Shown: in pieces, positions 1 to 64,000 of the stretch
Numbering within the stretch: position 1 is the stretch's first letter
How the letters are laid out: each line of letters begins with the position of its first letter
Assembly (NCBI GenBank): GCA_020851635.1
Contig: JADZCJ010000140.1
Coordinates: forward strand, 62,001-126,000
Direction of reading: 5' to 3'
Length of the DNA stretch: 64,000 nt
Source: Anaerolineae bacterium
GTDB lineage: Bacteria > Chloroflexota > Anaerolineae > UBA4142 > SHND01
Position numbers and translations under genes: made by a program
Notes under the pieces: model-generated
Told to the model about the DNA's origin: nothing
Seen by the model: only the letters and a program-made list of their open reading frames with translations
Databases searched by the model: none

Positions 1-1
1 T

Positions 2-925
2 GGGATAGGTGAGCTGGTCAAGGCGAATCTTGTCATCGAAAATCCCCTGCGCGATTACGCGCAGAAGATAGAGGAAAGTCTATCGCTTCAAAAAACAGAG
101 CTCCAAGCGCACCTCGCTTCAGCATTCGATTCGCGCAAACTGTTGGAGAATGTTTTCCAAACGTTGAATCCCGCGGTTGAAGCAATGCGCCAGATGGCAG
201 CGGAGCAGGAGACTATGCTTGCCCGGGCAATGGAGCCATTGCGGCAATATTTTCGACAAGAGAAAGAAGCTGCTGAAGCATTCCTATACGCGGGATTTTG
301 CATGGCGCCCTCCATGAACAGCGCATTAGTGGAGCGCGTCAAAACTCTGCACGCCCAAAAAAAGAAGAATCTAATTGCGCAGACCATCATGCGCTACTAC
401 AAGAGTAGAAATTATGCGCGGCTCAAGGGGATGGTTTCGGGATGGGAAACGAATCCTCTGTTCGCGCCTCGAATGGCCACTATCCATGACGCGTTTGATG
501 CTCACCTCGATCGGCGGTTCACACTCTCAATTCCTGTGTTATTGATGCAAATTGATGGAGTTGTCGGCGACTTTGCGCGACATTACCAAATCGAAACGAA
601 TTTGGCCAAGAAGCAAATGTTTACAGATACATTGGACAGCATCCCATCTGATTGGATGCGACTTGGCGTCCATGAAAGCGTGAGCAGGTTTGTGGATGCA
701 ACACTTTATGCTTGGAAGGATTTCAAGAGACTCCCATTGCGTAACAAGGAACGCATCAACCGCCATTTAGTGTTGCATGGGCGTCAAGTGAATTACGCCA
801 ACGAGCGCAATTCTCTGCGCTTGTTTCTGCTACTTGATGCCTTTTCTGCTCTGAGGATCGAGCCACAGGCGAATCTAAAGCTGCGTCGCAGGAAGTCTGT
901 TTCTAGCAAGCCAAAACCGAAATAA
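2..925 (+). CDS. HEPN-like hypothetical protein, 5' end outside window
   Basis: The reading frame is open from the first base of the window, so the N-terminus lies upstream; an internal TTG at 143 is not needed as a start. The visible 307 residues are mostly helical with no membrane segment. Near the C-terminus is an N-RHLVLHG-x(4)-YANERNSLR segment. Its R-x4-H fits the HEPN ribonuclease signature (R-x(4-6)-H), and the 'LHG..YaNE.NSlr' context is seen in HEPN-like proteins of defence loci (my recollection of the family). The gene lies 60 bp upstream of hsdS, in the same direction, so it is probably part of a type I restriction operon whose hsdM would be further upstream. A toxin or abortive-infection role is inference only. 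Confidence 0.6.
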   Translation, partial: GIGELVKANLVIENPLRDYAQKIEESLSLQKTELQAHLASAFDSRKLLENVFQTLNPAVEAMRQMAAEQETMLARAMEPLRQYFRQEKEAAEAFLYAGFCMAPSMNSALVERVKTLHAQKKKNLIAQTIMRYYKSRNYARLKGMVSGWETNPLFAPRMATIHDAFDAHLDRRFTLSIPVLLMQIDGVVGDFARHYQIETNLAKKQMFTDTLDSIPSDWMRLGVHESVSRFVDATLYAWKDFKRLPLRNKERINRHLVLHGRQVNYANERNSLRLFLLLDAFSALRIEPQANLKLRRRKSVSSKPKPK

Positions 926-984
926 CAATTAACCACACTGTTCGATGAATTCGCGATCAATGAAACGGTTGCTTTGTCAAAGAT

Positions 985-2268
985 ATGACGGAATTTAGAG
1001 ACACCGAATTCGGCGCGCTGCCCGCAGACTGGGAAGTCGAAACTATCGCAAACATAATAAAGCGCTCAAGCGGTTCGGTTCAAACAGGACCGTTTGGTAG
1101 TTTGTTGCATGCGTCTGATTACGTTCCAGATGGCATTCCATTCATCATGCCAAAAGATTTGAGCGCGTCGGGAGAAATTATCACTGACAGCGTTGCGCGG
1201 ATTGGTAAGAAGGATTACGAGCGACTTGCACGCTACCATCTCCAAGAAGGAGATTTACTTGTCGGGCGTCGTGGCGAAATGGGGCGGCGAGGACTTGTTA
1301 CATCAACAGAATCTGGGTGGGTGTGTGGCAGCGGCTGCTTGAGAATCCGCGCAGGAGCTTTGATTGATCCCGACTTTTTCTCCTTTGCTTTTGAAACACC
1401 AATTGTTCGCGAGTGGCTTGAGGCAAATGCAATCGGGACAACGATGAAGAATCTTAGCGCAGAGATTGTATCAAGATTGCCTGTGATTCTTCCGCCGGTC
1501 CCCGAACAGCGCGCTATCGCCCGCATCCTCTCCAACATTCAGCGCGCGATTGAAAAACAAGACAACCTCATCGCCGCCGCGCGTGAATTGAAAAAATCGC
1601 TGATGCGGAAGTTGTTCATGCACGGTCTGGACGCAAATGCCGCGGTAAAAGAGACAGAGATTGGGGTGATGCCGGAGCATTGGCAGCTAGGGAGATTAGA
1701 TGCAGTTGCGAAAGTTGAACGCGGAAAGTTTGACCATCGTCCACGTAATTCACCCGAGTTCTATGGCGGGACAGTTCCATTTATACAGACTGGTGATGTT
1801 TCCCGTTCAAATGGTCGCATCAGGAAGTACTCCCAGACTTTGAATGACAAGGGTTTGTCTATAAGCCGTCTCTTTCCGAAAGGAACAATTGCCTTAACAA
1901 TCGCGGCAAATATCGGAGATTGCGGAATTTTGGAGTTCGATAGTGCTTTCCCTGATAGTTTGGTGGGCATAACGCCCCTAGATTCAATGAATGTCTATTT
2001 CTTGAACTATTATCTTCGTGGACAAAAAAAAGCAATGGATAAACTCGCGCCAAGGGGAACTCAAAAAAACATAAATTTGCAATTTCTCCGACCTTGGCCG
2101 ACTCCAAAACCACCTCTATCCGAACAACGCGAAATCGCGCGCATCCTCGCGACTGTAGACAAGAAAATCGAAAATGAAGAAAAACGGAAAGCCGCGTTGG
2201 AAGCGTTGTTCAAGACAATGCTCCAACAATTGATGACAGCTCAGATCCGAGTCATTAGCACAATATGA
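985..2268 (+). CDS. hsdS: Type I restriction-modification specificity subunit HsdS
   Basis: This 427-residue protein has the classic two-fold HsdS layout: target-recognition domain 1 (about 1-170), a helical conserved region (PPVPEQRAIARIL, about 172-200), target-recognition domain 2 (about 220-380) and a second helical repeat (PLSEQREIARIL, about 380-415). The helices space the two DNA-binding domains and dock the HsdM subunits; together the domains set the bipartite target sequence for methylation and cleavage. Both halves begin with the usual E/T-IGVMPEHW- or FGALPADW-like segment. The stop codon overlaps the next start (ATGA), indicating translational coupling. The length is normal for the family. 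The recognition sequence cannot be read from the protein. Confidence 0.95.
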   Translation: MTEFRDTEFGALPADWEVETIANIIKRSSGSVQTGPFGSLLHASDYVPDGIPFIMPKDLSASGEIITDSVARIGKKDYERLARYHLQEGDLLVGRRGEMGRRGLVTSTESGWVCGSGCLRIRAGALIDPDFFSFAFETPIVREWLEANAIGTTMKNLSAEIVSRLPVILPPVPEQRAIARILSNIQRAIEKQDNLIAAARELKKSLMRKLFMHGLDANAAVKETEIGVMPEHWQLGRLDAVAKVERGKFDHRPRNSPEFYGGTVPFIQTGDVSRSNGRIRKYSQTLNDKGLSISRLFPKGTIALTIAANIGDCGILEFDSAFPDSLVGITPLDSMNVYFLNYYLRGQKKAMDKLAPRGTQKNINLQFLRPWPTPKPPLSEQREIARILATVDKKIENEEKRKAALEALFKTMLQQLMTAQIRVISTI

Positions 2269-3965
2269 TTCCATCATTCCGAGCCCTCGTGCAAGAGCTT
2301 GAAAAACTGAATACAAGACCCGAGCGAAACACACCTGCCGCTACTGAATGGCTCAAGTTCAACGACGCGCTTGACTTTTTGAATTACTCAAAATCCGGCA
2401 TCATTCCCGCGTATGTGAGTACTAATGACTTTTTTCTCTATGCAATCCTAATTCCTGAAAAGCATCTTGAAGGCGAATATGTCCAAGATATTTTGCAGTG
2501 GAACTTTGGTGTAGATTCGGGTTGGGGGTATGGTTATTCTTTTGAAGATGGGAAACCTCAAAAGATATTATTTCCCCCACTTGAGCATACCGCCACAGAA
2601 CGTCTGGAGTTGGGCGACCCGATTTTCTTTTATCGCTCGTTTGACGGCTTTCGCGAACAAACAAACTATGTCGAGATCAGTCAACCAATCGCGCACATCT
2701 TGGGAATTCATTGGGTTCCCGGGAGGAATGCGTATTGCAAACTGAATGAACTCGGCGACCTACAAGAGATTGCACCTGTCCACTACATTGAACCGGGCAT
2801 TATCTGTGCAATTGATTTTGATGCGCTTGAACTCTATATGTTCCTCACGGATAGTGCCATGATCCGCGTCTTTGATGTTACGCGAAGTCTCTATGAGGGT
2901 GCATTTGCAAGCAATGGCAGGGAAACGGCCAACTTTGAGGATCACACGCATGAAATCTATGCAACACGCACTGTCGCTCCTCAAGGCGAAGGTAATGGAG
3001 GTTGGATGCGGGGATTTCAAATTGTGCGACGCGTTCGTGGTGATGACATTATGATGCGTCTAGTTCGAGGCGACTCCGCTGAGCCCAGACAATATGTTAC
3101 TTTTGTCGCTCTCGATTTCAAGCATGACTCGATTCACGAATGTTCTTGCAATCCCGATCAACTCGGAAACTATTTTGTCGAATCCGACCTCCCATTCAGC
3201 ACCTCGCCAGCGTTCTTTCGCCCTGATGTCCTTTCAAAATACAAGCAAGATCCAGATAAATACGAATTCGCGTTTCGCCAGATCTATTGTCGCGGCGCCT
3301 GGTCTTTACGGTATGATATTAACGAAGAAGGTCAAGTCCATGCGTTTCTCAAGGATTTGGCATCTCTACCGTATGCTGAGCAAATATATTGGAAATCATT
3401 CAACGAAAAACCAAGGGCAGGAATTTCCAAACGCTCCTATGCAACCGACTTTAAGGGAGAATGGTACGACGATGGAGATCCGCTCGAGTCACTCAAGCAC
3501 ACTCTGCGAAAATTCCCCCAAGCCACCCAACGCGGAAAGCCAGTAACGATTTGGGAACCCTATCTTGGGGAACGTTCGTACTCGCGATTGGGCTATGTCG
3601 TCACGGATTCCACAAAAGAGTGGCAGGACCACGTAATGGAGCTATCCAAGCTCTTGGTGGAGGGACTAAACCAATCTAGCATTCGAGAGCTCGCAAAGGA
3701 ACTAAATTGTGACAACAGCCAGTTGCGTTCACTCAAACTTTTACGCAATTGTCTTGTTGCTCGCCAGATAGAAGAAGAGCGGGTGCAAGACATACTGTCT
3801 CCTTTGGAGTTACTTTGGAAACACCGGTCGGCAAGTGCTGCCCATGCGGCCAAGGCAGCGCCACGCAGAGATCTAAAGGGTGAATATAGGCAGCTCATTG
3901 CGGACTGTACCAAATCAATGGAAATTCTCGGAGAACTTGTACAAAACCATTTTCTCGATTTTTGA
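2265..3965 (+). CDS. Unrecognised 566-residue protein inside the type I RM operon
   Basis: I do not recognise this protein. It starts at an ATGA overlap with hsdS and stops 30 bp before hsdR, so it is clearly co-transcribed with the restriction genes. No signal peptide or membrane helix is visible. The N-terminal 250 residues are rich in aromatic residues and look like a beta-rich globular domain. The C-terminal 120 residues are helical and contain LLRNCLVAR and then HRSASAAHAAK, where R-x5-H resembles the catalytic motif of HEPN (ApeA-like) domains. It could be an accessory effector, a regulator of restriction, or a sensor of phage inhibition. None of these is shown by the sequence; only the gene position and the HEPN-like tail are evidence. 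Confidence 0.75.
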   Translation: MIPSFRALVQELEKLNTRPERNTPAATEWLKFNDALDFLNYSKSGIIPAYVSTNDFFLYAILIPEKHLEGEYVQDILQWNFGVDSGWGYGYSFEDGKPQKILFPPLEHTATERLELGDPIFFYRSFDGFREQTNYVEISQPIAHILGIHWVPGRNAYCKLNELGDLQEIAPVHYIEPGIICAIDFDALELYMFLTDSAMIRVFDVTRSLYEGAFASNGRETANFEDHTHEIYATRTVAPQGEGNGGWMRGFQIVRRVRGDDIMMRLVRGDSAEPRQYVTFVALDFKHDSIHECSCNPDQLGNYFVESDLPFSTSPAFFRPDVLSKYKQDPDKYEFAFRQIYCRGAWSLRYDINEEGQVHAFLKDLASLPYAEQIYWKSFNEKPRAGISKRSYATDFKGEWYDDGDPLESLKHTLRKFPQATQRGKPVTIWEPYLGERSYSRLGYVVTDSTKEWQDHVMELSKLLVEGLNQSSIRELAKELNCDNSQLRSLKLLRNCLVARQIEEERVQDILSPLELLWKHRSASAAHAAKAAPRRDLKGEYRQLIADCTKSMEILGELVQNHFLDF

Positions 3966-3995
3966 TAGTTGTGGATTGAAGCGAGGTCAAGACCC

Positions 3996-6890
3996 ATGCG
4001 CCTCTCCAGTGAACGCGCCGTCGTTCAAAATCGTTTAATCGAATACGCCAAGGACTGCGGCTGGACCTACCTCTCGCCTGACGATGCTTTGCGTCTCCGG
4101 CGCGGCGAGACGAGTCCGCTGCTCTGGGATGTGTTTGTCCAAAAAGTTCAGCAGCTCAATCCCGACCGCGTGGATGCGCTCAAGGCCGAGGAAATTGCCA
4201 AACGCCTCGTGCGCGTGTCTCCCAAACCCGAAGGCAATCTCGAAGCATGGGAATACCTCAAAGGACTCAAGACGGTATTCGTCCCGGTCGAACGGCGTGA
4301 GCGGAACTTGAAACTGGTTGATTTCTCCGATGCGCGCCGCAACGCTTTTCACGTCACGGACGAATTTACTTTTACCAACGGCGTTCACACGATTCGACCC
4401 GACGTTGTTTTCCTCATTAACGGCATCCCGGTATTGCTGATTGAGACCAAAGCCGCGACGAAAATTGACGGTTTGGGCGAAGCGCTCGATCAGGTCAAGC
4501 GCTATCACCGCGAAGCGCCCGAACTCCTGGCGCTCCTGCAAATGTTCACACTCACGCATCTCGTGCATTATTACTATGGCGCGACGTGGAACACAACCGT
4601 GAAAAATCTCTTCAATTGGAAAGACGAAAGCCCGGCGCAGGACTTTGAGAATTTGGTGAAATCATTCGTCGCGCCCGAACGCGTCTTGCGCGTGCTGCGC
4701 GATTTTATCCTATTTACGCGCAAAGATGATGAACTCACTAAAGTAATCCTGCGTCCGCATCAAATGCGCGCCGTGGAACGCGTTTTGTTTCGCGCGCGTG
4801 ATCCGAAAAAGCGTCATGGTCTTGTTTGGCATACGCAAGGTTCGGGCAAAACTTACACCATGATCACCATTGCGCAGCGATTGATTCAAGAAGCGCTTTT
4901 TGAAAATCCAACCGTGTTGATGCTAGTTGACCGCAATGAGCTCGAAACGCAACTCTTTGGCAATCTTGCCGCCACACTCGGCATCGGGCGCGTCGAAGTG
5001 GCGCACAGCAAAGTCCATTTGCGCGAACTATTGGCATCGGACACACGCGGTCTCATCGTTTCGATGATTCACAAATTCGACGACATTCCCGCAAATGTGA
5101 ACCTGCGACACAATATTTTTGTTTTGGTGGACGAAGCGCATCGCAGCACGGGCGGCGACCTGGGAAATTATCTGATGGGCTCCCTGCCGAACGCGACCTA
5201 TCTCGGTTTCACCGGCACGCCGATTGACAAGACCGCACACGGGCAAGGCACATTCAAAACATTCGGGCAGGATGATCCCCAAGGGTATCTCGACAAATAC
5301 TCGATTGCCGAGTCCATTTCCGACGGCACAACCGTTCCGCTTTACTATTCCCTGGCGCCCAATGATATGCGCGTGGACCGCGAAACGCTGAACCGCGAAT
5401 TTTTCGAACTCGCTGAAGCGGAAGGCATGAGCGATCAGGAAGAGCTCAACCGTGTATTGGCGAAAGCGGTCACGCTCAAAAACATGCTCAAGAACCGCGA
5501 GCGCGTCCAGCGCATCGCGCAATATGTCGCCAAACATTTCACTGAGAATGTGGCGCCGCTCGGCTATAAAGCGTTCCTCGTCGCGGTGGATCGCGAAGCG
5601 TGTACCCTATACAAAACCGCGCTCGATCAGTACCTGCCACCCAAAGTATCCGATGTTCTTATCAGCCCCGCGCACAACGACGATGAAGGCTTGACGCGCT
5701 ATTACAAGACTGAAGATCAAGAAAAAACAATCCGCAAACAATTCGTCAAGCCCGACGAAAAACCGCGCATCTTGATCGTCACCGAAAAACTATTGACGGG
5801 CTATGATGCGCCCGTGTTGTATTGCATGTATCTCGACAAACCAATGCGCGACCATGTACTCCTGCAAGCAATTGCGCGCGTGAATCGTCCGTATGAGGAT
5901 GAAGCGGGACATCGCAAACCGGGCGGCTTCGTTCTCGATTTTGTCGGCATCTTTGAGAATCTCGAAAAAGCATTGGCGTTTGATTCGCGGGATGTGACGA
6001 GCGTGATCGAAGGACTGGATGTACTTGAACGCCGTTTCCGCGAACAAATGGCAAAGGGGCGCGCCGAATATCTGGTGCTGGTCAAGGGCAAGAGCGCCGA
6101 CAAAGCCGCGGAAGCCGCGCTGCTCGCGTTACGCGACGAAGAAGCGCGCCACGCCTACTACCGATTCTTTCAAGAAATCGAGGATCTCTACGAGATTCTT
6201 TCTCCCGATCCATTCCTCCGCGAGTTTGTCGAGGACTATCATCGTCTCGCAGATTTATTCGATCTCTTGCGCGCCGCATACGAGGGTAAAGGGCCAACGG
6301 ACCGCGAACTTGCGCACAAGACTGCCCGCTTGGTGCAAGAACAAACGCGCGTCGGCGTAATTCGTGAAGTGGTGTCAGTTTACGAAATCAATCCGCAAAC
6401 GCTCGAACAGATCGCGGCGAGTCAGCAGCCCGACACGGTAAAGATATTCAACCTCATCAAATCCATCGCGCAAAAAGTCTCGGACGAGGCGACAAACGCG
6501 CCGTATCTGCTATCCATCGGGGAACGCGCCGAAGCAATTGCCGAAGCATTCAAACAGCGGCAGGTGGACACGGAAGAGGCGTTAAAACAGTTGCAAGGAT
6601 TGGTGGACGACATCAATCAAGCCGAACGCGAACAAGCCGAGCGCAACATTTCAGGTGCGCCGTTCGCGATTTTGTGGCTGCTGAAACAAGAGAATCTGCC
6701 GTTGAATGAGGCGGAAGGCGTTGCCCGCGAAATGACAAATGTGTTGGAAGAGAACCCGCATTGGCATACCAGCGAGCGTGAAGCGCGCGCGGTGCGGATT
6801 GCGTTGTATCGGCATTTGCCCGAAGCGATGACCAACAAGCCCGAAGTGGTGGAACACATCATGTCTGTTGTAAGGCGCGAGACGCGATGA
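3996..6890 (+). CDS. hsdR: Type I restriction endonuclease subunit HsdR
   Basis: The 964-residue motor and nuclease subunit of the type I system translocates DNA using ATP and then cuts it. A PD-(D/E)xK nuclease domain is visible early (PDVVF about residue 135, then ETKAA about 149-153). It is followed by SF2 helicase motifs: Walker A GSGKT (about 282), LVDRNELETQL, DEAH box VDEAHRS (about 378), GFTGTPI, and motif VI AIARVNRPY. The C-terminal ~300 residues are helical, as expected for HsdS/HsdM contact. I chose ATG 3996; an in-frame TTG at 3969 would add nine residues and is less likely. The stop overlaps the next start (ATGA). Nothing in the motifs looks damaged, so the enzyme should be active if hsdM is intact upstream. 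Confidence 0.95.
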   Translation: MRLSSERAVVQNRLIEYAKDCGWTYLSPDDALRLRRGETSPLLWDVFVQKVQQLNPDRVDALKAEEIAKRLVRVSPKPEGNLEAWEYLKGLKTVFVPVERRERNLKLVDFSDARRNAFHVTDEFTFTNGVHTIRPDVVFLINGIPVLLIETKAATKIDGLGEALDQVKRYHREAPELLALLQMFTLTHLVHYYYGATWNTTVKNLFNWKDESPAQDFENLVKSFVAPERVLRVLRDFILFTRKDDELTKVILRPHQMRAVERVLFRARDPKKRHGLVWHTQGSGKTYTMITIAQRLIQEALFENPTVLMLVDRNELETQLFGNLAATLGIGRVEVAHSKVHLRELLASDTRGLIVSMIHKFDDIPANVNLRHNIFVLVDEAHRSTGGDLGNYLMGSLPNATYLGFTGTPIDKTAHGQGTFKTFGQDDPQGYLDKYSIAESISDGTTVPLYYSLAPNDMRVDRETLNREFFELAEAEGMSDQEELNRVLAKAVTLKNMLKNRERVQRIAQYVAKHFTENVAPLGYKAFLVAVDREACTLYKTALDQYLPPKVSDVLISPAHNDDEGLTRYYKTEDQEKTIRKQFVKPDEKPRILIVTEKLLTGYDAPVLYCMYLDKPMRDHVLLQAIARVNRPYEDEAGHRKPGGFVLDFVGIFENLEKALAFDSRDVTSVIEGLDVLERRFREQMAKGRAEYLVLVKGKSADKAAEAALLALRDEEARHAYYRFFQEIEDLYEILSPDPFLREFVEDYHRLADLFDLLRAAYEGKGPTDRELAHKTARLVQEQTRVGVIREVVSVYEINPQTLEQIAASQQPDTVKIFNLIKSIAQKVSDEATNAPYLLSIGERAEAIAEAFKQRQVDTEEALKQLQGLVDDINQAEREQAERNISGAPFAILWLLKQENLPLNEAEGVAREMTNVLEENPHWHTSEREARAVRIALYRHLPEAMTNKPEVVEHIMSVVRRETR

Positions 6891-7189
6891 AGAAAATAAA
6901 AAACGATCTCGCTCCAAAAATGGAAGAGATCGTTCCTGTCAGCATCTTTCATTCTGAAGTGGCCGCGTGGGTAAAGCGTATTGGTGTTACGCCCAAAGAA
7001 ATTCGGTTGCGTCCAATGAAACGCAAATGGGCGAGTTGTTCGAGCCGGGGGCGCTTGACTTTTGACACCGCGTTATTGTATGAACCCGCCGCGTTTCGGC
7101 GCGAGGTGATTGTGCACGAGTTACTGCACTTGAAAGTGCCGAATCATGGGAAGGTGTTCAAGGCGCTGTTAAGGACGTACCTTGTATGA
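6887..7189 (+). CDS. YgjP-like (DUF45) metallopeptidase domain protein
   Basis: A short 100-residue protein with the DUF45/YgjP core: RPMKRKWASCSSRG, followed by VIVHELLHLKVPNHGKVF. HELLH (about residues 77-81) is the zinc-binding HExxH motif, and the downstream N-H is the usual third-ligand region. It overlaps the hsdR stop by four bases (ATGA). DUF45 proteins are frequently found beside type I restriction genes, where they are suspected to process or turn over restriction subunits; that role is an inference from association. It is shorter than most YgjP proteins (~160-230 aa) because the N-terminal part is reduced, but the active-site half is complete. Confidence 0.85.
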   Translation: MKKIKNDLAPKMEEIVPVSIFHSEVAAWVKRIGVTPKEIRLRPMKRKWASCSSRGRLTFDTALLYEPAAFRREVIVHELLHLKVPNHGKVFKALLRTYLV

Positions 7190-7267
7190 AGAGGGAAAAT
7201 GCTGCAGCAGAGTAATCCAAGAAATTGGTTTGCGTTTCTGCTGTAACCAAATCCAGAGAGCAATAGT

Positions 7268-7927
7268 ATGGCAGAATTGATTCAAGACCTCAAGACAATC
7301 TACTTGCAGCGTATTGAAGAGCTGCTTAAGTTGTCAACTGATTTTGACAACCGTACTCGCCATATTTGGGGTACTGCGGAAGAATTGTATCAAGGGACGT
7401 TGGGAATCGTGGTAGGTCTCCATGGGGAGCAAAGTCCTCAAGCTCGCGCTCTAGTCGAGAGCTATAAAAATTTACTGGCGCATGATGAAGCTGAAGTACG
7501 AAGCACCTTCTTTTCCGGATTGAAAGGAACACTTCGCAACCTCAAAGCAGAAATCGACCAAGGGCTGACTCGCGACATCCGCAAAGAATCGTATGGTGAG
7601 GTTCTCGGCGACATGGCTGCGCTTGCAAAAGCAGCTTTGAGCGAAAATCAGATTCCTGTTGCATCAGTTCTCACAGCAGCAGCGTTAGAGGATGGATTCA
7701 AGCGAGTGGCGCAAGCAAATGGTCTGGATGTTGGCAAGGATATGTCCGCCACAATCAATTTACTTAAGGCACACGGAATTTTGTCAGGCGCCGAAGCGCC
7801 TATCGCTCAATCCTTTACTCAATTTCGCAACAAAGCACTGCACGCGGATTGGGACAAGTTGGACGCCGTTGCCGTAAGTAGCGCCATCGCCTTTTTGGAA
7901 TCCTTTCTCATCAAACATCTGAGTTGA
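7268..7927 (+). CDS. HEPN-like / DUF4145-like protein
   Basis: A 219-residue soluble helical protein. The C-terminal half (about 115-219) contains PVASVLTAAALEDGFKRV, a stretch with 'INLLKAHGIL', and FTQFRNKALHADW. The last resembles the conserved 'xRNxAxHG/A' tail of HEPN/DUF4145 domains, here with R-x4-H. Such domains act as metal-independent RNases or as their inactive scaffolds. The gene lies 78 bp after the YgjP-like gene and 21 bp before the zinc-ribbon gene, within the defence island. Whether it is a nuclease, and what might keep it in check, cannot be told from sequence. Confidence 0.7.
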   Translation: MAELIQDLKTIYLQRIEELLKLSTDFDNRTRHIWGTAEELYQGTLGIVVGLHGEQSPQARALVESYKNLLAHDEAEVRSTFFSGLKGTLRNLKAEIDQGLTRDIRKESYGEVLGDMAALAKAALSENQIPVASVLTAAALEDGFKRVAQANGLDVGKDMSATINLLKAHGILSGAEAPIAQSFTQFRNKALHADWDKLDAVAVSSAIAFLESFLIKHLS

Positions 7928-8640
7928 AATTGAATCAGCGGTGGAAAAATGTCAATCGTTCAACTTGAATTCCTGACCCAAGATGAAGTGCGCATAGCGC
8001 TCTGTCGGAAATATTGGGAAATGAATAGCGATCTGCGCTTTGCATACAAGACCACAGACATCGCGCGCGAAAACAGTATCAAGCCCCGCGATCTGATCGG
8101 GATTGTGACCTCATTATGCAATGCGACCTTATTGGGTGACGTGTGTTCCGAGTGTGGCACGCCATATATCTATTCAAGCCGAGAGAATCTACTTCGGCGT
8201 AATCGTGGGTTGCCTCCTCTTTGGCTGTGTGAAAATTGCACGCAACGTCGAGAGGAACAGCGCGCGGCCGCACAAGCAGCGAAGGACGCAGAACGACGTA
8301 ATCTGATTCAAAGTATCTATGGCAATGTTCCACGAGGTCCACGGGACCCTATTACATTATCATTTGAGGATGCGGTATTTTTAACGAGTCTGGTGCGTCT
8401 TTGCGGGACCGAAGATTTGAGCCATATTCGTCCATTGGTGTCAGTCTCGATAGGTTCTTTTTCTCCAACGAAAAAATTTGATGACAGCATCTTGAAACAA
8501 CTATGGGATAGTGATTTAATTTTCGTTCACCCAGATTCGCCACTGGAAGCATTTGGTGAAGAGAATCCCCTTTGTGCTAATATGGTGTGAGACAACTCCC
8601 CCTCATAATTTACTGTAGCAAAGGGCGAGGGAGAAACGAA

Positions 8641-9078
8641 ATGTCTCACGATCAACTGCTCGCTTCCGGGAATGGCAAGCTGAACCTGACTGTGCCTAAC
8701 CCGGAAGTCACACCAAAAGCGAAACGTCGCACTTTTTCAGCCGAATACAAATTGCGGATTCTGGATGAAGCCAGTGCCTGCCGCACGCCCGGCGAACGGG
8801 GCACCTTGCTGCGCCGTGAGGGGCTGTATTCGTCGCACCTGACAAATTGGCGCCGTGAACTCCGCGAAGGGGCGCTCGCTGGGCTGAAACCGAAAAAACG
8901 CGGCCCCAAAAGCGACCCGCTGGCGGTCGAGAATGCCCAGCTGCGTCACGAAATTGCACGGTTGCAAGCCCGATTGGAACGCGCCGAGACGATCATTGAC
9001 GTCCAAAAAAAACTCTCGCAGTTGCTGGGACTACCAACACCGAACGAGACGGATGCGAACAACGAATCGCCACGGTGA
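8641..9078 (+). CDS. IS3-family transposase OrfA
   Basis: A 145-residue helix-turn-helix plus leucine-zipper subunit that binds the IS ends. The N-terminal HTH reads KRRTFSAEYKLRILDEA..., continues with YSSHLTNWRRELREGAL, and is followed by a coiled coil (ENAQLRHEIARLQARLERAE). ATG 8641 has a GGGAGAAACGAA leader; a GTG further upstream lies in the terminal repeat and is unlikely. The A8 tract at 9005-9012 (codons CAA AAA AAA) lies near the end of the coiled coil, where IS3 elements shift to frame -1. The frame reached this way (frame 3) continues the expected OrfB N-terminus (VKELASQ..., STFYRRQKP). Confidence 0.85.
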   Translation: MSHDQLLASGNGKLNLTVPNPEVTPKAKRRTFSAEYKLRILDEASACRTPGERGTLLRREGLYSSHLTNWRRELREGALAGLKPKKRGPKSDPLAVENAQLRHEIARLQARLERAETIIDVQKKLSQLLGLPTPNETDANNESPR

Positions 9079-9175
9079 AGGAACTGGCAAGCCAAGTCCC
9101 ATTGGTGAAGGCGTGCCCGGCGCTACTCATCCCGCGCAGTACGTTCTATCGGCGGCAAAAACCGGTGGGTGCGGT

Positions 9176-9234
9176 GCCTGCTCCTGAGGGGTCAAACCGC
9201 GCTCGCCGCGCGCCTTGACCCCTCAGGAGCAGGC
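9176..9234. repeat. Perfect 20-bp inverted repeat inside the IS
   Basis: The left arm, 9176-9195 (GCCTGCTCCTGAGGGGTCAA), is the exact reverse complement of the right arm, 9215-9234, with a 19-nt GC-rich spacer. The right arm encodes the conserved L-T-P-Q-E-Q-A start of the OrfB catalytic part. The left arm contains the TGA that ends frame 2 upstream and the GGGG where the orfB frame changes. The RNA would fold into a very stable hairpin. Confidence 0.9.
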
Positions 9235-10078
9235 CAGCGTGCTGGACTTGCTGAACAGTGATCGGTTTCAAGACCGAGCACCGCGTGAAGTTTATGCGAC
9301 GTTGCTCGACGACGGGATTTATGTCTGCCATTGGAGCTCAATGTATCGCTATTTAAGCGCAAATCAGCAGGTTTCCGAACGGCGCAACCAACTTGTACAT
9401 CCGGCGGTCGTCAAGCCCGAGCTGGTCGCGCAAGCGCCCAATCAAGTGTGGAGTTGGGACATCACGAAACTGTTAGGACCCAACAAGCACACCTTCTATT
9501 ATCTGTATGTCATTCTGGATGTGTATAGTCGCTATGTGCCCGGCTGGCTCCTCGCCGAAAGCGAATGCGACGAACTCGCCCAGCAGCTCGTCCGCGAAAC
9601 CCGTGCGAAACAGAATATCCCGCTCGGACAACTCACCTTACATGCGGATCGCGGCAGTGCCATGACCGCCAAACCGTTGGCGTTGCTGTTGTCCGACCTG
9701 GGTGTGACCAAATCGCACTCGCGCCCGCGCGTGTCAAACGACAACCCATATTCGGAGGCGCAGTTCAAGACGATGAAATACCGTCCCGACTATCCCGCAT
9801 TCTTCGAGTCGCTGTTAGCGGCGCGGGCGTGGGCGCAATGCTTCTTCCAGTGGTACAACCAGGAGCACAAACATAGTGCGCTCTGCTTGCTCACACCCGC
9901 CGTCGTCCATTATAGACAGGCATCCAATGTCTTGCGCGCACGCCACACGATCTTGCAACAGGCGTATGCGGCACATCCCGAACGATTTGTTAAAGGGCAG
10001 CCAGCCCTGCCGAGCTTACCGCCGGAAGTGTGGATCAACCGACCGCAACCCGTGTTGGCGTTCGCGGATCTACACTAA
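9215..10078 (+). CDS. IS3-family transposase OrfB (catalytic part, N-terminus out of frame)
   Basis: A DDE recombinase domain: first Asp in WSWDITK, second in LHADRGS, Glu in YSEAQFKTMKYRPD. Family members carry a further ~45 N-terminal residues. Those are encoded at 9075-9188 but in a different frame (frame 3: ...STFYRRQKPVGAVPAPEG), while the rest (VKPRSPRALTPQEQ...) is in frame 2. One missing base in the GGGG run at 9188-9191 would explain the break, or a second -1 slip there would heal it. A perfect 20-bp inverted repeat surrounds the break. TTG 9215 is only a nominal start. The copy is probably inactive unless recoding occurs. Confidence 0.75.
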   Translation: MTPQEQASVLDLLNSDRFQDRAPREVYATLLDDGIYVCHWSSMYRYLSANQQVSERRNQLVHPAVVKPELVAQAPNQVWSWDITKLLGPNKHTFYYLYVILDVYSRYVPGWLLAESECDELAQQLVRETRAKQNIPLGQLTLHADRGSAMTAKPLALLLSDLGVTKSHSRPRVSNDNPYSEAQFKTMKYRPDYPAFFESLLAARAWAQCFFQWYNQEHKHSALCLLTPAVVHYRQASNVLRARHTILQQAYAAHPERFVKGQPALPSLPPEVWINRPQPVLAFADLH

Positions 10079-10725
10079 ATTCCAAAAAAAGTTGTCTCAA
10101 ACCTATTGACACATTCCGATCCGCGTAGCGTGTATCTTCGCTCAGTCTACTGGCTTACACCCACTCGACGCGAGGGCGAATCTTCTCTTTTGTTCATCTC
10201 TGAATTGGAAGATCGCTTCAGGTCAAAGCAATGGAAAGCGGAATGGAACAAGGAGTGGCGTCCGCTGTGGAAGAAAATTGCTCTCGAAGAGTGTCTCCAA
10301 TATCTCGACATGTGCTTGGCAGAACACACGCTTTCGCTTTCACCCGGGGAAAAAACGTTGCTGGTTATGAATAACACGCTGGAGGATTATTCCGTTTCTC
10401 AAGTATTTGGATTCATTTGGCGAGCGGCACGAGACGCAGCCGCATATTACATGCGTGAAAAAATTCCTAAACAGCACGCTGCCAACACAGTTGTTGGCGC
10501 CATTCAAAGATATGCAGAACGCGCTAAAAGTGAGGGCTGGGAGGTAAAGCAGTATCGCCGCGATTATCGCTTACCCCAATCTATGGTGAGCCGGGTCTTT
10601 TCCGATACAGTGATGCAGTTTGGCGAAGAGGGCTTTAGTCGCGCCCCTCGCGTAAATGAGGCGATTGCTGACGAATCTGATGCGGATTCCGAGTACCGAG
10701 ACGCATAAAAAATCGGAGTACCATT

Positions 10726-11157
10726 ATGTCAATCAAAAGAATCTCTGTCTATCCCGACGATCCAAGCAAAGATATTTTTGAAATTTCGCCGCGCTACCAA
10801 GTCTTTGAAGAGCAGACGGCGTTGGCACTCGATCATTTGTTGGATCATCTTCATTTTCTTTGGGCTGTGACGAGTCTTGGGGTCTATACCACCTCATTAG
10901 CTGAGCGGTTAATAGAGTTCCCTCAATATGGTATTCTTGGCCGCGAGCAGCCTCCAGAGGATCGCGTTGCGCGTGTCCTTGAGGATGAATGTGGAACCTT
11001 GCTCAAGTACTTTGTTCGTGTCTGCGAAGCAAATCGTTTGGGACCCGTCCAACCAACCCTAGAGCAGCTCGCAGAAACGGAAGAGCTCTGCGCGCGTTTG
11101 GTTAGTGAAATGAGAGAGCGAGTACCATTGTTAAATGCTGATAGTGCGCAGTTCTGA
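10726..11157 (+). CDS. Hypothetical 143-residue protein
   Basis: I do not recognise this protein. It is soluble, acidic and helical, with long leucine-rich helices (ALALDHLLDHLHFLWAV, about 31-47) and no metal or nucleotide motif. ATG 10726 is preceded by CGGAG seven bases upstream, a reasonable ribosome site, so translation is likely. It lies 17 bp after the split zinc-ribbon gene and 42 bp before the Mrr-like gene, so it belongs to the same operon and may be part of the same defence locus. Confidence 0.6.
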   Translation: MSIKRISVYPDDPSKDIFEISPRYQVFEEQTALALDHLLDHLHFLWAVTSLGVYTTSLAERLIEFPQYGILGREQPPEDRVARVLEDECGTLLKYFVRVCEANRLGPVQPTLEQLAETEELCARLVSEMRERVPLLNADSAQF

Positions 11158-11199
11158 TGGCCGGAGCAATTCCGCGACGAGTTGTGGGGGAGTATAACG

Positions 11200-12184
11200 A
11201 TGTCTCGGCAAGGACGAGAACTCGAACGATTGGTAGCAACGTTAGAACGACTGATTGGAGGGGAGGGACTTGAGCTCAAGTCGCCGGACTACATCATGGG
11301 CGTCAAAAGTCATGGACGACGTGAAGTAGATGTAGCGGTGCGCGGAAATGCGGGAAGCGCCGAGTTCCTGATTATCTTTGAGTGTCGCAAGCGAAACATA
11401 AGGATGATGTCACATGGATAGAGCAACTTACAGCAAAAGCGAAAGATGTGCGTGCATCAAAAGTGGTTGCTGTTTCGTCTGCGGGTTTTTCAGAAACCGC
11501 CAAGAAACTCGCAGAACACGAAGGCATTGAATTGCGCTCGGTCGAAACCATTTCGGACTTGAATTTACAGGATTGGGGAAGATTCGATGGATTTGGAATT
11601 ATTAAAGAACATGCTGATTTGTTTGATGCGGAGGTTTTTGGGCACTGTAAGGAAGACGAAGACCCGGAAAAACTGTGGCTGCACTAAATGGGGTTCTTGA
11701 AAATTCCGATTCAGGCGAGGCATTTTTTACTCGCAGTTTCGACTCAAGGAAGATGAACTTGAATGAGGTTTGGGATGAATCTCTTGACTTTCATCCAGAA
11801 GTGTTAAATCGCTTTCACCCGGGCGAGCCGCCTATCGCAGGTAAGCTAACAGTTCAATTTCTTAGCGCGGAAGAAGAAGGCGAACCCCGAAGTAGGTTCT
11901 ACATTCAATCTGAGAGTGAGCGAATTTACATCGCGCACATCACTTTTTATGCCTTGTTCTGGGTAGAGAAACCCAAAATGCTTACTCCTGAAGCAAGCCA
12001 ATATCGTCAAGCAGATGGCAGAAGGATTTCAAAATCGTTGCAATACACGGCACGGGTCGGCACAAACGAAATGAATCCCGGCGTCCACAAGCTTGAGAGC
12101 AAGCCCCATCAAATCGTAATGACTCTGGAAACAGTTCGCGTAGATTCGAAAACCAACCCCGAAAAACGGAAGAATGCCAAATGA
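11200..12184 (+). pseudogene. Mrr-like restriction endonuclease gene, broken by two frameshifts
   Basis: Three overlapping frames read as one protein of ~325 residues. Frame 1 from ATG 11200 (GGGGGAG upstream) gives the start of an Mrr/restriction-endonuclease fold: RREVDVAVRG..., then FLIIFECRKR. Frame 3 continues at about 11390 with KHKDDVTWIEQLTAKA and VVAVSSAGFSETAKK, the typical E-C-K/R and 'vSs.Gfs..A' segments of this nuclease family. Frame 2 takes over at about 11680 with LNGVLENSDSGEAFF and runs to 12184. Adding one A in the CGAAAC run near 11393 and one base near 11680 would restore the gene. Both changes are apparent single-base deletions, so decay and consensus sequencing error are both possible. 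The D...ExK-like catalytic part spans the first break. Confidence 0.6.
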
Positions 12185-12218
12185 AGGGTTTGTATACACG
12201 GGATTGGTTCCGAATTTT

Positions 12219-14213
12219 TTAGGATTTGTATATCACTCTCCCAGTTCCTATCCCATCCGATGGTTCAGCTACCGATTCAAATTGAGGAAACCAAAACGTA
12301 CGCTGCCCATCCAAATCAATCCAATTCGGGCGGTCAATCGTTTCGCGCGGATTAACGATCATCTGTCGCTGTCCAAGCAAGATCGGCGCGACACGACGCA
12401 GACTTGACCGCGTTGGGTCCATCTGCGTCTCAATCTCGCGCGCAATCCCTAACAAGTGTTTCATTCGTTCTGCGCTGTGCGTAACGATGAGGATTCGCAG
12501 CGTTTCATTTGGGTTCTCTGGCAAGATGCGCGCGACGACGCCCGCATAATAGCGCGCGATTTTGCGGCGCATTTTGTCTGCGTTACTGCGCGCGGCGTCA
12601 ATCTCGACGACGAAGTGAATGCGCGCCTCCTCGATTCGTAACACGCCGCGTCCATCCGGCATAAACACGTGCCTTTTGCCATTCAGAGAGAAATAGAGAC
12701 GACTCTCGGTTTCCGAAAGCCATTCCAATTCCCAGCCGCGCGTTCGCACCGCGCATGTCAATTTGACGAATAACATATTTCCCAAGCGCGTGTGTGACCA
12801 TTGCCTGACAAGGCGTTTTGTTTGTTCGGGTGACCAAAGTTTTACTTGGCGATAGCGCGCCAGCGCTGTCCCAAAGCCATCCACTGCCGCCAAATATCGC
12901 TCTCCGAGTTCGGTAGTGACGTAGTATTTGATTTCTCGTTTGCGTTGGAGTTTGCGCTTGTCTGATTCAATTTCCGCCGATTCCGTCAAGACCTCGAACG
13001 CGGGGACTGTACTTCTTTCCACCAAACCCAATTTCGATAATCTCTGAAGACTCGTTGCGATCTGCGATTGGTAAAGATTCGTCAATTGTTCCAATTCTTT
13101 TGCAGAGAGCAGCGGATGCGCAGCGACGAGACGCACGAGTTTGTGATCTGTATCGTTAAGTGTCAGCGCAGTCGCCGCGAGTTCATCCAATTGGACGCCC
13201 GGAGGTTTGCACGCGGAAGCGGGCGCAACAATCACGGCATCATTTCGTTTCACGCGTGCGAGAATCGAATGCCATGAGTGTTCAGATATATCCCCAGCAA
13301 GCCCGCGTTCATCAGCAAGTAAAATTCTATTTTCGCCGGCGTTGATGTTGTACCAAATGGGTTGCGTCGGGTCGCCGCGAGCTGCTTTTACTGTTTCGTC
13401 AAGCGCCATATAAATACTCGGTAGTATGAGGTGGTAACGCAGCGCAATTTGTCGGAACATTGTTACATAGTCATTCAGACGATAGTCATTTTGCGCGATG
13501 ACTGCGAGCATTGGCAATACCGAATTTCCTTCGTTGTCGAAATAACGTGAATCTTTTTGCAGCATCAGCCAGCGAGTAAAATGTTCGCGCTGCGCGGACA
13601 CTTCCACATTCGGATCGTCTATATGGATCAAGAGTCGCAGCCATCGTCCGGTCTCGCGGTGGGATAGACTGACGCCGCCTGTGAATCCAACGCGTTGTAC
13701 ATACTTTCCAACCTTTCCCTCAACTTCGATCTCTTCATTCCACGCGACGACTTGCCATTTCCACAGTGGAGCCGGGACACGCGCCAACGGTTTAAGCGCC
13801 AGCACGTTGCGCCTGCCCACATGGGGGGGATTGAACCCTTCAAGAGTTTTCATCCACCAACGCAGCGGCGTAACCCGTCCCATCGCCAAAACCATCCAAG
13901 CCAGGCGTCCGCGCTGAAAAGCATATTCACGAGCAAGCAGCTTCTTTGGCACTCCGCGCAGTTGCGCCAACGCGTTTACACCTTCCTGCGTAATCGTCCA
14001 CACTCGTTTGAGCGCAAGATCGTCGCGCGAGAATTGAAAACCATGTACATACCCGCGCCGTTTGAGCGATTGTAAAGCAGTCGTCGTGTAGGTTCGCGAA
14101 CCAAGATATTCGCCGAGCCAAAAGGGATCGGCGTACGGGTGTTCGAGAAGTGCGGATAGAACTTTCCGTTCGCCGAGCCACATTGAGCTTGAATCCTTTT
14201 CTGCAATACTCAC
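12219..14213 (-). CDS. Replication-relaxation family protein
   Basis: A 664-residue protein with an N-terminal winged-helix domain (SMWLGERKVLSALLEHP, then LKRRGYVHGF and VWTITQEGVNAL) and a second winged-helix stretch near 350-450 (LSAKELEQLTNLYQSQIATSL..., TELGERYLAA). This is the arrangement of the Replication-relaxation family (Pfam name as I recall it), found on actinobacterial and Chloroflexota plasmids and integrative elements and thought to act in DNA processing or replication of the element. No nuclease tyrosines or HUH motif are evident. It is the last gene of the minus-strand array, with its start overlapping the helicase stop by four bases. It converges on the Mrr-like pseudogene with only 34 bp between. 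Confidence 0.7.
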   Translation of the reverse strand: MSIAEKDSSSMWLGERKVLSALLEHPYADPFWLGEYLGSRTYTTTALQSLKRRGYVHGFQFSRDDLALKRVWTITQEGVNALAQLRGVPKKLLAREYAFQRGRLAWMVLAMGRVTPLRWWMKTLEGFNPPHVGRRNVLALKPLARVPAPLWKWQVVAWNEEIEVEGKVGKYVQRVGFTGGVSLSHRETGRWLRLLIHIDDPNVEVSAQREHFTRWLMLQKDSRYFDNEGNSVLPMLAVIAQNDYRLNDYVTMFRQIALRYHLILPSIYMALDETVKAARGDPTQPIWYNINAGENRILLADERGLAGDISEHSWHSILARVKRNDAVIVAPASACKPPGVQLDELAATALTLNDTDHKLVRLVAAHPLLSAKELEQLTNLYQSQIATSLQRLSKLGLVERSTVPAFEVLTESAEIESDKRKLQRKREIKYYVTTELGERYLAAVDGFGTALARYRQVKLWSPEQTKRLVRQWSHTRLGNMLFVKLTCAVRTRGWELEWLSETESRLYFSLNGKRHVFMPDGRGVLRIEEARIHFVVEIDAARSNADKMRRKIARYYAGVVARILPENPNETLRILIVTHSAERMKHLLGIAREIETQMDPTRSSLRRVAPILLGQRQMIVNPRETIDRPNWIDLDGQRTFWFPQFESVAEPSDGIGTGRVIYKS

Positions 14214-15262
14214 GGCTGTTGATTCAGTTCACCCTGTGGGTCAAAGGCATAATACTGTCCCCACAATTTGAACAGAAACTCGATCCACGTCGGACCGAGC
14301 CGATTCTTTTCAATCGAAAATAGAACTTTTGGCTCGCGATGTTTCCGACGCGCCGATGAGTTATCACGCCAAGTCGGATTGAGCATAATCGCTACGTCGG
14401 GTTCATAGTTGATACTCGAATTGCCCCAGAGGTCTTCGAAGCGCAGACGGTCGCGGCGCAATCCTTCGCTGTCACCCGCCGCCACCGCGAGGATTGGAAT
14501 TCGCCGGCGTAGCGCGAGATTTTTCAATTCCTCAACCACAACCTGCACGGGATTTTTGTTTTCGTGCAAGTGCGGCATCACAGGCACTTTTTGCAAATAG
14601 TCCACAATGAGAACGAGTGAATCCAAACGTCCTTCGGTCTTTACGTATTCGATGTACTTGTCAAAGACTTCGGGTGTTGTTTTGCTCGGATCGCCTTTGA
14701 CGAGATAGAGAAATTCCCAATAGTTGTTGAGGCGTTCGTACGCTTGACGGGCTTTCGGCAATCGGTGGAGAATCTTGTCCAGCCCTTCTTCAATATGTTC
14801 GTCCGTCACAATGGGCGTAATCATTTCGTGCTGAATTTCGTTCAAGGTTACACCCTCGCGTGCGGCGGGATTGGCGACAAAACTTTCCATGCAGACCAAA
14901 CGCTGCTCCAAATAGACGTCGCCATGCTCGTAACAAACATACAACGCCCCGATGCGTTTGCGAGCGCCACTCTGAACGCGGTGCCCAAGTCCCCCGTTCG
15001 CGCCGATCATGGCGATATTGCGCGCAATCTGCAACGCGAAAATCGTTTTGCCGATATTCGGCGGACCGCCAATCAAAATCAAGCTTTCGGGAGTAAGTCC
15101 CTGTCCGATATATTCATCAAGCGGCGAAAATCCTGTTGGCAACGCGCAATAAGATTCAATCGCACCTTCGCGCAGATGCTGATCGAATTTGGATGTGACC
15201 TTGAACAAGCTAGCGGGTGGATCTGTTCCTGCCGGAAGCGTCAACAAAATGTTATTCGACAT
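14210..15262 (-). CDS. DnaB/RecA-like replicative helicase domain protein
   Basis: A 350-residue P-loop ATPase matching the C-terminal domain of DnaB-type helicases. After a short N-terminus comes GFSPLDEYIGQGLTPESLILIGG, Walker A GGPPNIGKT (about 64-72), a CYEHGD segment (the 'SLEM'-like position of DnaB), Walker B LVLIVDYLQKVP, and a late segment RLRFEDLWGNSSINYEPDV (the 'LRGSG.IEQDAD' position). It lacks the DnaB N-terminal primase-binding domain, so it may be an element-specific helicase or an ATPase that acts with ParB. It is 2 bp downstream of parB and overlaps the replication-relaxation gene. Confidence 0.75.
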   Translation of the reverse strand: MSNNILLTLPAGTDPPASLFKVTSKFDQHLREGAIESYCALPTGFSPLDEYIGQGLTPESLILIGGPPNIGKTIFALQIARNIAMIGANGGLGHRVQSGARKRIGALYVCYEHGDVYLEQRLVCMESFVANPAAREGVTLNEIQHEMITPIVTDEHIEEGLDKILHRLPKARQAYERLNNYWEFLYLVKGDPSKTTPEVFDKYIEYVKTEGRLDSLVLIVDYLQKVPVMPHLHENKNPVQVVVEELKNLALRRRIPILAVAAGDSEGLRRDRLRFEDLWGNSSINYEPDVAIMLNPTWRDNSSARRKHREPKVLFSIEKNRLGPTWIEFLFKLWGQYYAFDPQGELNQQP

Positions 15263-15264
15263 TT

Positions 15265-16371
15265 TTATTTCTTCCGATGACGACCGGGTCGGTTATCGCG
15301 ATCGTGTGTACGTGCGAATTCAAAAGTGCCATCTTTGCGCCGTCGTCTGGCATTTTGCACGCGTCGCCTACGACTTATACCAGATGCATCACTGCTGACC
15401 GCGTGCTTGCCATTTCCATTTACAAGTCGGTTGGATTGCAAGAGATGATTCAAAAATGCGCGAGCCCGGGGGTTCCGTTTTAGACACGAGCGCAGCGCGC
15501 GTTTGTATGGTTTCACTTGATCCTTACTGCGTCCAATGGTCAAGGCACTTGACAAAAACATGTCAGCCCATTTTTCAGGCGTATCCGTCGCGCGGGATGA
15601 TTTGGCTTTTTCGCGTTGACCTGTGATGAATTTGCGAACAGCTTGCATTTGTCCCTCAGGTTCTTTAAATTTCAATACGCCGCGCAATGCGCGCTCGGTT
15701 AAGCCGGCCTCTTGTGCTAATTTCAGGGCATCGTCACACAGGGTCAGAAGCGACAAAAATTGTCGCACGCGCCGTCCCGTGATTCCGTTCTCTTCTCCAA
15801 CACAATCTTCCGCCTTCCCCCGTTTCATCTCTGCATTTTCTTCGAGAACTTGTGCGATACGGTCCGCCAACCCGCGCGCCATTTCAATCGGCGAAAACTC
15901 GGCGCGCTGAACATTTTCCGCCATGCGCCTTTGAAGAGTCTGCTGCTGTGCAGTTGCAGTGGCAGGCTTTGGGGCGATAATGGCGTCTATGTGCGAATAA
16001 TCGGAATCACCACGCTCGATATGCAGAATGAGATGTGCCAGCCAACGCCGTTCGCCCATCTCGATCACATATCGCCTTCTTTCATCGGGATACACGCGAA
16101 TCGGCGCGAGCTGTCCCACTTGCTTAATCGAAATCGCCAGATCATCGAGCCCATTCAAAAAACTCGCCAAACCATTTTGCGTCTCGGCGCGGCTCCGCAA
16201 TTCCTTTAGCAGTGCGCGCGCGTTCATTTCTTCCTTTACGGCAAGCGTCAAGTCTTTCGGCAATCGCTTGCGTGGTTGGTCAGGATCTGGATAAATCTGA
16301 TTAATCGGGATTCGTACGATCTCTTGTTTCTTTTGCATAAATAGTTTTTGGCCTTTCTGTGCAATTAGCAT
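15265..16371 (-). CDS. parB: ParB/Spo0J-family partition protein
   Basis: A 368-residue protein with the ParB N-terminal CTPase/clamp domain: IPINQIYPDPDQPRK (about 22-36), an insertion, then IKQVGQLAPIRVYPDE, EMGERRWLAHL (C-motif/box II region) and ENVQRAEFSPIEMARGL, followed by the HTH (GITGRRVRQFLSLLTL). The C-terminal ~70 residues are very basic (RRRRVQNARRRRK) and probably bind DNA without specificity. No parA lies next to it; the CpaE ATPase 26 kb upstream in the array is the only ParA-like protein. A second in-frame ATG at 16338 would remove 11 residues and leaves the domain intact. No obvious parS-like 16-bp palindrome was seen nearby. Confidence 0.85.
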   Translation of the reverse strand: MLIAQKGQKLFMQKKQEIVRIPINQIYPDPDQPRKRLPKDLTLAVKEEMNARALLKELRSRAETQNGLASFLNGLDDLAISIKQVGQLAPIRVYPDERRRYVIEMGERRWLAHLILHIERGDSDYSHIDAIIAPKPATATAQQQTLQRRMAENVQRAEFSPIEMARGLADRIAQVLEENAEMKRGKAEDCVGEENGITGRRVRQFLSLLTLCDDALKLAQEAGLTERALRGVLKFKEPEGQMQAVRKFITGQREKAKSSRATDTPEKWADMFLSSALTIGRSKDQVKPYKRALRSCLKRNPRARAFLNHLLQSNRLVNGNGKHAVSSDASGISRRRRVQNARRRRKDGTFEFARTHDRDNRPGRHRKK

Positions 16372-16396
16372 GTTCGTGACCAGATCGCGCGCTGGT

Positions 16397-16999
16397 TCAG
16401 CGCAATCTTGGAACAGTTAGAATCCACCGCCTCCGCGCGCTGGGCTGCCAAATCAAGGCGAACTTGTCCGCGCTCGAAGGTACTTGGAAAAACAATTCAC
16501 CGCGCAGTGTCTGGTTCTTGCCCAAGTGTTTCACGGTCCCTTTATTCAACTTATCTATCTCTTGCCACATGTTGTTTTTGGATGGCGCGTATAGTTCAGG
16601 CGCGTACTCCTCATTGGTTGTGACATCGCGCAGCCAGACGGTAAATGGAAAACCCGTCGCATCTTTCGTCTGCTCGGAGTAATTTGTAAGGGTAAGTGTC
16701 AAGACGAGATATTGAAAACCGCGTTCATCCTGATCAGGTTGTGGAATCGCTTGGGCGTAGATTCTGGCTATGGCAAGTCGGAGCCCAGTATCATCCTGGT
16801 AATAACCCTGCGCGGCATTTTGTATTTGCGGCGTTGGCAATGTGACGAATCTGAGTTCGGGTGTGAGCGTGCTCTTGTTCGCGAGCGTTGGCGTTCTCAG
16901 ATTCGTGAGTGGCACAATCTGTGATTGCGCGCCGCTGATGCACCCCGTCAAGACCGACAAGGAAATGATGAGCAACAGCCAACACGCGTACGCCTTCAT
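16397..16999 (-). CDS. Lipoprotein of the conjugation operon
   Basis: A 200-residue protein with a lipoprotein signal peptide: hydrophobic WLLLIISLSVL followed by lipobox LTGC (Cys19). The mature part is a small beta-rich domain of the kind found in DUF4352-like extracellular proteins (ARIYAQAIPQPDQ..., FQYLVLTLTLTNYS, then FPFTVWLRD). It would be anchored outside the membrane, facing the wall. It lies between the small membrane protein and parB with short gaps, so it probably belongs to the transfer apparatus or protects the donor surface. The function is not known. Confidence 0.7.
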   Translation of the reverse strand: MKAYACWLLLIISLSVLTGCISGAQSQIVPLTNLRTPTLANKSTLTPELRFVTLPTPQIQNAAQGYYQDDTGLRLAIARIYAQAIPQPDQDERGFQYLVLTLTLTNYSEQTKDATGFPFTVWLRDVTTNEEYAPELYAPSKNNMWQEIDKLNKGTVKHLGKNQTLRGELFFQVPSSADKFALIWQPSARRRWILTVPRLR

Positions 17000-17012
17000 T
17001 CTCTTTTCTGTT

Positions 17013-17231
17013 CTAGCGCGGTGCGATGATCAACGCAATCGCAAACGCGCAGACGGCTGCAGGAAAGAAGAGAATTGGCTCAACCGCCATGTCATTAATG
17101 CCGCATGTTTCAGGCATAATGCGCCGAGCTAAATACAAGCCGCCAATGAGCGCAAGATAAATTGGCACGAATAACACAACTGTCCAAACAATGAGCAGGA
17201 TAGGATTGATTCCATTTTGTGTTTGTGTCAT
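17013..17231 (-). CDS. Small two-helix membrane protein
   Basis: 72 residues with two predicted transmembrane helices (about 11-35, ILLIVWTVVLFVPIYLAL...; and about 52-70, ILFFPAAVCAFAIALII) and a short loop between them. It is 10 bp downstream of the coupling-protein gene, with an AAGGAGAACG ribosome site immediately before ATG. Small bitopic or two-helix proteins of this type often accompany VirD4-like ATPases, but I cannot assign this one to a family. Confidence 0.6.
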   Translation of the reverse strand: MTQTQNGINPILLIVWTVVLFVPIYLALIGGLYLARRIMPETCGINDMAVEPILFFPAAVCAFAIALIIAPR

Positions 17232-17241
17232 TTCGTTCTCC

Positions 17242-20199
17242 TTAAGCTTTCTGTCCGCGCTTGCGTCCTCCCTTGCCTACTGTCTTTTGAATTGCTTCCC
17301 CCGATACATCGGTATTGGATGTGTTGTCTGGCGCGCGCAAAGGCGTTGAGCCGGATGACTCGGTAAATGGAAGTTCTGCGTTCGTCTCGTTCCGCGTTTC
17401 CTGATTCAAACTGGTTGCTGACGTAGCGACATTCACAGTGGAAGGGACAACTGCTTGCGCTTGCTCATTGGTTGCGGGGCGACGCGGTGTATTTGTCGCC
17501 GCCCCTAACAACATGCCTTTGACCATTATCATCTCGCGCCCGTACCAGAAATTCCAAAACGCATTTCTCTCGTTCTCAACCTCGTTCACGGGGCGAGTAT
17601 AGTGTTGCACGCGCGCGCGAATTTTCGCGGCGATGTCGTCGTTTTCCTGCGCGGGCTTTTCAGTTTCGACATGGATGATCGGCAGCCGCGTTTTGCCGAT
17701 CGCCGTCTTGATATAACAGCAGTGCCGCTCAAGATTGATGATGTCGGTTGCATCCACTTCGTCGTCGAGCTCGTGGCGCAGCACGTCAGCATCATCCGCG
17801 GAGGTTTGAAAGACAAACAGAGTGCTGATGTTGGAGAGGATTGATGCGCGCAGCGTCGTACCCAATTCATCCAATTGCTTTAGCGCCTGTGTTGCCAGAA
17901 CAAAGCTCGCACCCATCTTTTGAAGTTCCGCGAGCAGCGCGGGATAGTCCACCCCAGGCAGCGATTGAAACTCATCAATGATGACCAGCACTTTGGCACG
18001 CTTGGACGGATCGGCAATCCGCATCTGCTCGCCGATCGCAAAATTGATGTTGTCCAACAAGATCGAACCGAGCAGCCCGCCCGCGTCGGGACCAATGATT
18101 CGATTCGCGGTGTTGACCAGAAGAATTTGACGCTCGGTCAAAGCGTCTCGTAAATTCAGTGTAGACGACGATTGCCCCACAATGCGCCGAATGACATCAT
18201 GTTCTTCAAATCGATGAATTTTCGTCAAAACCGGATTGACTACCTCGACGCGCATGTAAGGAGGCATCTGTTCGTAATGCACGCCCCACCATGCCAGCAC
18301 ATCATTTTTCCGCACAAACTTCGAAAGCAGCTTTCGTCGGAACGGCTCAAATCCAATCAGATTCGAAATATCAAGCAGTGTAAATTGCTTTTCGCCCGCC
18401 GCATACAATTTTTCGTTTGCCTCAATCAGCGTTCGCATCACATAGCGTAGCGCATCCTCCATACGTGGACCCCAATAGTCTTTCCAAATCAGCTTTCCGA
18501 CATGGACAAGATTTTCAATGACCGCGTATGCCGGTCGCCCCTGTCCCATGTCCAACAGATTGATGCCAATGATGCGTTTGTCGTCGCTAAAATCCAGATA
18601 TACTGTGTTGTCCACTTTGATACGCGGCACCATTCCCAAAAGTGCGCGCACCAAATCGCCGTGTGGGTCAATTACCACAACCGCCATGTCACGTTCCATT
18701 GCCGAGCGTGCAAGATGAGCCATCAGCGTGCTTTTTCCCTGCTGAGTCTTTGCGACGATAAAAGTATGACGGTCAAGAACCTCATGCGGCAAATGTACGG
18801 GAATGTCGCGCCCGTGATGGACGGAATGTCCAATGAGTACGCCATCGGCGACGAGATCGGGGCGCGGCGGTAGCAGTTTTTTGGAAAGTTGCCGCGCGAC
18901 AAGCGGGACACCTTCGCCTGTCGGCAGATGCCACAGTGATGCAATTTCCGCGATGTTTAGCCGAGTGACGCGCCCGGTGAATTCTTGCCACCATGACCAT
19001 CGCTCAACATCCAGCGCACAGGGGTTAAATCTTACGTACGTCCCTTCAAGCGCGTTACCACTCGCAAGATTGTATTGTCCGTAGCCGCGCATTAGATTGT
19101 CGAGACGTGCTTGTGCCGTAATTTGATTTGGCGCAGATGCACTTAGACGCAGAGCAACATCGAAGGCAGGAACGCTGATCTTGCGCTGCACCAACGCTGG
19201 GTCCATGTTACGATCGCGCGCAAGCACGTTGTAGAGAAACATTGCGCCGATGAGTCCAATAGCAAAAAAGATACCAGCTGCAATTAGGCCGAGCCAGTTG
19301 TGCTGCACAAACGCGGTAAATGCCCACAAGCCCAAGCCCAAAACAAATACAAAGCTGATGCCAGAAGCAATATGTTCGAGTCCACTGCGGGTCTTGGGAG
19401 TTTCTCCAGAAATCGCCTCGTCAATCCTCCGCATCGATCCTTGAAAGCGGTCTGACCAGTTGAGCGGTGCGGGCGCAAGGACGATTTGTGCCAAAACGTT
19501 TTCGCCCGGCTCTATCTGTCCGAAAGCACCCAAGAGAGCGCGCATTGGGTCGGATTCCGCAAAATCTCCATCGCGATAGGTGCGAAGCGGCAGTTGCACA
19601 CTCCGTCGCAGATGCATCCGCACTTGTGAGACGGTTGCTCCCATGAGACACGCTGGATCAAGTTCGGGCGGTAGTGAGGCGAACTGCGCTTGCTCGTACA
19701 CCGATTGGATCTGAGATTGAATGTGCTTGATGCGCACGCGTGGGGCGCGCACCAAAAAACGACAGCCGTGCGAATCGGCGGCGAGCTCGAGGGAAAAGAC
19801 TCCGCTGCCCAACAAACTCCCCAGCAGCGTTTCTGCTTGCAGTGCGTCGACGCGATTGTTGCGAGGGGGGATCACCTCAATCAACATTAGCCCTTCGGGC
19901 TCCACGCGATGCCAGCTTGGTTTCCACAATCGTGCTAAAATATCGGCATCGTCGCGAATGGTTCGGTTATTGAGGTCAAGCCGCGCGTCGTCACCGTTCA
20001 GGCTCGGATCACCTTGAACACTTTGCGGATTCGATACGGCATCGCTTGATGTGCTTTTGTTCGGAATTGTAGAAGTAGCAGTTGGCGATTCAGTCCGAAT
20101 GAGTTCTTGCCCACAGCACCAAAAATTCAATCTGCTCGCATCCGCAGGTCGGTAATCTGTGCCGCAGTGTGTACAACGATATATAACACTCGAGCTCAT
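17242..20199 (-). CDS. Type IV secretion coupling protein (VirD4/TraD-like ATPase)
   Basis: A 985-residue protein built as follows: an N-terminal zinc-ribbon-like motif (CTHC ... CCGQE, residues 9-31), a beta-rich domain, two transmembrane helices (about 270-315), then a HerA/TraD-type motor domain. Walker A AKTQQGKST is at about 480 and VVVIDPHGDL follows it; Walker B VLVIIDEFQSLPG is at about 740, followed by the VLATQALKQL motif. The last ~110 residues are a low-complexity tail ending in basic KGGRKRGQK. Such proteins bring the DNA-protein substrate to the conjugation channel. The double zinc-ribbon start is unusual. It lies directly downstream of the winged-helix gene and so would be controlled with it. 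Confidence 0.85.
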   Translation of the reverse strand: MSSSVIYRCTHCGTDYRPADASRLNFWCCGQELIRTESPTATSTIPNKSTSSDAVSNPQSVQGDPSLNGDDARLDLNNRTIRDDADILARLWKPSWHRVEPEGLMLIEVIPPRNNRVDALQAETLLGSLLGSGVFSLELAADSHGCRFLVRAPRVRIKHIQSQIQSVYEQAQFASLPPELDPACLMGATVSQVRMHLRRSVQLPLRTYRDGDFAESDPMRALLGAFGQIEPGENVLAQIVLAPAPLNWSDRFQGSMRRIDEAISGETPKTRSGLEHIASGISFVFVLGLGLWAFTAFVQHNWLGLIAAGIFFAIGLIGAMFLYNVLARDRNMDPALVQRKISVPAFDVALRLSASAPNQITAQARLDNLMRGYGQYNLASGNALEGTYVRFNPCALDVERWSWWQEFTGRVTRLNIAEIASLWHLPTGEGVPLVARQLSKKLLPPRPDLVADGVLIGHSVHHGRDIPVHLPHEVLDRHTFIVAKTQQGKSTLMAHLARSAMERDMAVVVIDPHGDLVRALLGMVPRIKVDNTVYLDFSDDKRIIGINLLDMGQGRPAYAVIENLVHVGKLIWKDYWGPRMEDALRYVMRTLIEANEKLYAAGEKQFTLLDISNLIGFEPFRRKLLSKFVRKNDVLAWWGVHYEQMPPYMRVEVVNPVLTKIHRFEEHDVIRRIVGQSSSTLNLRDALTERQILLVNTANRIIGPDAGGLLGSILLDNINFAIGEQMRIADPSKRAKVLVIIDEFQSLPGVDYPALLAELQKMGASFVLATQALKQLDELGTTLRASILSNISTLFVFQTSADDADVLRHELDDEVDATDIINLERHCCYIKTAIGKTRLPIIHVETEKPAQENDDIAAKIRARVQHYTRPVNEVENERNAFWNFWYGREMIMVKGMLLGAATNTPRRPATNEQAQAVVPSTVNVATSATSLNQETRNETNAELPFTESSGSTPLRAPDNTSNTDVSGEAIQKTVGKGGRKRGQKA

Positions 20200-20211
20200 C
20201 GTCGTCCGGTC

Positions 20212-20622
20212 TTATCTCCATGACCACTCGAATTGTTCTGCATCTCTGAAATGGCGGCAATGAACGCGCAATGCTTTCCGTCCGGTTTGAGTAACACGAT
20301 ACAATTTGTAGGAACCGCGCTCGGGGTGAATCTGCAATGCCTCAAACAGAACAGTCAGGGCCCACGGTATTTCACCAAATGTCTGTACTTGCTCCTCAAT
20401 GTACCCGTGCTGTTTCAAAATAGTGATATGTATTTTTATTTCTTCCGCACCAAAACAAACTCTTTTATCGTGCCGTGCCCATGCGATTTGCATCTCTTCA
20501 CAAATGAAAGTTAGGTCTGCCTCAACCACACACAGGATGCACAGGATTGCCACTCGGCTAATGTCATCCAACACTGGGTCTGGCGCAGAAGGCGACGGCG
20601 AAAGCAAATCTCGTAGAATCAT
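20212..20622 (-). CDS. Winged-helix protein, possible regulator of the array
   Basis: 136 residues. The sequence has the helix-rich beginning and beta-wing end of a winged-helix domain: ISRVAILCILCVVEADL, ICEEMQIAWA, AEEIKIHITILKQHGYIEEQV (recognition-helix region), and YRVTQTGRKALRVH (wing). That is the PadR/MarR style of 'T..G+.al' ending. A palindrome, TTTGTACACTGTACAAA, lies 20-36 bp upstream of its ATG in the 45-bp gap that separates it from the M23 gene. I infer a DNA-binding regulator that may bind this site and its twin at 34289-34323. No ligand-binding domain is present. Confidence 0.55.
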   Translation of the reverse strand: MILRDLLSPSPSAPDPVLDDISRVAILCILCVVEADLTFICEEMQIAWARHDKRVCFGAEEIKIHITILKQHGYIEEQVQTFGEIPWALTVLFEALQIHPERGSYKLYRVTQTGRKALRVHCRHFRDAEQFEWSWR

Positions 20623-20641
20623 TCTTAATTCTTGTTGGCGA

Positions 20642-20658
20642 TTTGTACACTGTACAAA
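20642..20658. promoter_or_regulatory. Palindromic operator candidate TTTGTACA-C-TGTACAAA
   Basis: A perfect 8+1+8 palindrome in the gap before the winged-helix gene, matching TTGTAC-N3-GTACAA. The same pattern occurs twice at 34289-34323, and I saw it nowhere else in the window. Its position, just upstream of the start codon, suits a repressor site. Confidence 0.6.
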
Positions 20659-20667
20659 CCGCCCAAT

Positions 20668-22611
20668 CTATTTTGGCTGAACACTCGTGCCAACCCATAC
20701 TCGGCACGTGAGATTGTCGAGCGCTCCCATGCACCACGCTTGCGGTTCCCATGCTTCGTCTTTCCCGCCGCCTATGCTGTTCCCAATCAGCCAAGGGCAA
20801 TAGGCGAATAGATACGGATCACGCTGCGTCCGCATGAAATCAAATTGTGCATCAATAATTTGGGCTGTCTGTTCCGCCGTACCCAATCCACCCTCCGTGT
20901 TCAAGATCGGAGGTGTGTGACCCAAGATTTCTTGTGCGATCTTTTGGTATTGATGGTAGCGGAAAAAGCCGCCTTCATTCATTCCCCCATAGTTGTGGCT
21001 GGAAATCCACATCGCGTGCAGCAAATCAAACCGCCCCAAACGTTTGAGCTCGATCAATGTATCTTGAAAATATTCGAGATCGGAACCATCAGTCACAAAA
21101 GGCGGCAAGCCAGGAAGTCCACCGTTCGATAAAACGATTTGAGCGGCACCAACCCAATAGCGCGCAAGCCACTGCGGGCTGCGCGACGGCACGCCCCATT
21201 CATCCTTGTTGTTTGGTTCATTGAAAATTTGAAAATAGCGGACGCCAAACGAACGTTGGTGTGCAACCGTTGCGCCGAGTGTTTTGGGTTCCACCGGTCC
21301 GACTGGTGCCATGATTCTCACAATAGGCATGATTTTGGCTTGACGCAGTTTGGTGAGCAAGTAATCATTTGCGTTCGGCTCTTGAGGGTCCTGCAATATC
21401 ACAACCCATTTCATTTCCATCTGTTGGAGAATGGGGACGAACGTATCAATAACCTTTTCGTTTTGTTTTGGCGTCGGAAACCAGTGAACACACTGCCCAT
21501 TGTTGTTCTGCGGCTGTGGATAATTGGCGAGTGGCAGCCAATTCCCATCATCTGTTCCCGCGAACGACGTAACTTTCCAATGATTCCCTTCCATCTCTGT
21601 CGTTCCGCCCGCCGTGCTGACAGTCACAGCGCACAGATAGGTGCTGTAACCGTTATCGGTGAGTTGACGAATTGGGTCGACCGGATACCCGTTGTAATGA
21701 ACTTCATAATGCACATGCGGTCCTGTCGAATCACCACTATCGCCACTCAAGCCGATTCTTTGTCCGATGGAAACCATATCTCCAAGTGCTACTTCCACTC
21801 TCGATAAATGCTCAAACCAGACTTCCCAAGGTCCATTCTGTATTCGCACCATGTAACCGTACCCGCCGCTGAAAAATCCAGCTCCAATGACTCTTCCATT
21901 CATCGTTGATAGCGTCGGTGTGGCTAACGGAACCGCAATATCAATCCCGTTGTGCGTGCGATCAAACTTGAGAGAATAATCGGTGTCTTGAAAGCCCGCT
22001 GTGATTTGACCTTCAACGGGCGTGCCGCAGGGTTGTCGCGGATCGTCGAACGTCGAAGCGAATTGATACGAACAAATGCCCAATTGAAAATCAACATCGT
22101 ACGTGATGTGTCCCCAGCGCGCTTTGATGTTGGTTCGAAAATAAACGCGTGGGCTGGCACGTCCGTCACCAATCGTGACATAGTAACTGCCGGGAGAAAG
22201 AATGATGACGTAATAGCCGTTCGCATCGGTATATTCGGTGATACCGCCTTCATCGCCATCCCAGCCGACATGCACTGGTACACCTGTAAGCGGGTTCCCA
22301 TTCTCATCGCGGACGTAACCCTGCACGCGCCCGTGATTGTTGTGATCTTGATCAGGTGTTTGCTGATATGCTTTGGTGACACACCATTCGCCTTCACCTA
22401 CAATCACTGGCTGTCCGGTTCCTGTTGGCAATGGTGGTTGCGTGCTGACTTGTTGCGAAGTGTTCAACATCCACGCCCATGCTTGATCTTTACCGAACGG
22501 CAAAAATAATTCAATGAGGATGGCAAGGAGTACGACAACGACGACAACAAAGGCAATGAAAAAGCCAATAACCGCGCACCCGCTGACACCAAGTAGCCCT
22601 TTGAGACCCAT
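20668..22611 (-). CDS. Membrane-anchored M23 endopeptidase fused to a glycosidase-like domain
   Basis: 647 residues from ATG 22611 (GCGAGGAATACAAGTT upstream); an in-frame start at 22722 would overlap virB4 and is rejected. Domains in order: a transmembrane anchor (about 12-35), a carboxypeptidase-regulatory-like beta domain (GRVQGYVRDENGNPLTGVPV), an M23 LytM-type zinc peptidase (THNGIDIAVP with H and D about 222-226; HVHYEV about 300), and a C-terminal TIM-barrel-like part. The last has FQIFNEPN (Glu about 463) and PPILNTEGGLG (Glu about 572), spaced as the acid/base and nucleophile of clan GH-A. It probably opens peptidoglycan for the transfer channel, the role played by PrgK/VirB1-like enzymes. 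Whether the glycosidase half is active is not known. Confidence 0.8.
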   Translation of the reverse strand: MGLKGLLGVSGCAVIGFFIAFVVVVVVLLAILIELFLPFGKDQAWAWMLNTSQQVSTQPPLPTGTGQPVIVGEGEWCVTKAYQQTPDQDHNNHGRVQGYVRDENGNPLTGVPVHVGWDGDEGGITEYTDANGYYVIILSPGSYYVTIGDGRASPRVYFRTNIKARWGHITYDVDFQLGICSYQFASTFDDPRQPCGTPVEGQITAGFQDTDYSLKFDRTHNGIDIAVPLATPTLSTMNGRVIGAGFFSGGYGYMVRIQNGPWEVWFEHLSRVEVALGDMVSIGQRIGLSGDSGDSTGPHVHYEVHYNGYPVDPIRQLTDNGYSTYLCAVTVSTAGGTTEMEGNHWKVTSFAGTDDGNWLPLANYPQPQNNNGQCVHWFPTPKQNEKVIDTFVPILQQMEMKWVVILQDPQEPNANDYLLTKLRQAKIMPIVRIMAPVGPVEPKTLGATVAHQRSFGVRYFQIFNEPNNKDEWGVPSRSPQWLARYWVGAAQIVLSNGGLPGLPPFVTDGSDLEYFQDTLIELKRLGRFDLLHAMWISSHNYGGMNEGGFFRYHQYQKIAQEILGHTPPILNTEGGLGTAEQTAQIIDAQFDFMRTQRDPYLFAYCPWLIGNSIGGGKDEAWEPQAWCMGALDNLTCRVWVGTSVQPK

Positions 22612-22631
22612 AACTTGTATTCCTCGCCGCT

Positions 22632-24626
22632 CTACTTTTTCTGTTCTTGCTCGCGCACCTGTTTTTGCATTTCGTTGAGTGCTTGGAGATCGGCGGGACG
22701 TGTCGTCCAATATGAATACCACGCGGGTGGGATGGCGGTGTAAATGGGGAAACGGTTGCCGTCCACAAGCAAGATGCTTTCACCCTGATCGAGCGTCAAG
22801 AGCTCGCGACATTCGATTTCGTCCAAACTGAATAGCGATTGCAAACCTGGCACAGCGGACGAGTTTTGTCGGAACAACATCGTAATCGCCGCTGTGTCGC
22901 GGATGACCACTGCTTCCTCTGAACGGCTGAGATCAATGCCGTGCTGTGTTGCTAAATGCAGTCCCGCGTATCGCTTTCGAAAACGTCGCGCCATTTCCGA
23001 CAAATCATTCGCTGCCGATTCATGCGTGAGCCAACGCCACGCTTCATCCACAACTACCATTGTTGGCTGCATCCGCGAAAGTACATTACTCCAGATGAAC
23101 GTTTGAATTTGGCGCATGCGGAGTGCTTGCATGTCCGGATGAACATTCTTGAGACCAAACACGACAAGTGACGATTTCGAATTGATGTTGGTCGGACTGC
23201 TGAATGCTTTTGCGTACACTCCGACTGCCATTGTTTCGAGGCGATCAGCAATGTCCTGTGCATCGCGGCGTTGGTCACTGCGGAGAGCGAGATAAAGATC
23301 GCTCAACTTGGGTGGCTGCTTGTGCCACGTCTTTTCATCTTCTTGATAAATGCCTGCCGCTTCCATCACGCGTTGGTACGCGGGAATGAGTACGACGTTG
23401 CGTTCGCGCGGAGTTAGTTGGTTTCGTCCCGCGCCGAGTGCAATCGCAAGCCAAGCCATCGCGTCTTGCATTCCATTCGTCCATGCATCAGGATCGTTCG
23501 GATTGAGGTCGAGCACGTTCATGTGATGTGGCGACGTCAACGCCATGTCGAGATATTCACCACCGAGCGCGCGGCACATACTTTCAAACTCGCCTTCGAG
23601 GTCAAGCACATAGACTCGCATTCCCAAGAGGATTGACCACATGGTCTTGTATTTCAAGAACATACTCTTGCCCGAACCCTGCTCGCCGATGATTAGCAGG
23701 TTCGAGTTGGTGAGCTCGAAATCGTTGATGATGACCCATCCACCCGTCGAACGGTCAATGCCATAAGGAATGCCGCGCGGGTCGGAACGCAATCGACGCG
23801 AAAATGGAAACATGCCAGCGAGCGCAGAAGTATTGACATTCCGTCCATGCCCGATAAAGTTGACGCCAAAGGGCTGAGTAGTATGCAGCGCCTCTTCTTG
23901 ACGCAACGAGGCGCGATGTCCTTTGATGTCCGCATCGAGTAAATAATCTTCAAGTTTGCGCGAGAGATTGTCGAGTTCGACGCGACTCGATGCATACAAT
24001 GCAATCGTCCACAACAATTCTTGCGGCGGCAGGTGCGTGGATTCGAGTTCGTATAGAGTTCGTTCGGTTTCACCGAGCTCGTCCTGTGAACTGAAATCGG
24101 CGAGACGTCCCTGTCGCTGGCGTGTCATGATTTCCGCGTGCAGCGATGTGCGCCGCTGCCGCAGCTGTTCGCGCACGGCGCTTTTGTCCAGTGGCAGAAT
24201 TTGCAAGCTATGACGAATCTCTGCGGGAAAGTTATAAAGTGATTCAAGTTGCGCGCGTCCCATCACGGGCGGCATGTCTTCAATGAACCAAACGCGTACC
24301 CATGCCTCGCCGACGATCTCGATACAGTCTGCGTAAATCTGCATCCCGCCCGGCGCGATGTGGTCAACGAGATCGCGCATTCCAATCTCGAGTGCCGTAC
24401 CGATTTCGGTTGATTCACCGACGCGAGATTCGACATCGTTCGGCACAGCACGTGGTTCTTGGCGCGCGGGTGGCGTTGGAATAGGCGTTGGATTATCTCT
24501 GGATGCCACACGCGTGTTTGGTACGTTGCCTTTCGCAGTTCGCTTCTGAGGTGACGGACCTCCAAGAATCCAGTCAATGTACGCGATGACTGTTTGTATC
24601 ATTTCGTTATTAGAGAGTGCGTCCAT
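22632..24626 (-). CDS. virB4: VirB4/TraC-type conjugation ATPase (motor part)
   Basis: 664 residues carrying the C-terminal motor of VirB4. After ~270 residues of N-terminal helical sequence come NLLIIGEQGSGKS (Walker A, about 312-322), VYVLDLEGEFESMCRALGGEYL, the Walker B TMVVVDEAWRWL (about 522), and FRKRYAGLHLATQH. These motifs are typical of VirB4 and TraC ATPases that power assembly of type IV secretion channels. The usual VirB4 N-terminal domain is encoded separately at 25089-25811, with a TGA-interrupted gene between them. The start lies 3 bp after the stop of that gene. The end is 20 bp before the M23 gene. Confidence 0.9.
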   Translation of the reverse strand: MDALSNNEMIQTVIAYIDWILGGPSPQKRTAKGNVPNTRVASRDNPTPIPTPPARQEPRAVPNDVESRVGESTEIGTALEIGMRDLVDHIAPGGMQIYADCIEIVGEAWVRVWFIEDMPPVMGRAQLESLYNFPAEIRHSLQILPLDKSAVREQLRQRRTSLHAEIMTRQRQGRLADFSSQDELGETERTLYELESTHLPPQELLWTIALYASSRVELDNLSRKLEDYLLDADIKGHRASLRQEEALHTTQPFGVNFIGHGRNVNTSALAGMFPFSRRLRSDPRGIPYGIDRSTGGWVIINDFELTNSNLLIIGEQGSGKSMFLKYKTMWSILLGMRVYVLDLEGEFESMCRALGGEYLDMALTSPHHMNVLDLNPNDPDAWTNGMQDAMAWLAIALGAGRNQLTPRERNVVLIPAYQRVMEAAGIYQEDEKTWHKQPPKLSDLYLALRSDQRRDAQDIADRLETMAVGVYAKAFSSPTNINSKSSLVVFGLKNVHPDMQALRMRQIQTFIWSNVLSRMQPTMVVVDEAWRWLTHESAANDLSEMARRFRKRYAGLHLATQHGIDLSRSEEAVVIRDTAAITMLFRQNSSAVPGLQSLFSLDEIECRELLTLDQGESILLVDGNRFPIYTAIPPAWYSYWTTRPADLQALNEMQKQVREQEQKK

Positions 24627-24629
24627 ACA

Positions 24630-25070
24630 TCACGATTGAGCGATCAGGGTTTTCGGCTGAAAGTAGTACTGATCAACCACCGGTTGTTTTTGTAACGCGA
24701 ATCCACAGTGCTTACAAAAGTGCTCGCACGTGCGATCGAGTGCATCATTGCTTGCGTGAAAACAAAATTCGACGCGCCCAAACCCAATAATCCCGTTGTC
24801 CTCGAGATAATTGACGCGGGTGCGTTTGCGGTTGGCATAGATGCGGTTGTCCGAAGGAACATTATCGTTGAAACCATCTGTCACCATCCAACAGTCACCG
24901 CGTCAAGTGAGTCGCGCATGACGTGGAGAAACGGTCTCCCATCCTGCAAATGTGACATAGATCCGAATTGTCGCGTTTGATTCGCGCCCAACTGTGATCA
25001 GCTCTCCGATTAGGGGGGAACATACGATTCTCATATCGCAGTCAGGAACTTCTGGCTGTAACGTCAGCAT
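24630..25070 (-). pseudogene. Small Cys/His-rich gene interrupted by one in-frame TGA
   Basis: From ATG 25070 the frame encodes 55 residues (MLTLQPEVPDC..., ending VSPRHARLT), meets TGA at 24905-24903, and then continues in the same frame (RGDCWMVTDGF...) to a stop at 24630. Read through, it is a 146-residue protein. The second half has C-x(14-18)-C-x3-C-x2-C (FCFHA..., TCEHFCKHCGFAL), a zinc-binding look. The codon before the TGA context reads ACT TGA CGC, so a single CGA-to-TGA change would explain it (giving T-R-R-G). It sits 18 bp after the VirB4 N-domain gene and 3 bp before the virB4 motor gene. A restart at ATG 24887 would give an 85-residue protein. The function is unknown. Confidence 0.6.
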
Positions 25071-25088
25071 ACTAAAGCGTTGACATGA

Positions 25089-25811
25089 TTAACCTGTATG
25101 CCCCGATGATTGGATGAACGATTTGAGCCGCATGATTGGCGGCACGCGATAGTCAGGAATGTTCGGGTGATAAACTCGGTGCATTACAACTGCAATCTCT
25201 TCATCAACGAGGCGGCGACAGGTTAACCCTACCCGCGCAAGTGCGCGGATCACTTGATCGCTGCGATGTGCCAGTTCGTCCCTACCGCGCTCGTAGCGTT
25301 CACGCGTGAGAACGATGTTGCGGCGAGTTCGGTCGTCAGGGGGAATCGGGTCATACGGAATGGTGATGAGATAGTACGGAATCTGCGGATTGACATGCTG
25401 TGTCACATCCAGCATGAACGCAGCGTTTTCGTACAAAAAGCGCGCGTAGAATTTTTGCCCCTCGTTGATATGCTTCTTTGCTATGTCTTCGAGGTAGGCA
25501 AGATATTCTTCCAGCGGCTGCCGACGACGCCCCACCATGAATTGATAGGGAAAGCGCAGTGTGTTTAGAAAATTCTCAAACTGTGCGACGAGACCTGCGC
25601 GATCCGCATCGGTTCGCCGCGCAAAGTCAATCCCTTCGACTTCAATCAGTGCTGCCATGTCGCCCGTCTTGAGAATGGCGATCTGTTCACGTACGTCTCG
25701 TAAAAGGACATGCTCTTGGGTAGACGGAATCGCGACTTTTTTCGCGCCCGCGCTGTCCTTATTGTTCGATGTCGTGCCGTTCTTTTTCCCAAATGAAAAC
25801 GGAAAATTCAT
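25089..25811 (-). CDS. Conjugation protein resembling the VirB4/TraC N-terminal domain
   Basis: 240 residues from ATG 25811 (AAAAAGAGAATCC upstream). After a low-complexity N-terminus the sequence reads VLLRDVREQIAILKTGDMAALIEVEGIDFARRT, LVAQFENFLNTLRFPYQFMVGRRR, and later PYYLITIPYDPI and IRALARVGLTCRRL. This is the domain that precedes the motor in single-chain VirB4 proteins (my reading of the family pattern). In monoderm transfer systems it is often a separate protein beside PrgI. It starts 20 bp after prgI, so the two are co-translated. It likely docks the VirB4 ATPase on the membrane channel. Confidence 0.75.
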   Translation of the reverse strand: MNFPFSFGKKNGTTSNNKDSAGAKKVAIPSTQEHVLLRDVREQIAILKTGDMAALIEVEGIDFARRTDADRAGLVAQFENFLNTLRFPYQFMVGRRRQPLEEYLAYLEDIAKKHINEGQKFYARFLYENAAFMLDVTQHVNPQIPYYLITIPYDPIPPDDRTRRNIVLTRERYERGRDELAHRSDQVIRALARVGLTCRRLVDEEIAVVMHRVYHPNIPDYRVPPIMRLKSFIQSSGHTG

Positions 25812-25831
25812 GGATCGGATTCTCTTTTTTT

Positions 25832-26386
25832 CTATCGAGTTGAAAAGTTGATGTACCACGATGCAAGTTCGGTCCAACCGCCATCTTTAAGATAGAGAGT
25901 GAGAGCAAAAAGCGCGACGATCATTGTAAGGTCGGCGAAAATTATGACGGCTTCCTTTGGAATACTTGTGACAAGAGGGAGTGCGGCGGACTTGCGTGCG
26001 CGTTGTGGCGAGGCTTCGGCCGCGGGTTGAGGCGGTGGCGTGGAGCTCGGTGCCTCATCATAGCGTAGGTCAGCATTGACATCCATGCGCCGCCCTTCGC
26101 CGCGTGTCCAAACACGACGCTGTGGACGAAAAAGGAATCGCACACGTGCCACGATCCAACGCTCGAGCGTCATCCCGTTCCAGCGGAAAAAGGCAAGCGC
26201 GACACCAAGACCGATGATCAGCAGTCCAAGAACGATGCGAGTGACAAATTCGACGCCCCTCGCTGGACCTGACAATATCACCAAGCCCGCGAGCATCGCT
26301 GCGAACAACAGATAGCCTAGCTGTCGCAGTGTGAGTCCGTACCACGGGCGAAACCCAAGATGGAGACGACGCGGAAAACGAATCAT
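25832..26386 (-). CDS. PrgI-family conjugation membrane protein
   Basis: 184 residues. The N-terminus RFPRRLHLGFRPWYGLTLRQLGYLLFAAMLAGLVI followed by a second helix (LGLLIIGLGVALAFF) and WNGMTLERWIVARVRFLFRP matches the PrgI/VirB3-like pattern: two closely spaced helices and a cytoplasmic end that binds VirB4. A Pro/Ser-rich linker and a third C-terminal helix (VIIFADLTMIVALFALTLYL) extend it beyond the usual ~110-130 residues. It lies between the VirB6-like gene and the VirB4 N-domain gene, the order seen in Gram-positive integrative elements. Confidence 0.8.
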   Translation of the reverse strand: MIRFPRRLHLGFRPWYGLTLRQLGYLLFAAMLAGLVILSGPARGVEFVTRIVLGLLIIGLGVALAFFRWNGMTLERWIVARVRFLFRPQRRVWTRGEGRRMDVNADLRYDEAPSSTPPPQPAAEASPQRARKSAALPLVTSIPKEAVIIFADLTMIVALFALTLYLKDGGWTELASWYINFSTR

Positions 26387-26432
26387 AGAAACTCTATTGG
26401 AGAGCTGCGTTAGAAACGCCTAACCGCAACTC

Positions 26433-29400
26433 TTACTTCCCATTCACCACCTTAAAGTGCATGTTCCACATTAGGCGCGCTCGCGTTGGCGCGTTCGCTT
26501 GCATCCACCGATCGAGTTCCATCAACGAATCTGCTACGTTGCTCCTCGAGATGCGATGGACCTCACCAATAAATGCTTGTCCCTTGCTCCAACCCCCACC
26601 CGCCGTGGATGGATCGCGTATCACATAGAACATCTTGGCGGCGTCTTGATACCCCATCGCCATGCCGAGCTGTTGCTCGATGTATTGTCCGGCTTGATAT
26701 TCATAAGGTCCTGGCGCGGGCAAATAGGCGACTTGCTGTGAAGGTAAGTGGAATTTTTCTCCGCGCCCCGCGATTTGCCATGCCAAATAGTCGGAAGGAT
26801 CGCGCGACCCTATAAATGGCTCCATCTGCCGCGCCATGTCGTTTAGGGGAATGCCATTGTTCGCCGCCTCTTGCGTGCTCCATAGACCTCGTTCCATAGC
26901 TCCGCCCATTTGTGACCACGGAACGCTGTTTTGTTCGTGGACTGTGTGCATCGCTTGTTCAAGTGCTATTGCGGTTTGCGACTGTTGGCTCACGTCTGCA
27001 TAACGACTTACGAGCTGGGCGGCTTGACCCCGCGCTTCATCGCTTCCTTCCGGCAACATGCTTAGGGTCCGATCAGCTTCGTGTGCAAGCGAAGGTGTCC
27101 GTCTCGCCGCAAAGCTGTTGTCGTTATCATTGGATTCGATAATTTCGTTGTCGTTTACATAGGGGGATTCGACACCAAGCGTACTGCCACTATCATCAAG
27201 CATCCCATCTCCGTGCACATTTTCAATATGCGTTCCGCGTTCATCCGCTGCTGCGTCGGAACTCTCACCTTCTTGCGCGCTCGATCCTGATTGCATCGAC
27301 GTGTTATCATTTGCAGGTTCCCGCGTGGAATCATTAATCATTTCTTCTGCGCGCTCATATTCAATCGGAGTTCCACGTTCGTCTGTTCCTGCGTCAGCAC
27401 TCTCACCTTCTTGTGCGTTCGATCCTGATTGCACCACCGCATTGTCATTTGAAGCGTCGCGATTGGAACCACTGCTGCTTGCGCTTTCAGTAGTGCTTGC
27501 ACCCGCGATGCTGTGGGCATTTGCGCCCTCGCGCGCACCTGAATCAAAACCCATCGCGGCACGGCTTTCTTGGATGGCAGCAATGTTTGCGCGACGTGGT
27601 GGCGTCAAGTCCTCTGTTGCGACTCCACTTATGCCGGTCCTCGAACCCGCCCCACTAGCAGCTCGTTCATTTCCCCGACCGCTCAATCCAGCAGGCGTAG
27701 CTTCAGAACCTCCTCTCCCTGGCGAGGACGCGGTTACCGTTCCGACTCCAACACCCGAAGAAATTGCACCGCGTGAAGGAGATACATTACCTTTTGTCGA
27801 ATCTACAATCGGTGAGCGAGCCACGCGCCTCCTGCTCGCTTCAACCGCGCCGCGCACATCTGTTGTCTCGCGAGTGACGGCAACGCGCGGAGTACGACTC
27901 TGCGCGCCTCCCGTCCCAGTACCCGTCCCACCGTGTTCCCGTCCTAATTCGCCTTGCGCTAATCGCCCCGCTGCATCCGTCCCACTTCCTGTTCGGGCTG
28001 GAACATTTGAGTCGCCACCATGAGGATCCTGTTGCGCGGGTCTCAATGCGTTGCGCTCTGTGCGCTGAACAGCTGCGCCATCGGAGGCACCATCCGGAGC
28101 TTGACGTTCAGCACCGACACGTTCACTGTCAATGCGCGTAAGCGGCGATTCGTTCTCCTCGTTTGTGATATCGCGGGATTCAAGATTCATTGATGGTCCC
28201 ATACCCATATTATTCCTCGCACCGTTTACTATAATGCCGCGTTCTTGTTGCAACTGTTCAACGCCAGCCGCGCGCAACAACGCGCCAAACCCCGCTAAAG
28301 GTCCGCGTGTGGACTGCAAATAATTGCCCGCGGCTGACATGCCGCGTCTTCTCGGTTGCCATGGTGAATTACCGTTCCCTCTTCCTGCTCCATTGGCGTT
28401 ACCCATTCCGGGTAAAGTTGACGGTGTAGCCATCCCACCACTTGAATTACCGCTTTCATTGGACAGACCACCACCTAACGCTCCACCAGAGCCACCGACT
28501 CCTCCACCAGCACCTCCTCCCGTTGCCGCGCCTCCTGCCGCGCTACCACCGAGTGCTGCCCCAGCACCCGCCCCTGTCATCAACAGCGCGCCTGCAACAG
28601 CCATTTGTCCAACTGCTTGTACTGCGCTCATCGTTTGATTCGCCACCGCGATCACTGCGCCGAACACAGTTTTCACGAGTGTAAAGTTGATCGTGATCAG
28701 AATGCTTAGCAGACCGAACACACCGATGAACGCCGCAACCGCTTGGAGGGGAGGCGCGCTCGACGCATACTGTGCAACATTAAAGGCAAGTTTGAGTAGC
28801 AGCGCGTCAATGGGTCCGAGGGCAAGTACAAGCAACAACCCGCGCACCCACATCTGAGTTGCAAATCGTAAGGGCGGGAGTACACCTAAAATAATTGCAA
28901 GCGGACCGAGCGCGACCAGCAAATACATCAGCACGAGACGCGCGATGATCGCGAATGTCAACCCAACAAAGATCGTTATCGCGAGGATCACGAGAAAGAT
29001 AATGATAATGATCCCTGCGAGTGGAAACGTGAGAAAGAGTCCCGGCAGAACCACTGTGAAAAAGACCATGAATGTGCCCGGAAAAAATTGTGGTCCCGCA
29101 AAGTTGTAGAGAATGTAACTTGTGATTGCGTTGGCAAGATTGTTCGCGAGATCCATCCACCACAAGCTCGTCGCCGACAGCAACACCGCAGCGAACCAGG
29201 TGCCCAGAGCTGTTTTTAGGTCACCTAAACCCCACGTCGCCGCAGCAACCGCATCTTTTGCCGCAATCGCAGCGACAACTGCAAGTGTCAGGGGCCAAAA
29301 TGCAATCGCAATCGAATACATGAATTGCCATGCATCTTTCATCAGGTCCCAGCCGGGGAGCGCGGCGTTACCGCTGCTCAAGATCCCTGGATTCTCAAGC

Positions 29401-29738
29401 CAAAGGGACAATACTGCTTCGAACATCATTTGTATTGGTTCCATCGCGCGGCGCAAGATTTCCTCAATCGCGCTCTGCAATGCCTCGACCAAATTCACGA
29501 AAGGAAAATTGACTGTTTGAGTGATGTTCTGAAAGATGTTTTGAATGATGCCACCGTCATCTGGCGGTGGAGGAGGTGGCGGTGTTGGGTCTTGCTGCGG
29601 AGGGCGCGCGAACGGTGCCGTCGTCGGTTGTGGAGGTTCGACCCTATTAGCGGACACCGGACTGAATATAATCGTCGCCATAATCGTCGCGAGAACGATA
29701 GCGAGGACAAGCAAGCTCATTCGATTTGCACTTTTCAT
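26433..29738 (-). CDS. VirB6/TrbL-like polytopic channel protein with long disordered tail
   Basis: 1101 residues. A signal-like N-terminus (SLLVLAIVLATIMATIIF) and a proline-rich stretch (about 38-62) precede the channel domain with about seven to eight transmembrane helices (about 130-385), typical of VirB6/TrbL. A Gly/Ala-rich segment (about 390-450) leads into a ~450-residue polar, low-complexity region. That region contains two copies of a ~46-residue unit (NDN..QSGS.AQEGES.DA..DERGT.IE). The last ~190 residues form a separate helical domain (EADRTLSMLPEGSDEARGQ...). The size is about three times that of minimal VirB6. The tail would face one side of the membrane and may gate or scaffold the channel; that is inference. 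Confidence 0.8.
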   Translation of the reverse strand: MKSANRMSLLVLAIVLATIMATIIFSPVSANRVEPPQPTTAPFARPPQQDPTPPPPPPPDDGGIIQNIFQNITQTVNFPFVNLVEALQSAIEEILRRAMEPIQMMFEAVLSLWLENPGILSSGNAALPGWDLMKDAWQFMYSIAIAFWPLTLAVVAAIAAKDAVAAATWGLGDLKTALGTWFAAVLLSATSLWWMDLANNLANAITSYILYNFAGPQFFPGTFMVFFTVVLPGLFLTFPLAGIIIIIFLVILAITIFVGLTFAIIARLVLMYLLVALGPLAIILGVLPPLRFATQMWVRGLLLVLALGPIDALLLKLAFNVAQYASSAPPLQAVAAFIGVFGLLSILITINFTLVKTVFGAVIAVANQTMSAVQAVGQMAVAGALLMTGAGAGAALGGSAAGGAATGGGAGGGVGGSGGALGGGLSNESGNSSGGMATPSTLPGMGNANGAGRGNGNSPWQPRRRGMSAAGNYLQSTRGPLAGFGALLRAAGVEQLQQERGIIVNGARNNMGMGPSMNLESRDITNEENESPLTRIDSERVGAERQAPDGASDGAAVQRTERNALRPAQQDPHGGDSNVPARTGSGTDAAGRLAQGELGREHGGTGTGTGGAQSRTPRVAVTRETTDVRGAVEASRRRVARSPIVDSTKGNVSPSRGAISSGVGVGTVTASSPGRGGSEATPAGLSGRGNERAASGAGSRTGISGVATEDLTPPRRANIAAIQESRAAMGFDSGAREGANAHSIAGASTTESASSSGSNRDASNDNAVVQSGSNAQEGESADAGTDERGTPIEYERAEEMINDSTREPANDNTSMQSGSSAQEGESSDAAADERGTHIENVHGDGMLDDSGSTLGVESPYVNDNEIIESNDNDNSFAARRTPSLAHEADRTLSMLPEGSDEARGQAAQLVSRYADVSQQSQTAIALEQAMHTVHEQNSVPWSQMGGAMERGLWSTQEAANNGIPLNDMARQMEPFIGSRDPSDYLAWQIAGRGEKFHLPSQQVAYLPAPGPYEYQAGQYIEQQLGMAMGYQDAAKMFYVIRDPSTAGGGWSKGQAFIGEVHRISRSNVADSLMELDRWMQANAPTRARLMWNMHFKVVNGK
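27229..27458. repeat. Two direct repeat units in the VirB6-like gene
   Basis: Units at about 27229-27320 and 27367-27458 are offset by 138 bp and share long blocks such as ACTCTCACCTTCTTG and CGATCCTGATTGCA. They encode the repeated QSGS.AQEGES.DA..DERGT.IE segment of the disordered tail. Because the offset is a multiple of three, unit number could change without breaking the frame. Confidence 0.75.
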
Positions 29739-29785
29739 TCTACGCGATCCTCTCTTACTCGAACACTGATAACCAGTTAATGCCG

Positions 29786-30205
29786 TTATTTCGGAAGACT
29801 GATGTCGCCGCCGGAAAATCCTGTCATACTGTCAATGACACTGTTTGCAATGATGATCGTCAGCACTGCGCCTATAAAGCAGACGACAATTCCACCGAGA
29901 CGCATCCAAGTACTCGACAAGCCGCCCGGACGTCCCGCGACCGACTCGATCATGCCGGTGAGAAACCCGGTTGCGATGCCAATGGCGAGGATAAGCGCCG
30001 CAACTGCTACGAGAAATGTAATGAACCCTTTCGCAAGCGTTTTGAGCGCATCAACGATGCTGGTTCCGCCTTGATTGCCTTGCGCAGCCGCGCCCAAAGG
30101 CGATAGTAATGTTGCGACAATGAGCAGTCCGAGTAGGAACAGTGTCATCCAATGTGTCCATTTCTGCGTTTGTGAATAGACATTAGAGAGTGATTTGCAA
30201 TTCAT
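29786..30205 (-). CDS. Small membrane protein, VirB2-like (paralogue A)
   Basis: 139 residues: a signal-type N-terminus (WMTLFLLGLLIVATLLSPLGAAAQG) and two transmembrane helices (FITFLVAVAALILAIGIATGFL and GIVVCFIGAVLTIIIANSVI) joined by a short loop with GRPGGLSSTWMRL. The layout resembles VirB2/TrbC conjugative pilins and other two-helix channel subunits, and it lies just upstream of the VirB6-like gene. It is clearly related to the next gene upstream (30237-30881), which shares AIGIATGF, the GRPG.LS.TW loop and the IANS/IANF ending. The exact role, pilin or channel, is uncertain. Confidence 0.6.
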   Translation of the reverse strand: MNCKSLSNVYSQTQKWTHWMTLFLLGLLIVATLLSPLGAAAQGNQGGTSIVDALKTLAKGFITFLVAVAALILAIGIATGFLTGMIESVAGRPGGLSSTWMRLGGIVVCFIGAVLTIIIANSVIDSMTGFSGGDISLPK

Positions 30206-30236
30206 GAAACCTCCTGCCGTTCATGTGCAACATCTG

Positions 30237-30881
30237 TTAAATGAAAAATCCTGCAATCCAACTGCTAATGGGTCCAGCCATGACGGCGACAATCAAACAC
30301 GCCATCGCCACGCCGATCTTATCCCAGACACCCGCGAGTCGTGCTGGAAAACCAAAGGCATAACCCGCTTGCATCTCCAAAAATCCGAGAGGGATCGAAA
30401 GGACGACAATAAATCCACAGAACGCCGTTGTTAATGAAACAATACCACTCACGATCCGCGAGACTTCTGCCATGCCCGTACCGCCGGGAACAATAATCGG
30501 CTGGCTCTTGGGAAACTGACTAAAGATAAAATTAGCGATCATGATGGTGCACGCCGCGCCGACAAAGCAAACAATTACACCTGCAACTCGCGCCCATGTA
30601 TTCGACAAATTGCCGGGACGCCCCAAGATGCTGTCAACCATTCCGCCGATAAACCCGGTTGCTATCCCAATCGCCATAAGCAATGCAGAAATCGCGATGA
30701 GAAGGTTCACCATGCCGAGTGCGAGATTCTCAAGTCCGTCAATGATCTTGCTCGGCTCGGGACTTTGTGCGAATGCAGCAGGCGTGACAATTTGCGTGAA
30801 CAGTACAGCGAACAAAGTGGCGATTATGTTTAGCAGCGCGCGATGGTTTGAGCTTGTGTATGGCTCTGTGAAATTTCCCAT
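30237..30881 (-). CDS. Membrane protein, VirB2-like with extra helices (paralogue B)
   Basis: 214 residues. The first 130 residues repeat the plan of the neighbouring 139-residue protein: signal peptide, helix with AIGIATGFIGGM, loop GRPGNLSNTWARV and helix VIVCFVGAACTIMIANFIF. They are followed by about two further helices (VSLTTAFCGFIVVLSIPLGF and IGVAMACLIVAVMAGPI). It therefore looks like a duplicated and extended form of paralogue A. It lies 3 bp after the TadE-SH3 gene and marks the junction between the pilus and conjugation halves of the array. Confidence 0.6.
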   Translation of the reverse strand: MGNFTEPYTSSNHRALLNIIATLFAVLFTQIVTPAAFAQSPEPSKIIDGLENLALGMVNLLIAISALLMAIGIATGFIGGMVDSILGRPGNLSNTWARVAGVIVCFVGAACTIMIANFIFSQFPKSQPIIVPGGTGMAEVSRIVSGIVSLTTAFCGFIVVLSIPLGFLEMQAGYAFGFPARLAGVWDKIGVAMACLIVAVMAGPISSWIAGFFI

Positions 30882-30884
30882 CGC

Positions 30885-31898
30885 CTATGGATCGCCTGCA
30901 GGATAGATCATGATTTTTACTTCGCGGTCAAAGAACCGATCCTGATCGTAACTCGCGCTCAAAACATATTTCGTATCAACGGTTGGACACACTTTTTGCT
31001 CACCTTGAAGTGCAACGTCCTTTTCGTTCAAGGTAACAAAGTCTGCGTCGGCCGTATCCCATCGCAACCACGCACACTCTCCCACTTTCAAGACCTTTGG
31101 CACGGCATCTAAAAGCAAACGTGCAGGTGGTGCAGGTGTTCTTAATGGCAGCGGCGGCGCGGCAACAATTTGCAAGCTGGACACTGGCTCATCAATTTGA
31201 ATGAGCGGCGCATAGACCCAGCCAATCCTCTCTGGCAAAACTTGGAGCCATGTTGCCGTTTCATCTCGACCACGAACTTGCACCACTTCCTTTTCAGCCA
31301 GTCGTCCTACAATAGCGTATTCAAAACCGGGACCGAGGCGGATATTCGCGTTGACCATTGCAACGCCTTCAATCAGATCGAGCCGAACGCGCTGGGCGAG
31401 AGTCGGGATTGAAGTAGGCGTTGGTGTTAGCGTGCGCGTGGGAAGTTGTGGACGCGCGGCGAGTTCTCTACAGCCACTCGGTTGCGGCCACACTTGAACC
31501 GATTCAGCACTTGGATCCACAAGAAGCCAATTCAGTTCTTCGATTTCGTAGCGCACGCGAGTCTCAACGATAAGCAAACATCGCCCCTCGCGGCGTGCGC
31601 TTTTCGCATAAAGTTGCACATTGTCCGCGTTGCCCAAAACATTGTGCTCTACTTCTGCGCGCACCATTGCTCGAGCTGCATCCGTTGCATTTGGATTGAG
31701 AACGAGATAACGCGCAGCGTGATATGTCGCGCGATCAAGGTGATACCGGAGCAATCCATAGCGCATGATCTCAACACCGCCGAAAAGCACTGCTGACAGA
31801 ATCAACGTAACGAGCGCCATCTCAATCGAAACTGTCCCACGTTCATCGCGCCATACATTGCTCAAATTTTTTAAAACGTGAAAGAATCTGCGTCTCAT
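30885..31898 (-). CDS. TadE-like pseudopilin fused to an SH3-type domain
   Basis: 337 residues. The N-terminus DERGTVSIEMALVTLILSAVLFGGVEIM is a TadE/TadF-type prepilin-like helix with Glu at the position used by Tad pseudopilins. It is followed by a typical TadE periplasmic part (LDRATYHAARYLVL...). A Pro/Thr linker (about 150-170) leads to a bacterial SH3-like domain (AMVNANIRLGPGFEYAIVGRLAEKE..., TWLQVLP) and a C-terminal beta domain (VLKVGECAWLRWDTADADFV). SH3b domains usually bind peptidoglycan or peptides, so this may tie the pilus to the wall or to the transfer channel. It is placed between the prepilin peptidase and the VirB2-like genes. Confidence 0.75.
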   Translation of the reverse strand: MRRRFFHVLKNLSNVWRDERGTVSIEMALVTLILSAVLFGGVEIMRYGLLRYHLDRATYHAARYLVLNPNATDAARAMVRAEVEHNVLGNADNVQLYAKSARREGRCLLIVETRVRYEIEELNWLLVDPSAESVQVWPQPSGCRELAARPQLPTRTLTPTPTSIPTLAQRVRLDLIEGVAMVNANIRLGPGFEYAIVGRLAEKEVVQVRGRDETATWLQVLPERIGWVYAPLIQIDEPVSSLQIVAAPPLPLRTPAPPARLLLDAVPKVLKVGECAWLRWDTADADFVTLNEKDVALQGEQKVCPTVDTKYVLSASYDQDRFFDREVKIMIYPAGDP

Positions 31899-31907
31899 CG
31901 TTTTGCC

Positions 31908-32651
31908 TCAAACTCTCAAGCGCCAATTTAATCCGGCGGATGTCATCAAAACCAGATAGATGATGCCCGCGAGTGAAAAAGCAATTGCAAGGCGATCACC
32001 ACGCTGCGACAAAGCTTCACTCGTTGGGCAATGGGCGATGGCTTGCCGCAAAAAGTCATTTGGTGTCGCCTCACCAATCGTGAGGTCAATCAGCTTGACT
32101 CGTACCCATGCAAAAAACATCCGGCATTGCGCGCGGAGATTTTCAATTTGCAAACGACGGTAGAGAACAATCGGAAGATGCGTGGCGATGATGACAATTT
32201 CCATCACGATGAAAAACTCAAGGTGGGGCCACAACCCGAACATACCCATCAACAATTTCATATCACCACCGCCTACCACATTGAACAAGTAGATGATTGC
32301 AAGCGCGAACCAGTAAAGTAAGAAGGATGGGTCGCCGACGACCATCGCGCGCACGATTCCCGCCAACATCAGTGGATAAGTGATTTCGATCGGGACGACG
32401 CCTTTCGCGAGATCAATGGCACCCGCTGCGAGTAGAATCGAGGCAAGCACAAGCGCACGTGGATCCAAAAATGTGAGAGGTGCAAAACGAGGATCAAAGA
32501 GTGACCACGCGACCAGGAACACCGTGAATGCCGTGAGTAAACGCAAAAACACCACGACTGCTTTTTTGAGAATGGTTAGGTAGCTCACACGCGCGTCAAT
32601 TGCATTTGTATTCAAAGGCGATTCTGCCCATTCGTTTTTCGTTGTTTCCAT
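31908..32651 (-). CDS. Prepilin peptidase (TadV/CpaA-like)
   Basis: A 247-residue polytopic membrane protein of the type IV prepilin aspartyl peptidase family. The two catalytic aspartates are visible: Asp80 in GAIDLAKGVVP and Asp130 in NVVGGGDMKLLMG (the GxGD motif). The N-methylation domain of PilD is absent, as in TadV/CpaA. It would cut the leader of Flp and of the TadE-like pseudopilins. A hydrophilic insertion after the third helix (about 160-215) is unusual. It is 1 bp from the gene before it, so translation is tightly coupled. Confidence 0.85.
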   Translation of the reverse strand: METTKNEWAESPLNTNAIDARVSYLTILKKAVVVFLRLLTAFTVFLVAWSLFDPRFAPLTFLDPRALVLASILLAAGAIDLAKGVVPIEITYPLMLAGIVRAMVVGDPSFLLYWFALAIIYLFNVVGGGDMKLLMGMFGLWPHLEFFIVMEIVIIATHLPIVLYRRLQIENLRAQCRMFFAWVRVKLIDLTIGEATPNDFLRQAIAHCPTSEALSQRGDRLAIAFSLAGIIYLVLMTSAGLNWRLRV

Positions 32652-32652
32652 C

Positions 32653-33414
32653 CTATGACACTCTCAAAGGAATCAGCACGGCTGCCAGTAATGCGGCAAC
32701 AATTGTGATCCAAAACCACATTGTTTGTCCTGTGATCCGCGCGATTGTTATTTCGGCGTCGAGATGAATCCGCTCAGCAATATCTTCTGCTGCGCGCGAA
32801 ACAATTTCGCGTTCATCGTTCGTATTGCTATTGATCTCTGTGCGACGAATAAATTGAACCAAGTCTTCGGAATTCAATTCGCGTGCGATGCGTTCCAAGG
32901 CCGCTCTGTTGCCGCGCACAGCCGACCCTTGCCCGATCAAATCCACAAACCGCGCCTCGAGCGTTTGGAAAATGGTGTTCCGCTTTAATTTCTGTTCAAG
33001 CCACGGATAAGCGTCGAGAACCGAGTTGTCTTGACGATTGACAGTGAGTATTTGGAATTCGTCCAGCGAATGTGCTACAGAGGTGCGCGTGTTCCAACGC
33101 TGCGCCTCAATTTGCCTTCCTTGCAACAACACGTACGGAACGACTGCGAAAATCCCAAAAACGGAAAGCAGAGTCGATGCAGTGTCTTTGACGAGCAGGC
33201 ACACCGCAACCAATCCAATGCCGGCGAGGAGCGTATACATCACCCGACGACTCATGGAATCATTGTCTCCTGTGGGTTCTCGCTTTCCGTTCGGCGCGCT
33301 TTGAGACCGGTGTCCATACCACCACCTCACCGCTGCTTGCAGGACAACGAAAGCGGTGATGGTCGCTGCGCCGAATACACCGCCCGTCCATAACCAAGAG
33401 GGAATTGGATTCAT
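32653..33414 (-). CDS. Tad-associated membrane protein of unknown function
   Basis: 253 residues from ATG 33414, which overlaps the preceding stop (ATGA); longer upstream starts would run inside that gene. It has an N-terminal helix (TGGVFGAATITAFVVLQ), a second pair near 60-100 (YTLLAGIGLVAVCLLV and TLLSVFGIFAVVPYVLL), a long cytoplasmic helical region with charged residues, and a C-terminal anchor (MWFWITIVAALLAAVLI). This is not a standard Tad component I recognise. The arrangement roughly resembles TadB/TadC membrane topology but lacks their motifs. Coupling to the TadB/C-like gene suggests they work together. Confidence 0.6.
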   Translation of the reverse strand: MNPIPSWLWTGGVFGAATITAFVVLQAAVRWWYGHRSQSAPNGKREPTGDNDSMSRRVMYTLLAGIGLVAVCLLVKDTASTLLSVFGIFAVVPYVLLQGRQIEAQRWNTRTSVAHSLDEFQILTVNRQDNSVLDAYPWLEQKLKRNTIFQTLEARFVDLIGQGSAVRGNRAALERIARELNSEDLVQFIRRTEINSNTNDEREIVSRAAEDIAERIHLDAEITIARITGQTMWFWITIVAALLAAVLIPLRVS

Positions 33415-34268
33415 TGGGTGATCCTTTGTAGTGTTTGAATGTGGGCTGACCAGATACACGCTATCCAAGCGAGCATGATCAGTGCGAGACTGCCGATGAC
33501 CTGTCCTTGCAAGGAACTCACATACAAAGTTGATGCAGGTGAGATTGTCAAATATGCGGTCATAGCCGCACATAAAATCAACGAGAGTCCCAAACTGCGC
33601 CGAGTCACTTCGAGTGCGGGTAGCGCGCGGCGGTGCAACTCGAGTCGGTGCCGCATCAACTTGGTCAACTTGCTTCGTAGTTGCGTACTACCTCCACGTT
33701 GCTGTTGCTCGAACAGAGTCCAAATGAGGAGTGCCCAAACGCTGTTTGAATTTCGAGTGAGCAAGCGCTGGAGAGCTTCGCCTTCTGTCGCGCCGTTGTA
33801 AAAACTTACAAGCGCTTCGCTGACAATTCGACGCACTTCGGTATGACCGAGCGTCGCGCTTGCTTCGTCGAGCGTCTGAAGTACGGTCTTGTTGCTTGAG
33901 TCGCACTCCATACAAACGAGGGCAAGGTCTATTACACCCGTGATATCTTGCAAGTGACGCTGGTGCAACCATGCACGAACCGGCTCCATGAGTAGCAAGC
34001 CCGCGAGCACGATACAGAGCGCAAAAATCCATCCACCATCCCAAACCGTTTTGAGAGCAAAAAGAAATCCGATCACGAGTGACGCATACTGCATCAACTC
34101 TTGCAATGGCAAGTTTGTGGGCACCGCAGCGGTCTGAACCCACAGCGTACCCTTTGCATGGTTGATGTTGAGTCGGCGCGCGCATTTGTTGAGGAACATC
34201 CATGTAGCGAGTGTGGATACAAATCCTGTAGAAATGACCGATAGCCACAGTAACGCGGACGCATTCAT
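33411..34268 (-). CDS. Second TadB/TadC-like (T2SSF) membrane protein
   Basis: 285 residues from ATG 34268. The plan is that of the GspF/T2SSF fold: two N-terminal helices (LLWLSVISTGFVSTLATWMF, and a pair near 75-110), a cytoplasmic helical bundle (ITGVIDLALVCMECDSSNKTVLQTLDEA..., NSVWALLIWTLFEQQQRGGSTQL), and C-terminal helices. The bundle segment resembles the TadC 'ralaflr.saeaGgsl..aL' region. It is additional to the canonical TadB and TadC genes at 39770 and 38848, so the array encodes three or four platform-like proteins. The 35-bp palindrome at 34289-34323 lies directly upstream of its start. Confidence 0.65.
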   Translation of the reverse strand: MNASALLWLSVISTGFVSTLATWMFLNKCARRLNINHAKGTLWVQTAAVPTNLPLQELMQYASLVIGFLFALKTVWDGGWIFALCIVLAGLLLMEPVRAWLHQRHLQDITGVIDLALVCMECDSSNKTVLQTLDEASATLGHTEVRRIVSEALVSFYNGATEGEALQRLLTRNSNSVWALLIWTLFEQQQRGGSTQLRSKLTKLMRHRLELHRRALPALEVTRRSLGLSLILCAAMTAYLTISPASTLYVSSLQGQVIGSLALIMLAWIACIWSAHIQTLQRITQ

Positions 34269-34288
34269 CGGATTTCTTTTTGCCGTTG

Positions 34289-34323
34289 TTGTACGCTGTA
34301 CAAAAGTTTTGTACAGCGTACAA
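34289..34323. promoter_or_regulatory. 35-bp double palindrome, operator candidate
   Basis: The arms 34289-34305 and 34307-34323 are perfect 17-bp reverse complements separated by one G. Each arm is itself TTGTAC-N3-GTACAA (N3 = GCT or AGC). It fills most of the 55-bp gap between the SAF-domain gene and the TadB/C-like gene. The same core occurs at 20642-20658. As RNA it could fold into a hairpin, but the absence of a U-run argues against a terminator. Confidence 0.65.
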
Positions 34324-34932
34324 TCAGCGCTGCGCCATCGCATTCGATTGGGTTGGTGCGAGTGTCAGCCACAGCGAGTCACGCCCATTCACGCCTGACT
34401 GGATGATGTCGCGTACAACGTCAGACGGTGCAGCAACGGTGACAATTACATATCCGTCCGATGCGGTGCGCACATCGGACACTACAAGTTCCGAACCAAT
34501 CGCGTTCGCTTGCGATGTAGGTAGATACACATTCACGCGTTGCCCATTTCGCAACTGCGCTCCAACCGCCTGTTCGGGCTTGATCGGGAACGATACGACC
34601 TCAAATTCATCGTCACCGGTCAAGCGCAACTGCTGGGGCGCAGCGAGTTGGTGAACATAGATAAGTTGTTCTGGAACGAGTGTCGTCGTTGTTAAATTTC
34701 CAATCACCTCATCCACAGAGCGATACACTTGCGCTTGCAACATCGCTTCAGGAAACGCGCGTACTCGGACCATGTCCGGTGTGACGACGCTGTATGGCGC
34801 GATCTCTTTGACTGGCACGACCAGATTTACCGCCCGCGTATAGGGCGCGCCAAAGCGATAAAGCGCACATGCTGACAATCCTCCGATCATCATTGCAGTT
34901 ACCATGAGTAGAATTGTGATACGGCGGTTCAT
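34324..34932 (-). CDS. SAF-domain pilus protein (short CpaB/RcpC-like)
   Basis: 202 residues: an N-terminal helix (ITILLMVTAMMIGGLSACALY) and a SAF domain (NLVVPVKEIAPYSVVTPDMVRVRAFPE), followed by an RcpC-like part (SFPIKPEQAVGAQLRNGQRVNVYL). These are the parts of CpaB/RcpC, the Tad protein that probably contacts peptidoglycan outside the membrane. It is less than half the length of the other CpaB in this array (43666-45048), so two different versions are present. It ends at the first base after the double palindrome. Confidence 0.8.
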   Translation of the reverse strand: MNRRITILLMVTAMMIGGLSACALYRFGAPYTRAVNLVVPVKEIAPYSVVTPDMVRVRAFPEAMLQAQVYRSVDEVIGNLTTTTLVPEQLIYVHQLAAPQQLRLTGDDEFEVVSFPIKPEQAVGAQLRNGQRVNVYLPTSQANAIGSELVVSDVRTASDGYVIVTVAAPSDVVRDIIQSGVNGRDSLWLTLAPTQSNAMAQR

Positions 34933-34944
34933 AAACGCTCCTTT

Positions 34945-36237
34945 TTATTTGGGCTGAATGCCCTGAACTTCAATTACTGGCACAGGTAACACGTCCATCT
35001 TTCGACCATCAGGCGTCAGAATAGAATTGCTGCTTGTCCAGTAGTGCGCGTTGCCTATGTCCGGCATCCGCAGGTCAAGACCATGTGGACCGTCTTCATG
35101 AGCGACCCAGTATTCGAGCATCTTGGACTGCCCTTTGCACTGATTGTTGGGGTTCTCGTCCGGGTCGGGTTTGCAGCGACGCTCCTTCCAGCGCATATAC
35201 CAATCCACAACCCAATACGTCGTCACACGCACCTGGTACGAGGGGCGATTGTCAGGACCATTGTGCGGCTTGCGCTCGTATCCATAACCCTTTTCATCGT
35301 CCGCAGATGAGGTCTCATAGGTGTGTGCGATGATCGGACCGGCAGAAGAGGACTGCTTTGGATTGCCCCATGAACGCTCGTCCCACAACCAATCCGCCCA
35401 AGCCGGCGCGGGATCGTAACCGCCATACCCCGAGTCGCGCGATTCTTCAGGGTCAGGCGGTGCCACTTGTCGCCAGCGCAAGCAGAAATGAAAATCGGCA
35501 TAGTCGTCGTTTGCGCTCCATGTCTGCGGATCCCAGCCGTCAATGGCGCGGCTGCACTGCCAGTCTTGAGTCGTCAACCCGGTTGCCATGAATGTGATAG
35601 GGTCGCGGTTGAGACCGCGGGGGTACGGAGTGTAGATCGTTTGCACCGGCGGAATCGTCGCGCGGACGCTGGCAATCCAGTTCAGATTGCACTCGAGCGA
35701 TAACCCACTGAAGCGAAAGGCCGTGCAAGGCGTTGGTCCAGGCGGGTTCCCTTGCTTTTTGCACCCCTGCGCGCAGTCAACGATGAACACAGGGATGACC
35801 AAACCGCACGACTTTTGGTCGCATATCGGCAGGTACCAAATCCAGATGTTGTAATAGTCGTCTCTACAGCGACCGCTGCTGATGATTACATTGGTATTGC
35901 CAAGACCAGTCGGTCCACCCGGCATATATACGCAAGATGCCGCTGCCGTGACATTTACGGTCTGTTTACCGCCACCCCCGCCGCCCGGTACTGGGGTTTC
36001 AGCGGGACCGCCGCCCCCGCCGTTGTCATCTCCCTCGCAGTAACACTTGATCTTTCCACTTGGGAGTAGGGTACATTCACCATGTGCACCAACAGGGCAG
36101 TTCCCCTGCGCGCAGGTATTGCTAGCGGTCGAGATAAAGAGCACGACAAAAATACCTAGCATGAGTGGCAACGAAGCAACATACTTGTGTGCGTTGGCCC
36201 ACTGCGCTATTTTTTCGAATCGTGTGAGAGTTTGCAT
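34945..36237 (-). CDS. Secreted Cys- and Gly-rich protein of the Tad locus
   Basis: 430 residues from ATG 36237 (AAGGAAG six bases upstream). An N-terminal hydrophobic helix (YVASLPLMLGIFVVLFI) acts as signal or anchor. The outside part has about 18 cysteines (CAQGNC, CTLLPSGKIKCYC, CDQKSC, CAQGCK and more), poly-glycine linkers and many aromatic residues. No enzyme motif is seen. Its place among Tad genes, between a single-helix protein and the short CpaB, suggests a disulfide-rich pilus-tip, adhesin or wall-exposed component; this is inference. I do not recognise the family. Confidence 0.6.
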   Translation of the reverse strand: MQTLTRFEKIAQWANAHKYVASLPLMLGIFVVLFISTASNTCAQGNCPVGAHGECTLLPSGKIKCYCEGDDNGGGGGPAETPVPGGGGGGKQTVNVTAAASCVYMPGGPTGLGNTNVIISSGRCRDDYYNIWIWYLPICDQKSCGLVIPVFIVDCAQGCKKQGNPPGPTPCTAFRFSGLSLECNLNWIASVRATIPPVQTIYTPYPRGLNRDPITFMATGLTTQDWQCSRAIDGWDPQTWSANDDYADFHFCLRWRQVAPPDPEESRDSGYGGYDPAPAWADWLWDERSWGNPKQSSSAGPIIAHTYETSSADDEKGYGYERKPHNGPDNRPSYQVRVTTYWVVDWYMRWKERRCKPDPDENPNNQCKGQSKMLEYWVAHEDGPHGLDLRMPDIGNAHYWTSSNSILTPDGRKMDVLPVPVIEVQGIQPK

Positions 36238-36269
36238 ATCATCTTCCTTCGCACTCGTGCTTGTTGTAC

Positions 36270-37022
36270 TTATCGGTCCTGCCAAAACACCTTTTTGGTC
36301 TGCAAGTCCATCGACAGTGCTATGCGCGAAATCTTCCATCGGCTCGCCGAGGAGTCATAGCTCATCTCGGTCATGACAATGCGGTCAGGTATTTCCTGTT
36401 CATCCAGCTGGGCGCGCGTTTTTAGATCATATTCGTACGTCTTGCCCGCCGCGATGTATTCGATGACCACCGCCTGTGTGCCGTTTGGGGCATACTGCAC
36501 ACTGCGTCCGAGTGGCAGGAGCTCGTACTCATGGAGCGCAACGGCATGCTTTTCCTGTTGCATCCAGTCCAGCATTCCTTGCATGCGTGTCAGCTGCCTT
36601 CCGCTGAAAAAGTCGGACGCGTGCGCTTTTAGATAATCGAGGTCGAACTTGTGCGCGTCCCAGCCATCCAGCGCCGCGTCAAAGTCACTTAACACCGCCT
36701 TTGTCACCTCGGGCGGCGCTTCAACCGCATCCACGCCGAGTGGCGTTTTGACAATCCTGAAAGTCCAATTTGGTGCCTCATTATTCGCATGCGGATTCTG
36801 TGGAGTTGCTGGCTCGGCTGTTTCAACTACTTCAGCCAAGGCTATCGATGAATTTGGTTCAAGCATGTTCACATTGCCCGTGATTTGGCGATACCAACCA
36901 AAGATGAGCGCACCGACGAACAGCACACCGATGCCAAAGAGGACCCAACCGAGCGGTGTAACGTGCTTGCGCCCGCTCAGTTGATTCTTTTGAAATAAAA
37001 GTTCAATCAAATGCATACTCAC
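36270..37022 (-). CDS. Single-helix membrane protein of the Tad locus
   Basis: 250 residues: a short cytoplasmic start, one transmembrane helix (VTPLGWVLFGIGVLFVGALIFGWY, about 21-44), a linker, and an extracytoplasmic alpha/beta domain. The domain includes VLSDFDAALDGWDAHKFDLDYL and MQGMLDWMQQEKHAVALHEYEL, followed by beta-strand-like segments (QAVVIEYIAAGKTYEYDL). The domain layout is reminiscent of IMS/ARC6-like or SnoaL-type folds, but I cannot name it. Its ATG overlaps the stop of the TadE-like gene (ATGA), so it is co-translated with a pseudopilin. Confidence 0.6.
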   Translation of the reverse strand: MSMHLIELLFQKNQLSGRKHVTPLGWVLFGIGVLFVGALIFGWYRQITGNVNMLEPNSSIALAEVVETAEPATPQNPHANNEAPNWTFRIVKTPLGVDAVEAPPEVTKAVLSDFDAALDGWDAHKFDLDYLKAHASDFFSGRQLTRMQGMLDWMQQEKHAVALHEYELLPLGRSVQYAPNGTQAVVIEYIAAGKTYEYDLKTRAQLDEQEIPDRIVMTEMSYDSSASRWKISRIALSMDLQTKKVFWQDR

Positions 37023-37465
37023 TCTCCTTCACGATTGATTCCGAATGCCGGATAGCCCTGTCCACTCACGGTGACGGTAAGTTCCGACACACCGAAAATT
37101 TTAGAAAAGATGGTAGGAATCTTTGCCTGTCCCCAAACAGTAATGCGATTCGGCTGCGCGGTAATGTTTGTCTTGGTGAGATATTTGCTCTTGTTCAAGT
37201 TGATGAATTGTTGTGCGATTGCGGTCGCCGCGCCTCGATTCAAGATGACTTGGTTCGTCGCGCGAAAGTAGTTCACGTCAATTTCGTGGCTCGCCACTTG
37301 TGCCGCCGCCTCAACCGTAGTCTGCGCGGCGCGATACTGCTGATACATGAATCCACCATCTATGACGAGTCCGAGCATCACGACTGCAACCGGGAACAGC
37401 AAAACGAATTGCACGAGATATTCACCGCGCTGATCGTTCCACCATTTTCTGAACCATCGGATCAT
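37019..37465 (-). CDS. TadE/TadF-like pseudopilin 3
   Basis: 148 residues. The N-terminal NDQRGEYLVQFVLLFPVAVVMLGLVIDGGFMYQQYRAAQTTVEAAAQ pattern is that of TadE/TadF and TadG pseudopilins: a cleavable basic leader, a Glu (here GEYL) at the start of a ~22-residue helix, and then an outward-facing domain. It is one of three adjacent TadE-like genes; such minor pilins initiate or stabilise the Flp fibre. It is coupled to the single-helix protein gene downstream. Confidence 0.75.
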   Translation of the reverse strand: MIRWFRKWWNDQRGEYLVQFVLLFPVAVVMLGLVIDGGFMYQQYRAAQTTVEAAAQVASHEIDVNYFRATNQVILNRGAATAIAQQFINLNKSKYLTKTNITAQPNRITVWGQAKIPTIFSKIFGVSELTVTVSGQGYPAFGINREGE

Positions 37466-37490
37466 CGAACCTCCCGCTCCGTGAGTCGCG

Positions 37491-37952
37491 CTACCGTTCC
37501 CACCATGAGCGCCACGTTTCGATACGCGACCAGCGAGTTGCTTTCAGAGGCACTGCGCCGCCGGGGTGAAAAAGCTGCACCATCGGAATGTCGTTTACCT
37601 TCATGGTGTATCCCGTTCGACATCGCACCCACGCGCCGCGATCCCATTTCCCTTGAGGCACAACTGTCAAACGTGCCGACGCCGCGCTCAATGAAAAACC
37701 GTTTAGCGTTTCGCGTCCGGCAGTTAGTCCTTGTATTTGCCCGTCATCGCGCCGCAGAGATTCAACTGCCGCGCGGCATGCGTCGTAACTTGCCATGTCG
37801 AGCGCAATGGTTGCATAGATCAAGCGTCCAAAATAAATCAACGCTGCCAGTATAAGGAACAGGAACGGGAGGATTAGTACGAATTCGACCAGCGCCTGCC
37901 CGTGCTCGCCCTCGTTGTCTCGGATTTTTTGGGAACGACACAACACATTCAT
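37491..37952 (-). CDS. TadE-like pseudopilin 2
   Basis: 153 residues with EGEHGQALVEFVLILPFLFLILAALIYFGRLIYATIALDMA near the N-terminus. This is the signature of TadE (G-x-A-x-V-E-F at the start of the hydrophobic helix) and a substrate for the prepilin peptidase at 31908. The outer part has one Cys pair (ACRAAV, VRCRTGY) that could form a disulfide. It lies 9 bp after pseudopilin 1 and 25 bp before pseudopilin 3. Confidence 0.85.
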   Translation of the reverse strand: MNVLCRSQKIRDNEGEHGQALVEFVLILPFLFLILAALIYFGRLIYATIALDMASYDACRAAVESLRRDDGQIQGLTAGRETLNGFSLSAASARLTVVPQGKWDRGAWVRCRTGYTMKVNDIPMVQLFHPGGAVPLKATRWSRIETWRSWWER

Positions 37953-37961
37953 GGCATCACC

Positions 37962-38423
37962 TCACCACCACCAAAAATCTGCGCCGCGCTTGCCGACGGG
38001 TCCGCCGTAAAAACGTTCAAGCCGTTGAAAGCTGTGTGCCCGGATCGTGTACGGCAGAGCACCAATGAAAGGCAAGACAAAAGTCTTGTTTGTTTTCACA
38101 TCGCCACGCACGCTTTTACGCGGATCAGTTACGAATTGAATTTTGTATTCATTGGCAAACTGACCGACCGCCGCGTTCAACATGTACTTTGAGCGCGCTG
38201 CACCTTCCGCTGCGCTACCACCGCGTATTGCTGTGAGATATGTGCCGTCGTGAACGGCGCCCGCCGCCGCAGTTTGATTCCACCACACCCAAAAGTACAT
38301 GGCGATTGCGCCGCACAACATCAGGAACACTGCGAGACTCGCCGTCCATTCGATTAGGTCCTGGCCGCGGTTGTCGTTGCGAAAACGGTCAAGCCGTTTC
38401 AGGAACGGAGGAAATTTTTGCAT
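37962..38423 (-). CDS. TadE-like pseudopilin 1
   Basis: 153 residues with NDNRGQDLIEWTASLAVFLMLCGAIAMYFWVWW, a prepilin-like N-terminal helix with Glu at position +5 after Gly, and a periplasmic-type domain rich in Gly and basic residues. The RGQDL(I/V)E motif matches the Flp pilin of the same locus (RGQDLVEYAL), so both should be processed by the same peptidase. It is the first gene after the flp hairpin. Confidence 0.75.
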   Translation of the reverse strand: MQKFPPFLKRLDRFRNDNRGQDLIEWTASLAVFLMLCGAIAMYFWVWWNQTAAAGAVHDGTYLTAIRGGSAAEGAARSKYMLNAAVGQFANEYKIQFVTDPRKSVRGDVKTNKTFVLPFIGALPYTIRAHSFQRLERFYGGPVGKRGADFWWW

Positions 38424-38447
38424 AGAAAATTCCGATTTTTGTATTGC

Positions 38448-38477
38448 CGAGAGCTGTGGGAGAAGACACAGCCCTCG
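38448..38477 (-). other. Hairpin between flp and the pseudopilin genes
   Basis: On the minus strand CGAGGGCTGTG (38477-38467) pairs with CACAGCTCTCG (38458-38448) with one G-U pair across an 8-nt loop. No U-run follows. This looks like an mRNA-stabilising or processing hairpin after the pilin gene, which would raise flp message above its neighbours. Confidence 0.5.
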
Positions 38478-38501
38478 ACAATTGGCGTATGTTCAGATTC
38501 G

Positions 38502-38750
38502 TCACTGTCCTGCGGCGGACTGCAACGCGTTGTTTGCTTGCGTCAGCACGTTTTTGATCGTCGTGTAGAGCGCGGTCAAGACCGCTACAACGCCAACGGC
38601 AAATGCGACAATCAATGCATACTCCACAAGGTCTTGGCCGCGGTTGTCGCGGAAAAAACGTTTGGTGTATGAAACCAATTTCGTCAGTGTGAGCAGTACG
38701 TTTGTCCACACGACATTGGCGAGTGGCAAATTTTTCGATATGTGTACCAT
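38502..38750 (-). CDS. flp: Flp-family major pilin
   Basis: 82 residues. A long basic leader is followed by the Flp motif RGQDLVEYALIVAFAVGVVAVLTAL, with Gly38 before the cut and Glu43 at +5, then a short tail typical of Flp/Fap pilins. The leader (about 38 residues) is longer than usual. AAAAAGGAG lies 8 bases before ATG, a strong ribosome site that fits high expression. A hairpin follows the gene. It is the only Flp gene in the window. Confidence 0.9.
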   Translation of the reverse strand: MVHISKNLPLANVVWTNVLLTLTKLVSYTKRFFRDNRGQDLVEYALIVAFAVGVVAVLTALYTTIKNVLTQANNALQSAAGQ

Positions 38751-38847
38751 TTCGGATTCTCCTTTTTCTGATGTTCAAATCTATGGCGGCAAAGCGTGCC
38801 GCGCGACATAAATCTTCGGTAACGACTCGTGTTCGGACACACCTCCT

Positions 38848-39753
38848 TTATCGAAACAAAAAATACTGTGCGGCAAGAAAAATTCCAGGACCCATTACCG
38901 CGATGCCTATTGCGGGCAGAATCAATCCACCGACTGGGATGACCATTTGGACGCCTGATGCAATTCCGCGCTGTTCCATCTCCTGCAGTGCCTTGTCAAT
39001 CATCACGTTCCCCAGACTGCGAAGAACTTCGGCATTGGATGTGCCGGTGCGACCGCTGGCACGCAAGAGCTCAGCAAGTGTCACAACTTCGGGAATATTC
39101 GGATTTCGCTCTTTCATTTGCTCAAGTGCTTCATCCAGCGTCATTCCCTTTTGCATGTCGGCCGTCACCTGTCGCAACTCGTTGACGAATACTCCACCTT
39201 TGTTGCTATAGGCGAGCTGCTGCGCGGCTTCTCCAAGCGAACCCCCGGCTGCACAGAACACCGCCATCCGATGGAGACTAAATGCCATCTCAAACCGCAT
39301 ATTCTCTTCCCGTTTGCGAATCAGCCGCGCGAGTTGAAAGTCTGGTAGGAACATGCCCACTAGACCCAACCCGAACGCAAGGAATACAAAGCTTGACCCC
39401 GCGATCAGCGATGCAGCGATGCCCACGAGAAACAAAAACAGTGCCATTGCTACTTTCCACGCGTACAAGTCGTACACCGTTGAATAACGTGTGGGATATC
39501 CAGCTGCGCGCAAGCGCGCTTCATCTTTGTCAATGCGACGCAAAAGCAGCGCTAACCGATAGCTTAAGCGTCCGAGCAACGGACCAAACAAACGGTCAAG
39601 TAGTGGTGTGGTGCGAACGACGGGAATCACACCACTCAACGGTTGTCCGCCCGTCGCATCTTTGGCTAGTGCTGACTGTGTAATTGTCCGCCACATCAAA
39701 AAGATTCCTGTTGCACCGGCGAGTGCAATTGCGATGCTGGTAAAAAAATCCAT
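38848..39753 (-). CDS. tadC: Tad platform protein TadC
   Basis: 301 residues of the T2SSF fold: an N-terminal helix, a cytoplasmic domain, and paired central and C-terminal helices (MALFLFLVGIAASLIAGSSFVFLAFGLGLVGMFLPDF, and MVIPVGGLILPAIGIAVMGPGIFLAAQYF). The motif region FSLHRMAVFCAAGGSLGEAAQQLA and VVTLAELLRASGRTGTSNAEVLRSLG is typical of TadC/GspF. With TadB it forms the inner-membrane platform turned by the TadA ATPase. It is 16 bp downstream of tadB. Confidence 0.9.
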   Translation of the reverse strand: MDFFTSIAIALAGATGIFLMWRTITQSALAKDATGGQPLSGVIPVVRTTPLLDRLFGPLLGRLSYRLALLLRRIDKDEARLRAAGYPTRYSTVYDLYAWKVAMALFLFLVGIAASLIAGSSFVFLAFGLGLVGMFLPDFQLARLIRKREENMRFEMAFSLHRMAVFCAAGGSLGEAAQQLAYSNKGGVFVNELRQVTADMQKGMTLDEALEQMKERNPNIPEVVTLAELLRASGRTGTSNAEVLRSLGNVMIDKALQEMEQRGIASGVQMVIPVGGLILPAIGIAVMGPGIFLAAQYFLFR

Positions 39754-39769
39754 GGTTGGTCTCGCTCTT

Positions 39770-40711
39770 CTACGTTAACGCTCCGAGTGGGCTCTGTGCT
39801 GCATCCAATGATACGTTTGGCGCGTCTATGTATTCCATCGGCCGCAGAGCTCGCGCTCCCAGACGGTTCATAAAGTAGTACGCGCAAAAGCACAACAAGC
39901 CAATCACAATGAGCGCAATCTGTCCCACGATGCTGGCATAGAATGGGCGCTGCAAGTCCGGCGCGGTTTGGTTCAGCATGAGAATAAAGACAAAGGGTGC
40001 GATGCAAACGATGCGCGCTTCCCATCGTATGCGAACCTGTGCCGTGGCGATGCGCCGCCGCGCGGAGGTCAAACCGCGCACCATTTCGTTCATTGGGACG
40101 AGTACGTCGTTGAGTTTACTATTTTGATGGATCGTCGCGATCAACGCCTCAATCAATCGATCAAAGATCATGTCGCGTCGCTCCGCCGCAACAGTTTGCA
40201 TTGCCTCAACGGTTGGCGTTCCGAGCGCGCGCAGATCGCGCACTTTTTGAAAATCTGCGCGCGCTCCACTTGGCGCGCGTTCGGCAACAAAATCAATCGC
40301 CATGTCCATGCTCAAGGATGCAGCTGTCGCTTGGAGCAACATATCAATCACCGCCGCAATTTCTTCTTGATATTGACGCCGTCGCTTGTCGCGTCGGTCT
40401 TCGAGATACGACCAGTAGCCCGCGATGCCGATGCCCAAGCCCACGACAAAGCCGGTCCACGCGCCAATGCTCAAATACAAAATGAAACCGAGGGCGAGAC
40501 CAAGCATCAGTGAAACGCGCAGGAATTCGCCGGCGGAAAGGTCAAGGTCCGCTTCATCGAGCTTGCGCTGAAGACGCTTGAGAAACGAAGCACGCGGGCG
40601 CGCGCCCTGAATGAGTTGGTGCTGCGGCTTGATCTGCAGGACGAGCGTGAGAATCAAAATCCCCACTGCACCGATAAAGGCAACCAGCACGTTCGGCGCA
40701 TAGAGCATCAT
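39770..40711 (-). CDS. tadB: Tad platform protein TadB
   Basis: 313 residues. The order is helix (VLVAFIGAVGILILTLVLQI), a cytoplasmic domain, helices near 85-125 (GLALGFILYLSIGAWTGFVVGLGIGIAGYW), then EEIAAVIDMLLQATAASLSMDMAIDFVA and HQNSKLNDVLVPMNEMVRGL, followed by two C-terminal helices. This is the standard TadB arrangement. Its start overlaps the tadA stop (ATGA), and tadC follows after 16 bp. Confidence 0.9.
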   Translation of the reverse strand: MMLYAPNVLVAFIGAVGILILTLVLQIKPQHQLIQGARPRASFLKRLQRKLDEADLDLSAGEFLRVSLMLGLALGFILYLSIGAWTGFVVGLGIGIAGYWSYLEDRRDKRRRQYQEEIAAVIDMLLQATAASLSMDMAIDFVAERAPSGARADFQKVRDLRALGTPTVEAMQTVAAERRDMIFDRLIEALIATIHQNSKLNDVLVPMNEMVRGLTSARRRIATAQVRIRWEARIVCIAPFVFILMLNQTAPDLQRPFYASIVGQIALIVIGLLCFCAYYFMNRLGARALRPMEYIDAPNVSLDAAQSPLGALT

Positions 40712-42132
40712 GCATCCCTCCCGGCAAAAGCACCTGCAATCCGTTTGCTTTGACGCGGCAAAAACGATTTGGTGTCAATGCCGTATTGGATAAAGCGCTG
40801 CATCAAGCGTTCGGGGAGCGGGCGGAGTGAGCGCACCAATTCATCCTGTTCGATTGTGAAAATGAGATCGCGCGTCACGTTGATGCCTTCGGCGCGTCCC
40901 TCCAACCCCGCAATTTCGCGGACGAATCGGCGCGGCGGATTCCGCGTTTGTCCCAGAAAGATGACAAGGTGAAACCCGCGGGCAATCCATTCCGCGAGAT
41001 AACTCGGGTTAAAGTTTTGTGCCTCGTCCGCCAGCGCGCAAAGCTGCAAAAGCCGCGCAATGGCGTCCGTCGCCGAATTGGCATGCACGGTCGTAATTGT
41101 GCCTTCATGTCCGGTATTGTTCGCCATCAACATGTCGAAGGCTTCGCCCCCGCGCACCTCGCCCAAGAGGATGCGATCCGGGCGCATCCGCAGTGCGTTC
41201 GCCACTAACTGGCGCTGCGTGATGGGGCGCGCGTTCTCGGATGTGTCTTCCCGCACCGTGAGATACTGCACGTCGTCAATTTTCAGATCGAGCTCGCGGG
41301 TGTCTTCAATCACCACAATGCGTTCGTCTGGATCGAAAATGGTGGCGAGGACATTAATGAAATTCGTCTTGCCTGTACCCGTGCCGCCGCAGACCAGGAT
41401 GCTCATGCGCGCTCGAACGGCGGCTTCTAGAAACTCCGCCGCTTCCGGCGTAATCGACCGCAGCTGGAACAAGTCCGCCATCCGCCGCGCGACCAGCCGA
41501 TGGCGGCGAATGGTGATGGAGGGACTCGGCTCCGCGATGGGACTGATGACGACGTTGATCCGCGCACCGTCCGGCAGCTTGGCGTTCAAGATCGGATTCA
41601 TCAGGTTGATCTGGCGACCGGTTGGTGAGACGAGGCGATTGATCTGGTCGAGCACTCGGTCGTGGTCGAGGTCCAACTCTAAGAGGTTTACTTTTTCCTT
41701 GGTGCCGTTTGCCCGCATGAGCCACAACTGTTCGATCCCATTCATGATGATTTCTTCGACGCTCGCGTCTTCGATATAGTCTGTGAGAAACCCCATGCCT
41801 GCGATGTCGTTCACAAGCTGGCTCAGAATTGTGGGCAGGTCGCCTTCGAGGGTGTGTGCCGCCTGCAGGCGCGCCTTGCGGTTGAACTCGTCAATCGCCC
41901 ACATTACGACGCGGCGCACTTCGTCCTTTTTGAGCGGCCAATTGACCCCCTTCAAGTGGGCGTATTCCTCATCGAGCTTGAGGCGCGCAATTTTGAGCAC
42001 CATGTCATAGGGGCGCGCTTCTGGATCGGCGCTTTGCAAGTTGGCTTGCACAGCGAGGGCAAGTGCACTCGCGGCATAGTGACGCGCAGGCGGCGGTGGA
42101 GGAGGTCGTGTCGGATAGCTGGGCTGAGTCAT
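40708..42132 (-). CDS. tadA: Tad secretion ATPase TadA (CpaF)
   Basis: 474 residues of the GspE/VirB11 family. After a Pro-rich start comes the N-terminal domain, then VCGGTGTGKTNFINVLA (Walker A, about 248-256), VVIEDTRELDL (Asp box), MRPDRILLGEVRGGEAFDMLMANNTGHEGTITTVHA (Walker B with the His box). All catalytic residues are present. It drives Flp pilus assembly from the cytoplasmic face of TadB/TadC. It could in principle also serve as the VirB11-type ATPase of the conjugation half, which has none of its own. Confidence 0.95.
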   Translation of the reverse strand: MTQPSYPTRPPPPPPARHYAASALALAVQANLQSADPEARPYDMVLKIARLKLDEEYAHLKGVNWPLKKDEVRRVVMWAIDEFNRKARLQAAHTLEGDLPTILSQLVNDIAGMGFLTDYIEDASVEEIIMNGIEQLWLMRANGTKEKVNLLELDLDHDRVLDQINRLVSPTGRQINLMNPILNAKLPDGARINVVISPIAEPSPSITIRRHRLVARRMADLFQLRSITPEAAEFLEAAVRARMSILVCGGTGTGKTNFINVLATIFDPDERIVVIEDTRELDLKIDDVQYLTVREDTSENARPITQRQLVANALRMRPDRILLGEVRGGEAFDMLMANNTGHEGTITTVHANSATDAIARLLQLCALADEAQNFNPSYLAEWIARGFHLVIFLGQTRNPPRRFVREIAGLEGRAEGINVTRDLIFTIEQDELVRSLRPLPERLMQRFIQYGIDTKSFLPRQSKRIAGAFAGRDA

Positions 42133-43679
42133 GGTTTGTTTCCTTCCCCCAACACGAGCCAGCGCACACCCGCCGTGAGGCTATGCAGCGCTCCGCCGCC
42201 TTTTTTGGGGGGCTTCTTGCCGAGTTTCCCGCGACTCGTCCAAATGTCGCGCGTCGGCGGGTAAATGGTCGAGGCGATACTGATGATGCTGTCGGCGACC
42301 TGCCCACGGTGTTCCACGATCAAGGGTTTGCCGCTGTTCACGATATTGCTTACGGCAGGTCCGCCATCGGGAATGGTCGCGATTTCGGGCATGTCGAGCG
42401 CTTTGACAATTTCGGCACGGCTGATGCCTGATGATTCGTGGTAGCGGTTGATGATGAGTCGGAATTTCGAGCGTGCGAGTTTGACATGCTTGAAGAGCGT
42501 ATCGAGTGCCTCTTTCGTGGCAAGGATGCTGGAGCGATCCGGTGTGACGACGACGTACACGTAATCGGCGAATTCGAGCGCAGCAAGATGCATGGGCACG
42601 TTGGCGTCTTGCCCGATGTCCACGATGACGAAATCTTCAAACTGCCGCAGCGACGCGACGAGCTCGCGGAAAAATGCGCGCCCATTTTCTTCGATAAAGC
42701 ATTCATAACCGCCCATGTGCTGGCGCGGGATGCCGACCAACAGCTTGAGCTGCGATTCGCCGTAGCGAAAGAGGTGTGCATCCACTTCGTCGGCAGGCAG
42801 GATGGGACGCTGTCCGAGCATCCCGGTCGCGGACGGTTGAATCGGACCGTAGCGCGAGTTGAGCATTGCGCGATCTGCAAGGGCGCTGATATTCCTGCCG
42901 AGCTGGGTTTGCGGAATGCTCTGGTAGAAATGATGATGATCGTTCCCACCCGCCATATTCGCATCCACGAGGACAGTCCGTCGGTTGCCGATCACTCCGA
43001 GCGCGACTGCCAGGTTACACGCCACTAGTGTTTTGCCGACACCGCCTTTCGGTCCCCAGACGACCATCACGCCCTGCTGCCAGCCGCGCGCTGCAATGAC
43101 CTGTGCGGTTCGGCTGTCAATTTGCGGGATATAACCAACGCTCGCGCGATAGCGCAGCGCTTCCTGCACACCGACATGGCACTTGGCGACGAGCTCGTGC
43201 GCCGAGCGTTCGGTGAGGGGACGCGTGACCAAATCAACCGCCCCCAGTTGTTTCATCGTGTTGGCTAGCCCGCTATGCGGCGGTACAGCGGCGATGGTGA
43301 CGATAGGTTTCTTGGGATAAATCCACAGGCGCTGCACATCTTCATATTGAAAACTGCGCGTTTCCGGATCCACAATGACCGCGTCGGCATCGCCGTCAAT
43401 TGCTGCTTGATACAGGTTGACGCCGTTGTCACACCAGCCGATCGTTTTGAGACCGAGTTCGGGATGTTCGGTGTACATGCGATCCAAGATACGGAACTCG
43501 TTGAATTCCTGCGTGGCAATAAGCACGCGCAGGCTGTGTTCGGGCGCGGCGTAGACGGTCGAGGGTGCGTTGTGTGGGAGATCCCCATTCCTTGGCAGGA
43601 CGAGTACTGGTGGTCGCGCAGGGGATAAAGGGACACCAGCGCGCGTTGAGGCGTCACCGGGCGCGTTACGGAGTGACAT
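42129..43679 (-). CDS. cpaE: Pilus localisation ATPase CpaE/TadZ
   Basis: 516 residues. The N-terminal 190 residues form a receiver-like domain (LRVLIATQEFNEFRILDRM..., DADAVIVDPE, VTIAAVPPHSGLANTMKQLGAVDLVTRPL) with Asp at the position of the phosphoacceptor region, though not clearly phosphorylatable. A ParA/MinD domain follows: VVWGPKGGVGKTLVACNLAVALG (deviant Walker A, about 205-218), TVLVDANMAGG and FVIVDIGQDANVP. TadZ proteins place the pilus machine at one site in the cell. It is the only ParA-like protein in the element, which is of interest given the lone ParB downstream. Confidence 0.9.
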   Translation of the reverse strand: MSLRNAPGDASTRAGVPLSPARPPVLVLPRNGDLPHNAPSTVYAAPEHSLRVLIATQEFNEFRILDRMYTEHPELGLKTIGWCDNGVNLYQAAIDGDADAVIVDPETRSFQYEDVQRLWIYPKKPIVTIAAVPPHSGLANTMKQLGAVDLVTRPLTERSAHELVAKCHVGVQEALRYRASVGYIPQIDSRTAQVIAARGWQQGVMVVWGPKGGVGKTLVACNLAVALGVIGNRRTVLVDANMAGGNDHHHFYQSIPQTQLGRNISALADRAMLNSRYGPIQPSATGMLGQRPILPADEVDAHLFRYGESQLKLLVGIPRQHMGGYECFIEENGRAFFRELVASLRQFEDFVIVDIGQDANVPMHLAALEFADYVYVVVTPDRSSILATKEALDTLFKHVKLARSKFRLIINRYHESSGISRAEIVKALDMPEIATIPDGGPAVSNIVNSGKPLIVEHRGQVADSIISIASTIYPPTRDIWTSRGKLGKKPPKKGGGALHSLTAGVRWLVLGEGNKP

Positions 43680-45048
43680 GCGACATTCTCCTTCGACGAA
43701 TCACGCGAATGACGATGATTCCCAAGATCAAGAAGAGGAACCCGCACACCAGGGGAACAACTAACGCCATGACATCCAGCCCCGTCGGCAATTGATTTGG
43801 CTGCGGTACCGTATTATTCGATGGCGCGGGCGGAAGGCTGTTGCCATTGTTGTTTCCGCTACCGGTTCCCGCGAGGGTGGTTGGCGGGGGCAGTTCTGCA
43901 ACTTGCGTTGCTGTAGGATTTGTGCTCGAGTCATCTGTAGTTGTCGGCGTTGGTGAGATTTGGACAGTGGTTGGTGCGGCAATGGGATTGGTGGTTGGTG
44001 CGGCAATGGGATTGGTCGCGCTCGTATTTGCGCCGGAAGGAGCACCGTTGTTTGCAGTTGACGAATTGAGTGCCGCTGTCAGTTCTTGGCGCTCCTGGAT
44101 CATGAAGGCGAGCACATCATTCCAGGACATGCCGAGGGTTGGATCGTCTTTTTGTGCAGCGAATTCGGTTTGTCCTTCCTGTACCGGCAGCAGCAGTACA
44201 TGAACTCTGCCATTGTCGATCCCGAAATTGAGCAGTTCCGCGCTGTCGCGGGGAATGGAGACCGTGAGGGACGTGATCGCCCCCTCGATGTAAGCGGGCT
44301 GTGGAGGTGAATTGCCTGAGTCGTCGCCAAAGCCTGCACTCGCATAGGTGGGGTTCGGAGTTTGCTCGAACGAAACGGCGAGGACGGGCAGGGATCGAAT
44401 CACCGCTTTGGTTACCGGCAGATTCATTGCCTCGCCCACCAGCGGTCCGCTGATGATTCCCGACGGAAAAATGGACGAGGTTGGAAATGTGCCTTGCGTC
44501 GGCGTAATGACAGCCGAAGGCCCAAACCCGAAACTCGCCTGATTGCTGTCCTGTCCACTCAAAATCTCGCCGAACCGATTCGAGGTGCCGCCGGTGAGAT
44601 TCCCGGGAGCCATGCTGATGACCAAATCCACGTAATCGCCGATGACAATCTGGGTAGGTGAGGTCTTTGCATCTACGGGGATCACTGCCGCCACGCGGTT
44701 CGGCTCATTCAGTGCCAGCGCCAGGCGTTTCGACGCGAGAGGATTTCCTGCCGTGACGATGGCGGATTTGCGGAGTGGTTCACCGGCAAAGATCGGCGTC
44801 GTGACAAAGCCGCCGACGTACTGATCGAGTTCTTGTTTTTCTACGAGCGTCGCCAGCACCTGTCGGTTGAGATGTTGGGCGTCTAGCCCCAACATATTCT
44901 GGTCGAGCGGCGTGTAGGGCGGAATGTCGCGCAAGGCGACGACCACCTGCGCGGGCGGCGGTGCGAGGAAATTTCCCAGGAGCAAGAACCCGATAAAGGC
45001 GCCAAGGGCGAGCAAGATGCCAATCATAAAGGTGGCTGATTTGAGCAC
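43666..45048 (-). CDS. cpaB: Flp pilus assembly protein CpaB (RcpC)
   Basis: 460 residues from GTG 45048. This start is chosen because AAAAGGAG lies 8 bases upstream, whereas the longer ATG at 45108 overlaps the previous gene and has no such site. A transmembrane helix (FMIGILLALGAFIGFLLLGNFL) is followed by a SAF domain (VVVALRDIPPYTPLDQNMLGLDAQ) and an RcpC-type domain (AVIPVDAKTSPTQIVIGDYVDLVI). A long Pro/Thr-rich stretch includes a duplicated NPIAAPTT unit, and a second C-terminal helix (LDVMALVVPLVCGFLFLILGIIVI) ends in RRRR. The second membrane anchor is unusual for CpaB. Confidence 0.9.
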   Translation of the reverse strand: MLKSATFMIGILLALGAFIGFLLLGNFLAPPPAQVVVALRDIPPYTPLDQNMLGLDAQHLNRQVLATLVEKQELDQYVGGFVTTPIFAGEPLRKSAIVTAGNPLASKRLALALNEPNRVAAVIPVDAKTSPTQIVIGDYVDLVISMAPGNLTGGTSNRFGEILSGQDSNQASFGFGPSAVITPTQGTFPTSSIFPSGIISGPLVGEAMNLPVTKAVIRSLPVLAVSFEQTPNPTYASAGFGDDSGNSPPQPAYIEGAITSLTVSIPRDSAELLNFGIDNGRVHVLLLPVQEGQTEFAAQKDDPTLGMSWNDVLAFMIQERQELTAALNSSTANNGAPSGANTSATNPIAAPTTNPIAAPTTVQISPTPTTTDDSSTNPTATQVAELPPPTTLAGTGSGNNNGNSLPPAPSNNTVPQPNQLPTGLDVMALVVPLVCGFLFLILGIIVIRVIRRRRMSHVTP

Positions 45049-45056
45049 AGAAAATT

Positions 45057-45064
45057 CTCCTTTT
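45057..45064 (-). promoter_or_regulatory. Shine-Dalgarno site that sets the cpaB GTG start
   Basis: AAAAGGAG on the minus strand, 8 bases before GTG 45048. It is among the best ribosome sites in the array and argues for GTG 45048 rather than an upstream ATG. Confidence 0.7.
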
Positions 45065-45092
45065 GCAGGAATTCCGGGTTGTGGTGCGTCGC

Positions 45093-45434
45093 TTAGTCGG
45101 GATGCCACTGCCCATTGACTTGCGCCAGCAGGCGCTGCGTTGCCTCGCGCAGATTCAATAGCAGTGCCGAGAGCATCTGCAATTCACTCCCTGTCATATC
45201 GCCCAGCGTTGCCTTGTCGAACTGAGCCAGTCCTTGAGTAATGGATTGCATGGCGAACCCGTAGGGACCGCCCGCTGCGCGCTGCGCCAACGCACGTGCG
45301 ATCGGTGTGGCGAGATGCGGGTAATAGCGGCGCACGAGGTGCGTCCATTGCGCGATGGTTTCAGTTCGAGCATTTTCGAGGTTGGGCGGCGCAACGATTG
45401 GGTTGTCACCTTGCACGAGATCCGTCGCGTTCAT
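45093..45434 (-). CDS. First gene of the array, unrecognised helical protein
   Basis: 113 residues from ATG 45434. The protein is soluble, wholly helical and Ala/Leu-rich (TIAQWTHLVRRYYPHLATPIARALAQRA, MLSALLLNLREATQRLLAQV), with no known motif. Upstream extensions of the frame run through the terminator hairpin and are rejected. It lies 24 bp downstream of the A/U-run of an intrinsic terminator, so it would be made only when transcription reads through. It is 44 bp from cpaB and may be a Tad accessory factor. Confidence 0.55.
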   Translation of the reverse strand: MNATDLVQGDNPIVAPPNLENARTETIAQWTHLVRRYYPHLATPIARALAQRAAGGPYGFAMQSITQGLAQFDKATLGDMTGSELQMLSALLLNLREATQRLLAQVNGQWHPD

Positions 45435-45457
45435 ACGGTTGCGAGTTGATGAGAAAT

Positions 45458-45512
45458 AAAAAAAGAGGGAGGACTCGTTCTCCCGCGTGTGCGGGCTGAC
45501 GAGCCTCCCTCT
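45458..45512 (-). terminator. Intrinsic terminator/attenuator in front of the Tad-conjugation array
   Basis: On the minus strand the stem GAGGGAGG-CTCGT pairs with ACGAG-T-CCTCCCTC. It is capped by a second stem CCCGC-ACAC-GCGGG and followed by seven U (45464-45458). The structure is strong and correctly oriented to stop transcripts coming from the promoter at 45710-45738 before they reach ATG 45434. No T-run exists on the other strand. Confidence 0.85.
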
Positions 45513-45703
45513 CTGCATGTCAAACGATTCCGCGGCGTTTTACATGTCGCCTACCATTCGTACTCCCAAGCGTGTTACCTGTTAATGCAGGTGTGCGACG
45601 AGGTCGCGGGCAGAGGCTCGGGCAAGAGAACTACACAGAGTTCGTGTCAACGGAAATCGTTTCAGATGAGGGGTTGGAATGAAATTTCATTCCAGCCGAT
45701 TAT
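45513..45703 (-). promoter_or_regulatory. Structured 5' leader of the array (possible riboswitch or small RNA)
   Basis: Between the promoter and the terminator the transcript can form a closing stem ACGAUUUCCG (45660-45651) with CGGAAUCGU (45532-45524; one bulge). Inside this are hairpins GAACU/AGUUC (45628-45643), ACCUG/CAGGU (45577-45592) and GGCG/CGCC (45534-45551). No long reading frame is present. With the terminator the whole looks like an attenuating leader or a ~240-nt free RNA. I could not match it to c-di-GMP-I/II, cobalamin, 6S or tmRNA consensus elements. Confidence 0.45.
45676..45693. promoter_or_regulatory. Perfect 18-bp palindrome near the transcription start
   Basis: GGAATGAAATTTCATTCC (9+9, no spacer) lies about 10-27 bases downstream of the predicted start of the leader transcript. 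The position and symmetry suit a repressor binding site. Confidence 0.5.
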
Positions 45704-45709
45704 GGCGCC

Positions 45710-45738
45710 ACTATACCAGACTGAATTGCGTGGGTCAA
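45710..45738 (-). promoter_or_regulatory. Sigma70-type promoter of the Tad-conjugation array
   Basis: On the minus strand TTGACC (45738-45733), 17 bases, then TATAGT (45715-45710). This is close to consensus with ideal spacing. Predicted start is about 45703. It is the only good promoter found upstream of the 33-kb array. Confidence 0.7.
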
Positions 45739-45967
45739 GGGTTCAGAGAATTTATTTTGCAGGCATCCCCTTTTCGAACCAATCATAATAGTCTATTTTG
45801 TAGGGCTTTAACGATAGCCTTGGATGTTTCATACAAAAAAGTGGAACGTTCAATTGCGACGCCGAGTTAGTGATCAATCTGCGGCATCCACCCTGGACTG
45901 AATCCAAATATTCTTGTCGCGACAATTCAATTGGTGAAGGCATATTTTTATCGCAGTATCCATCCGA
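45739..45967. other. Intergenic region upstream of the array promoter
   Basis: About 230 bp, visibly richer in A+T than the surroundings. A 63-codon minus-strand frame exists (45943-45752) but has no ribosome site or recognisable motif. I see no repeat or RNA gene here. Confidence 0.4.
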
Positions 45968-46183
45968 TCAGTGTCCTAATCCTTGCTCGCCAAAAGAGTC
46001 ATACCCTTTGGGTACAAAATAAATGCGCCCCGGTTGCATAGTGAGCCCCCTCATAGGGTGTGCGGCGCGGAGCTCACACCCTCCAGGAGGAGCAAGACGC
46101 ACCCACGCGCCGAGCCAAGGTGGTAAATTGCATTGCGATAGATTACATGCGAGATCGTCGTCTGAATTGGCACAGCCTATCAA
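45968..46183 (-). CDS. Small hypothetical protein after the DUF192 gene
   Basis: 71 residues starting with a TTG that overlaps the DUF192 stop codon (TTGA), as in translational coupling. It begins with IGCANSDDDLAC, which could be a degenerate lipoprotein start but lacks a hydrophobic region, and ends with QPGRIYFVPKGYDSFGEQ. No family is recognised, and the codon pattern is not strongly coding. Weak call. Confidence 0.3.
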   Translation of the reverse strand: MIGCANSDDDLACNLSQCNLPPWLGAWVRLAPPGGCELRAAHPMRGLTMQPGRIYFVPKGYDSFGEQGLGH

Positions 46184-46548
46184 GCAGTGATGGTGAACGC
46201 AATTACATCGCCTTCTTGGCTTCCGGAGACGGCAATTGCACCCTCAGCCATTTCCAAGACCCACTGCGCACCCATAACCCATGCCACCCGATTGGGTCGG
46301 AGCGTCTCAAGTCCAAGCACTCGATTGTTCCTGTCCAGAAAAAAGACGTCAATTGGAAATTTCATTCGGATGGAGTGGATCGCCATGAATGGAAACCAAT
46401 TGCGCCCGGGAATAAGGAGCCCGTGCCCAATTTCAAGCCGGTCATGCTTCAACAGTCCGACACGGCGCGCCTGAGGGGTGGTCGCGAGTTCGATGCGTGT
46501 GCCAATAATGATTTGGCGTGTGGCGTTATGAACTGTGTATGAAGGCAT
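46180..46548 (-). CDS. DUF192 family protein
   Basis: 122 residues from ATG 46548. The core motifs of DUF192 are visible: ATTPQARRVGLLKHDRLEIGHGLLI, FPFMAIHSIRMKFPIDVFFLDRNNRVLGL, and AQWVLEMAEGAIAVSGSQEGDVI. DUF192 is a small beta-barrel domain, often exported; this copy has no signal peptide and looks cytoplasmic. In several genomes these proteins sit near Tad pilus genes, which fits here (from memory), but no biochemical role is established to my knowledge. Confidence 0.85.
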   Translation of the reverse strand: MPSYTVHNATRQIIIGTRIELATTPQARRVGLLKHDRLEIGHGLLIPGRNWFPFMAIHSIRMKFPIDVFFLDRNNRVLGLETLRPNRVAWVMGAQWVLEMAEGAIAVSGSQEGDVIAFTITA

Positions 46549-46741
46549 AATGGAAGCGTAAAGGGCGGTATGCAAACGCGCCGATCAGGGCGTGTGCGCT
46601 TATTCTATCGTCACTCCTTGACCATTCTTGTACATTTCTCAATCGTTTGACTGGATTCTCTTTCCATTGTATCGCCAGGAAATATTACTCTGGACGCACT
46701 TTATGGCGTTTTATCGCTACTTTGAGAAAGATTCTTGGAGT

Positions 46742-46769
46742 TTGCACAATAGTCATGGCTGTGTATAAT
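46742..46769 (+). promoter_or_regulatory. Promoter giving a leaderless transcript for the ATPase gene
   Basis: TTGCAC (46742-46747), 16 bases, TATAAT (46764-46769). The predicted start is about 46776, only 0-2 bases before ATG 46778, so the mRNA would be leaderless. No Shine-Dalgarno site is present. Confidence 0.6.
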
Positions 46770-46783
46770 ACATAGCCATGACT
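46751..46783. promoter_or_regulatory. 33-bp palindrome overlapping -10 box and start codon
   Basis: The arm AGTCATGGCTGTGTAT (46751-46766) is repeated in reverse at 46768-46783 with one mismatch and a one-base centre. It covers both the TATAAT and the ATG of the ATPase gene, so bound protein would block transcription. Autoregulation is a plausible inference. Confidence 0.65.
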
Positions 46784-48211
46784 ATCTCTAATTTGACCCG
46801 CAATTTTTTCGGACGAGAAGAGGAATTGGAAGCCCTGCTCGCGGTCAGTCAACGTCCCGGCGCACAATTTGTGGTGGTCTATGGACGCCGTCGTGTCGGC
46901 AAAACGACCCTCCTTCTCAAATGGGGGGAATTGAGTGCACTGCCGACGATTTACTGGGTTGCCGTGCGTGGTACGCCCGCCAACTTGCGTCAGGAATTCA
47001 CCCAATCCGTCTGGCGTACGCTCGCGCCAGAAACAGCCCCACCCACGTTCGATTCCTGGGAAGCGCTGTTTGAAAACTTGCTCGCGCTGGTCCGCGAGCG
47101 TCGTATCCTTGTGATTCTCGATGAATTCCCATGGATAAGTGAGGCCGATTCCTCCTTTGCCTCACGGCTTCAAAACCTGTGGGATCACCGGATCAAGGGA
47201 TCCAATCTGATTCTCGTCTTGGCGGGCTCACATATTGGGATGATGTCCCGCCTCTTTGAGTATCAATCTCCCCTCTACGGTCGCTTCACGGCGCAACTGC
47301 TGGTCAAACCGCTTCCTTTTCGGACGCTGAAAGACTTTTTGCCGCGCTACGATTTGGAGCGCCGCATCTCCACCTACGCCGTGGTCGGTGGCATCCCGGC
47401 CTATCTGGAACTCTTCCTGGACGACCAGAGCATTGGCGCAAACATCAAAACGCAAGTGATGGCACCGACCGGCATCTTTCGCAACGAACCCTTCTTCCTC
47501 TTGAGCGATCAAGTGCGCGAGCCGCGCAATTTCATCTCCATTATTCGGGCGATTGGGCGGGGGCGACATACGTTGGATGAAATCGCCACGGATACCGGTT
47601 TACCAAAGCATCAAGTCAGTGCCTACTTGGATCGCTTGCAAGATTTGCGCATGGTGGAGCGGCGGTTGCCCATTACGATACTGCCGGCGAAACGATCACG
47701 GAGTCATAAAGGGCGCTATCATTTGTCTGATCATTACCATCGCTTTCACTTTCGCTTCATTGACCCCAATCTTGATTTGTTGGAGCAGGGACGCGTGGAG
47801 CAGGTCTGGGAAAAGATCGGAGAGCAGTTCCGTGCATTTATTGGTGCGACGGCCTTTGAAGAAATTTGTCGCGAGTGGGTCTGGCAGCAAGCCGATCGAG
47901 GCAAATTACCGTTCAAACCGGACCATGTTGGCTCGCACTGGGGGCGGGGCATTCAGATTGATGTAGTCGCCATCCATTGGTCGGAGCGGTGGTTGCTGTT
48001 GGGAGAGTGTAAATGGGGCGTCGATCGCATCAGCACTCAGATGGTGAAGGAGTTTGGTGAAAAAACGCAACGCTTCGCAGAGAAAGAATTCTCCGGTTGG
48101 ACTGTCCACCGATTATTTTTTGCGCGTGGGGGATTCACAGAGGCGGCGGAAACCGAAGCGAAGCGCGCAGGAATCGAGTTGGTTGGATTGAAGGAACTGG
48201 ATCAAAAATGA
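46778..48211 (+). CDS. AAA+ ATPase with C-terminal DUF234 nuclease-like domain
   Basis: 477 residues of the archaeal-type ATPase/DUF234 family. Motifs: FGREEELEALL (start of the STAND-like ATPase), VVYGRRRVGKTTLLL (Walker A, about 33-47), LVILDEFPWI (Walker B, about 110), a winged helix (TLDEIATDTGLPKHQVSAYL), and the DUF234 tail with IQIDVVAIH followed by LLLGECKWG. The D...E-x-K in that tail resembles a PD-(D/E)xK nuclease core. Such genes are common solitary elements in archaea and Chloroflexota; a link with mobile DNA is suspected but their function is unproven. It is transcribed towards a decayed transposase. Confidence 0.85.
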   Translation: MTISNLTRNFFGREEELEALLAVSQRPGAQFVVVYGRRRVGKTTLLLKWGELSALPTIYWVAVRGTPANLRQEFTQSVWRTLAPETAPPTFDSWEALFENLLALVRERRILVILDEFPWISEADSSFASRLQNLWDHRIKGSNLILVLAGSHIGMMSRLFEYQSPLYGRFTAQLLVKPLPFRTLKDFLPRYDLERRISTYAVVGGIPAYLELFLDDQSIGANIKTQVMAPTGIFRNEPFFLLSDQVREPRNFISIIRAIGRGRHTLDEIATDTGLPKHQVSAYLDRLQDLRMVERRLPITILPAKRSRSHKGRYHLSDHYHRFHFRFIDPNLDLLEQGRVEQVWEKIGEQFRAFIGATAFEEICREWVWQQADRGKLPFKPDHVGSHWGRGIQIDVVAIHWSERWLLLGECKWGVDRISTQMVKEFGEKTQRFAEKEFSGWTVHRLFFARGGFTEAAETEAKRAGIELVGLKELDQK

Positions 48212-48946
48212 GTAGTCGTGTTGTGGCTAAACAATGGTCCCCGAAGCCGTCGCAAATTCGCAACTCAATGTCCGGGCCGGGCCTTCCGGTATTCACATAT
48301 TTGACCGGACGACCGGGCTGAACCTTCTTGTTGATGAGGTCCGGATAGTCATGGTGCAAGCCGTTCAAGACCGGAAACGCAATAAACTTCCCCGTACCAC
48401 GCTCCTCCTCGCCTTTTGCGATCTGCTCCGGCATTTGCTGACCTATGCCCTGATGGGGACGGGAGGCGCTAAAGGACGAGATGTATTCTTTCACCACCCG
48501 ATACAACTGTAGTTCGTTCAAGATGAGCGTGTGATCCAAGCACTCGTGCCGCACACTTGTCGAGAAGCGCTCGCAAACTGCGTTTGCGCGCGGCGCACGG
48601 TTTGGAATGCGCAACACTTCAATTCCTGAAGATATGGCAACTCGAATAACGTCCTTTCCAAACTTGCTATCGTTATCGCGAATCAAGTATCTTGGTGTTT
48701 GACCGTACCAGGTCTATCACAAGTATAAAATCACACGCCCATAGATCCTTCGCATGATTCTTCAGAAAGATGCACAAGTCTTGGGAAGGCGGTCGGACTT
48801 GGCGCATAGGGCGCATATAGCTCCGAATCGTGCCCTTGGCAACCCGTAATCGGAGTTTGAGCGGTTCCCCGTGAGTGCGTTCTGCGCCCCACAGCGGATT
48901 CTCCGTGCTTGATTGTCTGATCAAGGTAATCAATTCCTTCGTCCAC
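48135..48946 (-). pseudogene. Remnant of an IS481-like (rve) transposase
   Basis: Two frames on the minus strand give pieces of one integrase-core transposase. The N-terminal piece (48946/48933-48673) has NPLWGAERTHGE, IRSYMRP and FLKNHAKDLWACDFILV with the first catalytic Asp. The C-terminal piece (48686 downward) has MIRDNDSKFG, APRANAVCERF and SVRHECLDHTLI, then GLHHDY. About 45 residues between 'DFILVIDL' and 'RYLIRDND' are missing and the join is out of frame. The normal stop is also lost, so the frame runs into the antisense of the ATPase gene. No terminal repeats were identified. Confidence 0.75.
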
Positions 48947-49033
48947 GGGAATGGGAATTAAATTGATGTTTTGAATCCCAATCCTTTCGTTTACGACGCT
49001 GTGAAGGAAAAAAAGATATCTTACTTTTTTTGT

Positions 49034-49061
49034 TTGACCTCACTTCAAAAGTAGTTATAAT
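49034..49061 (+). promoter_or_regulatory. Sigma70-type promoter
   Basis: TTGACC (49034-49039), 16 bases, TATAAT (49056-49061). Transcription should begin near 49068, upstream of the small membrane protein gene. Confidence 0.65.
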
Positions 49062-49113
49062 GACCGTCGCCAAATCAAGTTTAATACATATCTTCTCGTA
49101 CCGCGTTCCCTAT

Positions 49114-49425
49114 ATGCGAACCTGGTTAAATCCGCTCCTGTGGGCCCTGCTCGGCGTCATTGTAATTTCGTCGAGCATCAGTGCCGAGCCTGCGTGTACA
49201 GACTTGGTGTTTGGCTCCGAAGGTGGAAACTGTGCACACTCCCACAATGCATCCGCACCAGGCCCTCATGTGCACAATGGTGATGCTTCTCCCCAAATCA
49301 GTTGGGGAAATCCTTTCTCATTACCTACAATCGGTCTCCTGATAGTTTTCTTCTTGGGGCGAGGAGCGCAACTCTGTGCACGCTTCAGCCCCGCCCCGCC
49401 CACACTCCCACCCCGCTTCGGCTAG
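49114..49425 (+). CDS. Small membrane or secreted protein with His-rich loop
   Basis: 103 residues from ATG 49114; earlier in-frame starts lie before the predicted transcription start. It has an N-terminal hydrophobic segment (NPLLWALLGVIVISSSISA, likely a signal peptide), a loop with AHSHNASAPGPHVHNGD, and a second hydrophobic segment (FSLPTIGLLIVFFLG) followed by a Pro-rich tail. The plan resembles small metal-resistance-associated proteins with H-x-H loops, but no family can be named. The clear promoter upstream is the best evidence that it is expressed. Confidence 0.5.
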   Translation: MRTWLNPLLWALLGVIVISSSISAEPACTDLVFGSEGGNCAHSHNASAPGPHVHNGDASPQISWGNPFSLPTIGLLIVFFLGRGAQLCARFSPAPPTLPPRFG

Positions 49426-49924
49426 TTCAAGATGTGCGCCAGTATACGCCATGGTTCACCCGCCATAGTCTTGCCGCGTGTACTTTGTTTATCTTGTGGT
49501 TGCGAGGCAATCTATCTTTTGAATCCCTGAATTCGTCAAACGGATCACAATCCTATCGGGCAGTAGATTCCACTCAAGTGTCAGCACTTTTCGACGATGC
49601 CTTGGTCGTTGACAAAGCGGCATTCTGTGGCATCAAAACGCGGGACTTCTTGATTTCTGTTTGCGGTGGTTGACATCTACATAAGATGTTTTTAACCATC
49701 TTTGTCGTTGAGTATCGACGTCAATCTCGTGTTGATCGGCTTTTTCTTGCTCGCGCTCGGAGGGATCGGGCACGATGTTGGAAACGGCATTTTGCTGCAA
49801 CATCATTATCGCCGCGCACAAGAGGCGTTTGAGGCATAAATCGCACTCGTAAAGGAGGTGATGTAGAGGTAAATAAAGGTCATTTGCATCGTTCTGCCAA
49901 CAAATAAGAATCGAGGAGGAGAGA
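49426..49924. other. 500-bp gap before the peptide-binding protein gene
   Basis: No long gene is seen. A 45-codon plus-strand frame at 49702-49839 (TTG start) reads as one transmembrane helix (LVLIGFFLLALGGIGHDVG) with a polar tail and might be a small protein or a gene remnant. At 49851-49862 there is a full-length Shine-Dalgarno sequence without a usable frame after it. The true ribosome site for the next gene is GAGGAGG just before 49925. Confidence 0.4.
49851..49862 (+). promoter_or_regulatory. Orphan full-length Shine-Dalgarno sequence
   Basis: AAAGGAGGTGAT matches the full anti-Shine-Dalgarno pairing region. The only start codon within it, ATG 49861, is followed immediately by TAG. No other start codon lies at normal distance. 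Confidence 0.6.
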
Positions 49925-51613
49925 ATGTTTAGATCCAATTTGCGCGTTGCGGGAATCGGAGTTTTGGGCATCTTGATTGCGCTTGTTATCGCCGCGTGCG
50001 CACCTGTCGCGCAGCAGCCGAGCTCACCTGTCGCGCAGCAGCCGAATGCACCTGCGGCAACAGTCGCATCGCCTACCTCTGCGCCCTCGGCACAGCCCGT
50101 CAGCTTGCGGATGGCAATCCTGACCGACGAAAGAATACTGCAGCCATACGCATACGTTACCGGCTATCCGGGTTGGAACATGCTCGGCTTGGTATACGAC
50201 TCGTTGTTTGTCCTCGACGCTAACAACACCCCAAAACCGTGGCTTGCCACGGGAGATCAAGTGAGCGCAGACGGACTCACGCATACGATTACGCTCCGCG
50301 ACGGCGTCAAGTGGCAGGATGGGCAACCGTTCACTTCGGCTGACGTCAAGTTCGCGTTCGAGTATTATCAAAAGAACACGCACTCGCGCTGGACGCCGCC
50401 CGTCAAGAATATTACAAGCATTGAAACGCCGGACGACAAGACCGTCGTGATAACGTTGCCCGCACCGGATCCGTCCTTTGAACGGCGCTTGCTCGCCGAC
50501 GTGCCGATCATTCCCCAGCACGTGTGGAAAGACGTGACGGAGCCCAAAACGTTTGAAAATAACATAGGCACGGGTCCCTTCAAGCTGGCGGAACACAAGC
50601 TGGACGAATTTTATCGCTTTGAGGCGAATCCCGATTATTTCATGGGCAAACCCGCTGTGGATGAAATCCTGATGCCGATCATCAAGGACCCGACGACAGT
50701 TTTTTCGTCGCTCAAGACCGGTGAAATTCAGGCAACGACCGTTCCCCTCTCTCCCGAATTGGTCAAAGACTTTGAAGGCAATTCGGATTTGAAGGTGGAA
50801 CGCGGACCGGGCTTTGCCACGACAATGCTGCAATTCAACGATGAGCGCGCCCCCTGGGACAATGCGGAGGTACGCCAAGCGGTTGCGCTCGCGATTGATA
50901 CGCAAAAATTGGTAGATACCGTGCTGCTTGGCTACGGCACACCCGGCAATCCCGGCTGGCTGCATCCGGCTCACACGTTCCATGATCCGAGCATAAAAGC
51001 CGTGTACGATCCGGCAAAGGCAAAAGAAATTCTCGATGGGCTGGGATACAAGGATACCGACAACGACGGCGTGCGCGAAGCGGATGGCAAACCGATGGCG
51101 GGAGAACTCCTCGTGCAGTCAAACAACCCGCAGCGCATTCGCAGCGCCGAGCTCATCGCAGCGGCGCTCAAAGAAATCGGCCTCAATATCAAAGTCACTT
51201 CGCTCGACACGGACAGCGTGGACGCCAAAACGTGGCCCGAGTTTGATGTATCCAAAGGACGCGACTTTGATTTGGCCATGTGGGGTTGGTCCGCGCCGGT
51301 CATGGTGAATCCCCTGCGGATGACCGAGCTCGTCGTTTCCGATCCCACAAAGGGCTCCATCAATATCGGAGGGTACAAAAATCCTGAAGTGGACACCCTC
51401 GCCGCCGAGCTGACAACGACCGTGGACCCGGTAAAGCAAAAGGAGCTCATCCAAAAATTGGAGGCGATTATCGCGCGTGACCTGCCTTTCGTTATGTTGT
51501 ACTATCAGGACGGGATTTATGCCTTCCGTCCCGCAACGTATGGGCAATGGATGTATCAACAGGGACAAGGCATCATGAACAAGCTCTCGTTCCTGCCGAA
51601 TGCGAAACCGTAA
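49925..51613 (+). CDS. Peptide/nickel-type ABC transporter substrate-binding lipoprotein
   Basis: 562 residues of the SBP_bac_5 (DppA/OppA) family. A lipoprotein signal ends in lipobox IAAC (about residue 23). A short spacer with a duplicated PVAQQP unit is followed by the binding fold: LVYDSLFVLDANNTPKPWLATGDQ, TITLRDGVKWQDGQPFTSADVKFAFEYY, then IGTGPFKL and EVRQAVALAIDTQKLVDTVL, all hallmark segments. GAGGAGG lies six bases before ATG. It captures an oligopeptide or similar solute outside the cell and delivers it to the permeases encoded next. The substrate cannot be told from sequence. Confidence 0.95.
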   Translation: MFRSNLRVAGIGVLGILIALVIAACAPVAQQPSSPVAQQPNAPAATVASPTSAPSAQPVSLRMAILTDERILQPYAYVTGYPGWNMLGLVYDSLFVLDANNTPKPWLATGDQVSADGLTHTITLRDGVKWQDGQPFTSADVKFAFEYYQKNTHSRWTPPVKNITSIETPDDKTVVITLPAPDPSFERRLLADVPIIPQHVWKDVTEPKTFENNIGTGPFKLAEHKLDEFYRFEANPDYFMGKPAVDEILMPIIKDPTTVFSSLKTGEIQATTVPLSPELVKDFEGNSDLKVERGPGFATTMLQFNDERAPWDNAEVRQAVALAIDTQKLVDTVLLGYGTPGNPGWLHPAHTFHDPSIKAVYDPAKAKEILDGLGYKDTDNDGVREADGKPMAGELLVQSNNPQRIRSAELIAAALKEIGLNIKVTSLDTDSVDAKTWPEFDVSKGRDFDLAMWGWSAPVMVNPLRMTELVVSDPTKGSINIGGYKNPEVDTLAAELTTTVDPVKQKELIQKLEAIIARDLPFVMLYYQDGIYAFRPATYGQWMYQQGQGIMNKLSFLPNAKP

Positions 51614-51631
51614 CGTTAGGGTGTGACAGCA

Positions 51632-51668
51632 ATGCAGGGTACGACGCCTGGTGCGCCGTACCCTGCAT
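51632..51668 (+). other. Hairpin between binding-protein and permease genes
   Basis: ATGCAGGGTACG (51632-51643) and CGTACCCTGCAT (51657-51668) form a perfect 12-bp stem with a 13-nt loop, without a U-run. It lies after the binding-protein stop and 25 bp before the permease start. Such stems protect the upstream message and give more binding protein than permease. Confidence 0.6.
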
Positions 51669-51693
51669 CTACAAGTTACAAGGAACGCGCACG

Positions 51694-52689
51694 ATGACAG
51701 GATTTTTTGTCGGCAAACTCGGGCAGTATGCGTTGGTGTTGTGGGTAGCGGTAACGTTGAATTTTTTCTTACCCCGCATGATGCCGGGCAATCCGCTCGC
51801 CCTCCTTGCGGGCGAAGAGGTGAATCTGTTGACGCCGGAACAGCGACAGGAGATGATGGCGCGCGTTGGTCTTGACCAGCCGCTGCCCGTGCAGTATGTG
51901 AATTATCTGGTCAATATCGTGCGCGGCGATTTTGGCTATTCGTATCAAAAGAACAAACCCATCACGACCATTCTGCTGGATCGGCTGCCCTGGACCTTGC
52001 TCCTGACGGGCACCAGTCTGCTAATCTCTACCGTTCTCGGTGTCACGCTTGGAGCATTGGCGGCATGGAAACGCGGCGGACGGCGCGATGTGAGCTTGCT
52101 CGGGGGCTTTATTTTTCTCGAATCACTGCCCGCGTTTTGGGTCGGCATGTTATTGGTCGCGTTGTTCGCCGTGCAGTGGCAAATTTTCCCAACCTACGGC
52201 GCAATGACACCGTGGGCGACCATGGCGCCCGATGAGCGGCTGGTGGACATATTGAGGCATCTCGCATTGCCTCTTACGACCCTCACGATCGTCAGTATTT
52301 CCGGCACGTTTCTCGTCGCGCGCTATTCGATGCTCGCAGTGCTTGGGGATGAATACATCAACGTTGCCCGCGCCAAAGGACTCAAAGAACGTACGATCTT
52401 GTTCCGCCACGCGCTCCGCAACGCGCTCTTGCCCATTGCCACCGTCTTTACCCTGAATCTTGCGTTCGCCGTCGGTGGCGCGACGGTGGTGGAAACGGTC
52501 TTTTCGTATCCGGGTGTTGGGCGTTTGACGTACGAGGCAGTCTTGAACCGCGATTATCCGGTTTTGCAAGCCTCGTTTCTAATGATTACGATAGTTGTCG
52601 TCGCGGCGAATATTGTCGCTGATATGCTGTATCCGCTGCTCGATCCGCGCGTGCGCGCCGGACAGGCCCGCACGTCAGGGGGCGGGTGA
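51694..52689 (+). CDS. dppB: ABC transporter permease, DppB type
   Basis: 331 residues from ATG 51694 (AAGGA nine bases upstream); longer frames would enter the hairpin and the previous gene. Six transmembrane helices are visible, and the DppB N-terminus (FFLPRMMPGNPLALL...) is followed by GLDQPLPVQYVNYLVNIVRGDFGYSY. The EAA loop reads EYINVARAKGLKERTILFRHALRNALLP, which contacts the ATPase. The stop overlaps the next start by one base (TGATG). A normal family member. Confidence 0.95.
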   Translation: MTGFFVGKLGQYALVLWVAVTLNFFLPRMMPGNPLALLAGEEVNLLTPEQRQEMMARVGLDQPLPVQYVNYLVNIVRGDFGYSYQKNKPITTILLDRLPWTLLLTGTSLLISTVLGVTLGALAAWKRGGRRDVSLLGGFIFLESLPAFWVGMLLVALFAVQWQIFPTYGAMTPWATMAPDERLVDILRHLALPLTTLTIVSISGTFLVARYSMLAVLGDEYINVARAKGLKERTILFRHALRNALLPIATVFTLNLAFAVGGATVVETVFSYPGVGRLTYEAVLNRDYPVLQASFLMITIVVVAANIVADMLYPLLDPRVRAGQARTSGGG

Positions 52690-53666
52690 TGATTTGGCAT
52701 TCATTGCGTCGTAACCGCTTGGGAATGCTCGGTCTCGTCCTGCTCGGTGGGATTGTCCTGATGGCCGTTTTTGCGAATTGGCTCGCGCCCTACGATCCGT
52801 CCAAGCTGACAGGCCAACCGTTCGAGTCACCCAGCGCCGCGCATTGGCTTGGCACAAACGACATTGGACAGGACATTTTTAGTGAACTGATTTACGGGGC
52901 GCGGGTCTCTCTGCTCATTGGCGTTCTTGCCGCGGCGATTGCGATTGTAATCGGGACGACCGTTGGCTTGCTGGCGGGCTACCGACAGGGACCGCTGGGC
53001 GCGGGTTTGATGCGGCTAGTAGATGTCGTGCTGGTGATTCCCTTTCTGCCCCTGATGGTGCTGCTCGCTGCCTATCTTGGACAAAGCATTTGGAATTTGG
53101 TCATAGTGATTGGTCTATTGATTTGGGCGCGCCCCGCGCGCGTGATTCGTTCGCAAGTGCTGTCGCTGACCGAACGCGATTATGTGTTGGCGTCGCGTGT
53201 TGTTGGCGCAAAGGACAATCGGATTCTTGTGCGCGCCATATTGCCCGGCGTGTTGTCGTTGGCGCTCGCGCAATTTGTGCTGGCAGCGAGCGGGACAATT
53301 TTGCTGGAAGCGTCCTTGAGTTTTCTGGGTTTGGGCGACCCAACGCAAAAAAGTTGGGGGACGATTTTATTTTACGCGCAAGCGCGTAATGCGTTTTTGA
53401 CCGGCGCGTGGCTGTGGTGGGTCCTGCCGACGGGTTTGATGATCACGCTCACCGTTGTGGGCTTTGCGCTGATTGGCTTTGCCATGGAAGAAGCGCTGAA
53501 CCCACGTCTCAAGGCATCACGCGCCATAGCTGTATCAAGCAAGCCCGCGCCGAAAAAGCAATCCAATCCAGGCCGTGCGACCGACACGGCACCATCGGAA
53601 CCCCTCACAAGCACGGTCCGAACGACACCGTCATCAGGACGCGTTGACAAAATTGGTGCGGAATAG
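52689..53666 (+). CDS. dppC: ABC transporter permease, DppC type, with extra tail
   Basis: 325 residues from ATG 52689. DppC marks: N-terminal helix LGMLGLVLLGGIVLMAVFANWLAPYDP, HWLGTNDIGQDIFSELIYGARVSLLIG, the EAA loop ERDYVLASRVVGAKDNRILVRAILPG, and the ending SWGTILFYAQA... GFAMEEALNPRLK. About 50 residues beyond the usual end form a Ser/Thr/Pro-rich, basic tail (KPAPKKQSNPGRATD...). No dppD/dppF ATPase genes follow, so ATPases must be supplied from elsewhere. Confidence 0.92.
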   Translation: MIWHSLRRNRLGMLGLVLLGGIVLMAVFANWLAPYDPSKLTGQPFESPSAAHWLGTNDIGQDIFSELIYGARVSLLIGVLAAAIAIVIGTTVGLLAGYRQGPLGAGLMRLVDVVLVIPFLPLMVLLAAYLGQSIWNLVIVIGLLIWARPARVIRSQVLSLTERDYVLASRVVGAKDNRILVRAILPGVLSLALAQFVLAASGTILLEASLSFLGLGDPTQKSWGTILFYAQARNAFLTGAWLWWVLPTGLMITLTVVGFALIGFAMEEALNPRLKASRAIAVSSKPAPKKQSNPGRATDTAPSEPLTSTVRTTPSSGRVDKIGAE

Positions 53667-53908
53667 AGCTTCCGCCCACTTTTTCGCAAAGCACTCGATA
53701 AGACTAAATCTTAACTTTATAAAGGGGTTATTGACTTGGAGAACAAACGTTTGGTTGCAGCTAAAGAAACAGAGGGTGTCCGGCGATGTGCACAACACCG
53801 ACGAGCTGCGCAAGGGTGTGGAGGCGCGTGGACGGCGGATGTGGTCACCGTCGGAACTGAATGCTATGTCTGGCAATATCTTTGGCAAGTGAATACAGGA
53901 GGGATACT
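53667..53908. other. Intergenic region between dppC and cupin genes
   Basis: 240 bp without a convincing gene. A plus-strand frame ending at 53892 finishes with VHNTDELRKGVEARG and MWSPSELNAMSG, which looks protein-like. Its upstream part has no start site and overlaps dppC, so it may be the remnant of a gene end. Confidence 0.35.
53897..53903 (+). promoter_or_regulatory. Shine-Dalgarno site that sets the cupin TTG start
   Basis: AGGAGGG five bases before TTG 53909. It supports a TTG start instead of the longer frame beginning at 53861. Confidence 0.7.
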
Positions 53909-54418
53909 TTGACGGAATATGCGCAGATAGAGAGACCGGTCGAGGGCATTCAGATCATTGACGATGTGACGGCACAGTTTGGTGTGGACACGCTCGAGGG
54001 CCGCGTAGGACCGCTGATGCAAGGCGCCAGCTCACGCTCCCAGTTTTTCGAATTGCCGGCGGGACTCTACACCTATGAACATCCCCACCCCACCGAGTCT
54101 ATCATTTATACGGTCTATGGTGAGTGGGTACTTACCACCGGAGGCAAACGGCATGTGATGAAACCTCGCAGTTTGTTTTGGTTTGGTCCGGGCATCTCGG
54201 CGGGTTACGAGGTGCCATTCGATGCGCCGGCTTTTATTCTCATTTTCAAAAGCGAACGTGGCAGTGACCCGGAAGCGATGGTGGACTATTTGCAGAATGA
54301 AATGCAACCGCACCTCATGCAAGAACATGCGGCGGGACAAGCATTCTGGATGCACGAATTGCCTCCGGATCACCCCGCACACGTCTTTGCGCGTTCACTG
54401 AAACAAGACCCAACTTGA
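53909..54418 (+). CDS. Cupin-domain protein
   Basis: 169 residues from TTG 53909. A single cupin barrel is visible: LPAGLYTYEHPHPTESIIYTVYGEWVLTTGGKRHVMKPRSLFWFGPGISAGYEV. The first cupin motif has H-x-H and the downstream E, and the second has the G...P pattern; such proteins bind a metal and act as small oxygenases, isomerases or sensors. It is followed at once by an alpha/beta hydrolase, so the two may handle the same small molecule. The specific reaction is unknown. Confidence 0.8.
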   Translation: MTEYAQIERPVEGIQIIDDVTAQFGVDTLEGRVGPLMQGASSRSQFFELPAGLYTYEHPHPTESIIYTVYGEWVLTTGGKRHVMKPRSLFWFGPGISAGYEVPFDAPAFILIFKSERGSDPEAMVDYLQNEMQPHLMQEHAAGQAFWMHELPPDHPAHVFARSLKQDPT

Positions 54419-55431
54419 TCTTTATGCAACGGCGTGCGATAGATTTTATCAGCGACGATGAAAAACTCGTTGGCGAGCTGGTCCTGCCTGCCGGTGATGG
54501 ACCACATCCGGCCGTGCTGCTCATCGGCGGCACCTTCTCTGACACGCGCGACGGCGACCCCGCTCTGAGCTTGACTGGAAAGATGCCTGCCCACGGCATG
54601 TTCCGAGTCATGGCGGAGCGGCTGGCTGCGGTTGGCATTGCGTCACTGCGCTGGGACAAACGCGGCGTGGGTGAAAGCACCGGTGGCAACCGCCAACTCT
54701 ACAGTGATCTCATGACAGACGTTGAGGACGCGTCACACGCATTGCAGGCGTTGTGCAGTGCGTCCGGCGTCAACCCCGAGCGCGTGGCTGTGCTAGGCGA
54801 GAGTGCCGGGGCGCACGTGGCTTGTTTGCTCGCAGCGCGCACTCGACAGGCAAAAGCGTTTGTCTTGCAGGGCGCACTTTACGACAGCCTGCCCGAGTTG
54901 ATGGAATTCAATTATAATCGGCTGCAAGAGTATTGTGCACGGGGACCGGAGGCGGAAGCTTGGGTCAAAAAAGTGGCGCCCGGTGCGTATCAGTCCGCGC
55001 GCCATTGGCGCGATTGGGTGGCAGCCGCACAGCGAGGGGATAAACACTATCAGTCTGAAGGTGGGCAGGCTATTACGGGCGGACAGATGAGGCGGCTGCA
55101 ACAAGAATTGACTTGCGCGCCGGCTGACCAGTTTCACTATATTCAGACACCCGTACTGGTGATACAGGGTGATTGTGATCTGAATGTGCCGCCCGACAAC
55201 TGTCTCAAGATTGCAGCAGCCCTACGCGCCGCCGGCAATCCGGATGTCACGCTCATCGTGATGCCGGGGGCAGATCACAGCATGCAATTGGCTGCCCAAG
55301 ATCCGGAGATACGCCTGCGAGAGCGCATTTCCTTCGAGAGTTTTTACCGACCGTTCTCTGAGCTTTTTCTAACTTTTCTTGCGACCTGGTTGACAGTACA
55401 ATTGAGCCCTCCTGTCCGGTGGACAGCATAA
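54415..55431 (+). CDS. Alpha/beta hydrolase
   Basis: 338 residues from TTG 54415, which overlaps the cupin stop; ATG 54424 is an equal alternative. Fold marks: VGELVLPAGDGPHPAVLLIGGTF, LRWDKRGVGESTGG, the nucleophile elbow VLGESAGAHVA (Ser about 130), TPVLVIQGDCDLNVPPDNC with the acid Asp, and VMPGADHSMQL with the catalytic His. The active-site triad is complete. It belongs to the dienelactone-hydrolase/YqkD-like group of serine hydrolases, and the substrate is unknown. Translational coupling links it to the cupin gene. Confidence 0.88.
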   Translation: MIFMQRRAIDFISDDEKLVGELVLPAGDGPHPAVLLIGGTFSDTRDGDPALSLTGKMPAHGMFRVMAERLAAVGIASLRWDKRGVGESTGGNRQLYSDLMTDVEDASHALQALCSASGVNPERVAVLGESAGAHVACLLAARTRQAKAFVLQGALYDSLPELMEFNYNRLQEYCARGPEAEAWVKKVAPGAYQSARHWRDWVAAAQRGDKHYQSEGGQAITGGQMRRLQQELTCAPADQFHYIQTPVLVIQGDCDLNVPPDNCLKIAAALRAAGNPDVTLIVMPGADHSMQLAAQDPEIRLRERISFESFYRPFSELFLTFLATWLTVQLSPPVRWTA

Positions 55432-55512
55432 ACCTCATCGAGGCAAAAGCACAGCTTGCAATATGCGGTGTATTAACTTTGATAATCCATCTCGGATCCA
55501 TCGGAGCTTTCT

Positions 55513-56259
55513 GTGTCCCATACCATTCTGATGCTCGCCACATTTGGCTTGGAGATCGTCGAGGTTGGCGGCACACTCGCATTGCATGCTCAAGCCGGAG
55601 ACGCGGTTCATGCGGCGGTCTTGCTGTCACGCCCCGAAAGCCGTCCCCAAGTGACCGAAGCCGCAAAAATGTTGGGCGTGCAGTCCACACAATTCCTTGA
55701 ATTCAACTATGGCGAAGTCACGCCCGATGTGCCGTCAAAGATAAAACTCGTGCGTTTGTTCCGCGAGGTGCGCCCCACTCTCCTCATCACCCAGGACCCC
55801 GAGCACTCTTATCATGACCTCGACCCGGACCGACGCCTGGCGATGCTGCTCTATCTGGAATCCATCGCATTGGCGGGACGTGATTGGCGCATCGAGGAAT
55901 GTGGGGGCAATCCGCCTCACACGATCGGCGACCTTTATTACATGTCACCCGAACAGCCGAATTGCGTCATCGAAATCGGCGCTACGTTTGCACTCAAACA
56001 AAAGGCGTTGGACTGTCTCAGCTATCAATTGTCGTTCAGTGCGCAAGTGATGCGGGAGCGGATGGGCGACGACGTCTTGCGCAACATTTTGCCAAACTTT
56101 GAGGAACTGAAAAGCGATAACCTCGAGTTGGGACGCGCACTGTCTCATGAAATGGATCGGGCATTGGCGATGAATCATGGCGTCTTGAGTCATTCGGGCG
56201 CCGCACTGGCAGAAGCATTTCGGCATCAGGGACCATTCAAGTTGGACAAGTTGTTGTAG
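55513..56259 (+). CDS. PIG-L/LmbE-like protein with altered metal motif
   Basis: 248 residues from GTG 55513. The general LmbE fold is visible: HTILMLATFGLEIVEVGGTLALHAQAGDAVHAAVLL at the N-terminus, VRPTLLITQDPEHSYHDLDPDRRLAMLL in the middle, and IGDLYYMSPEQPNCVIEIG. In active PIG-L deacetylases the first segment reads AHPDDAE and supplies zinc ligands; here it is ATFGLEIVE, with His and both Asp missing. The later His/Asp cluster is kept. It is therefore probably not a normal zinc deacetylase and could be a binding protein or a different enzyme. Confidence 0.7.
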   Translation: MSHTILMLATFGLEIVEVGGTLALHAQAGDAVHAAVLLSRPESRPQVTEAAKMLGVQSTQFLEFNYGEVTPDVPSKIKLVRLFREVRPTLLITQDPEHSYHDLDPDRRLAMLLYLESIALAGRDWRIEECGGNPPHTIGDLYYMSPEQPNCVIEIGATFALKQKALDCLSYQLSFSAQVMRERMGDDVLRNILPNFEELKSDNLELGRALSHEMDRALAMNHGVLSHSGAALAEAFRHQGPFKLDKLL

Positions 56260-56360
56260 GGGCAGCAGATCCTGTGAACTCACCCTGGTAATCTGGATTT
56301 GGCGTGTTGATAATGCGAATTCGGCTAACATAGTACGGCATTAAAGCAGGAGGTAACGAA

Positions 56361-57704
56361 ATGAAGGAACAGATCCATTCGCATGACGAACCCCACGACG
56401 ACTCTCACACCCACGCGCCCGACGAACCGCACGATCATCCACACGACGACGCGCACGCGCACGACGAAGCACATGCCCACGCGCACGACGAAGCGCACGA
56501 TCATCCGCATGACGACGCGCACGTCCATTCACACGACGAACCGCACGATCATCCGCATGACGACGCGCACGCGCATCCGCACGACGAACCCCATGACCAC
56601 CCACATGACGAGTCTCATACCCACTCGCACGATGCATCTCACGGGCATTCTCACGGGGACCACTCTCATTCACATGGTGACCATGAACATGAGCCGCGCC
56701 CCGGGCTCGTCGGGTGGGCGATAGACGGGGTTGAACATCTCTTTGGTTTGCACCACCATGGGGCGCGCGAATTCGATAATGTTCTCGAATCGAGCGAACG
56801 CGGCATCTGGGCGCTCAAGGTCTCTCTCGTCGCGCTGTTGGCCACCGCCCTATTCCAAGTGGTTATTGTCGCGATGAGCGGGAGCGTGGCACTGCTAGCG
56901 GACACGGTGCATAATTTCTCTGATGCGCTCACAGCGATTCCGTTGTGGATTGCCTTTGCACTCAATCGCCGCCGCGCGAAACGCCGTTACACCTATGGCT
57001 ACGGCCGCGCGGAAGACTTGGCCGGTACAGTTATTGTGCTGATGATTTTGGGCAGCGCGCTGTTTGTCTTTTACGAGTCCCTTCTCAAAGTACTGAATCC
57101 GCAGCCATTGGAAAACCTGGGATGGGTGGCCATCGCAGCGGTTGTCGGTTTTCTCGGGAATGAAGCAGTGGCACTCTTTCGACTGCGTGTCGGGCGCGAG
57201 ATCCACTCGGCTGCATTGATCGCGGATGGACTGCACGCGCGCGTAGACGGATTCACCTCGCTTGCGGTTTTGGTCGGTGTGATCGGCGTGTGGATCGGGT
57301 TCTGGTGGGCAGACCCCTTGATGGGGTTCATCATCGGGTTTGCTATTTTAGTAATCGTTCGAGATGCTGCCCGCGAGATGTGGTACCGGTTGATGGACTC
57401 GATGGACCCCAATATGCTCGACCAGATGGAACAAACCGCAGCGCAGGTGGAAGGCGTGCAAAGTGTTCACGACGTGCGCGCACGTTGGATCGGACATCGC
57501 ATTTTCTCCGAACTGCATGTCGAGGTAGATTGTGAGCTGCCCATGGCGCAGGGTCACGACATCGCGGAACAAGTGCGCCACGACTTGTTTCACAAATTTC
57601 CGATGATGTCGGATGCTACTGTGCATCTCGATCCGTGCGGTCATGACCAGGTGGATCATCATGCCCTGACAGCGCATCACGTATTGAAAGAGGTAAATGC
57701 CTGA
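56361..57704 (+). CDS. Cation diffusion facilitator with long His/Asp-rich N-terminus
   Basis: 447 residues (AGGAGGT seven bases before ATG). The first ~115 residues are an almost pure repeat of H-D-E-P-H-D-H-P-H-D-D type units ending in HGHSHGDHSHSHGDHEH. Six transmembrane helices follow, with the CDF zinc-site residues in LLADTVHNFSDAL (D-x3-H-x3-D pattern) and ADGLHARVDGFTSL. A C-terminal cytoplasmic domain (VEGVQSVHDVRARWIGHRIFSELHVEVD) is typical of ZitB/CzcD zinc exporters. The His/Asp N-terminus is far longer than in most family members and may buffer or capture metal. Confidence 0.92.
   Translation: MKEQIHSHDEPHDDSHTHAPDEPHDHPHDDAHAHDEAHAHAHDEAHDHPHDDAHVHSHDEPHDHPHDDAHAHPHDEPHDHPHDESHTHSHDASHGHSHGDHSHSHGDHEHEPRPGLVGWAIDGVEHLFGLHHHGAREFDNVLESSERGIWALKVSLVALLATALFQVVIVAMSGSVALLADTVHNFSDALTAIPLWIAFALNRRRAKRRYTYGYGRAEDLAGTVIVLMILGSALFVFYESLLKVLNPQPLENLGWVAIAAVVGFLGNEAVALFRLRVGREIHSAALIADGLHARVDGFTSLAVLVGVIGVWIGFWWADPLMGFIIGFAILVIVRDAAREMWYRLMDSMDPNMLDQMEQTAAQVEGVQSVHDVRARWIGHRIFSELHVEVDCELPMAQGHDIAEQVRHDLFHKFPMMSDATVHLDPCGHDQVDHHALTAHHVLKEVNA
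56375..56695 (+). repeat. Repetitive DNA coding the His/Asp-rich segment
   Basis: Imperfect short repeats built of CAC/CAT-GAC/GAA-type codons, such as CGCACGATCATCCGCATGAC, which recurs several times. Unit changes in multiples of three bases would alter the metal-binding length without frameshift. Confidence 0.75.
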
Positions 57705-57732
57705 TTCTCACCGCGGGCCACTTATCTTCCAA

Positions 57733-57766
57733 GAAACCAGCCTATTTTGGCTGGTTTTCTTTTTGT
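57733..57766 (+). terminator. Intrinsic terminator after the CDF gene
   Basis: AAACCAGCC (57734-57742), loop TATTTT, GGCTGGTTT (57749-57757), then TCTTTTTG. A standard rho-independent terminator. Confidence 0.85.
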
Positions 57767-58060
57767 CACCATGAAAGATTGAGGCGAGACCCTACTTTCC
57801 TAAAATCCCTACTGAGAAAGGCCAACAGTCCCATGACAACGGGACAACCTCTCTGCTAGAGTCTGAACCAGAAGAAACTAATACCGCTTTCCTTTGCAGT
57901 TTCTCCGCCGAACAAATACAAAACACCTTTGAGCCATGTCGTGCTGCCAAAGCGGTTTGATGCATTTTCGGGGCATACCATCGGTATGCTCACGACTGCG
58001 AGTTCCCCAGGTCTGCGCGTGGATGGACACTTCCTGTCAAGCACATACAAGGATGCGAAC
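57767..58060. other. Intergenic region before the SRPBCC gene
   Basis: About 290 bp. The SRPBCC frame stays open upstream to 57929 but has no ribosome site there; AAGGA before 58061 is the better choice. No RNA gene or repeat was recognised. Confidence 0.4.
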
Positions 58061-58489
58061 ATGCAAATCCAACAAAGTGTAACCATCAATCGTCCTGTTT
58101 CGCAGGTTTTCGCGTTTGTGTCCAATCCCGACAATAACACGCTCTGGCAGCCGGAGGTGATCGAGCACACGATGGTATCCGATGGGCCAATGGCGCTTGG
58201 TTCCAAAATGCGGCATGTGAGCAAATTCATGGGCATGCGGGTACAGGCCAACGTTGACGTTACCGAATTCGTGCCGGATCACAAGATCACCTTCCGCGTT
58301 ACATCAGGCACTCTCCCATATACGATCCAGTACTGGCTCGACGCCGAGGGTAGTGGCACACGCTTCACGTACTCTGCGGTCATGGACAGCAATCGCTGGC
58401 TCAAATTGGCTCAGCCGCTGATCAAGCCTAGCGCCCAACGGGTGATCGAGGGCGACCTGGCGCGGTTCAAGGCGCTTTTGCAAAAGTAG
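58061..58489 (+). CDS. SRPBCC family (polyketide cyclase-like) protein
   Basis: 142 residues from ATG 58061 with AAGGA seven bases upstream. The START/Bet-v-1-like pattern is visible: VTINRPVSQVFAFVSNPDNNTLWQPEVIEHTMVSDGPMALGSKMRHV at the N-terminus, a beta-strand-rich middle, and a long C-terminal helix (PSAQRVIEGDLARFKALLQK). These proteins bind hydrophobic ligands in a deep pocket; enzymatic activity is rare. It is probably co-transcribed with the membrane protein gene that starts 5 bp later. Confidence 0.88.
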   Translation: MQIQQSVTINRPVSQVFAFVSNPDNNTLWQPEVIEHTMVSDGPMALGSKMRHVSKFMGMRVQANVDVTEFVPDHKITFRVTSGTLPYTIQYWLDAEGSGTRFTYSAVMDSNRWLKLAQPLIKPSAQRVIEGDLARFKALLQK

Positions 58490-58494
58490 AAACG

Positions 58495-59091
58495 ATGAAA
58501 GGCAAAGCCATGAATGCCGCATTGGTCGCAGGCTTGCTCTCCGGCATTGCCGGCTTGCTCGTCTTTTTGACGATCCATCATTTTTGGATCAAGCCCATCT
58601 GGTTCATTCTTCCGCCGGGTCTGTTGATTGCGATTCTGGGCGGATTGGTTGTCGGCTGGTCGTATGTGGAAATCAACCCCGGGCTGCCGCCTCGACCCTG
58701 GACCTCCCTTGCGGTCTTTGTGCTGATCGGAGCAACATTAACTCCGGCAATTCTGCTTGCCCAACTTCGCCCGCCGCCGCTTGACTTTAGCACCGGCGCC
58801 ATTCTGGACGGGAGCAGCACGGGTGGTGTGATCGCCCGCTTTAGCATAGAGCTCCTGCTCACCGCTACCGTGATTGGCGGTCTCGCTGGATGGTGGCTCG
58901 GACACACGCCGCGTGCTGCGCTGGCTACCGCGTTAGCAGGGTTCGTGTTCGCATTGGGACCGGGCCACAACATTCCGTTTCTGGGCAACACACCCGCGGT
59001 CGGCAAAGGGATCCTCTTGCTGGTCGTCATCATTGGCATCTCTGCGATCGTACTGGTCGAGAGTCAGGCATGGTTGTCGTCACAACCTTGA
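58495..59091 (+). CDS. Polytopic membrane protein of unknown function
   Basis: 198 residues with six predicted transmembrane helices (for example LVAGLLSGIAGLLVFLTI, FILPPGLLIAILGGLVVGW, LAVFVLIGATLTPAILL, FSIELLLTATVIGGLAGWWLG, GILLLVVIIGISAIVLVESQA). No charged motif in the membrane indicates a transporter. A second in-frame ATG at 58510 removes five residues. It is next to a membrane cytochrome c gene, 21 bp downstream, and might be an anchor or partner of it; this is inference. Confidence 0.7.
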   Translation: MKGKAMNAALVAGLLSGIAGLLVFLTIHHFWIKPIWFILPPGLLIAILGGLVVGWSYVEINPGLPPRPWTSLAVFVLIGATLTPAILLAQLRPPPLDFSTGAILDGSSTGGVIARFSIELLLTATVIGGLAGWWLGHTPRAALATALAGFVFALGPGHNIPFLGNTPAVGKGILLLVVIIGISAIVLVESQAWLSSQP

Positions 59092-59112
59092 GAGCCGAAA
59101 AGGAGGGTCGCT

Positions 59113-60081
59113 ATGATTGGCAATATCATCACACTCGTCATTCTCGTCGCGCTGGTCGTCTTGTTCGCGTGGCTGGTGACACGCGCGTGGCGATCGAAGC
59201 GCTGGTACATAAAATGGCCCGGTATCCTGGTGGCTGGACTACTCACGCTTCTATTCGCGCTTGTGACCCTTGTACTCGTCAAGGGTTTGTATGATTTTTC
59301 CAGATCATACCCTGTTGCAAGGGTGAATGTTGCCATCGCAGGCACACCCGAACAGATTGCGCGCGGTGAGCATATGGCAACGGTGCTCTGCGCGACCTGT
59401 CATTCGCAAAATGGTCAATTGCCCCTGAGTGGTGGCAATAATTTAAGCGCGGATGCCGGTCTGCCTCTTGGCGATCTCTATGCGCCGAACATTACCCCCG
59501 CAGGCAAGATCAAGGAGCTCTCCGACAACGATTTGTATCGCATCTTGCGCACAGGGGTCGAGCCAAACGGGCATCTCACCTTCATGGGGGGCGTAACGGC
59601 GCGTTTCATGAGTGACGACGATGCGCAAGCGGTTGTCGCATATTTGCGACAGTCAACGCCTGTGGAAAATCAAACGCCGCCGATCTCGTTCTCGCCCTTG
59701 CTCACCCTATTTGCAGGCGCGGGTCTGATCTCGTTCAACGTGCCGGATGTGCTTCAACCGATTAATTCGCCGCCCAAAGCCGCGAACAAAGAGTATGGCG
59801 AGTATGTGGTGCGCTTTATGGACTGTCGCGGGTGTCATGGTCCGACGCTTTCGGGCGATGCGCCGCCGCCTTCCCCTCCCGGAGCATCCAACCTTACCGT
59901 CGTCGTTCCAAATTGGTCCAAGGACGATTTTTTTCAGGCGATGCGGACGGGTGTGGATTCTACCGGACACAAAATCAGTCCGCCGATGCCGTGGAAACAA
60001 ATCGGATTGTTGGATGATGTGGAGCTCGATGCGTTATATGAGTATTTGCATGCATTGACGCCCATTACCGCCCAAAAATAG
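59113..60081 (+). CDS. Membrane-anchored di-haem cytochrome c
   Basis: 322 residues with two N-terminal transmembrane helices (about 5-25 and 38-60), then two cytochrome c domains. The haem-binding motifs are CATCH (about residue 93) and CRGCH (about residue 237). Distal Met ligands are likely in HLTFMGGVTARFMSDDD for the first domain and ISPPMPWKQIG for the second. The haems would face the outside. This is the architecture of small electron-transfer cytochromes that connect dehydrogenases to terminal oxidases or other acceptors. GAAAAGGAGGG precedes the ATG. Confidence 0.92.
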   Translation: MIGNIITLVILVALVVLFAWLVTRAWRSKRWYIKWPGILVAGLLTLLFALVTLVLVKGLYDFSRSYPVARVNVAIAGTPEQIARGEHMATVLCATCHSQNGQLPLSGGNNLSADAGLPLGDLYAPNITPAGKIKELSDNDLYRILRTGVEPNGHLTFMGGVTARFMSDDDAQAVVAYLRQSTPVENQTPPISFSPLLTLFAGAGLISFNVPDVLQPINSPPKAANKEYGEYVVRFMDCRGCHGPTLSGDAPPPSPPGASNLTVVVPNWSKDDFFQAMRTGVDSTGHKISPPMPWKQIGLLDDVELDALYEYLHALTPITAQK

Positions 60082-60102
60082 CGGGCAAGGATTGAGCGGG
60101 GA

Positions 60103-61407
60103 ATGAAAGATGACAACTGCTATGAAGTGGGATCTGGCATAGGAGCATCGAACGTGTCTGAGGTTAAGAGTGACGACATAATGAGCCCGTCCGTGAGCAG
60201 GACAGGTCGCCTGCCCTGGGCGATTTGCCTGGTGGCAATCCTGCTCATGACGATAGGGTTTGGGCTCTTGGTGTTTACACGTGACACGCTGGTGGGGGCG
60301 CGCTGGGGCTCGCGCTGGATCATCGCGCCGCTGGCAGTCACGTTTTCATTTGTCGGCGCCTTGATCGCTTCCCGGCGGCCGCACAATTGGGTCGGTTGGA
60401 TTCTTTTGGTAGTTGGGCTTGGCTCCAGCCTTCAATTCTTTTTGGATCAATACGCGGTGTATGGTTTGCTGACCCACCCCGGCTCACTGCCGGGTGCCGT
60501 GTGGGGCGCATGGGCCTTTAACTGGATTTGGGCCTTCTTTACCGCCTTTGCCCTTGTGTTTTTACCGTTATTATTCCCGAACGGCAGGATCGTATCGCCG
60601 CGGTGGAAAATCGTACTGTGGAGTGGGAGTATTGGCTTTTGCCTGATGTCTGCCTGTTATGCATTCACACCCGGACCCCTTCAAAACTTCCAATTGCAGC
60701 GAAACCCCTTTGGCATTGAAGGCACAAGAGATTTGTTTACAGCCCTATTCGCAGCAGGCGCTGTGATGGTGCTCGTCAGTTCCATTGCTGCCGCAAGCTC
60801 GCTCCTCGTACGCTGGCGGCATTCGAACGGACCCGAGCGCCAACAACTCAAATGGATCGCGTATGCGGGAGCGGTAATGGTCGTGCTTGTGCCCTTTGGG
60901 TTTTTCCCGTCGTTACAATTGGGGTCTCTTCTCTTTGTGGCAGGCGCCTTGGGCTTGCCGATCGCGATTGGGGCCGCGATTCTCAAATACCGACTTTATG
61001 ATATTGACCTCATCATCCGGCGTACGGTGACGTATGCTTTGGTGTCAGCCGTGCTCTTTTTGGTCTTTTTCTGCAGCATTGTCGTTTTGCAACAGCTCTT
61101 TGCCTCGGTTACTGGGACACGACAGAATGAACTGGTCACCGTTTTGTCCACACTCGTGATTGCAATGCTGTTCGTGCCGCTGCGCAATCGGATTCAGAAC
61201 GCCATTGATCGCCGCTTTAACCGCCGCAAATACGATGCCCAGCAAGTGCTATTAAGGTTCGCAGAAACCGTGCGCGATGAAACGGATTTGGAAATGTTGT
61301 CAATCGACTTGATCAACGTCGTCAACGAGACGATGCGGCCGCGCTCGGTTAGTCTTTGGCTCAAAAAGCCGTTCGACCATCACGCCACTGGCGAAAAGCA
61401 TTCGTAA
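60103..61407 (+). CDS. Multi-pass sensor-like membrane protein without kinase domain
   Basis: 434 residues. About eight transmembrane helices (ICLVAILLMTIGFGLLVF, WIIAPLAVTFSFVGALIA and others) are followed by ILKYRLYDIDLIIRRTVTYALVSAVLFLV, FVPLRNRIQNAIDRRFNRRKYDAQQVLLRFAETVRDETDLE, and the ending NETMRPRSVSLWLKK. The same frame occurs in the next gene, where it leads into a histidine kinase; here the protein stops before any GAF or kinase domain. In Chloroflexota such short forms are common. It may be a receptor for the kinase encoded next to it, or a membrane scaffold. Confidence 0.75.
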   Translation: MKDDNCYEVGSGIGASNVSEVKSDDIMSPSVSRTGRLPWAICLVAILLMTIGFGLLVFTRDTLVGARWGSRWIIAPLAVTFSFVGALIASRRPHNWVGWILLVVGLGSSLQFFLDQYAVYGLLTHPGSLPGAVWGAWAFNWIWAFFTAFALVFLPLLFPNGRIVSPRWKIVLWSGSIGFCLMSACYAFTPGPLQNFQLQRNPFGIEGTRDLFTALFAAGAVMVLVSSIAAASSLLVRWRHSNGPERQQLKWIAYAGAVMVVLVPFGFFPSLQLGSLLFVAGALGLPIAIGAAILKYRLYDIDLIIRRTVTYALVSAVLFLVFFCSIVVLQQLFASVTGTRQNELVTVLSTLVIAMLFVPLRNRIQNAIDRRFNRRKYDAQQVLLRFAETVRDETDLEMLSIDLINVVNETMRPRSVSLWLKKPFDHHATGEKHS

Positions 61408-61471
61408 CCCGCTATGTCGCCTGTTCCGCCCCTCATCAAAACTGATGTCATTTCGGAATGCAAGTTGGGTT

Positions 61472-61477
61472 TATAAT
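61472..61477 (+). promoter_or_regulatory. TATAAT -10 box, leaderless start of the kinase gene
   Basis: TATAAT ends eight bases before ATG 61485, so transcription should begin at or next to the start codon. The -35 region is weak. No Shine-Dalgarno sequence precedes this ATG. Confidence 0.5.
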
Positions 61478-61484
61478 TCACTAC

Positions 61485-63638
61485 ATGCAATCTTTTGCGG
61501 ACTTGAGTCGCCTGATCCTTCCCGGGCCACGACCTCATCCTGGCATGGGTGATGCCACTGACGAGGCAGCGGGCAAGCGATACAAGTTAACGGTGTCCGA
61601 CCTTATCTTTCGCGCGCTCGCGGTGCTCGCGTTCATTGAAATTGGCGCTCTGGTCCTGGACATCGCTATGCATCCGAACGCGCCGGGCATCGTCGGTCTA
61701 GGCCTGGGGCTGCGGATCTTCATGGGTCTGGTTACGGGCCCCTTGACAATTCTCTTGAGTGCGCTGCTTTTGTGGCGTGTGCCGGGCAACCGTGTCGCGC
61801 GCTTTCTTTTACTGTTGGGAATCTTGCAGGTCGGCTCACAATTCTCGTTTGAATGGGGCGATGCCACGCTTTCAGGGCTTGCCCTCGCGCTGCTGATTCT
61901 CTTTGCCGGAGGCATTGCCGCACCGTCTATCGGATACTTGATGCTGAACTTTCCCACGGGGCAAATTTATCCCCCCCAATGGCTGCGCGTGGTTCTGGTG
62001 CTGGCAATCGTCAAATTCCTCGGCGTTGTATTGGAACTCGTGGCAAGTCCGCGCGATATAAGGATTTTTTCACTGCCCATCAACCCGTTGTTCGTGCCTG
62101 CGCTTGCGCCGATTCAACCCTGGATCGCGCCGACGATCGGCGTGACCGGCCTGCTGCTGCCTGTCATTCTCATCGTCGGTATGCTTTCGTTGGTGTTGCG
62201 CTATCGAGCATCCGCCGCGCGCGAACAACAGCAGATCAAGTGGGTTGTCTGGGCATTTGGTGCGATCCTCCCTGTGGTGCTTGTGGCATTCAGTACCATT
62301 TTTAATCGCTCGATCTATAGTGCTCCAATTTCGGTGATCACTGCGCTGGGGGTGAGCGCCCAACTCTTTCTCGTCCTTGCGATCTCGATTGCAATTCTCC
62401 GCTATCGCCTTTTTGATATTGACCTGATCCTCAATCGCACCTTGGTGTATGGTTCGCTCACTGCGCTCATCGTTGGTACATATGCTATCGTCGTCGGGGG
62501 GTTGAGTGAGATTTTCCAAACGAGCGGCAACCTTATCATATCCCTGCTCGCCACCGGCGCGATTGCGCTTCTCTTTCACCCCCTGCGCAACCGGTTGCAG
62601 CGCGCGGTCAATCGCTTGACATATGGCGAACGCGATGATCCGTACGCCGTGCTTGCGCGACTGGGACAGCGTCTCGAGGCCACGCTCGCGCCGGACGCGA
62701 TCTTGCCCACCCTCGCGGAGACTGTGGGACAGGCGTTAAAACTGCCCTACGCTGCGATTGAACTTGCAGGTCCGGATGGTCGTGCCGATACTGCTGCGGT
62801 CTACACGCCAATAGCAGCAGAGTTTGCGGATTCAAACGTTTTTCGGTTTGGACTGTTATATCAGCACGAAAGTATCGGTGCGCTTGTCGTCGCACCGCGG
62901 AGCGGAGAAGAAACGCTTTCGGAGGCAGACACCCGATTACTCGAAACGATTGCCGATCAGGCGGCCATTGCCGCATATACTGTTCGACTCACCCGCGATT
63001 TGCAGAGTTCGCGCGAACGTCTGGTGACGGAGCGCGAACAGGAACGCCGGCGCATTCGTCGCGATTTGCATGATGGGCTCGGTCCGGCGTTGGCAAGTAT
63101 GACCCTCCAACTGGATGCAGCGTTAAATACGTTGCATCAAGACCCTCAAACGACAGCTGAACTTTTAACGGATTTGAAACAGCAAACCAAGAGCTCCCTC
63201 GCCGACATTCGCAATCTGGTGTATGCGCTGCGCCCGCCCGCGCTAGATGAATTGGGTCTACTCGGCGCGTGGCGTGAAACGATCACGCACATTCAGTCGG
63301 CAAACGGGCTGGAGATTACTCTCGACGCGCCGGCGCAAATGCCGCCGCTCTCTGCCGCGGTGGAAGTCGCCGCCTATCGTATTGTGATGGAAGCAGTGAA
63401 CAATGTGGTCCAGCACGCGCACGCCACTATGTGCACGGTACGTATTGCGTGCGCCACTGAATTGAAATTGGAGATTGTGGATAACGGGGTTGGAATGCCA
63501 GGCGATGTACGCCAGGGCGTTGGGTGGTCGTCTATGCGCGAGCGGGCAGAAGAGTTGGGTGGCACGTTTGTCGTCGAATCCAACAAGGGCGCGGGGACTC
63601 GAGTTGTGACCACGCTGCCGCTGCTGCAAGAATCGTGA
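61485..63638 (+). CDS. NarX-type sensor histidine kinase with multi-pass membrane sensor and GAF domain
   Basis: 717 residues from ATG 61485. Eight or nine transmembrane helices (to about residue 360) contain the shared YRLFDIDLILNRTLVYG segment. A GAF-like domain follows (about 385-510: LGQRLEATLAPDAILPTLAET..., DTRLLETIADQAAIAAYTVRL), then a HisKA_3 dimerisation domain with the phosphorylated His in RRDLHDGLGPALASM (about 528). A HATPase domain has the N box VMEAVNNVVQHA, G1 VDNGVGMPG and G2 GWSSMRERAEELGG. It passes phosphate to the response regulator encoded next. The signal is unknown. Confidence 0.92.
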   Translation: MQSFADLSRLILPGPRPHPGMGDATDEAAGKRYKLTVSDLIFRALAVLAFIEIGALVLDIAMHPNAPGIVGLGLGLRIFMGLVTGPLTILLSALLLWRVPGNRVARFLLLLGILQVGSQFSFEWGDATLSGLALALLILFAGGIAAPSIGYLMLNFPTGQIYPPQWLRVVLVLAIVKFLGVVLELVASPRDIRIFSLPINPLFVPALAPIQPWIAPTIGVTGLLLPVILIVGMLSLVLRYRASAAREQQQIKWVVWAFGAILPVVLVAFSTIFNRSIYSAPISVITALGVSAQLFLVLAISIAILRYRLFDIDLILNRTLVYGSLTALIVGTYAIVVGGLSEIFQTSGNLIISLLATGAIALLFHPLRNRLQRAVNRLTYGERDDPYAVLARLGQRLEATLAPDAILPTLAETVGQALKLPYAAIELAGPDGRADTAAVYTPIAAEFADSNVFRFGLLYQHESIGALVVAPRSGEETLSEADTRLLETIADQAAIAAYTVRLTRDLQSSRERLVTEREQERRRIRRDLHDGLGPALASMTLQLDAALNTLHQDPQTTAELLTDLKQQTKSSLADIRNLVYALRPPALDELGLLGAWRETITHIQSANGLEITLDAPAQMPPLSAAVEVAAYRIVMEAVNNVVQHAHATMCTVRIACATELKLEIVDNGVGMPGDVRQGVGWSSMRERAEELGGTFVVESNKGAGTRVVTTLPLLQES

Positions 63639-63661
63639 GAGGAATCGAGCCGGGACGTGCC

Positions 63662-64000
63662 ATGGACATGATTCGGGTTCTTATCGCTGACGATCACACC
63701 CTGTTTCGCAAGGGCATCCACGCGCTCTTGAAATCTATTTCGGACATGGAGGTCATCGGCGATGCGGCGACGGGCGAGCAAGCCATCGAACGCGCCGCGG
63801 CGCTCCGGCCGGATGTGATTTTGATGGACATTCAAATGCCGGGAGTCAACGGCATCGAGGCGACGCGACGGATTGTGCAAACAAGCCCCGAGATAGGGAT
63901 TCTCATGTTGACGATGTTCCAGGCGGATGACTCGGTCTTTGCGGCGATGCGCGCCGGTGCACGTGGGTATATTTTGAAAGGTGCCGACCAGGACGAGATG
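63662..64000 (+). CDS. NarL/FixJ-type response regulator, 3' end outside window
   Basis: The first 113 residues are complete in the window; the frame is open at the right edge. It is a receiver domain: acidic pair Asp10-Asp11, phosphoacceptor Asp56 in VILMDIQMPG, Thr84 in LMLTMF and Lys106 in GYILKGA. A LuxR-type DNA-binding domain is expected to follow but is not visible. ATG 63662 has an alternative three codons later (63668). It lies 23 bp after the kinase gene, so the two form a two-component pair. Confidence 0.93.
   Translation, partial: MDMIRVLIADDHTLFRKGIHALLKSISDMEVIGDAATGEQAIERAAALRPDVILMDIQMPGVNGIEATRRIVQTSPEIGILMLTMFQADDSVFAAMRAGARGYILKGADQDEM

Follow-up and report, generated by a model that had tools for sequence, protein, structure and literature searches.

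The locus studied here raises the question of why a complete Tad/Flp pilus is encoded directly beside a conjugation machine (T4SS), and whether the pilus holds mating cells together. How donor cells of monoderm bacteria hold on to their recipients is little understood. The window, that is the whole 64-kb stretch analysed (positions 1 to 64000, corresponding to G000:C140:62001-126000), belongs to an Anaerolineae genome.

Gene content of the array

Within the window, 31 intact genes, all on the minus strand, run from 45434 down to 12219. They begin with the Tad set:

45093-45434, minus: first gene, small protein of no assigned function; tblastn matches in most relatives
43666-45108, minus: CpaB-like (SAF); PF08666 E=2e-6, homologues
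42129-43679, minus: CpaE/TadZ-like ATPase; PF01656 E=1e-8, homologues
40708-42132, minus: TadA pilus ATPase; PF00437 (T2SSE) E=9e-44, NCBIfam TIGR03819 TadA E=2e-69
39770-40711, minus: TadB; PF00482 E=3e-6
38848-39753, minus: TadC; PF00482 E=1e-13
38502-38750, minus: Flp-type major pilin, called from the sequence motif RG/QDLVEYALIV and homologues at the equivalent place
37962-38423, minus: TadE-like minor pilin; PF07811 E=0.037, below cut-off; conserved position
37491-37952, minus: TadE-like minor pilin; PF07811 E=3e-12
37019-37465, minus: TadE/TadG-like minor pilin; PF07811 E=1e-5, PF13400 E=1e-4
36270-37022, minus: conserved array protein of no assigned function; homologues in arrays of the order
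34945-36339, minus: conserved Cys/Trp-rich exported protein; 36-86% identity among 8 copies, Cys and Trp invariant
34324-34932, minus: second CpaB-like (SAF); PF08666 E=1e-4
33411-34343, minus: second TadB-like; tblastn match to the G017 neighbour of TadA2, Pfam negative
32653-33573, minus: second TadC-like; its G017 homologue has PF00482 E=3e-7
31908-32651, minus: prepilin peptidase (A24); PF01478 E=6e-7
30885-31898, minus: TadE-like pilin with SH3_3 domain; PF07811 E=5e-6, PF08239 E=3e-6

The T4SS and DNA-processing genes follow, with PrgI, VirB4, wall hydrolase, VirD4, ParB, DnaB-like helicase and the PF13814 protein in that order:

30237-30881, minus: VirB2-like, two pilin-like units; matches the family of the adjoining VirB2-like gene
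29786-30205, minus: VirB2-like pilin; PF04956 (TrbC) E=0.016, weak; conserved place
26433-29738, minus: VirB6-like polytopic protein; no Pfam match, membrane part conserved
25832-26386, minus: PrgI/VirB3-like; PF12666 E=8e-9
25089-25877, minus: VirB4 N-terminal-domain-like (VirB4-N); NCBIfam NF045975 E=2e-5, below cut-off
24630-25070, minus: broken ORF; apparently a single small gene disrupted into two out-of-frame pieces
22632-24626, minus: VirB4 ATPase; PF12846 E=1e-11
20668-22722, minus: M23 cell-wall hydrolase; PF01551 E=3e-24
20212-20622, minus: small winged-helix-like protein; PF13601 E=0.002, below cut-off
17242-20199, minus: VirD4-type coupling protein (TrwB/TraG); PF10412 E=7e-14, PF12696 E=2e-5
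17013-17231, minus: small membrane protein; one homologue, in G019 beside VirD4/ParB, no Pfam match
16397-16999, minus: DUF4352 lipoprotein-like; PF11611 E=2e-5, just below cut-off
15265-16371, minus: ParB-like; PF02195 E=1e-8
14210-15262, minus: DnaB-like helicase (DnaB_C); PF03796 E=2e-20
12219-14213, minus: predicted MOBC-superfamily relaxase; PF13814 E=4e-9, winged helices and a PD...ExD...K domain

A sequence-only reading had described one co-directed array leading from a full Tad set into conjugation genes, and its gene content and direction are borne out by Pfam, sequence and homologues. Judged from the genes alone, the Tad/Flp set is indeed complete (TadA, TadB, TadC, Flp, TadE, CpaB, CpaE and prepilin peptidase), as upheld by Pfam matches, the Flp motif and homologues; Pfam totals for the array were two SAF/CpaB, two T2SSF and four TadE matches, one of the TadE below cut-off. 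TadA2, the ATPase partner of the second TadB, is absent from the array and present in G017, G019, G008 and G014. The product of 34945-36339 is a candidate surface or pilus-tip protein; its predicted structure (mean pLDDT 36) was too poor for use.

Many neighbouring genes overlap, and no gap exceeds 97 nt except that between the intact VirB4 and VirB4-N genes, which measures 462 nt (24627-25088) and replaces the 97 nt first given as the largest gap. The broken ORF in this interval was probably counted as a gene in the earlier total of 32, the other 31 being intact. It has no counterpart on contig C114 of G003, where the same interval is about 130 nt.

The T4SS core is PrgI-VirB4N-VirB4-M23-VirD4, and the VirB4-N-like gene adjoins VirB4 across much of the phylum. 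Compared with the CD1110-type family of Firmicutes ICE (NF045971), VirB4 scored E=3e-69 and 233.9 bits, which is under the curated cut-off of 325. The VirB2-like and VirB6-like identities proposed earlier were assigned from conserved position; Pfam support is weak for the former and absent for the latter.

The gene order recurs in independent genomes, as the sequence-only reading had suggested looking for in Chloroflexota. It is common to G000:C71, G017 and G019, and is found piecewise in G003 contigs. Since the order is repeated in independent assemblies, and the Tad-T4SS pairing in complete plasmids, a chance neighbourhood or an assembly chimera is ruled out. The C71 copy, a second one in the same genome, appears decayed, with an internal stop in its PF13814 gene. 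The viral contigs contained no relative.

A predicted relaxase at the end of the array

The last gene, first labelled "replication-relaxation", is predicted to encode a relaxase of the MOBC superfamily. Rel_PF13814 has been equated with the MobC relaxase family (PMC5357655), and the PD...ExD...K motif is conserved, PD-(D/E)XK-like residues being present. The array would thus encode a relaxase, a coupling protein and a channel ATPase. A PF13814-type relaxase gene also lies beside VirD4 in most relatives. The fold search was weak because the model was poor (mean pLDDT 52): the PDB fold matches were winged helices, and matches to restriction-enzyme-like folds were weak. As for an HUH relaxase, PF03432 was absent from the six genomes searched, and the sole match to a simple HUH-type regular expression was one antisense ORF on the left side of the element described below.

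The array lies in a 266-kb integrative element

The whole window is contained in a 265.9-kb integrative element (G000:C140:4365-270282), bounded by 43-bp exact direct repeats of the tRNA-Gly 3' end (C140:4365-4407 and 270240-270282). A tyrosine integrase (C140:4802-5842, PF00589 E=2e-32) is located about 0.4 kb from the tRNA-Gly, and within the 277-kb contig the integrase-arm motif AAGACGACATTCTC is confined to the two element ends. By exact matching, no second tRNA end was detected in the contig's first 146 kb; the right end is at 270 kb. No empty site was found in relatives: in congeners the site was already occupied, had been rearranged or ran into the end of a contig. Several features of an ICE are present: an integrase at the attachment site, bounding repeats, and relaxase, coupling protein and VirB4 (PF13814, PF10412, PF12846). 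The predicted mobile unit is this element, and not the array as had been supposed.

A conserved promoter and leader RNA precede the array

Three features were found upstream of the first gene, whose start codon at 45434 is backed by an ATGAAC kept in other array copies:

45710-45738, minus: conserved promoter TTGACC-17-TATAGT, the best minus-strand match of the scan
45435-45709, minus: structured leader RNA, z-score -5.2 versus shuffles
45456-45513, minus: intrinsic terminator (putative attenuator), hairpin and T-run, directly upstream of the first gene

The promoter elements are also present in the C188, C282, C91 and C260 copies of G003. An alignment of five leader sequences gave 61 consensus pairs, 15 of them with changes on both sides, and the terminator hairpin and T-run persist in each of the five, with compensatory changes; the 3' part of the leader was found in six array copies. 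An Rfam search of leader and window gave no match. Beyond the genus, the leader RNA model had a single marginal match, in G017; the leader is thus a feature of the subfamily to which the window belongs. Inside the array, promoter consensus sites are about as many as in shuffled sequence.

Tad blocks accompany one VirB4 clade

In Chloroflexota, loci of the close-VirB4 clade have the Tad block upstream of VirB4 on the same strand in 17 of 17 testable cases, with 10-66 kb between TadA and VirB4 where TadA was seen; the remoter VirB4 group has it in none of eight. The TadA and VirB4 trees are congruent (Mantel r=0.87, p=0.0001, 16 pairs). Whether the Tad half occurs apart from the conjugation half, which together with a separate promoter for the latter would have made them mere neighbours, was checked: all six order-level genomes with a close VirB4 have the element-type TadA, and two exceptions, G008 and G011, have this TadA and no VirB4 match (the Tad block of G008 being cut by a contig end). 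Beyond the window's clade, the Tad and T4SS modules are often separated by cargo on the opposite strand, so a single operon is not general; the apparent single-unit organisation is limited to that clade.

Tad pili are classically known as adhesins, and most genomes of the class also carry a chromosomal-type Tad. The pilus might then be adhesion or biofilm cargo that rides on the element and benefits the host, the linkage coming from co-mobilisation with no role in transfer, a reading that the separation of the modules by cargo in several distant elements would also fit. We consider it rather unlikely. Cargo genes normally turn over, yet here block, order and orientation to VirB4 are constant in the 17 testable loci and the two trees agree; moreover, in the window the Tad block lies within the same putatively leader-controlled array as the T4SS.

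Proposed role of the pilus in mating

The array is probably the conjugation region of the 266-kb ICE in tRNA-Gly, with its Tad pilus used for mating contact. This hypothesis, already put forward from the sequence, is supported by the ICE setting, the MOBC-superfamily relaxase, one conserved promoter and leader, and the phylum-wide pairing; the claims that accompanied it, on a replication gene, the mobile unit and the lack of precedent, were changed. Once transfer is switched on, the single promoter with its terminator-bearing leader would drive the array. The Tad pilus of the element (TadA motor, TadB/C platform, Flp and TadE-type pilins) would extend from the donor and hold the recipient through its retraction. 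The wall hydrolase and a VirB6/PrgI/VirB4 complex with VirB2-like subunits would open the channel, into which VirD4 would feed DNA cut by the MOBC-type relaxase. As VirB2-like genes are already part of the T4SS, the Tad pilus might have another purpose.

More tentatively, the Tad-linked T4SS of Chloroflexota ICEs and plasmids and of Actinomycetota plasmids may form a distinct monoderm class of mating-pair formation, in which the Tad pilus would be required and retractable, and in the window's subfamily the array would be turned on through antitermination at its leader RNA. The recurrence across the phylum of a Tad pilus paired with a DNA-transfer machine suggests a type of mating apparatus not previously recognised in one-membrane bacteria. 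If a Tad pilus accompanies a single T4SS clade throughout a phylum, it would provide these cells with a pilus for mating and account for the tad loci of actinomycete conjugative plasmids. The Chloroflexota T4SS of the window's clade are, moreover, part of very large integrative elements. New here are the relaxase identity, the element boundaries, the conserved promoter and leader, and the phylum-wide Tad-VirB4 linkage.

Comparison with known systems

The earlier statement that no described system combines the two was too strong, since tad/VirB4 adjacency has been reported (PMC5696575), and both PAPI-1 and IncI R64 use type IVb pili in conjugation (PMC12857230). The genomic island PAPI-1 of Pseudomonas aeruginosa is likewise integrated and combines VirB4 and VirD4 with the machinery of a type IV filament; its pilus is essential, being needed in all matings, and VirB4 and VirD4 are its only clear T4SS homologues (PMC12857230). 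It differs in its diderm host, its type IVb rather than Tad pilus and a T4SS of another lineage, and a single pilus and T4SS array is not described in the text consulted. The conjugative plasmid R64 also relies in mating on a type IV pilus next to a T4SS of its own; its Dot/Icm-like T4SS and its pilus are in two clusters, and the pilus augments transfer in liquid only (PMC12857230).

For PAPI-1, it has been proposed that the pilus machine contributes to the DNA conduit. A Tad machine acting in this way, or taking up DNA, beyond attachment would agree with these features of PAPI-1, with the requirement of the M. luteus tad locus for transformation (as cited in PMC5696575) and with the few other channel parts annotated on actinomycete Tad-T4SS plasmids. 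For the window it appears quite improbable, its VirB6-, PrgI- and VirB2-like parts and wall hydrolase sufficing for a usual monoderm channel.

The mating-contact reading may also be compared with monoderm systems. Described ones are said to use surface adhesins and to be without a major T4SS pilin (PMC12102498). The MPF-FA/FATA T4SS of Firmicutes (pCF10, CD1110-type ICEs) share PrgI, VirB4, wall hydrolase and VirD4, but are without Tad pilus, adhesins being used instead (PMC12102498), and their VirB4 is about 25% identical. That the system has ceased to conjugate and is now a secretion system, delivering proteins or mediating contact-dependent interaction in the way argued for the related monoderm Patescibacteria T4SS, which are mostly without relaxases (PMC12102498), is highly improbable given the MOBC-type relaxase gene in the same array, the integrase and the element ends.

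On the linear plasmids p09-9/p15.1.R1 of the monoderm Cutibacterium acnes, a tad locus adjoins, on the downstream side, conjugation genes resembling VirB4, FtsK and TcpC, a functional link being left open by the authors; these are actinomycete plasmids, and a relaxase-to-pilus array is not described for them (PMC5696575). On three further actinomycete plasmids (Kitasatospora NZ_CP107965, Embleya NZ_CP108778 and Nocardioides pNOCA01), VirB4/VirD4- or PrgI-type and TadA-TadB-type genes are co-oriented within about 20-30 kb, in another gene order and with remote sequence similarity. A PF13814-type protein is encoded on two of the three.

Gene content of the array

The array runs from 45434 to 12219 on the minus strand and holds 31 intact genes by our own count. 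The sequence-only reading had assigned a Tad block and a T4SS block to it, and Pfam gave the same assignments. Gaps across the array were small, except for 462 nt between VirB4 (22632–24626) and a VirB4-N-like gene (25089–25877), of which the sole content is two out-of-frame fragments. Two cores make up the Tad block:

Complete core: CpaB, CpaE, TadA, TadB, TadC, Flp and three TadE-like genes
Second core, without ATPase: a second CpaB and genes 33411 and 32653

The counterparts of the second-core genes in two order-level relatives, G017 and G019, enclose another TadA-type ATPase (in G017, T2SSE at E=4e-24, accompanied by a T2SSF partner), so that the window's second core has probably lost this ATPase. 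The M23 hydrolase (20668–22722) is a gene fusion: its C-terminal region corresponds to a stand-alone gene in G017, in G019 and in the C71 contig of the window's own genome.

A published classification of integrative elements (PMC5357655, Table 1) lists PF13814 as the MobC relaxase superfamily. The core of MOBC relaxases is of the PD-(D/E)XK type, and TraX of pAD1 has in addition a winged-helix N-terminus (PMC12857230). When the window PF13814 protein was aligned with its relatives, almost every copy long enough to cover this part carried PD-x(n)-ExD-x(n)-K. By family and motif the protein is assigned as a relaxase, with nicking predicted, and the array thus encodes relaxase, coupling protein and VirB4 together.

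Conservation of the Tad–T4SS linkage

Element-type TadA (43–93% identity) was found in the order-level genomes having a close-clade VirB4 (the window's genome, its congener G003, G012, G014, G017 and G019), and also in G008 and G011, two genomes that gave no VirB4 hit. A VirB4 profile scan of 400 genomes of the phylum was then read up to ~100 kb around matches. Within the VirB4 clade of the window, Tad genes lay upstream on the same strand in 12/12 loci with adequate contig, or 17/17 with five from the order; in G160 contig C17 they were reached only at 66 kb, and in G160 contig C18 and G163 the contig ends after TadE-type genes alone are visible. For the remoter VirB4 group, no Tad block was present within about 33–59 kb upstream (0/8 loci). 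The VirB4 tree required a single change of the linked/unlinked label, and TadA and VirB4 distances were correlated (r=0.87, p=0.0001); the details of both trees are unsure as some rows were long-branched. Opposite-strand cargo between the two modules was common outside the window's clade, as called by an ORF picker that tends to overcall antisense ORFs in GC-rich genomes. Linkage and orientation are the trait conserved phylum-wide, and the nearly gap-free array is a trait of the window's relatives.

A second, diverged Tad–T4SS array lies in the same genome (C71, ~2.3–29.3 kb). It has an in-frame stop in its PF13814 gene, is apparently decayed, and its end adjoins genes that look ordinary chromosomal.

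The same partnership is carried by complete actinomycete plasmids, among them Nocardioides pNOCA01:

Embleya plasmid: PrgI, VirB4, VirD4, PF13814-type, then CpaB-like, TadA, TadB, TadC
Kitasatospora plasmid, one strand: PF13814-type, ATPases, C40 peptidase, TadA, TadB, TadC, TadE, A24 peptidase

On a Chlorohelix plasmid (Chloroflexota), the Tad block adjoins PrgI and VirB4 is ~42 kb off. The nearest prior report of tad beside conjugation genes is a C. acnes plasmid, where function was left open (PMC5696575); a current unified T4SS review nowhere mentions Tad (PMC12857230). Most likely, the Tad pilus would serve as the donor's grip on the recipient cell, after which the T4SS would move MOBC-cut DNA. 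PAPI-1 and R64 are working analogues of such pilus-aided transfer.

A candidate attenuator ahead of the array

A promoter, TTGAC-N17/18-TATAGT (45738–45710, minus strand), is conserved across the five copies that were aligned. After it comes a leader of ~250–280 nt that contains two invariant blocks and, directly ahead of the array's first ATG, an intrinsic terminator. The leader folded far better than shuffles (z=-5.2), and in its consensus, drawn from only five sequences, 15/61 pairs showed both-side changes. Searching with a model of the leader's 3' part gave six strong copies in the window's genome and G003, not counting fainter opposite-strand matches to these hairpins; the five examined were all at array starts. 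No Rfam match was found for the region (45435–45738, minus strand). Promoter-like sites inside the array were about as frequent as in shuffled sequence. With its promoter and terminator, the leader is a candidate new RNA attenuator of the conjugation array. Terminators and antitermination are already known from other long conjugation operons (pLS20 conAn, PMC8955417), which makes regulated read-through a reasonable hypothesis.

The integrative element

Contig C140 (277 kb) includes the window at 62001–126000. At its left end were found:

C140:4336–4408, tRNA-Gly(gcc), preceded by an acetyl-CoA synthetase gene
C140:4802–5842, tyrosine recombinase, after tRNA-Gly

The 3' 43 bp of tRNA-Gly have an exact second copy at C140:270240–270282. 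Copies of AAGACGACATTCTC with no more than one mismatch are confined to the two element ends, four next to the left one and five next to the right one, and the rest of the contig has none, which fits the expectation for integrase arm sites. Therefore, the entire window sits within one 265.9-kb element. In the stretch from tRNA-Gly to the integrase, copies of the arm motif alternate with four palindromes of the form TTTGTCAGCCTGACAAA (C140:4540–4790).

In G003, element right ends (contigs C282 and C3) fall just past the homologue of the window ATPase gene 46778–48211, then come an att copy and further integrase-like gene(s), an apparent case of tandem elements at the same tRNA-Gly. The 160 kb from the corresponding position to the right end in C140 may accordingly be either cargo or a second element. 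Comparison with congeners of the window's genome revealed no true empty attachment site.

The element encodes its own beta clamp and primase, DnaE-, RadC- and UvrD-type genes as judged from sequence, and Type I restriction genes (HsdS, HsdR; window 985–7189). The large cargo region at C140:110–270 kb contains P-type ATPase- and MerR-like genes that, on the same basis, look like metal-resistance cargo. Both sides of the array are flanked by rve-domain transposase genes and a transposase fragment (window 8587–10078 and 48135–48686).
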